64,000 nucleotides of DNA from assembly GCF_035994185.1 (NCBI RefSeq), contig NZ_CP108538.1, positions 124,001-188,000 on the forward strand, in the 5' to 3' direction. Positions 1 through 64,000 of this stretch are shown one piece after another. This stretch comes from Streptomyces sp. NBC_01217. Lineage in GTDB: Bacteria; Actinomycetota; Actinomycetes; Streptomycetales; Streptomycetaceae. Below the pieces are notes generated by a model that searched no databases, was not told the origin of the DNA, and saw only the letters and a program-made list of their open reading frames with translations. A program made the position numbers and the translations under genes. Each line of letters opens with the position of its first letter. Within the stretch, counting starts at the first letter, position 1.

Positions 1-245
1 GGGCCGCCGCGGACCGAGCCGCCCAGCGCCTCCACCCGGCCGAGCGTCTCGTCGACGTCGTCGACACCGATGCTGAGCAGGATCCGCGACGCCGCCCCAG
101 TCCCCGGGTTCTCCTTGGCCACCAGCCCGAAGTCGGTGTCGCCGATGCGCAAGCCGAGGTAGAAGGCCGGGCCTTCCGCCGGTGCCCGGAAGATCTCCTC
201 AGCGCCGAACAATTTCGTATAAAAGCCGAGCAGAACGTCCTGGTC
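1..245 (-). pseudogene. VOC (glyoxalase/bleomycin-resistance-like) protein fragment
   Basis: On the minus strand, a frame running from about 245 to the window edge encodes a typical VOC-fold stretch: a segment ending FYTKLFGAEE, then a strand reading FYLGLRIGDTDFGLVAKEN, then ILLSIGVDDVDETLGRVEALGG. This is the usual order of an N-terminal beta-alpha-beta-beta-beta VOC repeat. The upstream end runs straight into IS21 transposase sequence with no start codon, so the 5' end appears to have been replaced by that element. The other end lies outside the window. VOC proteins act as dioxygenases, isomerases or drug-binding resistance proteins; nothing here allows a specific function. Confidence 0.6.
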
Positions 246-1125
246 GGCAGTCCCAGCTGGACGGTCTCAGCGGGCATGCGCCGGTGCAGGAGCAGGACCT
301 CGATCAGCACTCGGGTGCCCGCCGCGTCGCCGTGTGCCTGCCGGGCAGCGGACCAGAAGGCTTCGTGGGCTTCGGTGAAGGCACCGCTCTGCCGGACAGC
401 GGCCAGAGCAGTTGATCCGGCCATCGCCCCGGGTTTGACCAGGAGAATTTCCAGGTAGTGGTCGAGTTCGTCACGGTAGTCGTGGCGTTTGGTCAGCCGC
501 GGATGGAGGGCCACGACCTCCCGCCGGTCGAAGACCAGCAGTTCGTTGCCCCGCAGCAGCAGCACGCGCACGCTCTGGCCGATGAAGCGGGCCGGTACCG
601 AGTAATGGCACTGGCGGACTGTGATCCGGCTGGTCCGGTCGGCCTTCGGTGTCAGGGTGATCCCGCATTCGAATGCCTCGAACGGCAGGGGTGCCAACGT
701 CTCAGACTCGGCAGCGAAGTTGAAGCCGACCGTGGTGAGCCTGCCGTGCAGGATTCGGTTGTCCTCGGCGGCATCGATCTCGGCGATCCTCTCGTTCAGC
801 TCCTCCAGCGAGTCCACCTCGGGGACGGGCACCAGGTGCGTGCGCCGGTACCGGCCGCTTCGTGCTCAACGCCGCCCTTTTCATGGGCGCCTTCCTGGCC
901 GGGGATGCAGTAGAACGCGTCGAATCCGTAATGCGCCCGGAAAGCCACCCACCGTTCTGACTCCACCCGGCTGCGGCCGGTGCAGACCCGGTTGACGGCC
1001 GGTTTGAGGTTGTCGTAACGGATGTGCCGTGTTGGCCAGGGCCCCGGCGTGTGCCCGGCTCGTCCCGGGTTGGAGTGGTTGATCGCGGCAGCGGGCCCCG
1101 GAAGCAGGTGAACACGGCACCTGTG
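246..1125 (-). pseudogene. IS21-family transposase (istA), C-terminal part
   Basis: Minus-strand translation gives an IstA-type core: a segment IRYDNLKPAVNRV, then ERWVAFRAHYGFDAFYC and a KGGVE motif, followed in another frame by HLVPVPEVDSLEELNERI, an RQCHYSVPARFIGQ stretch and a C-terminus rich in Arg and Leu. The change of frame near 865 shows at least one frameshift. The N-terminal half of the same gene lies at 1611-2013 on the same strand, and an ISAs1-type fragment lies between the two halves. IstA is the DDE transposase of IS21 elements. The companion istB ATPase is not present on either side. The gene is inactive. Confidence 0.75.
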
Positions 1126-1178
1126 GATCATGGAGTTCTCTACGCTTCAAGATCCACGAAGGTGCCGTGTTCGTCCCT
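1109..1178. repeat. Imperfect inverted repeat at the ISAs1 fragment end
   Basis: The segment starting GAACACGGCACCTGTGGATC at about 1109 is mirrored by GATCCACGAAGGTGCCGTGT followed by TC, ending at about 1172. The arms match except for a two-base insertion and are separated by about 21 bases. The repeat sits just before the ISAs1-type coding fragment, so it probably represents the element's terminal or subterminal repeat. The partner terminus on the other side was not found. Confidence 0.5.
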
Positions 1179-1610
1179 CCATCATCTCCTGTCGCTGTTC
1201 CCGCGCCTCACGCACCCCGCCTGGAGGCCCTCGGTGACGCTGCCGCTCAGGGGCAAGTCCGTTGTCTGGTCGCCGAGTTCGAGTCGGTCACCGACCCGCG
1301 AGGGGCTTGCGGAGTGCGTTACCGGCTCTCCTCGCTGCTGGCCCTGGTGGTGTGCGCGATGACGGCGGCGGGCCACGACTCGATCACCGCGGCGGCGGAG
1401 TGGTGCCGTCGTGCGACGCCGCATGAGCTCGCCGCCTTCGGCCTGCCCTGTCACCCGTTGCTGGGCCGCTACCGAGTCCCGAGCGAGAAGACCCTGCGCA
1501 GCGTCCTGGGGCGTCTGGATCCCGGCGAGATCAGCGCGGCCGGCTACGACTACCTCCGGCCCCTGCTGTCCACGCAGCCCCGTCAGCCGGATCCGGTGAT
1601 GCCCGACGGG
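1167..1610 (+). pseudogene. ISAs1-family transposase, N-terminal fragment
   Basis: A GTG at 1167 opens a frame whose first about 145 codons match the DDE_Tnp_1-associated N-terminal domain of ISAs1 transposases: VTDPRGACGVRYRLSSLLAL, a hydrophobic AMTAAGHDSITAAAEW stretch, then FGLPCHPLLGRYRVPSEKTLR and LGRLDPGEI. After about residue 148 the frame changes to unrelated sequence belonging to the flanking IS21 gene, so the catalytic DDE part is missing. It separates the two halves of the IS21 istA gene, which implies it arrived after IS21 and was later cut down. Confidence 0.75.
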
Positions 1611-2013
1611 GGAACCGAGCGCGAACAGCGCCGGGCCCATCGCACGGCCACCCGCGCCGAGCCCGTGCGGTCCAGGCGGCGGGCGATCGCGCGCAGACTG
1701 TTGAGTACGAAGCGGCGTCGAAGTCGTATTCCGTGAAGAGGCGTTGGTGGATCCGCCGAGCGGTGTGCCTCTGCTTGCGCGGCGCGCTCAGGTCCTCCAG
1801 CAGCATCGCGTCGATCCAGTCCTTGGCCGGGTCCAGGACCGTCCCCCGGGGTCTGGGCACCTTCCGCGGCGGCGGCACTGCCGAACTCAGCGCCTGCCGG
1901 ACCGTCCGGCGGTGAACGCCGTACTTCTCCGCGAGCACACGCTGGGACAGATCCGGATCAAGACACTTGTCCCAACGGATATTCGCGAACAGCTCAACAC
2001 GCGACGAAACCAC
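1611..2013 (-). pseudogene. IS21-family transposase (istA), N-terminal part
   Basis: Reading from a GTG at 2013, the product begins VSSRVELFANIRWDK and includes an HTH, SQRVLAEKYGVHRRTVRQAL, as expected for IstA DNA-binding domains, then a stretch ending in TARRIHQRLFTEYDFDAASYSTV. Homology stops near 1690-1611, where the ISAs1 fragment begins. The remaining part of the gene is at 246-1125. Two direct repeats just upstream of the start (2021-2066) fit the multiple terminal binding sites of IS21 elements. Confidence 0.75.
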
Positions 2014-2020
2014 CCCGGCC

Positions 2021-2066
2021 TCCCGACATGACCGTGACCAACTACCACGTCCCGACATGACCGTGA
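2021..2066. repeat. Direct repeat pair at the IS21 end
   Basis: The 17-base unit TCCCGACATGACCGTGA occurs at 2021-2037 and again, identically, at 2050-2066, with a 12-base spacer. IS21-family ends commonly carry such repeated transposase-binding sites. The position just outside the istA start supports this reading. Confidence 0.7.
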
Positions 2067-2161
2067 TCGACGGGAGACACCCTGACGTGAACAGGCGGAC
2101 GGCCCAGCGCATTCACTCCAACGTGGGCACGTCGACGCCTCATTGCCGGCCGCGCGTTGTT

Positions 2162-2653
2162 TCAGAAGTGAGTGGAAATCCCGAAGGTCTCGCGGAGCCG
2201 AGCCATGTCATGACGGTCGCGGTCGGCCGGCTCGTAACCCTGATGGAAGTAGGCCTGCTGTTCGGCTGACAGACACGCAACTACCAAGCCCCCGATCGTG
2301 CCGGTCACAAAGCACGAGGCCGGATAGACAAATGGATGTTCCGCATCGGTTGATGCCTGCACCGCCGAACCGTCCGGCGCAAAGGCCAGAGGATGAAGAT
2401 CGATCTCTCGTCCGTCCAAGGCCGTGACTACGAACCGCACGGGCCGCCAGTCCAAGGTCTCTACGAATCCCGCGTCATTCAGGAGCTCGACAACATCGGC
2501 TTCGTGATCATCCCGGAACATCAGATCGAGATCACGATGCTCGCGGGTCTGCTCACCGATCAGTGCGTCGATGCCCCACCCGCCACCGATCCAGGCGGCA
2601 AGGCCTGCCTGCTGCAGCCGTTCCAGTACGGATAACACATCATCAGCCGTCAT
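2162..2653 (-). CDS. Nucleotidyltransferase, lincosamide/aminoglycoside-modifying type
   Basis: The predicted protein of 163 residues starts at the ATG at 2653 (MTADDVLSVLERL). It carries the core of small antibiotic nucleotidyltransferases of the LinA/ANT(2'')-like class: AWIGGGWGIDALIGEQTREH at about residues 17-36, followed by RDLDLMF, which gives the G-G-(W) loop and the D-x-D metal-binding pair. Family members transfer AMP or another nucleotide to a drug hydroxyl. The length is close to that of LinA-type enzymes. It stands alone among transposon remnants, and no ribosome site is obvious upstream. The substrate cannot be told from sequence; a resistance role is inference. Confidence 0.75.
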   Translation of the reverse strand: MTADDVLSVLERLQQAGLAAWIGGGWGIDALIGEQTREHRDLDLMFRDDHEADVVELLNDAGFVETLDWRPVRFVVTALDGREIDLHPLAFAPDGSAVQASTDAEHPFVYPASCFVTGTIGGLVVACLSAEQQAYFHQGYEPADRDRHDMARLRETFGISTHF

Positions 2654-2695
2654 CACCCTGGGCACGTTAGTACACCGCAACCGCCCCCAAAGCGA

Positions 2696-3043
2696 GTGGA
2701 GCCAGATCAACTTCTTACGTCAGTGGAGCCACTTTTCGTTGCCAGGGTGGAGCCCACAGAACTGCTTACAGACAGCCTCCCGCTGCGCGAGATTGCTGCC
2801 GGCTACCTGGCCGGGCTGGAGTGCGCCGACCTCGGCGACACCTACGGCGTTCCGGCCGGCACGATCAACTACTGGCTGGCCATGACCGGGGTTCCCCTGT
2901 GTCCCGGAAGCCGTGGCGTCCCACTGGACTGCAGCGTCCTGGACAGCCTCGTCCGCCGCCGGAAGAACGGCGAGACACTCGCCAAGCTCGGCCCGTCAGG
3001 AGACGTACATTCTGGGCAGATCGCCACAGCTCCCGTTCCATAA
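2696..3043 (+). other. Possible small HTH-like reading frame between nucleotidyltransferase and recombinase
   Basis: The region 2654-3105 has no well-supported gene. A frame of 115 codons contains a stretch with a helix-turn-helix look: [23 protein letters not shown], then [12 protein letters not shown], and a second segment [17 protein letters not shown]. This could be a remnant of a DNA-binding or recombinase-associated protein, or chance. No ribosome site supports the start. Upstream of the recombinase there are short palindromes, GTTCCGGAAC at 3061-3070 and CCGTACGG at 3073-3080, which could be recombinase or regulator sites. Confidence 0.3.
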
Positions 3044-3105
3044 GTCGTTCCACAAAAGATGTTCCGGAACTCCCGTACGGAGCCGACTTCCGGTACGGTC
3101 CGGCC

Positions 3106-3732
3106 ATGGGAACCGACAACCGCCACCCCGCGGGCGGGCTCGAACTCGCCTACGCCCGGGGCTCCACCACCAAACAGAGCCTGGAACGCCAACTCGACGC
3201 ACTGAACGCCGCGGGCATCCCCGACGGACAGACCTACGTCGACAAGAAGAGCGGCGCCACCGTCGACCGCCCCGGCCTGGCCGACCTGCTCGCCTACGCC
3301 CGCCCCGGGGACACCATCGTCGTGTACACCCTCGACAGGCTCGGCCGGAACCTACGCGAAGTCCTCAACCTCGTCCACGACCTGGGCGAGAAGAACATCG
3401 GCGTGCGCTCCCTGGCCGACCCGCTGCCGATCAACACCGCCGACGAAGGCATGGGCCGCATCGCCTTCCTCCTGCTGGCCCTCTTCGCCGAGATGGAACG
3501 CACCTTCACCGCAGAACGCGCCGCCCACGCCCGCGCCGTCGCCGAAGCCGCCGGCCGCCACATCGGCCGCCCCGTCGCCCACCCCGAAGACAAGATCGAG
3601 TACGCACGGCTACTGAAAGCCCGAGGCGAGTCCCTCGGGCAGATCGCCGCGAAGACCAGGATCCCCAAGACCTCGCTGCACCGCTATCTGGCAACCGCCA
3701 CCGGGGAAACCGAAAGCGACATGCCGGCGTGA
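3106..3732 (+). CDS. Serine recombinase (resolvase/invertase family)
   Basis: The 208-residue product begins at the ATG at 3106. Its N-terminus, [20 protein letters not shown], is the resolvase signature with the catalytic serine in the R-x-S-T motif (Gly replaces the common Val). Further family motifs follow: [19 protein letters not shown], then [18 protein letters not shown], and [13 protein letters not shown], which contains the E helix. The C-terminal 40 residues form an [22 protein letters not shown]. The size is that of small resolvases acting on a res site, which would lie upstream in 2900-3105. It probably once served a Tn3-type element such as the decayed one at 5951-8315. The next gene overlaps its stop by four bases. 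Confidence 0.9.
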
Positions 3733-4289
3733 GCGTCCGAAAGCAGGATGATCCGGGCCGCGTTCCCGAACTTACCTGGTGGCTGGACGATCCTGAGCTC
3801 TGGAAGCTTCTGGAGTTCGAAGGGCAACATGACGCGGATGGCCTGCCCGTCGATCTGAGGTGGAAGGACCGTCAGCAGCTCCTTGAAGACCTGGTCCGCC
3901 TTCCTGGACTGGTCGACGTCGACTTCGCACGGTTCTTGCTGACCCAAGAGACACGATGGCATGGACACGCTTGGGGTTTCAGTCACAGCATCGAGATCGC
4001 CGCCCTCTTGGTTGCTGAGCACCGCCGCGTCCAGGACATCTGGCTCCTCTGGGAGGCAATCGCCAGAAGCTTCGACACCTGGGGCGGCTTCCAGCCGCAC
4101 ACCCTGCTGTTCGCCGCCGGGACCGCCCGCGCGATCGAGTACGTCGGCGCCTCTGACCACCCGCAGCGGAGCAATCTCCTTGAGCACCTCCACGAGATCC
4201 CCGAACCCTCCGAGGAAGCGGTCACCGAACATCTGGCAGGCCGACGCCGCTACTACATCGAGATCCTCAACGAACTCGATACGCCGTAG
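3729..4289 (+). CDS. Unrecognised protein, translationally coupled to recombinase
   Basis: A GTG at 3729 overlaps the recombinase stop (GTGA), giving a 186-residue product. It starts with a polar, acidic segment, [18 protein letters not shown], and contains [19 protein letters not shown], an aromatic core [19 protein letters not shown], and [19 protein letters not shown]. No signal peptide or membrane segment is visible. I do not recognise the family. The overlap implies co-translation with the recombinase, so it may be a passenger or accessory gene of the mobile unit. Confidence 0.65.
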
Positions 4290-4623
4290 AAGCACCATCG
4301 CCATCCGACTCCCTCAGCTCATGCTGAATGCAGGGGGCTTCGGATATCAGTGCAGACGACTACGGAAATCGACATCGGGCGTCAGATCCACCCCGGCAGT
4401 GTCTCAGAACCGCCTCGCACAACTCACCGGTTTTGAGAGGACCTCCGCAAACGACGACCTGCGGATTCACGATCGGCTCCGGGGTGTTCGCAGAACTCTC
4501 GCAACTGGTCATTTATGCGAGGGACTGGGCGTGCCTGCCCGCCGCCGAGGTGGAACCGGTGTGAGATCGAATGCGGGCAGTGCCCGCGGTCAGGCTGGGA
4601 CATTCGCATGAGCGGAGGCAAGG
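4290..4623. other. Intergenic region with two related Tn3-TIR-like motifs
   Basis: No convincing gene is present. Two segments resemble each other: one starting GTGTCTCAGAACCGCCTCGC near 4399 and one starting GGGGTGTTCGCAGAACTCTC at 4481, the latter continuing through ATTTATGCGAGGG. Tn3-family inverted repeats often begin GGGG and carry a CAGAA core, so these may be old transposon ends. Alignment by eye only. The segment ends with the ribosome site of the following gene (GGAGG at about 4614-4618). Confidence 0.35.
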
Positions 4624-5823
4624 ATGCTTGGTGACCCGTTCGGGCTGGCCGAGGTGCTCGCCGCTGCGGAGGACGCGGCACCGGGGGCATCTCTCGCTGT
4701 GGTGGCGCGCAATCTACGCGACCGGTTCGACGCGCGGGCGGTGTCGTTCCTGTTCGTCGGCGTCGCTGGCCGGCAGATGGTGCGGGTCGACGAGGGTATC
4801 GCCCCGCGGGCCGGCCTCGACGTCGATCAGATCCAGCTGGCCGGCAGCGTCTACGACCAGGTGCTGCGCACCCAGGAGCTGGTGCAGGCCCCCGACGCCG
4901 GGTACGGAAAGCGGGTGTTCGCCCCGGTGACCAACCGCGGTGACACCATCGGCGTCCTGGAGTTGTCCCTGCCGCACATCAGCCAGGAGATCCTGGACGA
5001 GGTTGGCGAGGCCGCGCACGCGCTGGCGTACATCATCGTCACCGACCGCCGCTTCACCGACCTCTACCGGTGGGGTCAGCGCGCTACCCCTCTCAGCCTG
5101 GCCGCCGAGATCCAGCACCAGCTCCTGCCCGACGCGCCCTCCTGCGAAGCCGCACAGTTCGTGCTCGCCGCATGCCTGGTCCCGGCCGACGACGCCGCCG
5201 GGGACACCTACGACTACGCCCTCGACCACGACACCCTGCATCTTTCCGTCACCGATGCCATGGGCCACGACGTCGACGCCGCACTCATGGCCACCCTCCT
5301 GGTCAACGCCTCGCGCGGCGCTCGTCGCGACGGCGCCAGCCTGACCGAGCACGCCCGCCGGATCCACCAGGCTCTCCTCGACCACGGCCGCCACACCATG
5401 GCCACCGGACAGCTCCTGCGCATCGCCCTGGACGGGACCGGCGCACAGCTCGTCAACGCCGGACACCCCTGGCCGCTGCTCCTGCGCGACGGCACGGTGA
5501 ACGAGGTGCGCCTGGACGTCGACCTGCTCTTCGGCGCCCCCGGACCCACCCCGTACCACGTACAGTTCCTCGACCTGCGCCCCGGCGACCGGCTCCTGCT
5601 CCACAGCGACGGCATACAGGAACGACAAGCCGAGTCCGTCGACCTGCCCGGCCTCATGCGCGAGACCGCCTTCGAACATCCCCGCGAGGTCGTGCGCGTC
5701 CTGACAGCAGCGGTTACCGACGCCTGCGGCGGCCACCTGCCCGACGACGCCACGGTGCTGTGCCTCGACTGGCACGGCCCCCACCACGACGGCCGCCACG
5801 CCCACGCCGGAGCCGGCCGATGA
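4624..5823 (+). CDS. GAF domain plus SpoIIE-type PP2C serine/threonine phosphatase
   Basis: The 399-residue product starts at the ATG at 4624 with a GGAGG about nine bases upstream. Residues about 20-145 look like a GAF-type sensor domain ([17 protein letters not shown], then [18 protein letters not shown]). Residues about 160-390 form a PP2C/SpoIIE phosphatase: [20 protein letters not shown], an AGDTYDY metal-site motif in place of the common [45 protein letters not shown] and a C-terminal [10 protein letters not shown]. Streptomycetes have many such cytosolic phosphatases, which dephosphorylate anti-sigma-factor antagonists. There is no kinase or antagonist gene next to it. It is the longest undamaged ordinary gene on this side of tap. 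Confidence 0.9.
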
Positions 5824-5950
5824 GCACTTCCCCGTGTCCATCCGGATCCCGCTGCCGGGAAGAGGGCATTCCTCTCCACCGTCCGCGTCGCCATCGCCGG
5901 CCGCGGCCGGTCCGCGCAGGGGGCGCAGGCCGTCTCGGATGCGCCGGCCC

Positions 5951-8315
5951 TCAGCCGTCTTCCCCTTCGTCCTCGATGGCATCGGGGTCGCCGAAGGGCC
6001 GCAGGCCCTGGCCGGGTCCGCTGGCCTTGATGTTGAACAGGTAGCGGCCCAGGAAGTTGATGTGCCGGTCCTTGAGCGGGGAGAGGCGGGCCACGTCCTC
6101 GTCCTTGATGTCGTGGCCCGCCGCGCGGAGCCGGGCCACGGCGGCGTCCAGATAGCGGGTGTTCCACAGCACCACGGCATTGAGGACCAGACCGAGGGCG
6201 GCGAGCTGGAACTGGTCTTCCTGGCCCTCGCGGTACGCCTGGCGGATCTGGCCCCGGCCGCCGTGGCAGATCGCGCGGGCGAGCCGGTGGCGGGACTCCT
6301 GCACGGTGAGCTGCCGGTTCATCAGCCGCCGGTAGGTGTCGTCCATCGGGTCGACCAGGGCGAGCAGGTGCATGGTCTTGTCGATCCGCCCGTACTCGGC
6401 GAACGCCGCCCCCAGCGGGGTGGGGTGGCCCTCGCGGCCGAACATCCGCAGCAGGTCGTAGGCCCGGACCTGGTTGGTGATGAGCGACCCGGCGACCCGG
6501 AGCATGTCCGGCCACTGCGTCTCGATGCGCTTGAGGTTGACCTTGTTGCAGGCTACGGCCTCCAGCGGCCCGTACCCGGCGGCCGGCTCCCCGCCATCGT
6601 CGGACAGGTCGGCCCGCCAGAACCGCTGATCGGCCAAGTCGCGGAAGCGCGGGGCGAAGCGGAAGCCGAGCATCTTGTACAGGCCGAAGGCCATGTCGGA
6701 GTACGAGGCGTTGCCGGTCGCCACCATCTCCGGCTTCACCCCGCCGTCCAGGTTCAGCAGCGTGTCCAGGGTGCAGAGGCTGTCGCGCGGGGTGCCGCGC
6801 ACGACCATGGCCCCGATCCCGGCGACCCGGTCGTTGACGGCATTTAGCCAGGTCACGCCGCGTTTGTAGCCGTAGTACTTGGGTGAGGGGCCGGTGTTGA
6901 TGCTCTTGACGGGGACGACGAAACGCAGGCCGTCGACGGAGGCGAGCAGGCCACCGCCCCACATCTGGGCCAGCTCGATTTGCGACTGGGCGGTGATGAG
7001 TGTGGCGTTCGCCGCGGCGATGGTATCGGCGCGCACGTAGTTCTGGTCGACGTGGGACAGGCGCGAGCGGGTCAGGGCCTTGTTCTCCGGGTCGATGACC
7101 GGGGGCAGGCCGATGTTGCAGCTCTGCGAGACGAGCAGGGCGACCAGAGAGACGAGCAGGCCCTCCATGCGGGTGCGCCGGTCGGAGACGTGCCCGAAGG
7201 AGTCGAGGAACGCGGTCCAGGAGTGGACCTCGAACAGCAGGTCCGGCAGGTCGATCCTGGGGAGCATGGCCTCCGTGGTGGCCTTCAGCCGGGTCAGGAA
7301 CCCCGGTTCGCCCACCGCGCCGAGCTTGTCCACCGAAAGGTGGGCCCGGCCGCCGCCCTCGGGGACGACGATCTCCACCTTCGCATCGTCGCGGCTTCCT
7401 CCAGGCGGTCGGCCATCTGCCGCCACGCCGCGTCCAGCCCGCGGGTGAGCTGGGTCAGGTACTCGCCGGCGTCCTCAGTCAGGGACAGGCCCGCCAGCAC
7501 GTCCGCCCGCATCGCCTCCCACCGCGCGCCGTCCAGCAACCGCGCCCGCGGGTCGGCCCACCGGTTCGAGGGGGCGGCGAACACGTCGCGCCGGTTCAGC
7601 GCGCGGTGCAGCTGCTCCAGCACGCACACCACGTACGCGTCCCGGTCGACCGCCCCTGGGGCAGCTTGGTGTTCGAGAACACCGCCCGCTTCCACATGGC
7701 GGGCACCAGCTCGGCATCGACCTCACGCGGCAGCAGCGGCCGGTCCTTGACCCTCCGGCGCGAGAGCCCAGGCAGGCGGCGCACCGCCTGCAACAGGCAC
7801 CGCCCGGCCGGGGCCGCGCCCAGCGCGTCCGACTCGCCCAGCAGGGCCAGAAACGGGCGCACAGTGTTGTAGCGCAGGGCCAGCTTCTCCCGCATCGCCG
7901 CCTCGGCCGACCCGTCGTCCTCCGGCACCAGGGCCTCGACGGTCGTGACCGCCCCGGCCACCGCCGTACGCGGCACGGCCTCCTCCACCGCCGCCCACAG
8001 CGCGGCCACGTCCAAGTCCGCCTCGTGCTCGGCGACCAGGTCCAGCTCCTCGGTGAGGATCTTCGACGCCTTCGCCAGGATGCGCGCGGCCTTCTCCAAC
8101 TGCGGCAGCATCGCCAGGCGCTCCCGCTCCGACGCCCGCCGCGCCGGGCTGGTCAGCCGGTTCGCCATCAGCACCGCGAACAGGTTCAGCGCGTCGTCGA
8201 CCGCCTGCGCCTCCATCTGGCGCACCACCGCCGTCAGCAGCGCGGTCCGCCGGGGCTCTGGCGCCCGCTCGATCGTCTGCGCCTTGCTCGCTGCCCGTAC
8301 CGAGCCAGCGTGGAC
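5951..8315 (-). pseudogene. Tn3-family transposase (tnpA), truncated and frameshifted
   Basis: Minus-strand homology to Tn3-type TnpA runs over three frames. About 8315-7650 encodes SKAQTIERAPEPRRTALLTA and MWKRAVFSNTKLPQG. About 7690-7395 encodes YVVCVLEQLHRALNRRDVF and YLTQLTRGLDAAWRQ. The last frame, 7426-5951, holds the catalytic half: LPRIDLPDLLFEVHSWT, LSHVDQNYVRADTI, TLDTLLNLDGG, ATGNASYSDMAFGLYKMLG and a C-terminal LGRYLFNIKASGPG. At least three frame changes are needed and the N-terminal DNA-binding part is missing, replaced by an IS30 remnant. The gene cannot make a functional transposase. Confidence 0.85.
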
Positions 8316-8946
8316 AGCCGGTTCGCGATCTGCTGCGGACTCCAGGCCGTCGCCCACCGCCGGTCTTGTCGGCGGGGCTTGTTACGCCCCTTCCACTGCG
8401 GGGTGACCGGTCCCGGCACCGGGGTCCCGTCCGGAGCCTGGATCACCCCGGCGAGCCGGTCTTGCACGTAGGCACACAGCTGCCGGTTCGCCACCAGCTT
8501 CGCCACCTTTGGCCGCCGGGCCCGCCGTTCGGCATGCCACTGCGCGGTGGACGCCCGATATTCGAGGCGGCAGGTGCGCGTTGAGGCGTTTCGGCGGATC
8601 TCCCGCGAGATCGTCGACGGCGACCGGCCGAGCCGGCGCGCGATCTCGCGGACCCCGAGGTTTTGAGCCCGCCATACGGCGATGTCCTCGCGCTCCGAGT
8701 GCGACAGATAGCGCCCCGACACGGTCGGTGCAAGGTTCGGATTCACGCCGCCAGCGTGGCGAAACCACCGGGTTGCAACCAGGGGCGACACACCGGCCAC
8801 AGCCGCAGCTTCGTCATATCGAAGCCCCGGGCGATCGCAGCCCAGAACCGGACACGATCCTCCCGCCATGCGACCGCCGGCCGGCCCGGCGAGGGCATCT
8901 GCCCCCGGTACTCACGAGCCTTGCGCTGCTGCGGACCAACACCCAT
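8316..8946 (-). pseudogene. IS30-family transposase, N-terminal fragment
   Basis: The minus strand first encodes SPGRPAVAWREDRVRFWAAI (about 8905-8830) in one frame. After a frameshift near 8820 it encodes an IS30-type HTH region, GRYLSHSEREDIAVWRAQNL and REIARRLGRSPSTISREIRR, then RASTAQWHAERRARRPK and WATAWSPQQIANRL. The open frame then runs into Tn3 transposase sequence at about 8315. The catalytic DDE part is absent. The opposite end abuts an IS3 remnant near 8950. Confidence 0.8.
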
Positions 8947-8964
8947 CGCTCCGCCTCCGACTAC

Positions 8965-9285
8965 GAGGTGTTGCGACGATCAGTTGAATCCACCCAGTTC
9001 CGGTCACGGAAGTTCGTCCGGGCGCTCGACCGGCACCGGATCGTCGGCTCGACAGGGAAAGTCGGGGCGGCAGGCGGCAACGCGGCCATGGTGTCCTTCT
9101 TCGGCCTGCTGCAGAAGAACGTCCTCGACCGTCGGGCGTGGGCCACCCGTGAGGAACTGCGGATCGCGATCGTGACCTGGATCGAGAGGACCTACCACCG
9201 GCGCCGCAGACAAGCCTCGCTCGGCCGGCTGACCCCCGTCGAATTCGAGACCGTCATGACCACACCGGCCCTCCAGGCCGCGTGA
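8965..9285 (+). pseudogene. IS3-family transposase (orfB), C-terminal fragment
   Basis: The plus strand encodes the last part of an IS3 integrase core: QFRSRKFVRALDRHRIVGS, then AAGGNAAMVSFFGLLQKNVL, then WIERTYHRRRRQASLGRLTP followed by VEF near the C-terminus. Usual IS3 proteins read GDNAAMESFFALLQKN here, so the catalytic glutamate position shows Val instead of Glu (NAAMVSFF). The 5' two thirds of the gene is missing. It is a dead fragment next to the tpg-tap operon. Confidence 0.8.
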
Positions 9286-9398
9286 CCGAACCTGTCACCC
9301 AAACCTGCAGCAGACCCATCCGCCAGTTCGGCCGCTCAACCCGCCAACTCGCATGCTCAGTCACAACGCGATCGACGGGACTCACAGCTGTTCAGGAT

Positions 9399-9956
9399 CT
9401 ACAGGTCGAACTCGAGGTGCTCGATGTCGGTGAAGCGGACCTCCTCCAGCTGGCCCGCGCGGCGGCCGTTGTCCTGGAAGTACGCCTCCTTGAGTGCTTC
9501 GGCGGCGATCTGCTGGAGCTGCTGGTCGGTGGCGCCCTGCTCCTGGCCGTCGAAGAGGCGGGCGGCGTAGCGGGGTGGCAGTGCGACCGTCAGGTGCCGG
9601 AGGCGGTCCTCGTCTGTTGTCCCGATCGGCGCGGTGTAGCCGATCCGGGCACGGGTGTCGATGACGATGCCTCCGGTCGTCGCCGCCTTCTGCCGCGCCT
9701 TGGCCCGGATCTGCGGCTGCCACCGCTTCTTCACCTCACGCTCCAGGCGGGCGGCGAGGTCCGGGCGGGGCTTTTTGATCTGGTCCTTGACGTACCGTTC
9801 GACGGTGCGCTGGGAGATACGCAGCATCTGGGCGACCGCCCTGGTGCTCTTGAGCTGCTTGACCAGGTACCGCATCTGCGCGGGCGCGCTCTTGGGCGCC
9901 GGGCGGGTGAACGCCTTGTGCACCGCGGCGTCCAGGCCGTCCCCGAACATACTCAT
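9399..9956 (-). CDS. tpg: Telomere terminal protein Tpg
   Basis: The 185-residue product has the length and sequence of Streptomyces Tpg proteins: MSMFGDGLDAAVHKAFTRPA at the N-terminus, MRYLVKQLKSTRAVAQML and an HTH, ISQRTVERYVKDQIKKPRPD, then RLEREVKKRWQPQIR. Tpg becomes covalently attached to the 5' ends of linear Streptomyces replicons and primes end-patching synthesis. The gene follows tap with a six-base gap in the same operon, the arrangement known from linear chromosomes and plasmids. No frame damage is visible, in contrast to nearly everything on either side. Confidence 0.93.
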   Translation of the reverse strand: MSMFGDGLDAAVHKAFTRPAPKSAPAQMRYLVKQLKSTRAVAQMLRISQRTVERYVKDQIKKPRPDLAARLEREVKKRWQPQIRAKARQKAATTGGIVIDTRARIGYTAPIGTTDEDRLRHLTVALPPRYAARLFDGQEQGATDQQLQQIAAEALKEAYFQDNGRRAGQLEEVRFTDIEHLEFDL

Positions 9957-9962
9957 CGCGGT

Positions 9963-12188
9963 CTACTCCCCGTTGTCGATGTCGGTGACGGTGCCGTCCT
10001 TGATGTACCGGGCGAGGTTGAGCTCCGGGGCGTTGAACTGCTCGCGGACACCCTCGCCCCACAGCACGCTCTGGGTGCCCTCCCACTTCACCAGACCCGG
10101 GTTCACGCCGAGTTTGAAGCCGCCGGGCAGTGGCTTGCCGTCCCGGTAGGGCAGGAAGTCCAGCGGGGAGGGCCCCTCGGACGCGTACACGGCGCAGTCC
10201 GAGAGGACCGCGACCGGGTACTGCCCGGTGAAGGCGGCGTGCTTGACGATCTTTCGGTGCATGTTGATCCGCGTGCGGGAGATGACGGCGGCGCGGATGT
10301 CCGGGCGCCAGGTGGGCCGTGCAAGGGCCCGCCACGGCTGCCCGGGCTTCCAGCCCTCCCCGCGCGGACGCTCGCGCAGCTTGCCGATGCCGCCCTTCAC
10401 GGTCGCCTTGACCGCGGACACCACGATCGCCAGCTCGGGGTCGCGCTGCCGGTAGCCGTCCATCGCCTTCAGGAACTCCTCCGGCGACAGGTCGGCGCCC
10501 ACCCCGAGGTCGGCCATCGTGGCCAGATAGGCATCGCGCAGCCGGTTGTACCAGGCGTCCAGGTAGCGGCCGTTGTCGTGGCGGACGTACGCCTCGGCCG
10601 GGCGCACGTCGTAGCCGAGCTCCACCGCGTACGCCACCGTCGGCGTCGCGTACCAGGCCGGCCCCTCCGGGCGCTCGCCCTTCGGCGTGAACGGGCTGGG
10701 CAGCAGCCCGGCGTCCAGCTCCGCCCACTTGTCCTTGGCCACCTTCACGCGGGACAGGTCGACGTGGCTCAGGTCGACCAGCCAGGAGCCGGGCAGTTTC
10801 GGATCGAAGACGGGGTTCTTGACGTGCACCGGCGCGCCCAGGCCGACCGTGAGGCCGTTCGCGCCGGCGGCGAAGGCCATGTTCACGTCGATGCCCACCA
10901 GATGGGGGCGAAGGCATTCGGCGTCGGTGAGCGGGCGCGCCCAGTCGTACGCCTCCTCCACCAGAACCTCCGCCGGAGTGCGGCGGTGGAAACGCGGCAG
11001 GTCGGCGAGCAGCGGGTGCCCGTCCGGGGCCTCGCACGGCGCGCAGTCCACCGGATCCTTCCCCAGCGAGCCGGGGTTGTGCTCGGAGTGCCGCTTGCCC
11101 GTCGCATCCGGTTCGGAGGCGCGGGTCGGCGGGTGCAGGGCGGTCATCAGCTCCAGGCCGGTCACGGCGGTGGAGCCGCGCGGCGTCATCACGCGGGCCG
11201 CATACGTGCCCAGCAGCCGGGCCAGGTCCGCCGGTGGCAGCTGCCCCGTGCCGGCCCAGTGCCGGGGGTCGAGCGCCTGCCAGGACGGGATGCACAACTG
11301 CACGCATGCCCGCTCCGAACCCGTGGCGGGGCGGTAGATCCGCGCCCACGGCCCGAAGCCGCGCTTGGTCAGCTGCCAGTTGGCGCGCGTCAGCTGCTTG
11401 ATGACCTTGTGGCCCTCCGGGATCCGGCCGGCCAGGCGCTCCTGCTGTGTGAGCGTGACGGGCAGGCCGTAGTGCTCGCACGCGGCCTCGGTCAGCACGA
11501 GCAGCGGGTCGGCGTCCTTGCCCGGCCCGGACAACTTCGGCTGGCCGAGCCGCCCTTCGCCGAGCGTCCACTCCACCAGGGCCGGGATCGACTTCGCCGG
11601 TACGTCCAGGACCAGGCCGCCGACGCAGTACGCCAGTACCTGACCATCCGCGCCGACGTCGACGATGGCGAGCGGACCGTTCTCGAAACGCGGGTCGGCG
11701 CCGCCCGCCGGGGTGCCGGCGGGGGCGGCCTTCTTCGCGGCCGGACGGCGCGACGTCGGCCTGGTCGTGGCCGCCGGGCGCGGTACAGCGGCAGGGGCTG
11801 TGGGGCGGAGTGCGGTGTTGGCAGGTTCCGCATCCGGGCCCGTTGGTTCGGTGCGGGCTTGGGCCGGTTCAACTGCCTTTGGCGCAGGAGCGGCTGGGAC
11901 GGCAGGCGTCTCGGGAACCGCCGTGTCCTCAGGGGGCACTGGGGTGGTGGCAGGGTAGAGCTGGGCGAGCTGCTTGAGCATGCGGGCGTATGCATCGCGC
12001 TCCGGCGGCCGCGGCTCGGTCTTGCCGGCCTCCCAGCCGCTGACCGTCGCGCGCCGCACCTGCAGTGCGGCGGCCACCTCGTCCAGCGTCAGGCCGTGCG
12101 CCTGGCGCAGCCGCTTGCGTTTTGCCGGGGGCGGCAGCGGGGAGCGGGACGCAACCAGCGCGTCGACCGCATCGAACAGCTCAGACAT
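9963..12188 (-). CDS. tap: Telomere-associated protein Tap
   Basis: The start is the ATG at 12188, preceded by a perfect AGGAGG seven bases away, giving 741 residues, close to known Tap proteins. Residues about 20-65 form an XRE-type HTH (KRKRLRQAHGLTLDEVAAAL and RRATVSGWEAGKTEPRP). A low-complexity Pro/Ala linker follows to about residue 165, then a large globular region with ILADVGADG-like and HLVGIDVNMAFAAGANGLTV segments. Tap binds telomeric DNA and recruits Tpg to the ends of linear replicons. tap and tpg are six bases apart and must be co-transcribed. The upstream region contains repeated GTACG and CGATACGTG words that could be an operator. Confidence 0.93.
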   Translation of the reverse strand: MSELFDAVDALVASRSPLPPPAKRKRLRQAHGLTLDEVAAALQVRRATVSGWEAGKTEPRPPERDAYARMLKQLAQLYPATTPVPPEDTAVPETPAVPAAPAPKAVEPAQARTEPTGPDAEPANTALRPTAPAAVPRPAATTRPTSRRPAAKKAAPAGTPAGGADPRFENGPLAIVDVGADGQVLAYCVGGLVLDVPAKSIPALVEWTLGEGRLGQPKLSGPGKDADPLLVLTEAACEHYGLPVTLTQQERLAGRIPEGHKVIKQLTRANWQLTKRGFGPWARIYRPATGSERACVQLCIPSWQALDPRHWAGTGQLPPADLARLLGTYAARVMTPRGSTAVTGLELMTALHPPTRASEPDATGKRHSEHNPGSLGKDPVDCAPCEAPDGHPLLADLPRFHRRTPAEVLVEEAYDWARPLTDAECLRPHLVGIDVNMAFAAGANGLTVGLGAPVHVKNPVFDPKLPGSWLVDLSHVDLSRVKVAKDKWAELDAGLLPSPFTPKGERPEGPAWYATPTVAYAVELGYDVRPAEAYVRHDNGRYLDAWYNRLRDAYLATMADLGVGADLSPEEFLKAMDGYRQRDPELAIVVSAVKATVKGGIGKLRERPRGEGWKPGQPWRALARPTWRPDIRAAVISRTRINMHRKIVKHAAFTGQYPVAVLSDCAVYASEGPSPLDFLPYRDGKPLPGGFKLGVNPGLVKWEGTQSVLWGEGVREQFNAPELNLARYIKDGTVTDIDNGE

Positions 12189-12469
12189 GCAACACCTCCT
12201 GTCCCGCAACCCTAGCGTGAAGCGCACGTATCGCGTACCAACCACGTACGGATACCGTAAACGACGGTTGGGGGTTCACGGTTGCTTCCGGAAAAGGCGC
12301 CCCCGGGCTCGGGCTGTTGCAGGCTCACTGGCCGAGGGTCCGTGGTGGTGTCATGGCTATGCCTGAACTGGCCGGGCGAAGCGGCTTGGTGTGAGAGACC
12401 TGGGAGAGCAGGCGACCCGCCGAGCGGCGGCCATCGCGATGGCAGAACGCCCGGGGGCGGCATGCCGGC
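12189..12469. promoter_or_regulatory. Upstream region of the tap-tpg operon
   Basis: No gene is supported here. Reading toward tap on the minus strand, the segment from about 12260 to 12205 contains the near-repeats GTATCCGTACGTGG, GGTACGCGATACGTGCG and CACGCTAGGGTTGCG. These look like a promoter/operator zone; TAGGGT could be a -10 element, but no well-spaced -35 box stands out. The ribosome site AGGAGG is at about 12196-12201. Tap autoregulation through these repeats is a guess. Confidence 0.35.
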
Positions 12470-12895
12470 GCGACGCCCTGCTCGCTGGCCGGGGAGGTCG
12501 ACATCGTCGGCTTCCTGATCGTCACCTTCCTGCGGACCAGCGAGCCCGGCGCCTGCCGGATGCCGGGACGGCACCGCGCCGAACTGACCGGCACCGGCAT
12601 CGACCCGGCGCTGCAGCGCGACTCCAGCCCCGGTGAACGTGCCGAGCGATGGAAGGAACGCCTACGCCAGGCCGGTGTTGCCCAGGACAACACCGACAGG
12701 CTGCTCGGGCTGCTCGGGCTGCTGTTCCCGGCAGTCCAGCAGGCCGTCGGCAACGGCGGCGACCCCCGTGCCACGGCGCGCCGACGCGGGATCGGCAGCC
12801 AGGACCGCTTCGACCGGTACCTCGTCTTCACGCTGCCGACACCCGCCCAATGCCACCGACACGCCCACTCACAGCCGCTCTGTCGGTGGGCGTGA
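12470..12895 (+). pseudogene. KAP-family P-loop NTPase fragment
   Basis: A frame with no credible start encodes GEVDIVGFLIVTFLRTSEPG, then HRAELTGTGIDPALQRDS, LLGLLGLLFPAVQQAVGNG and GSQDRFDRYLVFTLPTP. The order E-V-D-x-x-x-F, L-R-T-x-E-P-G, L-F-P and (S)-x-D-x-F-D-R-Y-x-x-F is typical of the middle-to-C-terminal part of KAP NTPases, which are membrane-associated P-loop proteins often linked to phage exclusion or defence. The Walker A region is missing and the frame ends in unrelated sequence at 12895, so it is a remnant. Confidence 0.5.
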
Positions 12896-13203
12896 CGGCC
12901 TCGCCGACGCGCAGCACCGGTGAACGCGGCCCGGTCCCCAGCGCGTCCGCACCGCCCCGGAGCAGGCCGCACCCCAGCCCGGGGAGAGGGGAAAAGAAGA
13001 GACGCTCTTCCCTCAAAAGGGAAGAGGTGTCGGCAGCACCGTCCGCCGACCCACACTCGCTGACCTGCGGTGGAACACCTCGACGAATTCACCGCTGACA
13101 ACCCGTTGAGCAACCCGCCAAGCAACCCATTACGCACCCTGCAGAGCCACCAGTTGAGCCATCAGTCAGGCAGCCGTGCCTGGACTCCGCAGATGGCCAG
13201 TGA
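12896..13203. other. Region without a supported gene
   Basis: The plus strand has a short open stretch, translating around DNPLSNPPSNPLRTLQSHQL and reaching a stop just before the IS1380 end, but no family is recognised. The only structure seen is the hairpin at 13005-13026. Confidence 0.4.
13005..13026. terminator. Perfect 9-bp hairpin
   Basis: CTCTTCCCT at 13005-13013 pairs with AGGGAAGAG at 13018-13026 around a CAAA loop. There is no T-tract on either side. It lies downstream of the KAP remnant and may be an old intrinsic terminator. Confidence 0.4.
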
Positions 13204-14921
13204 CTGAGCCCGGATCCACCGGCTGACCTCTGTGGACAACTTCTCCGGGAACGAGGAAGAGCCTTGTGACCTGCGATGATGGGAGTTCTTGAGGCTTCCA
13301 GCACGCACGATGACAAGGCTCTTCCGAGATGCAATCTTCCCATGCCGCCGTCCATGTCTCCGCACTCTTCGACGAGCCGAATCTGATCGCGGATGCGGGG
13401 CTGCTTCCGCTGATCGCGCTCGCCGAACGGGTCGGCCTGCCCGGTCTGGCCGCCCAGGTCCGCATCGAGGCGGCCGACAACAGCGGCGGCGCCCATCCGG
13501 CGGCCAAGGTGCTGTCGCTGCTGGGCGCGATGTGCTCGGGGGCCGACTCCATCGATGATGCCGACCGGCTGCGGCACGGCGCAATGGACCGGGCCTTCGC
13601 CGGGATACGCGCCCCGTCCACGCTGGGCACCTTCCTGCGCTCCTTCACCCACGGCCACAACCGGCAACTCCACCGTGTGCACCGGGAATTCCTGGCCCGC
13701 CTCGCGACCCGTACCCCGCTGCTGCCCGGCGCCGGGCAGCTGATGTTCATCGACATCGACCCCACCCACCGCCGGGTCTACGGACGGGCCAAGCAAGGCG
13801 CCGAGCACGGGCGCCTGAAGGGGCAGCGCACCCTGCACCCGATCATGGCCACCCTGTCCACCCCGCTCGCCCGGCCGGTGATCGGTGCGGTCCGCCTGCG
13901 CCGCGGCAAGGCCGCCGACGTCCGCGGCGCGAAAAGCTTCGTCGCCCAGGCCCTGGCCATCGCGAAGGACGCGGGCGGAACCGGAATCCGGATGGTGCGG
14001 GCGGACAGCAAGTTCTACACCGCCGATGTGGCCGCCGCCTGCCACAGGTCCGGTGCCCACTTCTCCCTCACCACGGGCATGAACCCCTCCATCGCCGCCG
14101 CGATCGGCCGCATCACCGAGGACGCCTGGATCCCGATCCGCTACCCCGAGGCGTTCGTGGATCCCGACACCGGCGAGATGGTCTCCGACGCCGAGGTCGC
14201 CGAGACCGAGTACACCGCGTTCACCGGACGCAAGAAGGCCGAGCAGGTCACCGCCCGTCTGATCGTGCGACGGGTGCGACGCCTGAACCCGCAAGCAGCC
14301 ACCGGGCAGGGCGAGTTGTTCGACTCCTGGCGCTACCATCCCATCTTCACCAACAGCCCCTTCGGCATGCTTCAGGCCGAACTGCACCACCGGCAACACG
14401 CTGTCGTGGAACAGGCAATCGCGGACGGGAAGTCCTCCGCGCTCGCCCACCTGCCCTCGGGAAACTTCCAGGCGAACGCCGCCTGGCTGATCCTGTGGGC
14501 CATGTCGCACAACCTGCTGCGGGCCGCCGGCGCCCTGGCCTCGGCCTTCCACGCCAAGGCCACCACCGCCACACTCCGCGCCCACCTGATCCACGTCCCC
14601 GCCCGACTCGCCCGCACCGCGAGGACCAAGCTGACCGCCCACCTGCCCGCCAACTGGCCCTGGCAGGCCGCCTACCAGGACTTGTTCGAGGCCGTCCATC
14701 ACCCACCGTCGACACCCTGACGGCCTCCATCGACACCGCACCCTGACGGCCGCACCGGCCACCGGCACCACCGCCCCAGCCCCGACTCGCAAAACACCTC
14801 GGACAGGCCGCGACCCGAGCGCGGCGGGCGCCGCCCGCCCTCGAACCCAAGCCCCACACCACCATCAGCCCTCGGCGAGAAATCGGACCTCGGAAACATC
14901 AGCCGGTGGATCCGGGCTGAG
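13204..14921 (+). mobile_element. IS1380-family insertion sequence, apparently complete
   Basis: The element is bounded by inverted repeats. AGCCCGGATCCACCGGCTGA at 13207-13226 is matched exactly by its reverse complement at 14899-14918, and three more outer bases match with one mismatch, giving ends at about 13204 and 14921. It carries one intact transposase gene. The right end cuts directly into an IS3 orfB gene on the other strand, whose missing 3' part is not found on the left side. No target-site duplication was seen, so a deletion probably accompanied or followed insertion. Confidence 0.8.
13329..14720 (+). CDS. IS1380-family transposase
   Basis: The 463-residue protein starts at the ATG at 13329 and is undamaged. 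It shows the IS1380 pattern: an N-terminal NLIADAGLLPLIALAERVGL, KVLSLLGAMCSGADSIDDAD, the first acidic motif MFIDIDPTHRRVYGRAKQGA, the second in GIRMVRADSKFY, and a C-terminal QGELFDSWRYHPIFTNSPF followed by NFQANAAWLILWAMSHNLLR with the family's late acidic region upstream. The length is normal for the family. It is the only transposase in the window that appears fully intact. Confidence 0.92.
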   Translation: MQSSHAAVHVSALFDEPNLIADAGLLPLIALAERVGLPGLAAQVRIEAADNSGGAHPAAKVLSLLGAMCSGADSIDDADRLRHGAMDRAFAGIRAPSTLGTFLRSFTHGHNRQLHRVHREFLARLATRTPLLPGAGQLMFIDIDPTHRRVYGRAKQGAEHGRLKGQRTLHPIMATLSTPLARPVIGAVRLRRGKAADVRGAKSFVAQALAIAKDAGGTGIRMVRADSKFYTADVAAACHRSGAHFSLTTGMNPSIAAAIGRITEDAWIPIRYPEAFVDPDTGEMVSDAEVAETEYTAFTGRKKAEQVTARLIVRRVRRLNPQAATGQGELFDSWRYHPIFTNSPFGMLQAELHHRQHAVVEQAIADGKSSALAHLPSGNFQANAAWLILWAMSHNLLRAAGALASAFHAKATTATLRAHLIHVPARLARTARTKLTAHLPANWPWQAAYQDLFEAVHHPPSTP

Positions 14922-15142
14922 TCCTCGAATGCCTTCTTGATGAGCAGTTTCAATTCATCGCGCCGCTGGGCCGTCGCGGAATCCGGGCGGCCGCGCCATT
15001 CGTAGTAGCCGGATCTGGACACGTCGAGGCGATTGCACATGTACTCGACGCTGTACGCGTACTCCACCGTGTCGAGTCGCATCTCGTCGATGAACTCGTA
15101 CTTGCTCACTACCGGGGATCCCTCGCGAAGTACGCCGCGCAT
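14922..15142 (-). pseudogene. IS3-family transposase (orfB), N-terminal part, cut by IS1380
   Basis: In the minus strand orfA and orfB overlap as in IS3 elements that use -1 frameshifting. The orfB frame gives VSKYEFIDEMRLDTVEYAYS, then VEYMCNRLDVSRSGYYEWRG and RRDELKLLIKKAFEDS. This is the normal IS3 HTH_21 region. It ends exactly at the IS1380 terminal repeat (14921), and the integrase core is missing. The loss of the rest shows that a deletion or rearrangement occurred at the IS1380 left end. Confidence 0.85.
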
Positions 15143-15399
15143 TTTTTCAGGAAGACGTTCTCCATCTCGACTTCCCGAATACGGCGTTCGAGCTCCTTCA
15201 GACGGGCCCGCTCGCTCACCGTCAGGTCTGCATCGGCAGACGGCTCATGCTGTTTCTGATGCTTCTTCACCCAGCCCCGGCGCGTCTCCGGATTCAGCTC
15301 AAGATCGCGAGCCGTCTCGGAGATGGTCTTGCTGGACCGGAGTGCGATCTGGACGGCTTCCTCGCGGAACTCCGGTGAATATTTGCTGGGTGGCGCCAC
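15109..15399 (-). CDS. IS3-family transposase orfA
   Basis: The 96-residue protein, starting at the ATG at 15399, has the IS3 OrfA layout. An HTH covers KYSPEFREEAVQIALRSSKT and ISETARDLELNPETRRGWVK. A leucine-zipper coiled coil follows, RLKELERRIREVEMENVFLK, ending in KKCAAYFA. The 3' end overlaps the orfB frame by 34 bases. The gene is intact, but the element is not, because orfB is truncated by IS1380. Confidence 0.9.
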   Translation of the reverse strand: MAPPSKYSPEFREEAVQIALRSSKTISETARDLELNPETRRGWVKKHQKQHEPSADADLTVSERARLKELERRIREVEMENVFLKKCAAYFARDPR

Positions 15400-15465
15400 T
15401 TCGTGCTTCCTCGTTTCCTGTTCAGGGCAATCCTATTGGGTCCCTGTCCGGGAACTTCGAGGCAC

Positions 15466-15558
15466 CACACCACCTCCTACATCACCGCCGATGCCGCCGA
15501 ATACTTCGGCCTCCCCCGTGACCGCACGGTCATCATGGGTTCGCAGATCGAGGTGTAG
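15466..15558 (+). pseudogene. C-terminal tail of an unidentified gene
   Basis: A plus-strand frame encodes TSYITADAAEYFGLPRDRTV followed by IMGSQIEV and a TAG stop at 15556-15558. The composition and codon use look like a true protein C-terminus, but the upstream part is missing, apparently removed at the IS3 end. I do not recognise the family. The stop is only six bases from the 3' end of the convergent KAS III gene. Confidence 0.4.
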
Positions 15559-15564
15559 GCGCTC

Positions 15565-16620
15565 CTATCCCCGGCGGCCCCCAGCTGCCGTGGCCGAGGC
15601 ATGCCCCACGGCCCAGGTCGGCAGGTGCTCGATGCGAACGACGGCGCAAGTGATCGAGACCCCGCCCCCGTGTGCCACGATCAGCACATGGTCGCCCGCG
15701 CCGACTTCCCGCGTTTCGACGAGGTGGTTGAGGCCCACGATCTGGTCATTGACCGTCATGTGCCCCAGCCCCCGGCCGAATTCGAGCAGCCCCTGCTCGG
15801 TGCGGAGGCCCATGGGGTCGAGGATCCCCTTGAGGTAGCCCTCCCGGCCGGTGAAGATGTGCGCCACGCGGGTGATGTCGCCGGCGTCGAGGTCGGCCTC
15901 GGCCATCGTCCGCAGAGCGAGTTCCGTCCGTAGTTCCCCTTGGCGCCCCACGGCTTTGGAGATCGCCTCGTCCAAGGGTGCGGCCGTCGCCTGCCGGTCC
16001 TCGGCGTCCACGTCCGTCACAGGAGGGAACTCCTCGTCGCGGAAGCGCTCTTCGACCTCGGCCGTGGATCCGCTGTTGATCGACAGGAGCCTGGCGAAAC
16101 TCGGCTCCTTGGTGAGCACGACGGCGCTGGCTCCGTCGGCGATGACGCCGTTCTCCAGGGACGCCCAGCGGTTGAAACGCGGGGTGCTGACGTTGTCGGA
16201 GCCCGTGACGAGTGCCGCTGCGCGCTCGGGGACGGCCAGGAGATGGCAGGCGGCGAGTTCGAGCGAGCCGATCAGTCCGTTGCATCCCTGACTGACCTGG
16301 TAGGAGGGGATGTCCCGGTCGGTGACATGGCGCAGGACGTAGTGCTGGGCCGACCAGGCTCCAGGCCCCTGTTTGTGCATGCCGGCGTGGATGTGGAGGG
16401 CGAGGTCATGGGGGTGGGTACCGGCGCGCTCGATGGCCTGGCGCGCTGCCCGCACAGCCATGTCCGGGGCCGGCGTGTCACCGGCGACGGCCGCTCCCGT
16501 CCATCCTTGGTACTCGTGGTCCTCGGGGTCGTACCAGCCCAGTTCCACTGCTCTCCCGGCGTCGAGGACGGCGGGGATGTGTACGCCGAGCCCTGCGATG
16601 TACAGGTCGGGGGTCTTCAC
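15565..16620 (-). CDS. KAS III-like acyltransferase (CerJ/ChlB3 type)
   Basis: The GTG at 16620 overlaps the upstream PKS stop as GTGA and gives 351 residues. The thiolase fold is clear: YIAGLGVHIP at the N-terminus, SYQVSQGCNGLIGSLELA with nucleophilic Cys113, VAHIFTGREGYLKGI with His254, and GLGHMTVNDQIVGLNHLVE. In FabH the third catalytic residue is Asn in a GNT/GN loop; here the loop reads N291-D292-Q, like the C-H-D triad of CerJ-type enzymes that transfer acyl groups to hydroxyls or amines instead of condensing with malonyl-ACP. Together with translational coupling to the PKS this suggests offloading of the PKS chain onto the peptide or another acceptor. The acceptor is inferred, not seen. 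Confidence 0.85.
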   Translation of the reverse strand: MKTPDLYIAGLGVHIPAVLDAGRAVELGWYDPEDHEYQGWTGAAVAGDTPAPDMAVRAARQAIERAGTHPHDLALHIHAGMHKQGPGAWSAQHYVLRHVTDRDIPSYQVSQGCNGLIGSLELAACHLLAVPERAAALVTGSDNVSTPRFNRWASLENGVIADGASAVVLTKEPSFARLLSINSGSTAEVEERFRDEEFPPVTDVDAEDRQATAAPLDEAISKAVGRQGELRTELALRTMAEADLDAGDITRVAHIFTGREGYLKGILDPMGLRTEQGLLEFGRGLGHMTVNDQIVGLNHLVETREVGAGDHVLIVAHGGGVSITCAVVRIEHLPTWAVGHASATAAGGRRG

Positions 16621-19600
16621 TTCGAGGACGCTCCTTCCGGCGCGTGGTCGGCCGGCGTGGCCGCCTTGGTGTCGGCAATGGCCTGGGCCAGGGAATCGAC
16701 GGAGCTGTCCCGGAGGATCTTGACCATCGGCAGTCTGACCTTGAGGTGCCGGTCGATGTCGTTCCTGAGCTGGACCGCCATCATCGAATCCATGCCCATC
16801 TTGTTGAACGGCCGGCTCGCGCCCACGCGCTCCGCCTTCAGGCCCAGGATGGCGGCGGCGATCTTCTTCAGTGCCTCGACCACCCCTGGATCCGTCACGG
16901 CTCGGGGCCCGGGGACGGGAGCGGGCGCGGTCTGTCGCGTCTGCTGTACCGGCCGGGCCGCGCGGGCCTCGGATCGCGCCGTGGCCGCCGGGGCGTGTGG
17001 CCGTGCCGGGGTGTCGCGCCGGGTCAGTTCGCCGAGCAGCGGGGCGTGTGCCGCGTCCGGATGGACACGCGCCCATGATGGCCAGTCGGTGCGCAGGACG
17101 ACGGAATGCGAGGTGCCTTCGGCGAGGATGCGCCCCAGAAGGGTGAGTCCCTCGTCGGGGGAGAAGCTGGCCATTCCCCGTGGGACGAGGCCCCGGCCGC
17201 TCTCCTCTTCCTGGCGGGCGACCATGCCGACGCTGTCCCAGTAGCCCCAGTTGACCGAGGTGGCCGGGGCGCCGGAGGCGAGGCGGTGGTGGGCCAGGGC
17301 GTCGAGGAACGCGTTTCCGGCCGCGTAGCCGCCCAGGAGGGGTGACGACAGGATCGAGGAGCCGGAGGAAAACAGGACGAACATGTCCAAGGGCAGGTCG
17401 CGCACCAGCCAGTGGAGGTTCCAGGCCCCTGACACCTTGGCCCTGAGGAGGGCGGTGAGGTGCCGCGCCGTCGTGTCGCTCACGGGGACGGAGTCGTAGG
17501 TCCCGGCCGCGTGGAACACACCGCGCAGCGGAGCCTTGCCCCTGTGGGCCCTGTCGGCGAGGAGCGCGCGCATCGCATGGTGATCGGCCACGTCGACGGC
17601 CGCGTACTCGACGTCGGCGCCTCGCAGCGCGAGATCCCGCAGCAGGACCGTCAGTGCGACCTCTGGGTGGTCGGGGGCGGCCGTCGCCGGGGCGGGCAGC
17701 GGGGTTCGGCCGGTCAGGAGGAGGGTGCGGGCTCCCTGGTCGACGAGCCAGGACGCGAGGCGTGCTCCGATGCCTCCTGCGCCACCGGTGATGAGGTAGG
17801 TGCCCACGGCGCGCACGGGTCCGGGGGACGTGGTCCTCCCGCGGCCCGGTGCGGCGGGCAGCACGTCGTCGGGGAAGGCGACGGTCTGAACGGTGCGCCG
17901 CCCTGGCGGGCTTTCCGTCCTGAGGATCTGACCGGCTTGGGCGGCACTGAGTTCCTGGTGGGGCAGCGGGGAGAGCGCCCCCTTGCCGACGAGGTCGGCC
18001 GTCGCCCGCAACACCGCACCGGCTCGGTGGGGCTGGTGCCGGATCATGTGGGCGATGTCGACCGCGTGGAAGGAGATGTTGGGCACCAGGCGAGTGCGCT
18101 CCAAGGGGGCGGCATCGGCGCTGTCGGGCCCGGTGAGCTCCACGTAGTGTCCGTAGGGTGCCAGCAAGGAGAGGCCGGCGCCCAGGTCGCGGCCCGTACG
18201 GTTGCTGAGGATGACATCGAATCCGGCCCCGCCCGCGGAGGTACGGGAGTCCGCGACGTGCCGGATGCCCCGCCCTGCCGGCCACTGCCCCTCGTCCGCG
18301 CTTGCGCCGGTGACGTGGACGTCCGCTCCCAGCCATCGGGCCACATTCACCGCGGCAGGACCGATTCCGGGGGTCTCCGCATGGACGAGCACGCGGTCGC
18401 CCTTTGCGACGCGGGCGACGTCGTGGAGCGCGTGGTACGCCGTCAGGTACGCCCGGGGCAGTGTGGCGGCCTCGGCGGGCGCGGTACCTGTGGGCATCGG
18501 CGCCGTCAGAACCGCCTTGGTGACGGCGTGCGAGGCCGTCGCGTTCTCGGCGAGGGCGATGACCAGGTCGCCGACGGCCACGTCGCGCACGTCGTCCCCC
18601 ACGGCGATCACGGTTCCGGAGCAGCCCGTGGCCAGTGGGACGCCCGGGCGGTCGAGTGCGGCGTGGGAGACCCGGATGACGACCTCGTCCGCGTCGGGCA
18701 CGGGAAGCGTGAACGGGGTCAGCCACTGGTCGGCGGCTGTGCCCGGTCGTGGGAGGGAAAGTCGTACGGCCGCCACTGGCCCCGTGCCTGCGGTGGCCCT
18801 CTCACGCATGACCAGGCGGGCGACGCGGCGCGTGCCGTCGCGCAACGCGATCTGGTCCTCGTCGTCGGGTCCGAGGAGGTCCGCGATCAGGGCGTCGACG
18901 CTCCTTGAGTTGCGGTCGAGGTCGACCAGGCGCGTACGCAGTTCCGGGTGCTCGGCGGAGAGAGTGCGTCCCAGTCCCCACAGCAGCGCCTGGAAGGGGG
19001 CTACGTGCCGGTCGTCGGCTGCGACACGCTGGGCATGGCGGCTGATCAACCATAGCCCGGGATCGCCGGGCTGTTCCCGGGCGTCCAGGGCCTGCGCGAG
19101 GTGGATGACACTGCCGCAGGCCAGCAGCTGGACTCTGTCGATCTCCTTTGCCGTGGCGTCGAGTCCTGCTTCCGCGTCCAGGGACCACAGGTGCACGATG
19201 CCACGGAGTGGGCCGCGTTCTACGACGTCGTCCAGCACCGCGGAGTAATGCGCGGGGTCGGCGGGGTCGATGCGGAACCGGTCGCCGGCGGCCTGATAGC
19301 TCGCGGCGGCGGTCACGACAACGGTCTCCTGGCCCTCGGCGGCGAGCCCTCTGGCCACGGCCCGTCCGCAGGGCCCGCTGTCGCTGAAGACCAGCCAAGT
19401 TCCGTGCTGGGAAGGCATGCCGACGGCGTCCGGGCGTGGCTGTGCCCTCCACTGGAGTTCGTACCGCAGGCCGTCCAGGTCGTCTCCAGGGACCGAAGGG
19501 GCGGGGGCAGTGGTCACGGGGGCCTCCTCAAGGGCCGGGGCATGACCGGCGAGGTACTGAAGTCGCGCACCGCGTATCTCGGCCAGGAGCCGTCCGGAGG

Positions 19601-22600
19601 CGTCGGCCATGCGGATGTCGGCGGCGAACGAGTCCCCGCGCGTGGTCGGCACCAAGCGCACGTGGCTGAAGACTTCATGCCCGGGCCGGTGATAGGTGCG
19701 GAACTCGTCGATCCCGCCGAAGACGAACACGCCCTCCGGGTCCGCCACCGTGCGCGGACGGGCCGCCGCCATCCCATGGCAGCCGGCGTCGAGCAGCGCG
19801 GGATGGAAGTGGTGGTCGCCGAGGGCGGCGCGCACCCCCTCGGGACTCGCGAGGCGTGCCAGAGCCTCGCCGTCCCGGCGCCACAGCTCCACCACGCCTC
19901 GGAACGCACCATTCCACTGGTTGCCGCGTTCGGCGTTGTAGGCGTAGAACTCGGCGGCACTCTGGTGCGTGGGGAGGCTGTTCCGGACGGCCGCCAGGTC
20001 GACCGGGGTTCCGTGTTCCGGCTCGTGAAGGGTGCGACCCATCGCTTCGGCGTGCAGGACCCACGGGGCGTCGTCGGAGAATCTGCCGTGGACTTGGAAC
20101 GCGACCCGTTCCGAACCGAGGACGGCGCTCACCCTCAGGGTGGGGGCCGGGCCGTTCCCGTCGAGGTAGAGGGCCTGCCGGTAGTGGACGTCGGTCAGTG
20201 CGACCGGTCCGTCACCGAGGATCTGCCAGGTGGCTTCCGTGAGCAGCTCCAGGTACAGGGTGCCGGGCACGACGACGGTGTCCTGGATCCGGTGGTCGGC
20301 CAAGTACGCGTGGCGGCACGGATCGAGGGGGCCCTCCCACGTGCGGGTGTCTCCGGCGGTCGTCGTACGGGTTCCCAGGAGCGGGTGGCCGGGCCCGGTT
20401 TCCGGCCGGGGCCGCGCGGGCTTCGCAGCGACGGCGGACTCGGGCAGCCAGTGCCGGGTGCGCTGCCAGGCGTAGCCGGGCAGCGGAACGTACCGGCCGC
20501 CGTCCACGATGGCGGCGAGGTCCAGCGGCACCCCGGCGGTGTGCAGGCGCCCCGCCGCGGTCAGCAGGGCGAAGCGTTCGCCCTCGTCGCGGTGGAGGGA
20601 GCCGACGGCGATGGTGTCGTCGCGGCCTGCAGCGCGACCGGTCTCCTTGATGGCGTTGATCAGTACCGGGTGCGGGCTTAGCTCGATGAACACGGTGTCT
20701 TCGGCGTCGAGTTGGCGGCGCACCGCGCCAATGAAGTCGACGGCCTCACGGATGTTCCTGGCCCAGTAGTCGGCGTCCATGCCGGAGCCGTCGACGACCT
20801 CACCGAGGAGCGTCGAGTGGATCGGGATCACCGCTCGGCGCGGGGCGAGGTCCTTCAGTGCCTCCAGCAGGTCGTCGCGGACCACGTCCATGTGCGGGGA
20901 GTGCGAGGCGAAGTCGACCTTGACGAGCCGGTTGGGTATCCCCCGTGCGTCGAGGCCCACCAGGACCTCGGCCAGGGCGTCCACGTCTCCGGCGAGCAGC
21001 GTCGAGGACGGGCTGTTGGCGGCCGCGACGGAGACGGTGTCCTCGTGGCCCGCGAGGGCCCGGCCCGCCTCGTCGGCGGGCAGGGCGACCACGGCCATGG
21101 CACCACGGCCCGCCAGGCGCCTGGCGATCCGGCTGCGGCGGCAGATGACGGCCGCGGCGTCCTCGAGGCTCAGGGCTCCCGCGATGTAGGCCGCCGCCGA
21201 TTCGCCCATGCTGTGGCCGATGACGACGTCGGGTTCGACGCCCCAGGAGCGCCACACCTCCGCCAGGGCGATCTCCATCGCCCACAGCGCGGGCTGGATG
21301 ACGTCGAGTTCGGCGAAGCGGTCCTCGGGACCGTCTCCCAGGAGTTCGATGACGGACCACCCGGTCTCGGCGCGGATCGCGGCGTCGCATGCCTGCATGG
21401 CGCGGGCGAAGACCATTTCGCTGTCGAGCAGTTCTCGTCCCATGCCGATCCATTGGGACCCCTGACCGGGGAAGACGAACGCGACCCTGGGGCGCTGTGC
21501 GGGATCGGTGTACTCGGAGAAGGACAGGGAGGGGTCGGGGTCGCCTTGCGCGAAAGCGGTCAGCGCCAATGCGGCCTCCTCGCGGGAGGCGGCCGGAAGG
21601 GCCAGCCGGGCGTCGAGGTGGGAACGGTGCAGCGCAGCGCTGTGGCAGATGTCGCGCAGGCGCGGGGGACGGCTGCTCCCGGCCGTCAGGAATCGTGCGT
21701 AGGACGCCGCGAGTTCGGTGAGCGCCTCGGGTGTCGCGGCGGAGAGGGTAAGCAGTTCCGTGCGGTCGGTTGCCTTTCCCCCGACGGGCTCCGGGGCGGG
21801 CACGTGTTCCTCCAGGACGAGGTGGGCGTTGGTGCCGGAGATGCCGAAGCTGTTGACGCCCACCAGAGCGGGCCGGGCTGCGTCGGGCAGCGGCGTGTTC
21901 CGAGTCGCGACGGTCAGCGGAAGTGTCGCCCAGGGCACGGCCGGGTGGGGCTCGTTGAAGTGCAGGCTCGGGGGGACGACGCGCTTTTCGAGGCAGAGCA
22001 CCGCTTTGATGAGGCCGGCGATTCCTGCCGCTGCCTCGGCGTGCCCGATGTTGGTCTTGACCGAGCCCACGAGGACGGGACGATCGGCGGGCCGGTCCTT
22101 GCCCAGGACCTCGGCGAGCGCTTCGAGTTCGACCGGGTCACCGACAGCGGTCCCTGTGCCGTGCGCCTCCACGTAGTCCACGTCGGCCGGGTTCACGCCT
22201 GCGTCGGTGTAGGCACGCAGAAGTACGTCGCGCTGGCCCTTGACCCCAGGGGCGACCATGTATCCGCCGGACCGGCCGTCGTTGCCCACCGCGGAGCCAC
22301 GCAGGACCGCCCGGATCCGGTTCCCGTCGGCCAGCGCCTGGGAGAGGGGCTTGAGGATCACGCTGCCGATGCCTTCGCTGCGGACGAAACCGTCCGCGGA
22401 CGCGTCGCCGAACTTGCAACGGCCGTCCCTGGCGAGCATGCCCGCGCCGGAGTACGCGACTCCTGCGTCCGGCCGGAGAACGAGACCAGCCGCGCCCGCG
22501 ATGGCCAGCCGGCATTCGCCGAGGCGGAGGGCCTGCACGGCATGGTGCACTGCCACCAGTCCCGAGGAGCACGCCGCATCGACGGTGATGCTGGGGCCTC

Positions 22601-23132
22601 GTAGGTCGAAGGCGTAGGACAGCCGCCCTGACATGGGCGCGCGGAGGCCGCCTCCCGTCATGTCGTACAGGTCGTAGTGGTCACGTGCGGCACGCTGAGC
22701 GTGCCAGTAGTCGTCGCTGATCTGGCCGATGTAGACGCCGGTGTCGGAGCCCGCCAGTGCGGACAGCGGGATGCCCGCGTCCTCCAGGGCCTCGTAGGCG
22801 ACTTCCAGCAGCAGACGCTGCTGGGGGTCCATTTTGTTCGCCTCCCGTGAAGTGATGCCGAAGAACTCGGCGTCGAACTCCGCGACCCCCTTGAGGAATC
22901 CGCCCCATCGGCTGACGGTACGGCCGGGCGTACGCGGGGTGGGGTCGTAGAGCGCGTCGACGTCGTAGCGGTCGGCGGGGATCTCGGTGATCGCGTCGGT
23001 GCCGTCGCGCAGGAGCGCCCACATCTCGTCGACGGTGTCGGCGCCGGCGAACCGGCCGGCCATGCCGATGACGGCGATGGGTTCGGCGGGCTCCCGCCCC
23101 GGTGTGCGGCGGGGCTTGTCGTGCACGGGCAC
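16617..23132 (-). CDS. Highly reducing type I PKS module (KS-AT-DH-ER-KR-ACP)
   Basis: The GTG at 23132 with GAGG nine bases upstream gives 2171 residues. Domains in order: KS (about 15-440, nucleophile Cys188 in VDAACSSGL, VEAHGTGTAVGDP, GHAEAAAG); AT (about 555-860, GHSMGES with Ser641 and VDFASHSPH, closer to the YASH methylmalonyl motif than to HAFH); DH (about 920-1190, YLADHRIQDTVVVPGTLYLE and HFHPALLDAG); a medium-chain-dehydrogenase-like ER (about 1470-1760, GDRVLVHAETPGIGPAAV, with the GGVG loop altered to PGIG); KR (about 1775-2000, ITGGAGGIGARLASWL, GGYAAGNAFLDAL); ACP (about 2070-2145, MGMDSMMAV). The KS-AT-DH-ER-KR-ACP order and lack of TE resemble mycocerosic-acid-synthase-type iterative PKSs. 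A saturated, perhaps branched acyl chain is likely. Next to it lies the KAS III gene. Confidence 0.92.
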   Translation of the reverse strand: MPVHDKPRRTPGREPAEPIAVIGMAGRFAGADTVDEMWALLRDGTDAITEIPADRYDVDALYDPTPRTPGRTVSRWGGFLKGVAEFDAEFFGITSREANKMDPQQRLLLEVAYEALEDAGIPLSALAGSDTGVYIGQISDDYWHAQRAARDHYDLYDMTGGGLRAPMSGRLSYAFDLRGPSITVDAACSSGLVAVHHAVQALRLGECRLAIAGAAGLVLRPDAGVAYSGAGMLARDGRCKFGDASADGFVRSEGIGSVILKPLSQALADGNRIRAVLRGSAVGNDGRSGGYMVAPGVKGQRDVLLRAYTDAGVNPADVDYVEAHGTGTAVGDPVELEALAEVLGKDRPADRPVLVGSVKTNIGHAEAAAGIAGLIKAVLCLEKRVVPPSLHFNEPHPAVPWATLPLTVATRNTPLPDAARPALVGVNSFGISGTNAHLVLEEHVPAPEPVGGKATDRTELLTLSAATPEALTELAASYARFLTAGSSRPPRLRDICHSAALHRSHLDARLALPAASREEAALALTAFAQGDPDPSLSFSEYTDPAQRPRVAFVFPGQGSQWIGMGRELLDSEMVFARAMQACDAAIRAETGWSVIELLGDGPEDRFAELDVIQPALWAMEIALAEVWRSWGVEPDVVIGHSMGESAAAYIAGALSLEDAAAVICRRSRIARRLAGRGAMAVVALPADEAGRALAGHEDTVSVAAANSPSSTLLAGDVDALAEVLVGLDARGIPNRLVKVDFASHSPHMDVVRDDLLEALKDLAPRRAVIPIHSTLLGEVVDGSGMDADYWARNIREAVDFIGAVRRQLDAEDTVFIELSPHPVLINAIKETGRAAGRDDTIAVGSLHRDEGERFALLTAAGRLHTAGVPLDLAAIVDGGRYVPLPGYAWQRTRHWLPESAVAAKPARPRPETGPGHPLLGTRTTTAGDTRTWEGPLDPCRHAYLADHRIQDTVVVPGTLYLELLTEATWQILGDGPVALTDVHYRQALYLDGNGPAPTLRVSAVLGSERVAFQVHGRFSDDAPWVLHAEAMGRTLHEPEHGTPVDLAAVRNSLPTHQSAAEFYAYNAERGNQWNGAFRGVVELWRRDGEALARLASPEGVRAALGDHHFHPALLDAGCHGMAAARPRTVADPEGVFVFGGIDEFRTYHRPGHEVFSHVRLVPTTRGDSFAADIRMADASGRLLAEIRGARLQYLAGHAPALEEAPVTTAPAPSVPGDDLDGLRYELQWRAQPRPDAVGMPSQHGTWLVFSDSGPCGRAVARGLAAEGQETVVVTAAASYQAAGDRFRIDPADPAHYSAVLDDVVERGPLRGIVHLWSLDAEAGLDATAKEIDRVQLLACGSVIHLAQALDAREQPGDPGLWLISRHAQRVAADDRHVAPFQALLWGLGRTLSAEHPELRTRLVDLDRNSRSVDALIADLLGPDDEDQIALRDGTRRVARLVMRERATAGTGPVAAVRLSLPRPGTAADQWLTPFTLPVPDADEVVIRVSHAALDRPGVPLATGCSGTVIAVGDDVRDVAVGDLVIALAENATASHAVTKAVLTAPMPTGTAPAEAATLPRAYLTAYHALHDVARVAKGDRVLVHAETPGIGPAAVNVARWLGADVHVTGASADEGQWPAGRGIRHVADSRTSAGGAGFDVILSNRTGRDLGAGLSLLAPYGHYVELTGPDSADAAPLERTRLVPNISFHAVDIAHMIRHQPHRAGAVLRATADLVGKGALSPLPHQELSAAQAGQILRTESPPGRRTVQTVAFPDDVLPAAPGRGRTTSPGPVRAVGTYLITGGAGGIGARLASWLVDQGARTLLLTGRTPLPAPATAAPDHPEVALTVLLRDLALRGADVEYAAVDVADHHAMRALLADRAHRGKAPLRGVFHAAGTYDSVPVSDTTARHLTALLRAKVSGAWNLHWLVRDLPLDMFVLFSSGSSILSSPLLGGYAAGNAFLDALAHHRLASGAPATSVNWGYWDSVGMVARQEEESGRGLVPRGMASFSPDEGLTLLGRILAEGTSHSVVLRTDWPSWARVHPDAAHAPLLGELTRRDTPARPHAPAATARSEARAARPVQQTRQTAPAPVPGPRAVTDPGVVEALKKIAAAILGLKAERVGASRPFNKMGMDSMMAVQLRNDIDRHLKVRLPMVKILRDSSVDSLAQAIADTKAATPADHAPEGASSK

Positions 23133-23229
23133 GGTCTGTTCCTCATGTCTGGCTGGGTGGCTCTGGTGAGACCACGGGGAGTGCTGCTGGCTGGACCGCT
23201 TCCGCGGAAGAGCTCCCGGCACGGCGAGC
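23133..23229. promoter_or_regulatory. Short spacer with palindrome between NRPS-MFS and PKS genes
   Basis: The 97-base spacer contains the perfect palindrome TTCCGCGGAA at about 23201-23210 and the PKS ribosome site. No promoter is evident. The two genes are probably in one transcript, and the hairpin could tune expression of the PKS. Confidence 0.3.
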
Positions 23230-26200
23230 TCAGCCCGTGCGGCGGGTGGCGGCGAACCGGGTGTCCGCCTGCTCTTGGACGAGGTCCAGGTCGTGTTCGG
23301 TCTCGGCACCGGGTGTCGCGTCGGGCAGGTCGTCCTCCAGCCGCCGCAGGGGCCGGTACAGGAGGCCGAGAGCGCCCCATGCGGCGATGCACAGCCCGCA
23401 CACGATCAGCAGCAGGGCCATGCCGCTTCCGGGACCGGTGCCGAGCACGGCGCCGAGGGCGGGATGCCCCCGCAGGGCGGGAGTGAACACACCGTCGGCG
23501 AGCGGTCCCGCCGCGAGGAAGCCCACGGGCTGGGTGGCGAGCGCGAGCATGACGTTGGTGGCCAGGACCCGGCCCTGCAGTTCCTGTCCCACCTTGACCT
23601 GGATGATCGACAGCCAGTGGGCATTCATCACGGCCATGGCGCCTATCCGCAGCGCCAGGCCGGCCGCCACCACCGGCAGGGAGGCGTGCACGCCCATCAG
23701 GACGGTGCCGGCGCCGACGCCGAGGGTGGCGCCGATCATGCCGATGGCCCGGCGCCGGGTCCCCCCCCAGGGCACCATCAGCAGTCCGCCGACCACGCCG
23801 CCCAGTCCGCCCACCGTCGTCACCAGGCCGAGCTGCGCGGTGCCGGCGAAGGAGAGCACAAGCGGCTGCACCGCGACGAACACCGTCGAGGCGAACAGGT
23901 TCAGCACCGCGGCGAAGCCGGTCAGCAGGAGCAACGGCCTGCGCCGCGCGATGAACCGCCAGCCGCCGGTGAGGGCCTGGCCGAAAGTCTCGCGTTGTCT
24001 GCGGAACATCCGGTCGGGGAAGCGGACGGCCAGTAGGGACCCCACGCCCGCGGCGAAGGCGCACACGCTGACACCGACGACGCCGGACACGCCGACCACG
24101 GCCACGAGCGCACCGCCGAGGAGCGGTCCGACCACGCCTGCGAAGCCGAGTCCGAGCCCCACGAGGGCGTTGGCCTGCGGCAGGTACGGCTTGGGCACCA
24201 GTTGAGCGGTGGCGGCCAGATAGGCGGGCCGGTGGAAGGCGGTCGCGATGGAGGTGATCGTCACGATGAGGCACACGGCCGCCAGGGACATCCGGCCGGT
24301 GGCCAGCAGCACCGCCAGTACCGCCATGGCCAGCCCGCTGGTGCCGTCCGCCGCGAGCATGACGCGGCGGCGGTCCACCCGGTCGGCGACCGTTCCCCCG
24401 AGGGGTGTGACCAGCACGGCGGGCAGCGTGGCGAGCATCGTTACCAGGGCCAGGTCGAGGACCCGGCCGCTGCGCTGATAGGCCCACACGCCGAGCGCGA
24501 ACATGCTGAGGCTGCCGCCCAGCATGGACAGGAACTGCCCGGCCGCGACGGTGTGGAAGGGACGGAGGCCGGAGGACCGCACGGGGGTCGCCGCGACCGG
24601 CTCGGGCAGGCGTCCGGCCGTCCAGTCCGTGATCCGTTGCCTGAGCAGGGCGGCGAGGGGGGCTGCCTGATGGCGCAGGAAGTAGTGGCCCGCCTTGGGG
24701 ATGGTGGCGAGCTCGACCCGGTCGGCGAAGGCACCCCATTCGCGGTACCGCTCCTGGTACAGCTCGGTGGAGTGGTCGGCCTCGCCCACCACGCACAGGA
24801 CCGGCGCCGCCAGGGCGGCGCGCGGCGCGGCCAGTTCCCGGGCGTACCAGGCCCGGGCCTGCGTCGAGTCGTGGCGCATGGCCCGCAGCGCGGTCTCGGT
24901 GGTGGTGTCGTCCATGTCGTCGAGGATTCCGCCGGTCGTGCGCAGGACGTCGCGGTAGTGGCGGCTGGAGGCCCAGCGCTCCAGCGGCAGGACGCGGTTG
25001 GCCCAGGCGGCCAACCGTCCCGGCAGCCCCGCAGAGGGAAAGTTGCCCGCCACGACCACGCCGAGCACCTCGCGTCCCCCGGCCTCCAGCCTGCGGGCGA
25101 GCGCGACGGCGGCGGCCGATCCCACGGAGTGCCCGTAGACGAGTACGGGCCCGCCGACCGTCGCCTCGATCTCTTCCGCGAGCCGTTCGGTGAGCTCGTC
25201 AAGCGGCCAGAACTCCTCGGCGGGGCGCGCGGGATCGTGCCCCGGCAACTCGACGGCGAGGAGCGCCAGGTCGTCCGGCAGCGCCGCGGCGAGCGGCTGG
25301 TAGACGGCCGCGGACCCGCCTCCGTACGGGACGCAGACCACGGTGGCCGCGGCGTTCCGCGATCCGCTGAGGCGGTGGAGCAGACGGCCCCGCCCGGTGT
25401 CGGCCGCGTCCAGGTGGGCGGCCAGTTCGCGGACGGTGGGCCGGGTGAACATGTCGATCACCCGCAGCCCGGGGTCGCAGGCCCGTACGGCACGGACCGC
25501 GGCGAACGAGTCCCCGCCGAGCGCGAAGAAGTCGTCGTCGATCCCGATCCTGGGCAGTCCGAGGACCTGTGCCCACACCCCGGCGAGGCGGTGCTCGGTG
25601 GGGGTGCGCGGCGGCACCCGTTCGTCGGCGTCGCCCGAGCTGGGGCGTGGCAGGGCGGCCCTGTCGACTTTGCCGTTGGGCGTCAGGGGGAACCGGTCGA
25701 GCACCGTGAGGGAGGCGGGCACCATGTACTCGGGCAGCCGTTCCCGCAGCCCGGTGCGGACCTCGCGGGAGTCGAGCGAGCTTCCGGGGTCCTGCACCAC
25801 CCAGCCCGCGAGGCCCTGGCGCTGTCCCTCGCCGACGGGCAGCACGACCGCTTCGGCGACACCCGGCAGCCCGCGCAGGGCTTCGGCCACGTCGCCCGGT
25901 TCCACCCGGTAGCCGCGCACCTTGACCTGGTCGTCGACGCGTCCGCGGAACTCCACCCAGCCGTCCGGGCGCATCCGCAGGACGTCGCCCGAGCGGTACA
26001 GGCGCCGCCCGTCCACGGTCACGAACCGCTGCGCGGTCAGCTCAGGTGCACCAATGTAGCCGCGGGCGACTCCCGGGCCCCCGACGAGGAACTCCCCCGG
26101 TATGCCGGCGGGCAGCGGGCGGCCCTCCCGGTCGGCGAGGAAGCCGGTGGTGTTGGGCACCGGGCGGCCGAGCGGGACGATGCCGGTCCGCAGGCCGTCG

Positions 26201-28593
26201 GGCACGTCGTCGACGTCGCAGACCATGCGGACCATGGTGGATTCGGTGTGCCCGTAGTGGTTCTGCACCCGCAGCCCGGGGCGGGCGGCGCGGGCGCGCT
26301 CCACGATGGACCAGGGCAGCGCCTCGCCGGCGAACATCAGCAGCTTGCGCGGCAGGACGGCGCCGATGTCGCCGTGGGCCGCGAGCAGTTCGAAGTGGCT
26401 CGGGACGAGCTTGATGACGTCCATGGGGTGGTCGGCCAGGTAGCCGGCCAGCGCCACGGGGTCCATGGCCGTCTCGCGTGCCACGAAGTGGAGGGTGCCG
26501 CCGGTGGTGAGGGCCGCGTGGAAGCAGGTGTGGGCGAAGTCTGCCGCGATGGTCGACATCACGGCGAAGACGCCGCCGTGGACGTCCTCGCCCAGCCGTT
26601 CCAGGACGCCGTCCAGGTAGTCGGTCACGCTGCCGTGCTCGACGGCGACGCCCTTGGGTGTGCCGGTGGACCCGGAGGTGAAGATGACGTGCAGCAGGTG
26701 CTCGGGGCGCACCGGCACGTCAGGCCGGTGCTCGGGGCGGTCCCGGAGCGTCGCTGGGTCGTCGAGGACGACGACGTGCCTGCCGTCCCCCTTGAACAGT
26801 CCGGCGAACTCCCGCACGGTGACGACCGTGCGGACCCCGGCGGTCTCCAGGATCGAGGTGATCCGGCTCGCCGGATACATGGCGTCCAACGGCACGTATC
26901 CGGCACCTGCCTTCAGGACGCCGTGCAGCGCGGCGGGCAGGGCGACCGAATGCTCCAGCAGGACCCCGACGGGCTCGTCGCAGGTGACTCCCGCGGCGAT
27001 CAGCGCGTGGGCGATGCGGTTGGCGGTGCGGTCGAGTGCGCCGTAGGTCAGCCGGCCGTCGGGAGCGACGACGGCGAGCGCGTCGGGGGTGCGGTCCGCC
27101 CACCGCTCGACGAGCGGGTGAAGGGTGCGCGGTGTCTCCTCGCGTACCGGGCCGCGCAGTGCCGCGTAGGCGGTCGGTGCCAACGCGGCAGCGCCCACGG
27201 GCGCTTCGAGGTCGTTGAGCATCTGCGCCAGCAGGTTCTGGTACCACAACGCGATGTCCCGCACGGTCTCCTCGTCGAAGAGATCGCTGCGGTAGTTCAC
27301 GTTGCCGGTGAAACCGGCCGGTCCTTCCGCCACGGTGAGGTGGAGATCGGACTTGGCGGACAGCACCGGTGGGCTCAGCGCGGTCACCTCGAGTCCTGGG
27401 AAAGCCGGCGGTTCGTCGCCCAGGACGAGGAAATTGAACAGCGTCTGAACGATCGGCGCGGAGGTGGCGCTGCGGTCGGGACGGAGCCGCGAGACCACCC
27501 GTTCGAACGGCACGTCGGCGTGGGCGAACGCGTCCAGAGCCAGCTCCCGGGTCCGCTGGAGCAGTTCCGCCCACGTCGGGTCGCCGGAAAGGTCGGTACG
27601 CATGACGACGGTGTTGATGAAGCAGCCCACCATGTTGTCCGTACTTGGATGGCGGCGGCCTGCTTCCACCACTCCCACCGGCACGTCGGTGGTGCCGCAC
27701 ATACGCGACAGCAACGCCTGCCAGGTCGCGAGGAACACCATGAACGGGGTGCAGCCGGTCCGTACGGCGACCTCCCGGACTCGTTCGGCGCGGTCGCCGG
27801 CGATCACCAGGTCGACCTCGCTGCCCGCGGGGCCTGCGACCGCGGGCCGGGGCCGGTCGGCAGGAAGGTCCAGCTGGGGCGCGAGACCGGCCAGTTGCTC
27901 CTCCCACCAGTCCAGGTCGTCGTGCTGCTCCGGATGGGAGGCCTGCCACGCGGCGTAGTCGGTGTGCTGTTCGGGAAGCGGCAGTGCCTCGGCGAGTCCG
28001 AGCCTGGCGGCGTACAGGGCGGGGAGTTCAGCGCGGATCACGCCCAAGGACGTGCCGTCGATGGCGATGTGGTGGAACGTCAGGGCGAGTACGGAGACGT
28101 CTTCGTTCCGGAGCAGCGCGGCACGCATGGGCGGCCGCCGCGCCAGGTCGAAGGGCCGGCCGGCCTCCGCCGCGAGCGCCGCGTCCAGGTGTTCCACAGG
28201 AACGTCCTCGACGATCACAGGTACGTCCGCGGCGCTTCCCACGACGGTGACGGGCTCCCCGTCCCGTTCTTCGATCCGGCTGCGGAGCACCTCGTGGCGC
28301 TGCGCCAGCTCCCGGACGGCGGCGAGCAGAGCCTGTTCGTCCAGGGAACCGCGCAGCCGCAGCACGACGCGGGAGTGGAACGCGGAACCGCTGGTGCCGA
28401 GCTGATCGAGGAACCACAGCCTGCTTTGCGCGGAGGTGAGCGGGACCGGCGCGGACGGGTCGGAGCGGCGTGGCAGGGTGTCGGCGGGCTTGGCGAGTGC
28501 CGCCGCCAGGCGCCGCTCCAGCAGCTCACGGGAGCGCGTCTGCGCATCTCCCGCGATCACGAGCGAGCCTTCACCGAGAGCCCCAGCTCCCAT
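23230..28593 (-). CDS. NRPS C-A-PCP-TE fused to an MFS transporter
   Basis: An uninterrupted chain of 1787 residues. The ATG at 28593 is preferred because the AAGGAGG at 28603-28609 is nine bases away, whereas it directly abuts the ATG at 28602. Domains: C (about 45-480, FHHIAIDG), A (about 495-980, FTSGSTGTPKGV, YGHTEST, YRSGD, NGKVDR), PCP (Ser near 1026 in FALGGDSF), TE (about 1080-1310, VYGHSVGSA, late GHYF), then about 1335-1745 a hydrophobic MFS domain with some 10-12 membrane segments and the loop GGTVADRVDRRRVML. My reading of the A-domain code is DFTKMAHMVK, near the Asp type (DLTKVGHIGK): Lys at 278 and His at 322. A chain that releases the peptide and carries its own exporter should sit at the membrane. 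It is downstream of the ATP-grasp gene. Confidence 0.92.
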   Translation of the reverse strand: MGAGALGEGSLVIAGDAQTRSRELLERRLAAALAKPADTLPRRSDPSAPVPLTSAQSRLWFLDQLGTSGSAFHSRVVLRLRGSLDEQALLAAVRELAQRHEVLRSRIEERDGEPVTVVGSAADVPVIVEDVPVEHLDAALAAEAGRPFDLARRPPMRAALLRNEDVSVLALTFHHIAIDGTSLGVIRAELPALYAARLGLAEALPLPEQHTDYAAWQASHPEQHDDLDWWEEQLAGLAPQLDLPADRPRPAVAGPAGSEVDLVIAGDRAERVREVAVRTGCTPFMVFLATWQALLSRMCGTTDVPVGVVEAGRRHPSTDNMVGCFINTVVMRTDLSGDPTWAELLQRTRELALDAFAHADVPFERVVSRLRPDRSATSAPIVQTLFNFLVLGDEPPAFPGLEVTALSPPVLSAKSDLHLTVAEGPAGFTGNVNYRSDLFDEETVRDIALWYQNLLAQMLNDLEAPVGAAALAPTAYAALRGPVREETPRTLHPLVERWADRTPDALAVVAPDGRLTYGALDRTANRIAHALIAAGVTCDEPVGVLLEHSVALPAALHGVLKAGAGYVPLDAMYPASRITSILETAGVRTVVTVREFAGLFKGDGRHVVVLDDPATLRDRPEHRPDVPVRPEHLLHVIFTSGSTGTPKGVAVEHGSVTDYLDGVLERLGEDVHGGVFAVMSTIAADFAHTCFHAALTTGGTLHFVARETAMDPVALAGYLADHPMDVIKLVPSHFELLAAHGDIGAVLPRKLLMFAGEALPWSIVERARAARPGLRVQNHYGHTESTMVRMVCDVDDVPDGLRTGIVPLGRPVPNTTGFLADREGRPLPAGIPGEFLVGGPGVARGYIGAPELTAQRFVTVDGRRLYRSGDVLRMRPDGWVEFRGRVDDQVKVRGYRVEPGDVAEALRGLPGVAEAVVLPVGEGQRQGLAGWVVQDPGSSLDSREVRTGLRERLPEYMVPASLTVLDRFPLTPNGKVDRAALPRPSSGDADERVPPRTPTEHRLAGVWAQVLGLPRIGIDDDFFALGGDSFAAVRAVRACDPGLRVIDMFTRPTVRELAAHLDAADTGRGRLLHRLSGSRNAAATVVCVPYGGGSAAVYQPLAAALPDDLALLAVELPGHDPARPAEEFWPLDELTERLAEEIEATVGGPVLVYGHSVGSAAAVALARRLEAGGREVLGVVVAGNFPSAGLPGRLAAWANRVLPLERWASSRHYRDVLRTTGGILDDMDDTTTETALRAMRHDSTQARAWYARELAAPRAALAAPVLCVVGEADHSTELYQERYREWGAFADRVELATIPKAGHYFLRHQAAPLAALLRQRITDWTAGRLPEPVAATPVRSSGLRPFHTVAAGQFLSMLGGSLSMFALGVWAYQRSGRVLDLALVTMLATLPAVLVTPLGGTVADRVDRRRVMLAADGTSGLAMAVLAVLLATGRMSLAAVCLIVTITSIATAFHRPAYLAATAQLVPKPYLPQANALVGLGLGFAGVVGPLLGGALVAVVGVSGVVGVSVCAFAAGVGSLLAVRFPDRMFRRQRETFGQALTGGWRFIARRRPLLLLTGFAAVLNLFASTVFVAVQPLVLSFAGTAQLGLVTTVGGLGGVVGGLLMVPWGGTRRRAIGMIGATLGVGAGTVLMGVHASLPVVAAGLALRIGAMAVMNAHWLSIIQVKVGQELQGRVLATNVMLALATQPVGFLAAGPLADGVFTPALRGHPALGAVLGTGPGSGMALLLIVCGLCIAAWGALGLLYRPLRRLEDDLPDATPGAETEHDLDLVQEQADTRFAATRRTG

Positions 28594-28707
28594 GGCGTTC
28601 ATCCTCCTTCGAGATGCCTGCCGCCGCCGGCGGCCGGCGGTCCAGACGACACCGCCTCATGTCTGCGGGTACAGCGCGGGCGCATCCGATGACCGCCCGG
28701 GAGAACC

Positions 28708-29991
28708 TCATGATCCGTACGCGCCGGACGACGTTCGCATCGTGATCCGCAAGCGGCCCACTGCCTCCTCGGCCCGGCGCACGGCTTCGTCCGGAGTCGC
28801 CGCACAGCTGATGGCGAACGCGGCGCAGTCCATCGAATGGCGCAGTTCGTAGGTACGTGTGCCGGGCTCCACCATGAAGCCGCAATGGATCACGTCCGGA
28901 ACCGCATACGCCTCCTTCAGCCCGTCGACGCTTTCGACCACACCGGGCCCGGCGTGCAGGAAGCGGACCGCCGCGAATCGCCCGGCCCGCCGCGGTAGCG
29001 GGGGTTTCGGGTCTTCGCCCTTGTGCAGGCCCCAGTAGGCGCGGAACAACTCCGTGTCGTAGGCCCACTCGATCAGGTCCACCATGCGGTCGCCGGGCAG
29101 GCGTCCGGCACACTCGACCAGGTAGGGCGTGCCCGCTTCGACGATCCACTCGCAGCAGACGAGGCCCGTGCCGAAGCCCACCGTGCGCACGACCGCCTCG
29201 GTCTGCTCACGCAGGCGCGTTTCGAGCTCCTCGGGTATGTCGGCGGGAGCCAGCTTTCCGCGCTCGACCGGCCTGGGGCCCGGGTACAGCTCTGTCTCGG
29301 TCACGTTGCCGAACAGCGTCCGGCCGGCCGACACCAGCAACTCGACGCTGAACTCCCGTCCTTGGACGAAGCGCTCGACGAGCATCCGCACAGCGGCGGG
29401 CCGGTCCGGCCCCGAGACGCTCACATCCAGGGTGCGGCACTCCGTGACGCATTGCGCCCAGACCGCGTCGATGTCGTCCGCGGACCGGAGGATGTACGTG
29501 CCGAGGGACCCCACCCGGTCGGCCGGCTTGAGGATCGCCGCGCCCGGGTGGCCTGTCATGAACGCCCGCACCTCTTCCGGGCTGCTGACGGCCTGCGACT
29601 CGGGGTTGGGGATACCGGCCGCCCGGGTCACCCTCCGGAGCAGCGATTTGTCGCGCAGCAGCTCCGCCGCGCCGAGCCCGGCGCCGGGGAGGCCGTAACG
29701 CTCGGCGAGACGTGCGGCAAATGGAGTGGCGTACTCGACGGCGGGGGCTACCGCGGCCGGCGCGAGATCGGGATGGGCGTTGAAGAACTCATCCGCTGTC
29801 CCTGCCAGTTGGTACTCCCAGCCGACCACTTCACGGATCACCGCCGCATCCTTCAGCTGGGATCGCAGGTGACCCTTGCGGATGGTCTCCGGTTCTTCGA
29901 TGAGGATCACCGAGGCGTCGGGCTGGAACACGCCGATGGCAGCCACCGCCACCCAGGCGAATCCCACCATGATCACGGGAGGGGCCGTCAT
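28708..29991 (-). CDS. ATP-grasp carboxylate-amine ligase
   Basis: The ATG at 29991 follows a clear GAGGAG site and gives 427 residues. An alternative ATG at 30057 overlaps the NRPS stop and would add 22 residues. The protein has an N-terminal Rossmann-like segment (PPVIMVGFAWVAVAAIGVFQ), a central lid region with AAILKPADRVGSLGTYIL, the metal/ATP site region MLVERFVQGREFSVELLVSA, GLVCCEWIVEAGTPYLVECA with the conserved E-x-N-like acidic end altered to ECAGRLPGD, and a C-terminal beta-rich domain. ATP-grasp enzymes make acyl phosphates and join them to amines. Here it may add an amino acid or cap to the peptide, or make a dipeptide precursor. Its place between two NRPS genes supports a pathway role. 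Confidence 0.88.
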   Translation of the reverse strand: MTAPPVIMVGFAWVAVAAIGVFQPDASVILIEEPETIRKGHLRSQLKDAAVIREVVGWEYQLAGTADEFFNAHPDLAPAAVAPAVEYATPFAARLAERYGLPGAGLGAAELLRDKSLLRRVTRAAGIPNPESQAVSSPEEVRAFMTGHPGAAILKPADRVGSLGTYILRSADDIDAVWAQCVTECRTLDVSVSGPDRPAAVRMLVERFVQGREFSVELLVSAGRTLFGNVTETELYPGPRPVERGKLAPADIPEELETRLREQTEAVVRTVGFGTGLVCCEWIVEAGTPYLVECAGRLPGDRMVDLIEWAYDTELFRAYWGLHKGEDPKPPLPRRAGRFAAVRFLHAGPGVVESVDGLKEAYAVPDVIHCGFMVEPGTRTYELRHSMDCAAFAISCAATPDEAVRRAEEAVGRLRITMRTSSGAYGS

Positions 29992-30053
29992 GTTTCTCTC
30001 TCCTCGGGCATTCAGGATCGTTTCCGACCGGTGCACGGTTCTGGCCGGAACCG

Positions 30054-36380
<6,327 letters not shown>

Positions 36381-37026
36381 CGTTTCCGTTCCTTGAGCTC
36401 GTTCGGCCTGCTCGTCGAAAACGGGACGCATTCCCCCTCACGCGCACCACGCGAGCAGATTTCATCCACTCGACAACGACCAGCAGCGACGGCAGCCTAA
36501 GCCCCTTGAGGAACCATCAAATGGAACTTTAACGCGTCGATGACGGTAATCAGGCCACCCTTGACGTGAATTTCACGCACGGCCGCCACAGGGTGCCACG
36601 ATGGACCGGGCCAGGGTGGGGCCGACGTCAGGACCTCGGAAAAGTGAGAGTGCATCCGGCCATGCTGGTGATGGATTTCGCCGCTTTCCGAAGTGCTACA
36701 GTTCGGCCTGGCCGCATCGCCGGACACCGAAGATGCCGCGCGACGGAAACCCGCCGGGTAAATGCGTAAGAATTGGCTGCCGCATTTTCCCGGCAACCAC
36801 GAAACGCACGAGGCCGGTCAATCCGTTTTGCGTCCCGGCCGCCAGAACGGATATCAGCGGGCCGAAGCGCCCCGCCGACGAAGTAGTGAACGGGCCGACG
36901 GTTTTCACCGACGAACCACTGCCCCCGAAGTCAACGGCCCCCACTGCGTCCGGCGGAGCGACTCCGCCGGACCGGAACGGCCGGAACCGCAGTCCACTGG
37001 ATGAACGACGAGGAAGGGGAGGCGCG
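36381..37026. promoter_or_regulatory. Divergent promoter region between the two NRPS operons
   Basis: The 646-base gap between start codons facing away from each other contains no credible gene and is notably richer in A and T than its surroundings. It should carry both operon promoters. A possible rightward promoter is TTGAGG near 36506 and TTTAAC 16 bases later. TTGACG at about 36561 is another -35-like word. The rightward ribosome site GGGGAGG is at about 37015-37021. The inverted pair around TGACGTGAATTTCACGCAC could be an operator. All are by eye. Confidence 0.45.
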
Positions 37027-40000
37027 ATGACGACGACCGGGTCGGACCGTACGTCGGTGCGCCACCGGCAAAAGTCGGACCCCGCGCTCGCGGGGAACGA
37101 CGCCACCTTGGCGGATCTGTTCGAGGCACAGGTACGGCTGTACCCCGACAGGACGGCCGTCACCTGTGGCGCCGAGCACCTCGACTACGCCACCCTCGAC
37201 GAGCGTGCCAACCGCCTGGCCCACGCGCTCATCCGGCACGGCGCCGGTCCCGAACGGGTCGTCGCCCTGGCGCTTCCGCGCTCGATCGACCTCGTGGTGG
37301 CCGTCCTCGCGGTCCTCAAGTCGGGCGCCGCCTATCTGCCGCTGGACCTGGACCACCCTCGGGAACGCCTGGAGCGCACCCTCCGGGACGCACGCCCGGT
37401 GGTGCTGCTCAGCCTCGAACCGATCGCACTGCGCACCGACGTCCCGCCCATGGTCCTCCGCGACCCGGGGACCAGGACGGACCTGGCGCACGGTCCAGTG
37501 ACCGCGCCTACCGCGGCGGACCGCCACGGCCCGCTCACCGTGCACGCGGCCGCGTACGTCATCTACACCTCCGGCTCCACAGGCCGGCCCAAGGGCGTGG
37601 TCGCGTCCCACCACAACGTCGTCCGCCTGTTCACCCGCACCGCCGCCTTCCTCCGATTCTCCGAGCGCGACGTGTGGACGCTCTTCCACTCCTACGCGTT
37701 CGACGTCTCGGTGTGGGAGATGTGGGGTGCCCTGCTGCACGGCGGACGCCTGGTCGTGGTCTCCTACGATGTCAGCCGCTCTCCCGAGCGCTTCCTCGAA
37801 CTACTGGCCGACGAGCGGGTCACGGTCCTGAGTCAGACGCCCTCCGCCTTCTACCCGCTGATGCACGCCGACCGGGACCGTCCCTCGTCGGGCAGCCCGC
37901 TCGTCCTGCGCACCGTGGTGTTCGCCGGCGAGGCGCTCGACTTCGCCAGGCTGGCGCCCTGGTACGAACGGCATGGCGACGACGCCCCCGTCCTGATCAA
38001 CATGTACGGGATCACCGAGACCACCGTCCACGCCACCGTCACGGCACTCACCCGCGACGACGCCGTTGCCGGCGCCCCGAGCCGGATCGGTACCGGCATC
38101 GCCGACCTGTCCACCTACGTCCTGGACGAGGCACTGCGCCCGGTGCCCGACGGTGCCGCCGGAGAACTCTACGTTGCCGGGCCGGGGGTGGTGCGTGGCT
38201 ACCTGGGCCAACCGCCCCTGACCGCCGCACGCTTCGTCGCCGATCCCTTCGGGCCGCCTGGCAGCCGCATGTACCGCAGCGGCGACATCGTCCGCCGTAC
38301 CGAGCGGGGCGAGCTGGAGTCCCTCGGTCGCGCGGACGAACAGGTGAAGATCCGCGGCTTCCGCGTCGAGCCCGGTGAGATCGCGGCGGCCCTGGAGGCT
38401 CACCCGGTGGTGCACCAGGCCGCGGTCATCGTCCGCGAGGACACCCCCGGCGATCGGCGCCTGGTCGCCTACGTCGTCCCCCGCCGCCGAGTGCGGGCAC
38501 TCGCCGACACCACGGCGCACGTCGACGACTGGGCGAAGGTCTTCGACTCCCAGTACGCGGGCGCCGGGACGACGGGCGACATCGCCTTCGGCGAGGACTT
38601 CACCGGCTGGCACGACACCTATGCCGACGGCGCTCCCCTGCCCGCCCCCCACATGCGGGAGTGGCGCGACGCAACGGTGCGGCGCATCCGGGAGCTGCGC
38701 CCCCGCCGCGTCCTGGAGATCGGCGTGGGGACCGGACTGCTGCTGTCGCAGCTGGCTCCCGGATGCGAGGAGTACTGGGGAACCGACATTTCCGTGAGGG
38801 CGGTTGACACCCTGCGCCACGAGACGGCCGCGCGGCCAGGTCTGGACGGGCGAGTCCAGCTCAGCCACCGGGCGGCCCACGACGTCGGCAACCTGCCGCC
38901 CGCGCACTTCGACGTGGTGGTGCTCAACTCCGTCTTGCAGTACTTCTCCGACGGCGACTACCTGCTCGACGTGCTGAGCAAGGCCTGGAACCTGCTCCGT
39001 CCGGGTGGAACCCTCTTCGCGGGCGACGTCCGCGACGCCAGGTCCCTGCGCTGCTTCTCCAGCGCCGCCGTCCTGCGTCGCGCGTCCGCGCGGGACGACC
39101 GGGCAAGGCTGCGGCAGGCCGTCGAACGTGCCCTGGCCCTGGAGGCCGAACTGCTCGTCGCTCCGGACTTCTTCCACGCCTTCGCACGGCGGGAGGACGG
39201 TGGGCGCGGTGGACGTCCAGGTGCGCCGCGGCCGCCACCACAACGAGATGACCCGGTACCGCTACGACGCCGTGCTGCACAAGGCGGGCACACCGGTCAC
39301 CCGTGCTGCTCCGGACCCCGTCCGGCTGCGCTGGTCCGAGGACGTGGCGTCCGCGGCCCGACTCGCCTCCCGGCTGCGCGAGCAGCGCCCCGAGTGGCTG
39401 AGGGTGGCCGGCGTGCCGAACCGACGGACAGCCCAGGAAGCCGCGGCCGTGCGGGCCTTCGACCACGGGGCGGACGTCGCCGAGGTCCGCGACCTGCTGG
39501 CGCGAGCACCGCACGGGGTCGATCCGGAGGCGGTGTACGCCCTCGGCAGTGAACTGGGCTACCGAGTCGCGGTCGCCCCGTCGGCGACGTCCGTCGACGC
39601 GGTGGACGTCCTCTTCTCCCGCGTGGACGGGATCCTGGAGGCGTACGAGCCGACCGGTTCCATCGCGGAACCGGCGGTCTACACCAACAGCCCCATGGCG
39701 GCACGCCACGGCGCACAGGAGACCCCCCTCCTCCGGGCCCACCTGCGTGAGCGGCTGCCCGACTACATGGTGCCCGCAGCCGTGGTGTACCTGGAGCGGC
39801 TGCCCCTCACAGTCAACGGCAAGCTGGACCGCGCTGCGCTGCCCGCGCCGGAGGCCGGAGGAGACGCCACCCTTCGCACCCCGCGGTCACCCGACGAGCA
39901 GGCGCTGTGCGAACTGTTCGCGGAGGCCCTTGGAATCGACCGGATCGGGATCGACGACAGCTTCTTCGACCTCGGCGGCCACTCGCTGCTCGCCGCGAGG

Positions 40001-40168
40001 CTGGTCGCCGAGATCCGCGCCCAACTGGACGCGGATCTCGGTGTCCGCGATCTCTTCGAAGCGCCGACCGTCGCCGCTCTGGCGCCGCGGCTGCGGACAC
40101 CGGCGCAGCGCCGAGGCGCGTCCGAGCGCTCTGGTTTCGTGTTTCAAAAAAGTGAGGTACCGTCATGA
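37027..40168 (+). CDS. NRPS A-methyltransferase-PCP, split by an apparent frameshift near 39200
   Basis: The ATG at 37027 has a GGGGAGG site. The first frame encodes an A domain with no preceding C domain ([46 protein letters not shown]), so this is a loading module. Next comes a SAM methyltransferase inserted before A9-A10: [43 protein letters not shown]. Homology leaves this frame near 39200 and resumes one base later in the frame ending at 40168: [41 protein letters not shown] and the PCP motif FDLGGHSLL. Read as one product after correcting one base it is about 1046 residues. My code reading DVWSVAMVHK is nearest Thr/Ser types. The first frame alone ends at 39552. A real split, programmed shift or sequencing error cannot be distinguished. 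Confidence 0.85.
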
Positions 40169-41841
40169 TGAGCCTTGAGCCGGTGGAGGAGCAGGTCTCC
40201 GCCACTGATTCCCGATACACCTGGGCCTATCCGGTCGACCAGCCGGCTTCAGAGCCGCAGGCGAAGAGGATCCGGACGATCTGGTATGTGGGGCTTCCTC
40301 TCACGTCCGCCCATCGCGGCAGCCACTCCGGCGGAGGAGCCCTCATCGACGAGGCGGGAGACCAGTCCCGCTACGCGAACGAAGGCACGGTCTACCCGCA
40401 TTCCGCGCTGGTCGAAATGATCACCTATCAGAACGCGTGCTTCCCCCATCTGGACTGGCAGTACCTGGACATGAGCCATCTCGACTGGGAAGTCGTACGG
40501 GCGAGGATCCAGGCGGATCCGCCCGACATGGCGGCATTCACCGTCTATTCATCGACCGCGATGTGGGCGTACATCGTCGCCGCCGAGATCAAACGGGTGA
40601 ATCCCGACGCCGTGATCGTCTTCGGCAACGACCACCCCGGAATCCTGCATCGCGAGGTCCTCTCGGGCACGTACGGTTCGAAGATCGTGGACTTTGTCTG
40701 CACGGGGAACAACGGCCCGTTCACCATGATGGGACTGCTGTCGTGGCTCGAGGGGAGGATCGACCTCTCCCGGATTCCGTCGCTCGCGTACCGGGGCGGA
40801 ACCGGGGAGATCCACAACCAGCCGGCTCCCACGTATCCCCTGTCCGAACGGATGCTCCCCGACTACCGGCTCATCGAGGACCAGCTGAAGGAGCACTACG
40901 ACGACGCGTTCAAAGTCTGGTACGCGTCGCACTACGACTTGAAACGCATGGTCACCCTGCCGTTGGACGGCGGCTGCAACTGGGGCCGGCGCCCCACACG
41001 CCGGTGCCTGCACTGCTCGATCCAGGGGCTGACGCCGAAGACGACGGACGTCAGCGCGGCAGTCTCCACGCTGGAAGTACTCGTCGGCCAGCTGAAGTCG
41101 AACGTCTACGCGGCGGGCGACTCCACGTTGGGGATGTCGAAGGCGCAGTGGGGCGGGAGTTCCTCATTCCTCGACGAGCTGGCCGAGGCCTGCGCCGGGT
41201 CGGAGATCCTCCGGGGGCAGCGGTTCATGCTCGCCTACGGCCTGGTCTACGAGTTCCTGCAGGCGGCGGAGCTCTGCAAGGGATTTGTGAAGACCTGGAA
41301 CGTCGGTATCGAGGCCTTCGACCCGAAGCTGCTGAAAGGCAACTCGAAGGGCATCAACAAGGGACCCGACAGGGTGATCGAGGCCTTGGAGCTGGCGCAG
41401 AGCCTCGACTACAAGATGTACCTCTCGGGGATCCTCGGTCTCCCGGGCACCACCTTGCGGCAGCTCAAGGAGGAAGTGGACAACTGGCTCTCCATAACGG
41501 AGGCCTATACGGGATCAATCACGACGATATCCGTCGCCGCCCCGGCAATCATCCCCGGCTCCCGCATGTACCGTGACGCCTTTAACCAGCACGCGAGCGT
41601 CAGGGAATGGCATGGCGAGCTGCTGCCCATCAGGAAGCTCTCGGAGCTCTACATCCGGGAGAACACCGAGGTGGAGCTGGCGGACGTCGAAGCGGCGCTG
41701 GCCGATCTCGGGCGGGGAGTGATCGCCTTGGACAACGCCGGCGCCAACGTCAAGTTCGGCGGTTACATGCTGGGCGGGGTGGACCACGAGGAGACGTACG
41801 AGCGCCGTCTGCTGCACGAGATCTTCAGCGAGCTCAGCTGA
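40165..41841 (+). CDS. Cobalamin-binding-type radical SAM enzyme with CX9CX2C cluster motif
   Basis: The ATG at 40165 overlaps the NRPS stop (ATGATGA), and GAGG lies nine bases upstream. The product has 558 residues. Residues about 60-200 look like the B12-binding Rossmann region of B12/radical SAM proteins: [49 protein letters not shown]. The 4Fe-4S motif is Cys271-Cys281-Cys284 in [16 protein letters not shown], that is CX9CX2C instead of CX3CX2C, with the CxWG context seen in some RiPP-maturing members. The TIM-barrel part follows ([33 protein letters not shown]). Such enzymes methylate unreactive carbons or form rings. Coupling to the A-MT-PCP gene suggests it acts on that amino acid or on the peptide. 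Confidence 0.88.
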
Positions 41842-41903
41842 CCCGACCGCCTTCGGTCGGCGTTTGCAGCCCATGACCAACCGACGACAGCACTGGACCA
41901 GCC

Positions 41904-42140
41904 GTGACGAATCCCTTCGAAGACTCGACCGCACACTACTTCGTACTCTCCAATAAGGAGGGCCAGCACTCCCTCCGGCCGGTGCGCGCAGACGTCCCCG
42001 AGGGGTGGGAGATCACCATCGGAGAGGCACCGCGTCAGGATTGCCTCGACTATGTCGAGCGTTCCTGGGCCGACATGCGCCCCAGGAGTCCGGTCGCGGC
42101 CATGGAGGAGAGCTCAGTGTCGGTTCACGGGGAAGAGTAG
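41904..42140 (+). CDS. MbtH-like protein (first copy)
   Basis: The GTG at 41904 gives 78 residues with the MbtH signature: TNPFEDSTAHYFVLSNKEGQ, HSLRPVRADVPEGW, CLDYVERSWADMRPRSP. MbtH proteins bind and activate NRPS A domains. Family members almost always have SLWP; here the Trp is replaced by Arg (SLRP), and the last motif is WADMRP not WTDMRP. These changes fall in the A-domain-binding surface, so reduced function is possible. The gene lies between the radical SAM gene and the broken thioesterase, 18 bases before the latter's ATG. Confidence 0.92.
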   Translation: MTNPFEDSTAHYFVLSNKEGQHSLRPVRADVPEGWEITIGEAPRQDCLDYVERSWADMRPRSPVAAMEESSVSVHGEE

Positions 42141-42179
42141 AAGCGGTACCTCGTCGAGATGACCAGAAATACAGACAGC

Positions 42180-43079
42180 GAGCCCTTTCCAACCTCATTT
42201 TGCGGTGTTGAGGTGCAGGGTGAGGACGGCCTGGACGAGTGCGGTGATGCGGGTGGTGCTGCATCACAGCTTGCGCAGGAGCCGCCAGGTCTTGAGGTCG
42301 GCCATGGCTTGTTCGCCGAGCGCGCGGATCTTCGCGTGGGAGATGTTGACGGCACGCTGACCTGCGGAGAGCTTGTCCCAACGGCCGCGGTACGGAACGC
42401 GAACTGTGCCGCCGGCACCCTGATAGGCCTTGTCGGCCCAGCAGCGGACGCGGGCCTGGGTCAACGCCTCGATGACGCCGTGAGTGCGGGCCGCCTTGAT
42501 GTCGTGGATCGAGCCCGGCAGGGCCGGTGAGGCCCACAGCAGGTTTCCGAAGGGATCGGCGATGATCTGCACGTTCATGCCGTGCTTCTTATGTTTCCCC
42601 GAGTAGTACGGCCGGTCCGCGGCGATCCGGTCGATGGGCAGGAGCGTCCCGTCGAGGATCACGAACGCCTTGCGTGACGCCGCCCGGGCCGCTGCGGCAA
42701 GGTCCGGCGCGCGGGCTGCCAGGAGCTCGACCGCCTCGGCGACGTACCGGTAGACCGTGGCAAGCCCGACATCAAAGCCTGCCGCGAGCTGGGCGTAGGT
42801 GTGTCCGCAGCGCAAATGCGCCAGTACCAGGAGAGCCTGCCGGTCCGGTGCAAGCCGTCGCCAGCGAGTGCCGCGCTCACGACGCCGGACACTGAGTAGA
42901 CCGGACAGGTACCGAAGGGTCGAGCTGGACAGATCGATCCCCGATGGGTAGACAAGCACACGAAGCTCCGGGCGGACAGGTTGATCTTGGTCGACAACCC
43001 ATTTACCAGGAGCTTCACCTCTTCCCGCAGGCAGCCCACCCCCAACTCACCCGGACGTCCACCAGGTTGGAAAGGGCTC
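42180..43079 (-). mobile_element. IS5-family insertion sequence inside the thioesterase gene
   Basis: The 900-base element has perfect 15-bp terminal repeats: GAGCCCTTTCCAACC at 42180-42194 and its reverse complement at 43065-43079. The base triplet AGC flanks both ends (42177-42179 and 43080-43082), a 3-bp target duplication. The size, short duplication and single transposase gene with a DDE core fit the IS427/IS1031-like part of IS5. Removing 42180-43082 restores the thioesterase reading frame across the junction. The clean ends suggest a recent insertion. Confidence 0.93.
42195..42959 (-). pseudogene. IS5-family transposase with a premature stop
   Basis: The frame from the ATG at 42959 encodes an IS5-type protein: an N-terminal HTH_Tnp_4-like region (YAQLAAGFDVGLATVYRYVA) and the DDE core AFVILDGTLLPIDRI, GMNVQIIADPFGNLLWAS, PGSIHDIKAARTHGV and ADKAYQGAGG. 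A TGA at 42266-42264 stops it at 231 residues, after WRLLRKL. Without that codon, where Arg (CGA) would be expected, the frame continues CSTTRITALVQAVLTLHLNT to a natural stop at 42197-42195, for 255 codons in total. The last acidic residue of the DDE triad probably lies before the stop, so partial activity is not excluded. Confidence 0.85.
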
Positions 43080-43894
43080 AGCGAAGCATTCACCGGAAAC
43101 TGGTTCCGGGTGATCAAGCGCTCAACGAAGCCCCGTGCCGGCTGATCTGCTTTCCCCATGCCGGTGGTGCCGCGAGCTTCTTCCGGGACTGGGCGGACCT
43201 GGTCCCCGACGACATGGACCTTGCCGCCGTCCGATATCCCGGTCGTGAAGACCGGTTCCTGGATCCCCCGCCCGCGTCGATGGCGGATCTGGCCGACCCG
43301 GTGGCACACGCGTGCCTGGCATCGGGCGACGTTCCTCTCGTATTCTTCGGTCACAGCATGGGAGCGGCCGTCGCGTACGAGGTGGCGCTTCGCATGCAGT
43401 CCGCCGGTAGCAGCCGGCTGACGGATCTGTTCGTCTCCGGCTCCGCAGCACCCGGTCGGAGTTCGAGTTCACGGGACCCGCTCACCATGACCGACGCGGA
43501 GATCCTTGAAGAAGTAGCAGAGCTCGGGGGTGCGGACGCGAACACCCTCGCGGATCAGGAGCTCTGGGAACTGCTGATCCCGTCGATTCGCGCGGACTAC
43601 CGGCTGATCGGACGCTACCGGGCGGCGTTCTCCGCGACGGCCCCGCTCGACGTTCCGATGGTCGCCTACTACGGCCGCGCGGACAGGGATGTGGATGCGG
43701 CTTCCGTAGCGGCCTGGGCCGACGCGACGAGCTCCACCTTCGCCATGCGGTCCTTCGACGGCGGTCATTTCTACCTCAAGGACCATGCTCCCGGTCTTGT
43801 TGCCGATCTCCTCGGTCGTCGAGCGCCCTTTCACGAGTGACCTCCCCTGGATCGGTCCGGCACTCTGATCCCTCTGGTGGTACCGGCCGGAAAG

Positions 43895-43922
43895 AACCCA
43901 CGCCCGACTGACGGCGTGGGTT
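43895..43922. terminator. Bidirectional hairpin between converging gene blocks (1)
   Basis: AACCCACGCC (43895-43904) pairs perfectly with GGCGTGGGTT (43913-43922) around an eight-base loop. The plus strand continues TTTCCG and the other strand TTCTTT. It is placed between the thioesterase stop (43840) and the NRPS stop (44098), where transcripts from both sides end. Confidence 0.75.
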
Positions 43923-43991
43923 TCCGCTCGTGACAGGCTGAGCCAAAGCAGGCGCCGGCGCCGGGGACTGCATCGCGGTGGCAAACCTGAC

Positions 43992-44040
43992 CACATGGTG
44001 GCTCCCGGTACGGCACCGCCGGACCGGGAGCCACCATGTG
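43992..44040. terminator. Bidirectional hairpin between converging gene blocks (2)
   Basis: CACATGGTGGCTCCCGGT (43992-44009) pairs perfectly over 18 bp with ACCGGGAGCCACCATGTG (44023-44040), with a 13-base loop. No T-tract follows. A second strong stem only 70 bases from the first makes this a double barrier between the two convergent operons. Confidence 0.7.
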
Positions 44041-44097
44041 CGAACTGCGGCAACCGTTCGGTGCGATCCCGTCGCCGGACCGCACCGCACGGCCCGG

Positions 44098-47000
44098 TCA
44101 GACGCCGGTGTCCTGGGATGCGCCGCTCACGTCATCGAGCAGCAGCACCTCAAGGGCAGCCGCGAAGTCAGCGAGGACGGGGTGGTCGAACAGCAACTTC
44201 ACCGCCACCGGGAGCTCCAGGGCTTCCCGCAAGCGTCCGGCGACGCGAGTGGCGGCTAGAGAGTGACCGCCCAGGGCGAAGAAGTTGTCGCCCTGCCAGA
44301 CGGAGGAAACGCCCAGCACCGCGGCCCACACGTCGGCAACGAGTCGTTCGGCCTCTCCGCTGGGCGGCACTTGCGAGCGCCCGGAATCCTCTGTCGGTTG
44401 TGGGAGTGCCGCTCGGTCGGCCTTGCCACTCGTCAGGGTGGGCAGCGCCTGCATTGCCACCCACCGGCTGGGGAGCATGTGCTCGGGCAGTCGCAGGCGA
44501 AGCCGCGCCTGGACGGCCGTGGCGTCGACGCTGTCGGGCACCAGATAGCCGACCAGGTGGGCGTCGCCCCCCGAGCCGGACACCGCCACCGCTGCGTCGT
44601 CCACCTGCGTGTCGGCTCGTAGCGCGGCCTCGATCTCGCCCGGCTCGATGCGGTATCCGCGCACCTTCACCTGAGCGTCGCGTCGGCCGTGGAACTCCAG
44701 CGCCCCGTCGCTCCGCCAGCGGGCCCGGTCACCTGTGCGGTAACACCGCTCGCCGGGCACGAAGGGGTCGGCCGTGAACGCCCCCGAGGCCAGATTCCGG
44801 TATCCGCGTGCCACCCCGCTCCCGGCCACCCACAACTCGCCGACCACTCCCGGCGGTACCAGTCGGCCGAGCGGATCCACCACGTAACAGCGCGCGCCCG
44901 CCACCGGACGGCCGATCGGGACCGGGTCGTCCGTCGCGGTCACCCGGTGCACGGTGGCGGTGACGGTCGTCTCGGTCGGCCCGTAGGAATTCCACAGGTG
45001 AGCGACCCTGCCCAGCAGGTCACGTGCGAGCTGCGGGTCCAGCGCCTCGCCGCCGGTGAGGACACGCATCTCCGGGTGGCCCGGCCAGTCCGCGGCGAGC
45101 AGCATGCGCATCGACGTGGGCGTCAGGTGCAGCACGGTGACGCCGCTGCCGGTGATCCGCTCGGCCAGGGCGTACCCGTCCGTCGCGCAGGCCCGTTCGA
45201 CGATGACGCAGCGACCCCCGAGCGCCAGCGGTGCCCAGATCTCTTCGACCGAGACGTCGAAGGAGAGGGGGGCCACCGCGGCCATCGAGTCGGCCGGTCC
45301 GATGCCGGGCGTAACAAGGAATCCCGCGACGAAGGCAGCCAGGTTGGCGTGCGTCACCTCGACGCCCTTCGGCCGGCCGCTCGACCCCGAGGTGTAGAGG
45401 ACGTAGGCCAGCCCCTCGGGGCGTGCCCCGGGCAGGGCGCGCGGGACAGATTGCGCGGCCAACTCGTCGGCGTCCAGCGGGGTGGGCAGTGCGGGCGGAA
45501 CCGGTCCGCGCGCCAGTACGGCCCGGGCACCGCCGTCGGCGGCGAGCTGGGCCAGGCGCTCTGCCGGGTAGTCGGCGTCCAGCGGCAGATAGGCCGCCCC
45601 GGCCCGCCACACCGCCAACAGGGCCGCGGGGAGGAAGTGGTCCCGGGGCACGCTCACTCCGACGACGTCACCAGGGCCGATCCCGGCGTCGAGCAGCCCC
45701 GAGGCCACCCGGTCGGACCAGGCAACGAGTTCGGCGTAGGTGAGGGAACCCTCGGGCCCGGTCACCGCGACCGACTCAGGCCGGGTGGCGGCCGCGGCGA
45801 GCACGGTGTCCACCACGGTCGCCGGCACTGACTCCAGGAGCGCGGGTCCCGTGGCGAGAGCCAGCAAGGCGTCACGTTCCTGCAGACTGACCAGTTCGAG
45901 TCCGGCGAGCGGCAGATCGGGCCGGGCCAGGCCGGTCCGCAGGGTCCGGAGCATGCGCTCGGCGAAGGCCTCCGCATCCGTCCGCGTGAATCGCCTGGTG
46001 GCGTACTCGATCTGAAGCTCGGCTTGGGTGGCCGTCCGCGAGATGAAGATCGAGAGTTCGTTGGCCGCGGCGCCGCTCCCCCGGTCCGAGCGCAGGTCGA
46101 GGCGGAAGGGCCCGCTGGACAGCGTCGCGGGTTCGTCGAGCGGCAGCATGGTGATGACGACCGGAGTGCGCGACGCACCGTTCGCCCGGTGGACGGGCAG
46201 GTGGTCGATCAGCTCGCGGGCGGGGAGTTCCTGATGGGCGAGGGCGGCGACGGTGGTCGTGGCGCAATGCCCGACCAGGTCCCGGAAGGTCAGCGCGCCG
46301 TGGAGGCGCAGCCTCAGCGGCAGCGTGTCCACCAGCGGGCCCAGCAGGCGCTCGGTTCCGTTCCGGTGACGGCGGGCGGCGGCCGCGCCGATCACGACGT
46401 CGTCGTGTCCGCTGAGGCCGCCCGTCACGAGTCCGAGGGCGGCCAGGTAGCCGGCGAACGGGGTCGTCCCGGTCTCGGCCGCGAAGCGGCCCAGGCGGGC
46501 CAGCAGTGGCTGCTCCAGGGTGACGGTCACGCGCTCGGTGGCCCACCCAGGTGCCTCGTCGCTCCCGGGCAGGTCGTCGGGTATGACGGCCCCTTCCAGG
46601 GCGGTCCGCCAGTACGCGTCCAGCCGCTCGTGGCGGGGACGGTCGGCGTCGAGTTCCTGCTCATGGAGGGCGATGTCGCCCATCTGCAGGGGGAGGTCGT
46701 CCACCGGTTCTCCGGCGAGCTCTGCGGCGAGTTCTTGCAGGAAGACGGGAACGGAGGCGCCGTCGAAGGCCATGTGGTCGACAGCCACGCACAGTTCGCC
46801 CGCGTCGGCGGCGGTGCGGGCGAACACGGCGCGCAGCAGCGGGGTTTCGGTGCCGAGGTCGAAGGTGTGTTCCGCCGTGTCGCGGTGCAGCGCGTCGAGA
46901 CGCCGCTGCTGCTCGGCAGCAGGCAGTGCCCGCAGGTCGGCCTCGGTGACCGGGACGGGCACCGGCGGCCCGACCACCAGGTACGGCTCGGTGTCGAATC

Positions 47001-48897
47001 GGACGGTGCTGCGCAGCACCTCATGGCGGCGCACGATGGCGTCCAGCGCCTTGCGTACGGCCGGTCCGCTCACCGGGCCCCCCACGCCGATGCGCATCGT
47101 CAGGGTGGTGACAGGGACGTCCGGGGCGAGCTGGCGCAGCAGCCAGAACTCCCGCTGCATGGCCGTGAGCGGGTGGCGGGACAGACCCGGTGTGCGGCGC
47201 AGAGGCGGCTCCGGGGCGATCTTGTCCATGGCGCGCGCGAGCAGGGCCGCGGTGGGGTGGTCCAGGAAGGTCGCGAGCGGCACCGGCGTCCTGCGCCGTC
47301 GTCCGAGCTCGCTGACGACTCGGGCGGCGGCCAGCGAGTGTCCGCCGAGGTCGGCGAAGCGATCGTCGACTCCGATCAGGTCGAGGCCCAGGACCTCGGC
47401 GATGACGTCCGCGATGAGCTGCTCAGTGTCGTTGCGTGGGGCCGTGTACGGGGCGTCCGGCCGGCGCCCCGCCGTGATGACGGGCAGCGCTCCGCGGTCG
47501 ACCTTGCCCGTGGGGTGGACAGGGATGCGGGGCAGCACGGCAATCCGCCAGGGGACGGCGTGCGACGGCAGCCGGGCGGTCAGCCAGGCGCCCAACTCCG
47601 CCTCGGTCGCCGAGTCCGACTCGGCGTATCCGACGAGCCGGTCCCCGGTGGCCAGGACAACGGCATGCCGGACATCGGGGTGGGCGGCGAGCACCGCCTC
47701 GACCTCGCCCGGTTCCAGCCGGACTCCGCCGACCTTCACCTGTTCGTCAGCCCGTCCGACAAAGAAGTAGGTGTCTCCCAGGCGTCGCACCAGGTCGCCC
47801 GTGCGGTACCCGAAGGAGCCGAACCGCTCGGCGGTCAGTTCGGGACGGTTGAGGTATCCACGGGACACACACGGCCCGGCGATCCACAGCTCACCGGTCT
47901 CCCCTTCGGGCAGGATCACGCCGTCCGGTCCCCGGACGGACAGTTCCGCTCCGGCGATCGGCTGCCCGATCGAGGGGTTGCCGGTGCCGTGCCGGTCCAC
48001 CTCCTCCATGGTGCACGCCACGGTGCACTCGGTGGGGCCGTAGCCGTTGAGCACACGCCGGACCTGAGGGTGGGCGTAGACCCGGTCGCACAGGGCACGC
48101 GTGACCAACTCACCGCCCGTGATGACGGTTCGCACGTTCGGCGGCAGGGTGTCGCGCAACAGCGCCGACAGGGCAGACGCCGCGGCGATGAGCACGGTGA
48201 CCTCGGAGCGGGCCGGGAGCGCGGACACGGCGAACAGGTTCTCCGCCAGGATGACGGTGCCCCCGGCCACCAGCGGGGCACAGATCTCGACGGTCGACGG
48301 GTCGAAGCACACCGACGTCGCCGCCATCATGCCCCGCAGTTCGTCCGCGGAGAGATAGTCCGCGTACCAGCGGATCAGGGTGTGGAGGTTACGGTGCTCC
48401 ACGACCACGCCCTTCGGCGTGCCGGTGGACCCCGAGGTGTACATGACGTACGCGGGGCTGTGCGGATCGGTCTCCAGACCGAGGCCGTCGGCAGGTCGTA
48501 CGTCCTCGACGGGTACGGACATGGAGGTGGCCGGCACGACGTGCTCCGTGTCCGCCGAGGTGAGGACCGCCGAGAGCGAGGCGTCCTCGGCGATGAATCT
48601 GATGCGCTCCTCGGGATAGGCCGGATCCAGGGGTACGTAGGCGGCGCCGGCCTTCATCACCCCAAGGATTGCCGGGATCAACCACTTGTCCCGCTGGACG
48701 CACAGACCGACACGGTCACCGTCGCGCACCCCCGAGGCGTGCAATCGCCTGGCAATTCCATTCGCCAGGCGATCGATTTCCGCGTAGCCGAATCTGGTAT
48801 CGCCGACCACCACTGCGGTGCGGTCCGGAGTTCTCCGCGCTTGCTGCTCGAACGCCTCGTGCACACATGACGCATTCACATGAAGATCAGTTCTCAT
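44098..48897 (-). CDS. NRPS with loading module (A-PCP-C-A-PCP)
   Basis: The ATG at 48897 gives 1599 residues; a GTG at 48906 is an alternative, and neither has a strong ribosome site. Domains: A1 (MYTSGSTGTPKGV near residue 155, YGPTECT), PCP1 (FADLGGHSLAAAR near 520), C (about 570-1000), A2 (YTSGSSGRPKGV near 1170, NSYGPTETT) and PCP2 (FALGGHSLAATR near 1545). The C-domain core motif reads DHMAFDG: the first His of HHxxxDG is Asp while the catalytic second His is kept. There is no release domain. By my alignment A2 reads about DVEHLGSVTK, with Glu at 239 as in several basic-residue codes. A1 has an unusual core (FDPSTVEI) that I cannot assign. The companion MbtH gene is at 49713-49922 in the same direction. 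Confidence 0.92.
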   Translation of the reverse strand: MRTDLHVNASCVHEAFEQQARRTPDRTAVVVGDTRFGYAEIDRLANGIARRLHASGVRDGDRVGLCVQRDKWLIPAILGVMKAGAAYVPLDPAYPEERIRFIAEDASLSAVLTSADTEHVVPATSMSVPVEDVRPADGLGLETDPHSPAYVMYTSGSTGTPKGVVVEHRNLHTLIRWYADYLSADELRGMMAATSVCFDPSTVEICAPLVAGGTVILAENLFAVSALPARSEVTVLIAAASALSALLRDTLPPNVRTVITGGELVTRALCDRVYAHPQVRRVLNGYGPTECTVACTMEEVDRHGTGNPSIGQPIAGAELSVRGPDGVILPEGETGELWIAGPCVSRGYLNRPELTAERFGSFGYRTGDLVRRLGDTYFFVGRADEQVKVGGVRLEPGEVEAVLAAHPDVRHAVVLATGDRLVGYAESDSATEAELGAWLTARLPSHAVPWRIAVLPRIPVHPTGKVDRGALPVITAGRRPDAPYTAPRNDTEQLIADVIAEVLGLDLIGVDDRFADLGGHSLAAARVVSELGRRRRTPVPLATFLDHPTAALLARAMDKIAPEPPLRRTPGLSRHPLTAMQREFWLLRQLAPDVPVTTLTMRIGVGGPVSGPAVRKALDAIVRRHEVLRSTVRFDTEPYLVVGPPVPVPVTEADLRALPAAEQQRRLDALHRDTAEHTFDLGTETPLLRAVFARTAADAGELCVAVDHMAFDGASVPVFLQELAAELAGEPVDDLPLQMGDIALHEQELDADRPRHERLDAYWRTALEGAVIPDDLPGSDEAPGWATERVTVTLEQPLLARLGRFAAETGTTPFAGYLAALGLVTGGLSGHDDVVIGAAAARRHRNGTERLLGPLVDTLPLRLRLHGALTFRDLVGHCATTTVAALAHQELPARELIDHLPVHRANGASRTPVVITMLPLDEPATLSSGPFRLDLRSDRGSGAAANELSIFISRTATQAELQIEYATRRFTRTDAEAFAERMLRTLRTGLARPDLPLAGLELVSLQERDALLALATGPALLESVPATVVDTVLAAAATRPESVAVTGPEGSLTYAELVAWSDRVASGLLDAGIGPGDVVGVSVPRDHFLPAALLAVWRAGAAYLPLDADYPAERLAQLAADGGARAVLARGPVPPALPTPLDADELAAQSVPRALPGARPEGLAYVLYTSGSSGRPKGVEVTHANLAAFVAGFLVTPGIGPADSMAAVAPLSFDVSVEEIWAPLALGGRCVIVERACATDGYALAERITGSGVTVLHLTPTSMRMLLAADWPGHPEMRVLTGGEALDPQLARDLLGRVAHLWNSYGPTETTVTATVHRVTATDDPVPIGRPVAGARCYVVDPLGRLVPPGVVGELWVAGSGVARGYRNLASGAFTADPFVPGERCYRTGDRARWRSDGALEFHGRRDAQVKVRGYRIEPGEIEAALRADTQVDDAAVAVSGSGGDAHLVGYLVPDSVDATAVQARLRLRLPEHMLPSRWVAMQALPTLTSGKADRAALPQPTEDSGRSQVPPSGEAERLVADVWAAVLGVSSVWQGDNFFALGGHSLAATRVAGRLREALELPVAVKLLFDHPVLADFAAALEVLLLDDVSGASQDTGV

Positions 48898-49229
48898 CGA
48901 GCTCACTGTTCACCGTGCGCACGGAGCATGCCGCAGCGCAGCACCGCTGCAATTCTCCAGCTCAACGCAGGTCGTAAGCACGTTTCGAGGCGCACGCAGT
49001 GGAGTGGATGCACGCAGTACGGCGGGCTGGGGCAACCTCCGCCACACGTACCCCATTTCCACGCGCTTATCCTTCAACGGATTCGAACTGTAACACCGTT
49101 CAAGGGCCGGCGACGGGAATCGAAATCAAGACGACGTTAAGGCCCCGTATGAATCCCAGGAGCTTCGTCCGCCGCGAAGGCATCGGTGCGTAGTGGGCAT
49201 CCGCCAGCCGTTACAGCGAGGGGACAGCA
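48898..49229. other. Upstream region of the 44098 NRPS gene
   Basis: No gene is supported. The minus strand should carry the leader of the NRPS gene unless it is read through from the small upstream frame. The segment around 49060-49135 is relatively AT-rich (for example ATCGAAATCAAGACGACGTT), as promoters in such genomes often are. No clear -35/-10 pair was found. Confidence 0.35.
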
Positions 49230-49436
49230 TCATGTACGACTGCGGGATTTCGGTAACGCCAGGCCGACGGCAGCCACCCGGTCGATGCCGAGCACCGCCC
49301 CATCGGCGTCCGCCCGGTCCGCTGGGAAGTAGCGGGGCGCGCAGCCGCTGGAACCCGACTGGGCAGGGACGAAGAGAAGCCCAGCCTGGTCCGTTTCGGC
49401 GGGCTCGGGATCTTCGCCATACACGTAGAGACGCAT
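49230..49436 (-). CDS. Small unrecognised protein
   Basis: The ATG at 49436 stands seven bases after a perfect AGGAGG and encodes 68 residues: MRLYVYGEDPEPAETDQAGL at the start and DGAVLGIDRVAAVGLAL near the end. There is no signal peptide, Cys pair or membrane segment. It lies between the mbtH gene (49713-49922) and the large NRPS, in the same direction, so it may belong to that operon, although a strong hairpin separates it from mbtH. I do not recognise the family. The good start site argues that it is real. Confidence 0.55.
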   Translation of the reverse strand: MRLYVYGEDPEPAETDQAGLLFVPAQSGSSGCAPRYFPADRADADGAVLGIDRVAAVGLALPKSRSRT

Positions 49437-49481
49437 GGATGCTCCTCCTGGAGCGAGGGAGATACGCGACCGCACAGGGAA

Positions 49482-49547
49482 GGCCCGTGGCGGCGTGTGG
49501 AGTCCCCCTGCCTTCAGGTCAAGGGACTCCACACGCCGCCACGGGCC
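49482..49547. terminator. Perfect 24-bp inverted repeat downstream of mbtH
   Basis: The arm at 49482-49505 (beginning GGCCCGTGGCGGCGTGTGG) is the exact reverse complement of 49524-49547, with an 18-base loop. It sits 166 bases downstream of the minus-strand mbtH gene and 46 bases upstream of the next small gene, so it could stop or attenuate the mbtH transcript. The stem is unusually long and GC-rich and lacks a T-tract. It may also be the footprint of a former mobile element. Confidence 0.6.
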
Positions 49548-49712
49548 CTGAGGCGATGGCACTGCGGATCTTGCCGGTGCCGCCCTCCACGCCGGCACTT
49601 CAGGCCCTGCGGGGCTGGACGTGGCCGACGGCGGACCTGCGGGCGTCTACAGGCGCTCTGCGGAGTGCCTACGTCCACGGCAGGCGGACGGCTGCGAACG
49701 CGTCGCCGCCGG

Positions 49713-49922
49713 TCACTTCTCCATCAGGGCGATCAGGCTCTTCGGTCGCATGTCAGTCCACGACTTCTCGACATAGGCAAGGCATTCCTCGCGCGTGGCT
49801 TCCCCGAAGACGCTGGTCCATCCGCCGGGAACTTCGGAGAAGGACGGCCAGAGCGAGTGCTGCCCCTCCTCGTTGACGAGCACGAAGAACGAGGTTTCGG
49901 GGTTCTCGAAAGGATTAGTCAT
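49713..49922 (-). CDS. MbtH-like protein (second copy)
   Basis: The ATG at 49922, with AAGGAG upstream, gives 69 residues carrying all canonical MbtH features: MTNPFENPETSFFVLVNEEG, QHSLWPSFSEVPGGW, CLAYVEKSWTDMRPKSL. Unlike the copy at 41904, the SLWP and WTDMRP motifs are intact. It precedes the NRPS at 44098-48897 on the same strand and is the natural partner of its A domains, and may also serve the other NRPSs if the first copy is weak. Confidence 0.95.
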   Translation of the reverse strand: MTNPFENPETSFFVLVNEEGQHSLWPSFSEVPGGWTSVFGEATREECLAYVEKSWTDMRPKSLIALMEK

Positions 49923-50416
49923 CTCTGCTCCTTGAGCTGTGCAGTGCAAACCGAGAAGTCGTGAAGTCTCGGCGATGATCGAGTGTTCCTATGTGAGGTG
50001 AGGTGCACGTTCGCGGACCTTCGGCCTGTTCCCGGAAAACGCTCCGCGCGGAGCCGTGCAGAATCGATGTCCGGGAGCTGCGCGAGGGTACCGACACCGA
50101 ATCTTCCGGGTGCGCCGGTAAATTACGAATCTGTTGTCCGAGGGTGTGCGACGCCTCCACCGGACGATGGTATAGCGAATTTCCAGGCTGCGCTGTCAAG
50201 GCTGCATCAATCCCCAAGGGTGTCCCGAAGGTGACCGGCGCAGACCCGGAGGCGCTGCCCGGCCAAGCGTGAGCCGGGACCCGGGAGCTCCCCGATCCTG
50301 TGAACGAGATACCCGACCGCCCGGCACACCCGGAGACTCCGGTGGGGCCGCACAAAGCCCCGTCGGCACCGCGGGACGCAGACCCGTGAGGAGCCGGGAT
50401 CTGCCCGGATACTGCC
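49923..50416. promoter_or_regulatory. Upstream region of the second mbtH gene
   Basis: About 490 bases without a supported gene. The part next to mbtH (49923-50010) presumably holds its promoter. The segment 50150-50215 contains less GC-rich words such as TATAGCGAATTTCCAGG. No regulator site could be assigned. Confidence 0.35.
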
Positions 50417-50419
50417 TCA

Positions 50420-50560
50420 GGACGCTCGCGGTTCCTCACCGGGGATCTCGCCGCAGCCGTCCCGGATCCCCGCGAAGGCCGGCCACGGTCCATCCTCACC
50501 GACCGACCTCACGAGCACGAAGAGAAACGACCGCGGATCTTCGACGGATCGGCGATCATT
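50420..50560 (-). pseudogene. Degenerate MbtH-like remnant
   Basis: A minus-strand frame encodes SVEDPRSFLFVLVRSVGEDG, then PWPAFAGIRDGCGEIPGEEP and stops. Position by position this follows MbtH (F-E-D-P, F-x-V-L-V, E, W-P-A-F-A, V-P-x-G-W, G, R), but the EGQHSL segment is shortened and scrambled and the C-terminal CLxYVxxxWTDMRP half is absent. There is no start codon with a ribosome site. I read it as a decayed third MbtH copy. It could be chance, as the match is by eye. Confidence 0.5.
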
Positions 50561-50627
50561 CCATCTTCCCGTGAATCCTTGTGCGCCGGGACCGGCCAAG
50601 GAGCCGACTTTGCTATCAGGAGGTCTC

Positions 50628-51239
50628 ATGTCCCGCTCTCTGGTCAGTCCGTCACGGATCTGGTGGGAGGCTTTCGGGGGATTTATGCAATGGTTCGAGC
50701 GCAAGATGGGAGCGAAGTCCAAGATCGGCGACACCCCGTTTTTCCCCCACGACACGTTCACCTGGGCAAAGCTGCTCGAAGCGAACTGGAGGGACATACG
50801 CGAGGAGCTTGACGATCTACTCTCCCACCGGGAACACCTGCCGAATTTCCAGGACCTTTCGACGGAACAGCGGGAACTGTCTACCGACGACAACTGGAAG
50901 ACTTATTTCTTCACCGGCTACGGCATCAGCTTCGAAGGCAACCGGACTCGTTGCCCCCGCACCGCAACACTGCTGGACCAGGTACCCGGACTCTCCACCG
51001 CCTTTTTCTCTGTCCTGGGACCCGGAAAGCGGCTCCCGGAACACCGCGGACTCCGCCTGACGAATTACGCAGCAGAGTCACCGGGAGCCGCAAAGCCCCC
51101 AGGAATGGGAGCAGTGGCTACGGACGACCCGGACGGCGGTGCGCGGCAACGCGCTCACCCTCATCCCGGACGCAGGTCAGCCGGACGATCGTGTCGCCTT
51201 CCGACTGATTCACGTCCACTGCCACCGCTGGCGCGGTAG
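50628..51239 (+). pseudogene. Aspartyl/asparaginyl beta-hydroxylase, C-terminally truncated
   Basis: The ATG at 50628 follows a strong AGGAGG. The first about 140 residues look like the N-terminal part of PF05118-type hydroxylases: IWWEAFGGFMQWFERKMGAK, PFFPHDTFTWAKLLEANWRD, DNWKTYFFTGYGI, AFFSVLGPGKRLPEHRG. The double-stranded beta-helix that normally follows, with the second iron-binding His and the 2-oxoglutarate Arg, is absent. The frame continues as unrelated Arg/Pro-rich sequence to 51239. The family hydroxylates Asp or Asn side chains, and lone copies occur as tailoring enzymes in peptide clusters. It is likely dead here. Confidence 0.7.
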
Positions 51240-51363
51240 CCGTGGACCGGCAAATCTGGCTGCCCGTGGGCCTTCAGGGCCTGCTTGAGCCGGATGCGGT
51301 TAACGCCGCCCGTCCGGTTCTGAGGGGGGTACGGCGCAGCAATGCGCCGCACCTACCCGACAA

Positions 51364-51798
51364 GTGGAATCGGCCTACTTCGAGATCAAGAAATCGATGC
51401 TCGGCCGACGCGCCCTGCGCTCCCGCACCTGGCCCGGCATCGCCCAGGAGATCTACACGCTCCTGACCGCCTATCAGGTGATCCGAATCGCTATAGCCGA
51501 CGCCACCCAGGCAACCGGCACCGATCCCGACCGCTGCAGCTTCTCCATCGCCCTGAACACCGCCCGCGACCAGATCGTCCAGGCCCAGGGCGTGATCGCC
51601 GACACCGTCATCGACCTCGTCGGCGCGATCGGGCACGCCGTCCTGGGCACCCTCATGCCCGCCCGGCGAATCCGCCTCGGCCCCCGCGCGGTCAAACGAC
51701 CCTTGTCCCGATACGCCTACAAGAGCATCAAGGTCGACCGCCACACCTACAAGGCCACCATCAGCATCGACATCTTGACGTCGGATCCCGGACCGTAA
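51364..51798 (+). pseudogene. IS4-family transposase, C-terminal fragment
   Basis: The plus strand encodes the end of an IS4-type DDE transposase: ESAYFEIKKSMLGRRALRSR (with the catalytic Glu of the Y-x-x-x-x-E/IE-like region), WPGIAQEIYTLLTAYQVIRI, DPDRCSFSIALNTARDQIVQ, KVDRHTYKATISIDIL. The first three quarters of the protein is missing, as the homology begins abruptly at about 51364. Just before it (51083-51240) another frame encodes RTAVRGNALTLIPDAGQPDD, a fragment I cannot identify. Confidence 0.75.
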
Positions 51799-51809
51799 CT
51801 TCACGGCCT

Positions 51810-51936
51810 TGCCCCATAGCCACACGATCGCCGGATACTTTGCGCCCCACTCCTCCTGGAAGTCCAGGAAACGGTCCTCGGCGGCCTTCGCGGTCGGCGC
51901 GGTGTAGATCGGCTTGAGCGCGCGGGCGATCTTCAC
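51810..51936 (-). pseudogene. IS256-family (mutator) transposase fragment
   Basis: The minus strand encodes KIARALKPIYTAPTAKAAED, then RFLDFQEEWGAKYPAIVWLW. This is the region before the catalytic Glu of IS256 transposases, where RALKxIYTA and EEWGxKYPAI are characteristic. Only about 40 codons remain. It is joined at one end to a folE remnant and at the other to the IS4 fragment. Confidence 0.75.
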
Positions 51937-52088
51937 AGGTGCACACCGCGCACGGCGACGGCCACGTCCTCGCGTCCGATCACGCCGACGAGGTACTCGG
52001 CGACCTGGCGGGTGAAGCGCTCCTGGACCTGGAGCCGGCCGGCGAAGTGCTGGACGATCCGCTCGAACTTCGACAGGCCCTCACTCGG
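51933..52088 (-). pseudogene. GTP cyclohydrolase I (folE) internal fragment
   Basis: The minus strand reads EGLSKFERIVQHFAGRLQVQ, then ERFTRQVAEYLVGVIGRED, VAVAVRGVHL and a TGA. FolE proteins have GLSKxxRxVxxFxxRLQVQERLTxQIAxxL and then VxVVVEAxHLCM at this place, with the Cys after HL a zinc ligand. The frame stops right at VHL, where the IS256 remnant begins, so the zinc ligand and everything beyond is lost. The upstream side also loses homology near 52088. A pathway-associated FolE (pterin or deazapurine type) may once have stood here. Confidence 0.6.
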
Positions 52089-52152
52089 AGGCACGCCCGC
52101 GGAGCCGGGTCACTGCCAAACCATAGCCGACTGACGCCGGGTCAGGCGGTCG

Positions 52153-54954
52153 TCAAGCGGTCGCGGCGCCGCCCGGGGCCACGAGGCCCAGGCGGTCCAG
52201 GAGCTCGCCCCGCTTGCCCACGTTGAGTTTGCGGTAGACGCGGGTCAGGTGCTGTTCGACCGTACTGACCGTGATGAACAGCTCACGTGAGATCTCGCGG
52301 TTGGTGTGCCCCATCGCGGCGAGTGAGGCCACCCGCAGCTCTGCCTCGCTGAGTCCTTCGGGAAGTGCCTCGGCCACCGGCGCAGCCACAGCACCACTCG
52401 CATCCCACTCGTGGCTGGGACGCTCCGGGAACAAGCCGGACAGCTCCCGGCACAGCGGCTCGGCACCGCAGCGTTTCGCGCCGTGCCAGGCGCGGTTCAT
52501 CATCGCCCGCGACCGCTTGTTGTCGCCGAGGCTCTGGTAGGCGAACCCGAGGTCGGCCAAGGCGGCGGCCTCCTCCGCCAGATCGTCGCACCGCTGCAGT
52601 TCCCGGACCGCCTCGCGCAGCAGGGACGGACGGTTCTTGAGCTCACCGACCGCGGCGGACGCCCGCAGGGCGATGCCGCGGGCCCTCGACGGACCCGGCG
52701 GCAGCAGTCTCATCTCCTCCTCGACCAGGGCCACGGCCTGCTGCCGCTTGCCCAGGCGTAGCAACGCCCGGGCGGCGCTGCTACGCCACGGCACCAGCCC
52801 GGGCAGGTCCATGTCCCAGGCGCGCATGAGGTCGCCGCAGATGAGAAGGTCCTCCGCGGCGGACTGCGCGTTACCGGTGGCAAGCTTGAACTCCCCGCGC
52901 GCGTGCAGGTAGTGCAGTCCGTGCCGGGTCTCGTAAAGGGAGTGCGGTACGGGTCTGTCGAGCAGCTCCGCGGCCTCGTCGTAGCGGCCCATGACGGTCA
53001 GCGCGGCCAGCAGGGAGGACAGCGGCATGCCGATCGTGGTGCCCCACGCCTGGGCGGGCATCTCGTCCAGGGCGGTTCGGGCGTAGCGTTCGGCGTCGCC
53101 CGGACGGCCCCGACGCAGGGCGATGTGGCTGCGCAGGACCATCAGCGGGGGCCGCCAGCCACGTCCGGCGGCGCCGTCGAGGCGTTCCAGCAGCCGGTCG
53201 CAGGCGGCCTCGGCCCGTTCGGTGCGGTCGGAGTAGAGGAGGGCGAGCAGCGCGAACTCCACCTTCTCCCAGGACCGGTACGTGAGTGAGGTGCCGCGCA
53301 GCACCTGTTCGGCACCGAGCAGGCCGTTCTCGTCGGCCGATCCGCCGAGTACGTCGGTGAGCACAGCGGCGGACTGGAGCCGGGGGTCGGCGCGGACCAG
53401 GGCGGAGGAACCGTCGTCGCGTGCGCCGACGGCGGTGAGCGGAGGCAGGTGGCGGAGGGTCCCGGGGTGGGAGGTCGCGGCGAGCCGGCGCAGCAGCCAC
53501 AGGCCCGCGGACGTCTCGGCGCCGACCTCATGCTTGCCGGACTCCTCGAACAGATGCGAGAGCACCTGTTCGGCGTCGGTGGCGCGGCCGTGCCGCAGCA
53601 GATAGGTCGCCACGTCGATGCCGTGGCCGGCGTCCAGTTCACCGGAGCGCACGGCGGTGACCAGGGCGGGCAGATGGCGTACGGCGTTGCCCGGGTGGGT
53701 CTGCCACTCGATGCCGGCGAGCATGGTGAGGACTTCCGCGCGGTGCCGGTCGTCCGGGCTGTGGGTGAGGGCGTGGTCGGCGCAGCGCCTGGCGCGGACC
53801 CCGTCGCCCTCGGCGAGCGCCTGCCGTGCCGCGTCGCACAGCACCTCGACGCTCCAGGCGTCGCAGGTCTCATTGGTCAACAACAGCCGTTCGGCGACGT
53901 CGTTTTCGGGGGCTCCGTGATCGTACAGGAGGCGAGCTGTGCGGTATTGGAGGCGGCTCAGTTCGCCGGGTTCCACGTGCAGCAGCACCGCGCGGCGTAC
54001 GGCGCCGCCGCGGAAGCCGCGGTCCGCGAGCAGGCCGGCCGTCTCCAGGGCGTGCACGGTGTTCTCGGCCAGGGCCGGAGGGAGGGAGAGAAACCGCTCC
54101 AGCAGGTCGAGGTCGCACCGGTCGCCGAGCAGCGCGATCGCGCGTGCCACGGCGAGGGCCGGCTCCTCGCTGCGGCAGAGGCAGCCGAGCACGGCCTGAA
54201 GAAACGCATCTCCTGCGCCCGGCCAGGCTTGCGGGGCGTCGGGCGCCCGGCGGGCGGCGTCGGCCAGGTCGTCCGCGAGGGCGTGCGCGAGCAGAGGGCT
54301 TCCGCCGGCCAGCATGGCACACGTCGTGACCAGTTCGGGCGTGGCCCGGGTACCGAGTCGTCCGCGGATCAGCTGGGCCACACCGTGTTCGGTGAGCGGG
54401 CCGAGCGGCACGGTGACGCAGTGCGACTGCCCGACGAGCTCGGCCCTCAGGCCGGGCTGCGGGTGCTGCCTGCTGGTGCGCTCGGTGAGGACGACGGCGA
54501 TGCGCGCGGTACCGATCCTGCGGACGAGGTACATCAGGAACCGCCACGACTCCTGGTCGGCCAGGTGCACATCGTCGACACACACCAACAGGGGTTCGGA
54601 CCTGCACAGTTCGAAGAGCGGCCCGCTCAGTTCGGAGGTCTGCTGGGTGGCGTGCGAGAGGTCCGCGGGGGATACCGGGCCGGACCGGAGGGCGGTGAGC
54701 CCGGGGTGCCGGAGCAACTGGTCCACGACGCCGAGGGGCGTGTCCTGCTCGGCCTGTGAGCCGGCCGCGCGCAGGACAGTCGTACCGGCCGCGGCGGCCT
54801 CGTCGCAGAGCGCCCCGAGCAGAGCGGACTTGCCGCTCCCGACGGGACCGGTCAACAGCCGGACCACCCCATTCCCCGCGTCGATGTCGGTGACGGCATC
54901 GAGCAGACCGAATATTTCTTCATCACGTTCGACTAGGGGTGGTCGAGCCGTCAT
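52153..54954 (-). CDS. LAL-type LuxR-family transcriptional regulator
   Basis: The ATG at 54954 with AAGGAG upstream gives 933 residues, normal for large ATP-binding LuxR regulators. Residues about 1-330 form the AAA/STAND ATPase: Walker A LTGPVGSGKSALL near 34-46, Walker B LLVCVDDVHLADQESW near 120. A long alpha-helical, TPR-like middle follows. The LuxR HTH is at about residues 868-925: LSEAELRVASLAAMGHTNRE, TVSTVEQHLTRVYRKLNVGK. LALs are typical pathway-specific activators of polyketide clusters. The gene lies downstream of the modular PKS and is separated from it by a terminator, which points to the PKS cluster as its target. Whether it also acts on the NRPS genes is unknown. Confidence 0.93.
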   Translation of the reverse strand: MTARPPLVERDEEIFGLLDAVTDIDAGNGVVRLLTGPVGSGKSALLGALCDEAAAAGTTVLRAAGSQAEQDTPLGVVDQLLRHPGLTALRSGPVSPADLSHATQQTSELSGPLFELCRSEPLLVCVDDVHLADQESWRFLMYLVRRIGTARIAVVLTERTSRQHPQPGLRAELVGQSHCVTVPLGPLTEHGVAQLIRGRLGTRATPELVTTCAMLAGGSPLLAHALADDLADAARRAPDAPQAWPGAGDAFLQAVLGCLCRSEEPALAVARAIALLGDRCDLDLLERFLSLPPALAENTVHALETAGLLADRGFRGGAVRRAVLLHVEPGELSRLQYRTARLLYDHGAPENDVAERLLLTNETCDAWSVEVLCDAARQALAEGDGVRARRCADHALTHSPDDRHRAEVLTMLAGIEWQTHPGNAVRHLPALVTAVRSGELDAGHGIDVATYLLRHGRATDAEQVLSHLFEESGKHEVGAETSAGLWLLRRLAATSHPGTLRHLPPLTAVGARDDGSSALVRADPRLQSAAVLTDVLGGSADENGLLGAEQVLRGTSLTYRSWEKVEFALLALLYSDRTERAEAACDRLLERLDGAAGRGWRPPLMVLRSHIALRRGRPGDAERYARTALDEMPAQAWGTTIGMPLSSLLAALTVMGRYDEAAELLDRPVPHSLYETRHGLHYLHARGEFKLATGNAQSAAEDLLICGDLMRAWDMDLPGLVPWRSSAARALLRLGKRQQAVALVEEEMRLLPPGPSRARGIALRASAAVGELKNRPSLLREAVRELQRCDDLAEEAAALADLGFAYQSLGDNKRSRAMMNRAWHGAKRCGAEPLCRELSGLFPERPSHEWDASGAVAAPVAEALPEGLSEAELRVASLAAMGHTNREISRELFITVSTVEQHLTRVYRKLNVGKRGELLDRLGLVAPGGAATA

Positions 54955-55261
54955 GTCGGCACTCCTTACGGAAATCCCACGTCTCTTCCAACAGAGCGGG
55001 ATCTCTTGGCCACCCCCCGTTCCATACAGCGGCCGCAGCACGGGAATCCGTCGCTGAAACTCTGTAAAGTGCGGGAACTCGCCAATGAATTCCTGCTCAC
55101 GAGGGTGTGAGATCACAACGGCCACCAACGTAGCAGTCACGCGTTCGGCATCCTGGCCACCCGTCATATGGATGCAGTTAAGATCCGCCGGAAGCCCGAC
55201 ATACGGGCTTCCGGCAGATCGGACGTCTATGGGATCCGCAATTCAAAACGTGATCCGCATC
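54955..55261. promoter_or_regulatory. LAL promoter region and PKS 3' flank
   Basis: About 300 bases between the LAL start and the PKS stop. The first part (54955-55170) presumably holds the LAL promoter; GC content drops around 55060-55090. The far part contains the hairpin at 55187-55215. No convincing -35/-10 pair is visible. Confidence 0.4.
55187..55215 (-). terminator. Hairpin terminator downstream of the modular PKS
   Basis: GCCGGAAGCCCG (55187-55198) pairs perfectly with CGGGCTTCCGGC (55204-55215), loop ACATA. It begins 47 bases past the PKS stop on the minus strand and is followed by ATCTTAACTG. It separates the PKS transcript from the LAL gene. Confidence 0.75.

Positions 55262-64000
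<8,739 letters not shown>

What the first reader, a model, noticed from the sequence alone, without database searches (positions are those of the whole stretch)
15565..43840. Hybrid cluster combining A-MT-PCP loading, Asp-like modules, B12 radical SAM, ATP-grasp, iterative PKS and a CerJ-like acyltransferase
Two divergent operons share one control region and contain a complete set for a four-module peptide with N- or C-methylation, an acyl group and export. I cannot match this gene combination to a known product. It is the best candidate for an undescribed pathway in the window. The chain order proposed (37027 protein, 30054 protein, 23230 protein) follows from C-domain placement and from the single TE.
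Basis: inference. Interest (0 to 1): 0.75.

Follow-up and report, generated by a model that had tools for sequence, protein, structure and literature searches.

The report
Undescribed seven-gene acyl-pentapeptide gene cluster
A set of seven neighbouring genes, kept together in three Streptomyces strains, looks like an assembly line for a five-residue, acyl-decorated peptide whose product could not be named, and one of its enzymes belongs to a little-characterised group of radical enzymes.

Summary
Only that NRPS starts without a C domain, so by colinearity the line has five modules: 44098, 30054, 23230. The 'A-MT-PCP loading' gene is missing from both other loci and changes frame near 39.2 kb; with MbtH, an IS5 transposase and a type II TE it is specific to the window. 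The KASIII enzyme keeps the ChlB3/CerJ triad; the PKS is nearest to mycocerosic acid synthase with a degraded ER motif. TE-MFS fusion recurs in Streptomyces. The radical SAM model folds like OxsB/TsrM/CysS but its family has CX9CX2C (12 of 12 complete sequences), and in 7 of 11 named loci a transporter gene follows it. Best reading: an exported acyl-pentapeptide of unknown structure, a new variant of a known kind. MIBiG could not be consulted.

The parts
15565..16620 (-). KASIII-like acyltransferase (351 aa), ChlB3/CerJ type, triad Cys113-His287-Asp292
   Evidence: phmmer to ChlB3 7eqi E 8.9e-77 and CerJ 3s3l E 4.7e-41; residues checked; 73-79% identical in G232 and S-31
16617..23309 (-). single-module PKS KS-AT-DH-(ER)-KR-ACP, mycocerosic acid synthase-like; ER nucleotide motif degraded; longest open frame given, true start probably near 23132
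   Evidence: Pfam; MAS 9d2y E 5.7e-278 best PDB match; motifs aligned in three loci; 69% (G232) and 63% over 1334 residues (S-31) identical
23230..28602 (-). NRPS module 5, C-A-T-TE fused to an MFS transporter domain
   Evidence: Pfam; 10 hydrophobic segments after residue 1320 in each of three copies; 82-84% identical in the other loci
28708..30057 (-). ATP-grasp ligase of the L-amino-acid-ligase type
   Evidence: PF18603 LAL_C2 E 4.8e-20, PF13535 E 2.2e-12; PDB 3vot (BL00235) E 5.4e-10; the three cluster copies form a clade 100/99
30054..36431 (-). NRPS modules 3 and 4, C-A-T-C-A-T
   Evidence: Pfam; 77-79% identical in the other loci
36432..37026 (.). interval between the divergent genes (candidate control region; not tested)
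   Evidence: gene positions
37027..39552 (+). front piece of a stand-alone A-MT-PCP gene (A and methyltransferase); window-specific; frame changes near 39.2 kb
   Evidence: Pfam; no counterpart in G232 or S-31; frame test
39200..40168 (+). rear piece of the same gene in another frame (end of A domain, PCP); its stop overlaps the radical SAM start
   Evidence: Pfam (ORF 39005-40168)
40165..41841 (+). B12-type radical SAM enzyme, CX9CX2C motif
   Evidence: fold match OxsB 5ul2 E 3.6e-13, also TsrM, CysS, TokK; Pfam B12-binding in 14 of 14 aligned relatives at E<=0.01; motif
41904..42140 (+). MbtH-like protein (name recalled, no family scan), window-specific
   Evidence: translation and 56% match to a second such gene at 49716-49922; no match in G232 or S-31
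42264..42959 (-). IS5-type transposase (120.9 bits, below the curated 140)
   Evidence: NF033581 E 6.5e-35
42944..43840 (+). type II thioesterase, window-specific; the open frame overlaps the transposase frame, true start uncertain
   Evidence: PF00975 E 4.5e-49; only weak (28%) matches in the other two loci
44098..48906 (-). NRPS modules 1 and 2, A-T-C-A-T: the start of the line
   Evidence: Pfam; 77-81% identical and in the same place in G232 and S-31

Best explanation
A seven-gene pathway for an acylated, exported pentapeptide. SHOWN by sequence: the seven genes, their domains, and their joint conservation in three loci. INFERRED: (1) NRPS 44098-48906 loads residue 1 on its A-T start and adds residue 2; NRPS 30054-36431 adds residues 3 and 4; NRPS 23230-28602 adds residue 5 and its TE releases the peptide. 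(2) The MAS-like PKS makes an acyl chain, probably keeping double bonds because its ER motif is degraded; the KASIII-like enzyme takes it onto Cys113 and passes it to an amine, hydroxyl or carrier protein of the peptide line, since there is no starter C domain. (3) The B12-type radical SAM enzyme makes or alters one building block, most likely a free amino acid before loading, because relatives often sit next to transporter genes without an NRPS. (4) The ATP-grasp enzyme forms one further amide, on a building block or on the released peptide. (5) The MFS domain fused behind the TE exports the product. The A-MT-PCP, MbtH, IS5 and type II TE genes of the window are extras not needed for the core.
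For: Synteny of the same seven genes in window, G232 and S-31. Domains. Hand-read A-domain code residues: module 3 identical in the three copies, modules 2, 4 and 5 differing at one of nine positions, module 1 at two. KASIII triad (triad from PMC9573744, abstract and passages seen). KASIII-like AfcL stores a peptidyl thioester and couples it to an amine in a lipopeptide pathway (PMC12186527, passages seen). PKS motifs. PKS and KASIII genes adjacent in 7 of 7 further loci fetched, 6 with a full-length PKS. TE-MFS fusion recurs. Radical SAM fold and neighbours. No counterpart of A-MT-PCP, MbtH or type II TE in the other loci.
Against: No product is known and no A-domain substrate could be assigned. 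G232 is unnamed and S-31 a draft. ORFs were called by a rough GC-position script that misses small genes (it missed both MbtH-like genes in the window), so a small core gene could be hidden, though DNA comparison shows no other long shared block (pieces over 60 bases, pieces over 900 bases). Module 1 code residues differ in the window (Gly/Ala where the others have Phe/Cys), so products may differ. Gain of the A-MT-PCP block in the window versus two losses cannot be decided from three loci. Four of 11 named radical SAM loci have no transporter gene next downstream, no control for chance was made, and the CX9CX2C loop itself is modelled with low confidence (pLDDT under 50 for residues 272-279). 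The PKS-KASIII pair also occurs in clusters without NRPS matches.
Confidence: 0.62

Rival explanations
1. One reading: A-MT-PCP loads an N-methylated residue and hands it to the 30054 and 23230 proteins; 44098-48906 belongs to a different pathway.
For: The A-MT-PCP stop overlaps the radical SAM start (ORF ends, sequence), so it is probably in the same transcription unit in the window; it has no C domain, as a loading module would.
Against: No counterpart in both other loci while 44098-48906 is present there at 77-81% identity; reading frame changes near 39.2 kb.
Confidence: 0.08
2. The window makes its own N-methylated or six-residue variant: the frame change is a sequencing error and the A-MT-PCP block is a working add-on.
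For: Overlap with the radical SAM gene; MbtH-like and type II TE genes beside it; both sides of the frame change remain similar to intact relatives.
Against: No reads were available to test it; no C domain to place the extra residue in the line; no counterpart in the other loci.
Confidence: 0.2
3. The PKS and KASIII pair is a separate acyl cassette that serves another product and only lies beside the NRPS genes.
For: In 7 of 7 other loci fetched (stretches of 16-20 kb) the pair occurs with no match to the NRPS genes; Pfam scans of genes from three of them show TPP-enzyme, VTT, FAD and SDR genes (L097), an MFS gene (L096), or EPSP synthase, iPGM, TPP-enzyme and phosphonate-type transport genes (L101).
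Against: In three loci it directly abuts the NRPS-TE-MFS gene on the same strand and is kept with it.
Confidence: 0.15

Closest known systems
ChlB3 / CerJ KASIII-like acyltransferases
   Same: Best PDB sequence match is ChlB3; Cys-His-Asp triad conserved
   Different: Here next to an NRPS line; acceptor unknown
Mycocerosic acid synthase (MAS) type iterative PKS
   Same: KS-AT-DH-ER-KR-ACP in one protein; best PDB match
   Different: ER nucleotide motif degraded in all three copies; number of cycles unknown
OxsB, TsrM, CysS, TokK cobalamin-dependent radical SAM enzymes
   Same: Predicted fold; B12-binding and radical SAM domains
   Different: CX9CX2C in place of the usual CX3CX2C (usual motif recalled); 13-16% identity to them in the structural alignments
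ATP-grasp L-amino acid ligases (BL00235, BacD)
   Same: ATP-grasp_4 plus LAL_C2
   Different: Lies inside an NRPS operon; of nine further genomes with relatives of 53-59% the one scanned has it in a cluster with PEP mutase and a lysine/ornithine monooxygenase
Streptomyces NRPS C-A-T-TE-MFS fusions
   Same: Full-length relatives in six further loci read
   Different: L082 and L084, the two scanned, have partly other partner genes; three paper searches showed no description of the fusion

Membership tests
NRPS assembly line | C, A and T domains in modules and a release domain | tested here: met
   Core proteins hold five A, five T, four C and one TE domain; TE motif GHSVG
Lipopeptide NRPS with starter C domain | C domain ahead of the first A domain | tested here: not met
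   44098-48906 begins with A
ChlB3/CerJ acyltransferases | KASIII-type sequence with Cys-His-Asp triad | tested here: met
   by sequence, no structure predicted
ChlB3/CerJ acyltransferases | acyl transfer to an O, N or S acceptor | not testable with these tools
   needs an assay
MAS-type iterative PKS | KS-AT-DH-ER-KR-ACP in one protein | tested here: met
   the ER region is weak (PF13602 E 5.9e-6)
MAS-type iterative PKS | intact ER nucleotide motif | tested here: not met
   PGIG, GGTS, GGTA in the three copies where GGVG is expected (GGVG recalled)
MAS-type iterative PKS | iteration | not testable with these tools
   needs reconstitution
B12-dependent radical SAM enzymes | B12-binding plus radical SAM domains | tested here: met
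   14 of 14 and 12 of 14 members at E<=0.01, the window copy below both Pfam cut-offs; fold
B12-dependent radical SAM enzymes | CX3CX2C cluster motif | tested here: not met
   CX9CX2C in 12 of 12 complete sequences aligned
B12-dependent radical SAM methyltransferases | methyl transfer | not testable with these tools
   needs an assay
ATP-grasp L-amino acid ligase | ATP-grasp_4 and LAL_C2 domains | tested here: met
Stand-alone A-MT-PCP loading module | one intact reading frame | tested here: not met
   frame change near 39.2 kb; sequencing error not excluded
Known pathway in MIBiG | same gene set with known product | not testable with these tools
   no MIBiG or antiSMASH on hand

The most novel reading that the evidence does not exclude
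The radical SAM gene represents an uncharacterised B12-dependent family with a CX9CX2C motif that turns a common free metabolite into one particular non-proteinogenic amino acid; actinobacteria either export it as a small antimetabolite (gene beside MFS, LysE or ABC transporter) or feed it to NRPS lines such as this one.
Probability: 0.3. Interest if true: 0.68.

Novelty: new variant of a known kind. Interest (0 to 1): 0.45.

Why it matters
It corrects the borders and the start of a pathway for which no description was found, so that the right genes would be cloned or deleted, and it points to an enzyme group (B12-type radical SAM with CX9CX2C) that could be tested on free amino acids directly. 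It also documents a recurrent assembly-line architecture in which the last NRPS carries its own exporter domain.

Tried and rejected
A-MT-PCP as loading module: rejected on synteny and frame. Asp for modules 3 and 5: not accepted, because the Lys recalled at code position 278 is Ser. Rotihibin as the product of the S-31 locus: the paper lists NRRL S-31 in a table on its own rotihibin cluster, which has a reductase domain, an Asn oxygenase and a diaminobutyrate transaminase that are not among the seven genes here (PMC8552735, passages). A hydrazine or phosphonate pathway suggested by the ATP-grasp relative in G020: no such genes in the conserved seven; one of nine such relatives was scanned. 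Plasmid carriage of the radical SAM gene: no match in 72,556 plasmid records. Origin of the A-MT-PCP gene: its methyltransferase part has matches at E<=1e-30 in 91 of 199 genomes, the best outside the window at 59%, so the type is common and no source was found. The first genome-contig scan with the ATP-grasp protein found nothing. A first ATP-grasp tree had four of 15 rows read on the wrong strand and is discarded. Alignment A1 held a one-residue second row by my slip and is not used. In one search the query named MTPCP was in a wrong frame; it gave no rows. PDB search with the MFS domain: no match.
Full report
1. Where it lies. The window is C1:124001-188000 of a 9.03 Mb genome of two contigs.

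2. What is there. Pfam scans give: 15565-16620(-) KASIII type; 16617-23309(-) KS-AT-DH-ER-KR-ACP; 23230-28602(-) C-A-T-TE-MFS; 28708-30057(-) ATP-grasp with LAL_C2; 30054-36431(-) C-A-T-C-A-T; 36601-39552 and 39005-40168(+) A-MT and PCP in two frames; 40165-41841(+) B12-binding/radical SAM, both below the curated cut-offs; 42944-43840(+) thioesterase; 44098-48906(-) A-T-C-A-T. Between the radical SAM and thioesterase genes lie an MbtH-like gene (41904-42140, name recalled) and an IS5-type transposase (42264-42959, below the NCBIfam cut-off).

3. Synteny. A search of 295 genomes of the genus with the radical SAM protein found matches at E<=1e-20 in 5; only the window's own and G232 (90%) exceed 68% identity. 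In G232 and in Streptomyces sp. NRRL S-31 (L041, and the wider stretch on contig 22 of G295) the same seven genes stand in the same order and orientation: KASIII, PKS, NRPS-TE-MFS, ATP-grasp, NRPS C-A-T-C-A-T, radical SAM, NRPS A-T-C-A-T. Among script-called ORFs these are the only ones paired across all three loci above 45% identity, matches between NRPS paralogues apart; the caller misses small genes. The ATP-grasp copies of the three loci form a clade with 100/99 support among 15 rows. A-MT-PCP, MbtH and the type II thioesterase have no counterpart between the core genes in either locus; in S-31 the radical SAM gene alone fills the gap between the two NRPS genes, while G232 has about 3 kb of other DNA after it.

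4. Consequences. The only NRPS of the core without a leading C domain is 44098-48906 and the only one with a TE is 23230-28602, so by colinearity the order is 44098, 30054, 23230, with five modules. Whether this is a real change or a sequencing error cannot be told here. Its stop overlaps the radical SAM start.

5. A-domain codes, read by hand at positions recalled from the GrsA literature, window: module 1 DPVSIGGVA, 2 DVETLGSVT, 3 DLASIGHMM, 4 DVYTIIAIY, 5 DFTSMAHMV, stand-alone A-MT DVWSVAMVH. Across the three copies module 3 is identical, modules 2, 4 and 5 differ at one position, and module 1 has Phe/Cys in G232 and S-31 where the window has Gly/Ala. Modules 3 and 5 show the ADLG/ADF pattern that I recall from Asp-type domains, but Ser in place of Lys278, so I assign no substrate.

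6. Acyl part. The KASIII-like protein best matches ChlB3 (7eqi, E 8.9e-77), and also CerJ (E 4.7e-41). ChlB3 uses Cys113-His296-Asp301 and moves 6-methylsalicyl from an iterative PKS to a carrier protein (PMC9573744, abstract and passages); the window has Cys113, His287, Asp292 in the aligned places, and the motifs are kept in G232 and S-31. KASIII-like AfcL stores a peptidyl thioester and couples it to an amine (PMC12186527, passages). The PKS best matches mycocerosic acid synthase; KS, AT, KR and ACP motifs are present, the DH motif has Asp for Gly in the window and G232 but not in S-31, and the ER nucleotide motif is degraded in all three copies. Of 246 genomes searched, eight besides the window's own and G232 have KASIII relatives of 59-68%; in the seven of these eight fetched, a PKS of 48-58% identity lies next to it, shortened in one, with other partners (three loci scanned in part). 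The pair is thus a re-used acyl cassette.

7. Export fusion. With the MFS domain as query, 18 matches at E<=1e-60 in 16 of 246 genomes, the window's and G232's own included, all lie in open frames of 1808-3154 aa. Six further loci were fetched, one of them in the window's own genome at 3.9 Mb; in all six one ORF of 1850-2184 aa aligns with the C-A-T-TE-MFS protein from residue 54 or before to 1762 or beyond, and the two scanned with Pfam show C, A, TE and MFS. The fusion is recurrent, not unique. Paper searches for it returned none or, for 933 papers with three of four terms, 15 listed, in none of which the phrase on a C-terminal MFS occurs.

8. Radical SAM protein. Pfam finds B12-binding in 14 of 14 and radical SAM in 12 of 14 aligned relatives at E<=0.01 (two are truncated); no NCBIfam model reaches its cut-off. 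An AlphaFold model (pLDDT 78.5, pTM 0.85) matches OxsB, AprD4, TsrM, CysS, TokK and MgmA at E 3.6e-13 to 4.7e-10; the loop with the cysteines is of low confidence (residues 272-279 under 50). The motif is CX9CX2C in 12 of 12 complete sequences. Of 14 named loci three were left out of the neighbour count: L051 and L052 end with the contig, L053 matches only residues 2-157. Of the other 11, the genes downstream on the same strand include MFS in L044, L050, L054 (Pfam) and L049 (by eye), LysE in L043 (Pfam, second gene) and L048 (by similarity to L043; its radical SAM gene is split over two frames), and an ABC transporter in L042: 7 of 11. The other four have an aminotransferase (L045), a regulator (L047), no clear partner (L046), or the NRPS on the other strand (L041). 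This suggests, without a control for chance, a small exported product, and so a free amino acid as building block here.

9. Verdict. A conserved hybrid pathway of a known general kind, for which no description was found; product unknown. The main uncertainty is chemistry: the substrate of each A domain, the site of acylation, and the reactions of the radical SAM and ATP-grasp enzymes.

Noticed in passing
window 55262-64000 (-), continuing to about G000 C1:232000: Start of a large modular PKS cluster with Met_asp_mut_E, PLP decarboxylase, two AMP-binding enzymes, VinK-type acyltransferase and hydrolase genes: looks like a vicenistatin-type macrolactam pathway (further large ORFs, not scanned).
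   Followed up: partly
window 50571-51285 (+): Aspartyl/asparaginyl beta-hydroxylase-like gene (PF05118, E 1.3e-19) that appears to lose its frame in the rear part; no match in the G232 or S-31 stretches.
   Followed up: partly
window 49716-49922 (-): Second MbtH-like gene upstream of the NRPS 44098-48906, 56% identical to that at 41904.
   Followed up: no
NRRL S-31 NRPS C-A-T-C-A-T (L070-L072): About 212 residues of low-complexity PGAASGAM-like repeats inserted in the A domain of module 4.
   Followed up: no
L096-L102: PKS plus KASIII cassette in other clusters: with TPP-enzyme, VTT, SDR and FAD genes (L097), or with EPSP synthase, iPGM, TPP-enzyme and phosphonate-type transport genes (L101).
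   Followed up: partly
L040 (G020): Three ATP-grasp genes with PEP mutase, lysine/ornithine monooxygenase, cupin and MetRS-like genes: a possible phosphonate and N-N-bond pathway.
   Followed up: no
L031-L032 / L050 (G241): The radical SAM relative lies near an A-T-hexapeptide-repeat synthetase with aminotransferase and aspartokinase genes, resembling a poly-amino-acid pathway.
   Followed up: no
L082 (G011): The closest other NRPS-TE-MFS relative (49%) also has an ATP-grasp gene nearby, with split A, T-C-T and acyl-ligase genes.
   Followed up: no
window 5951-7426, 13329-14720, 42264-42959: Three transposase genes (Tn3, DDE_Tnp_1_4 and IS5 types) beside and within the cluster.
   Followed up: no
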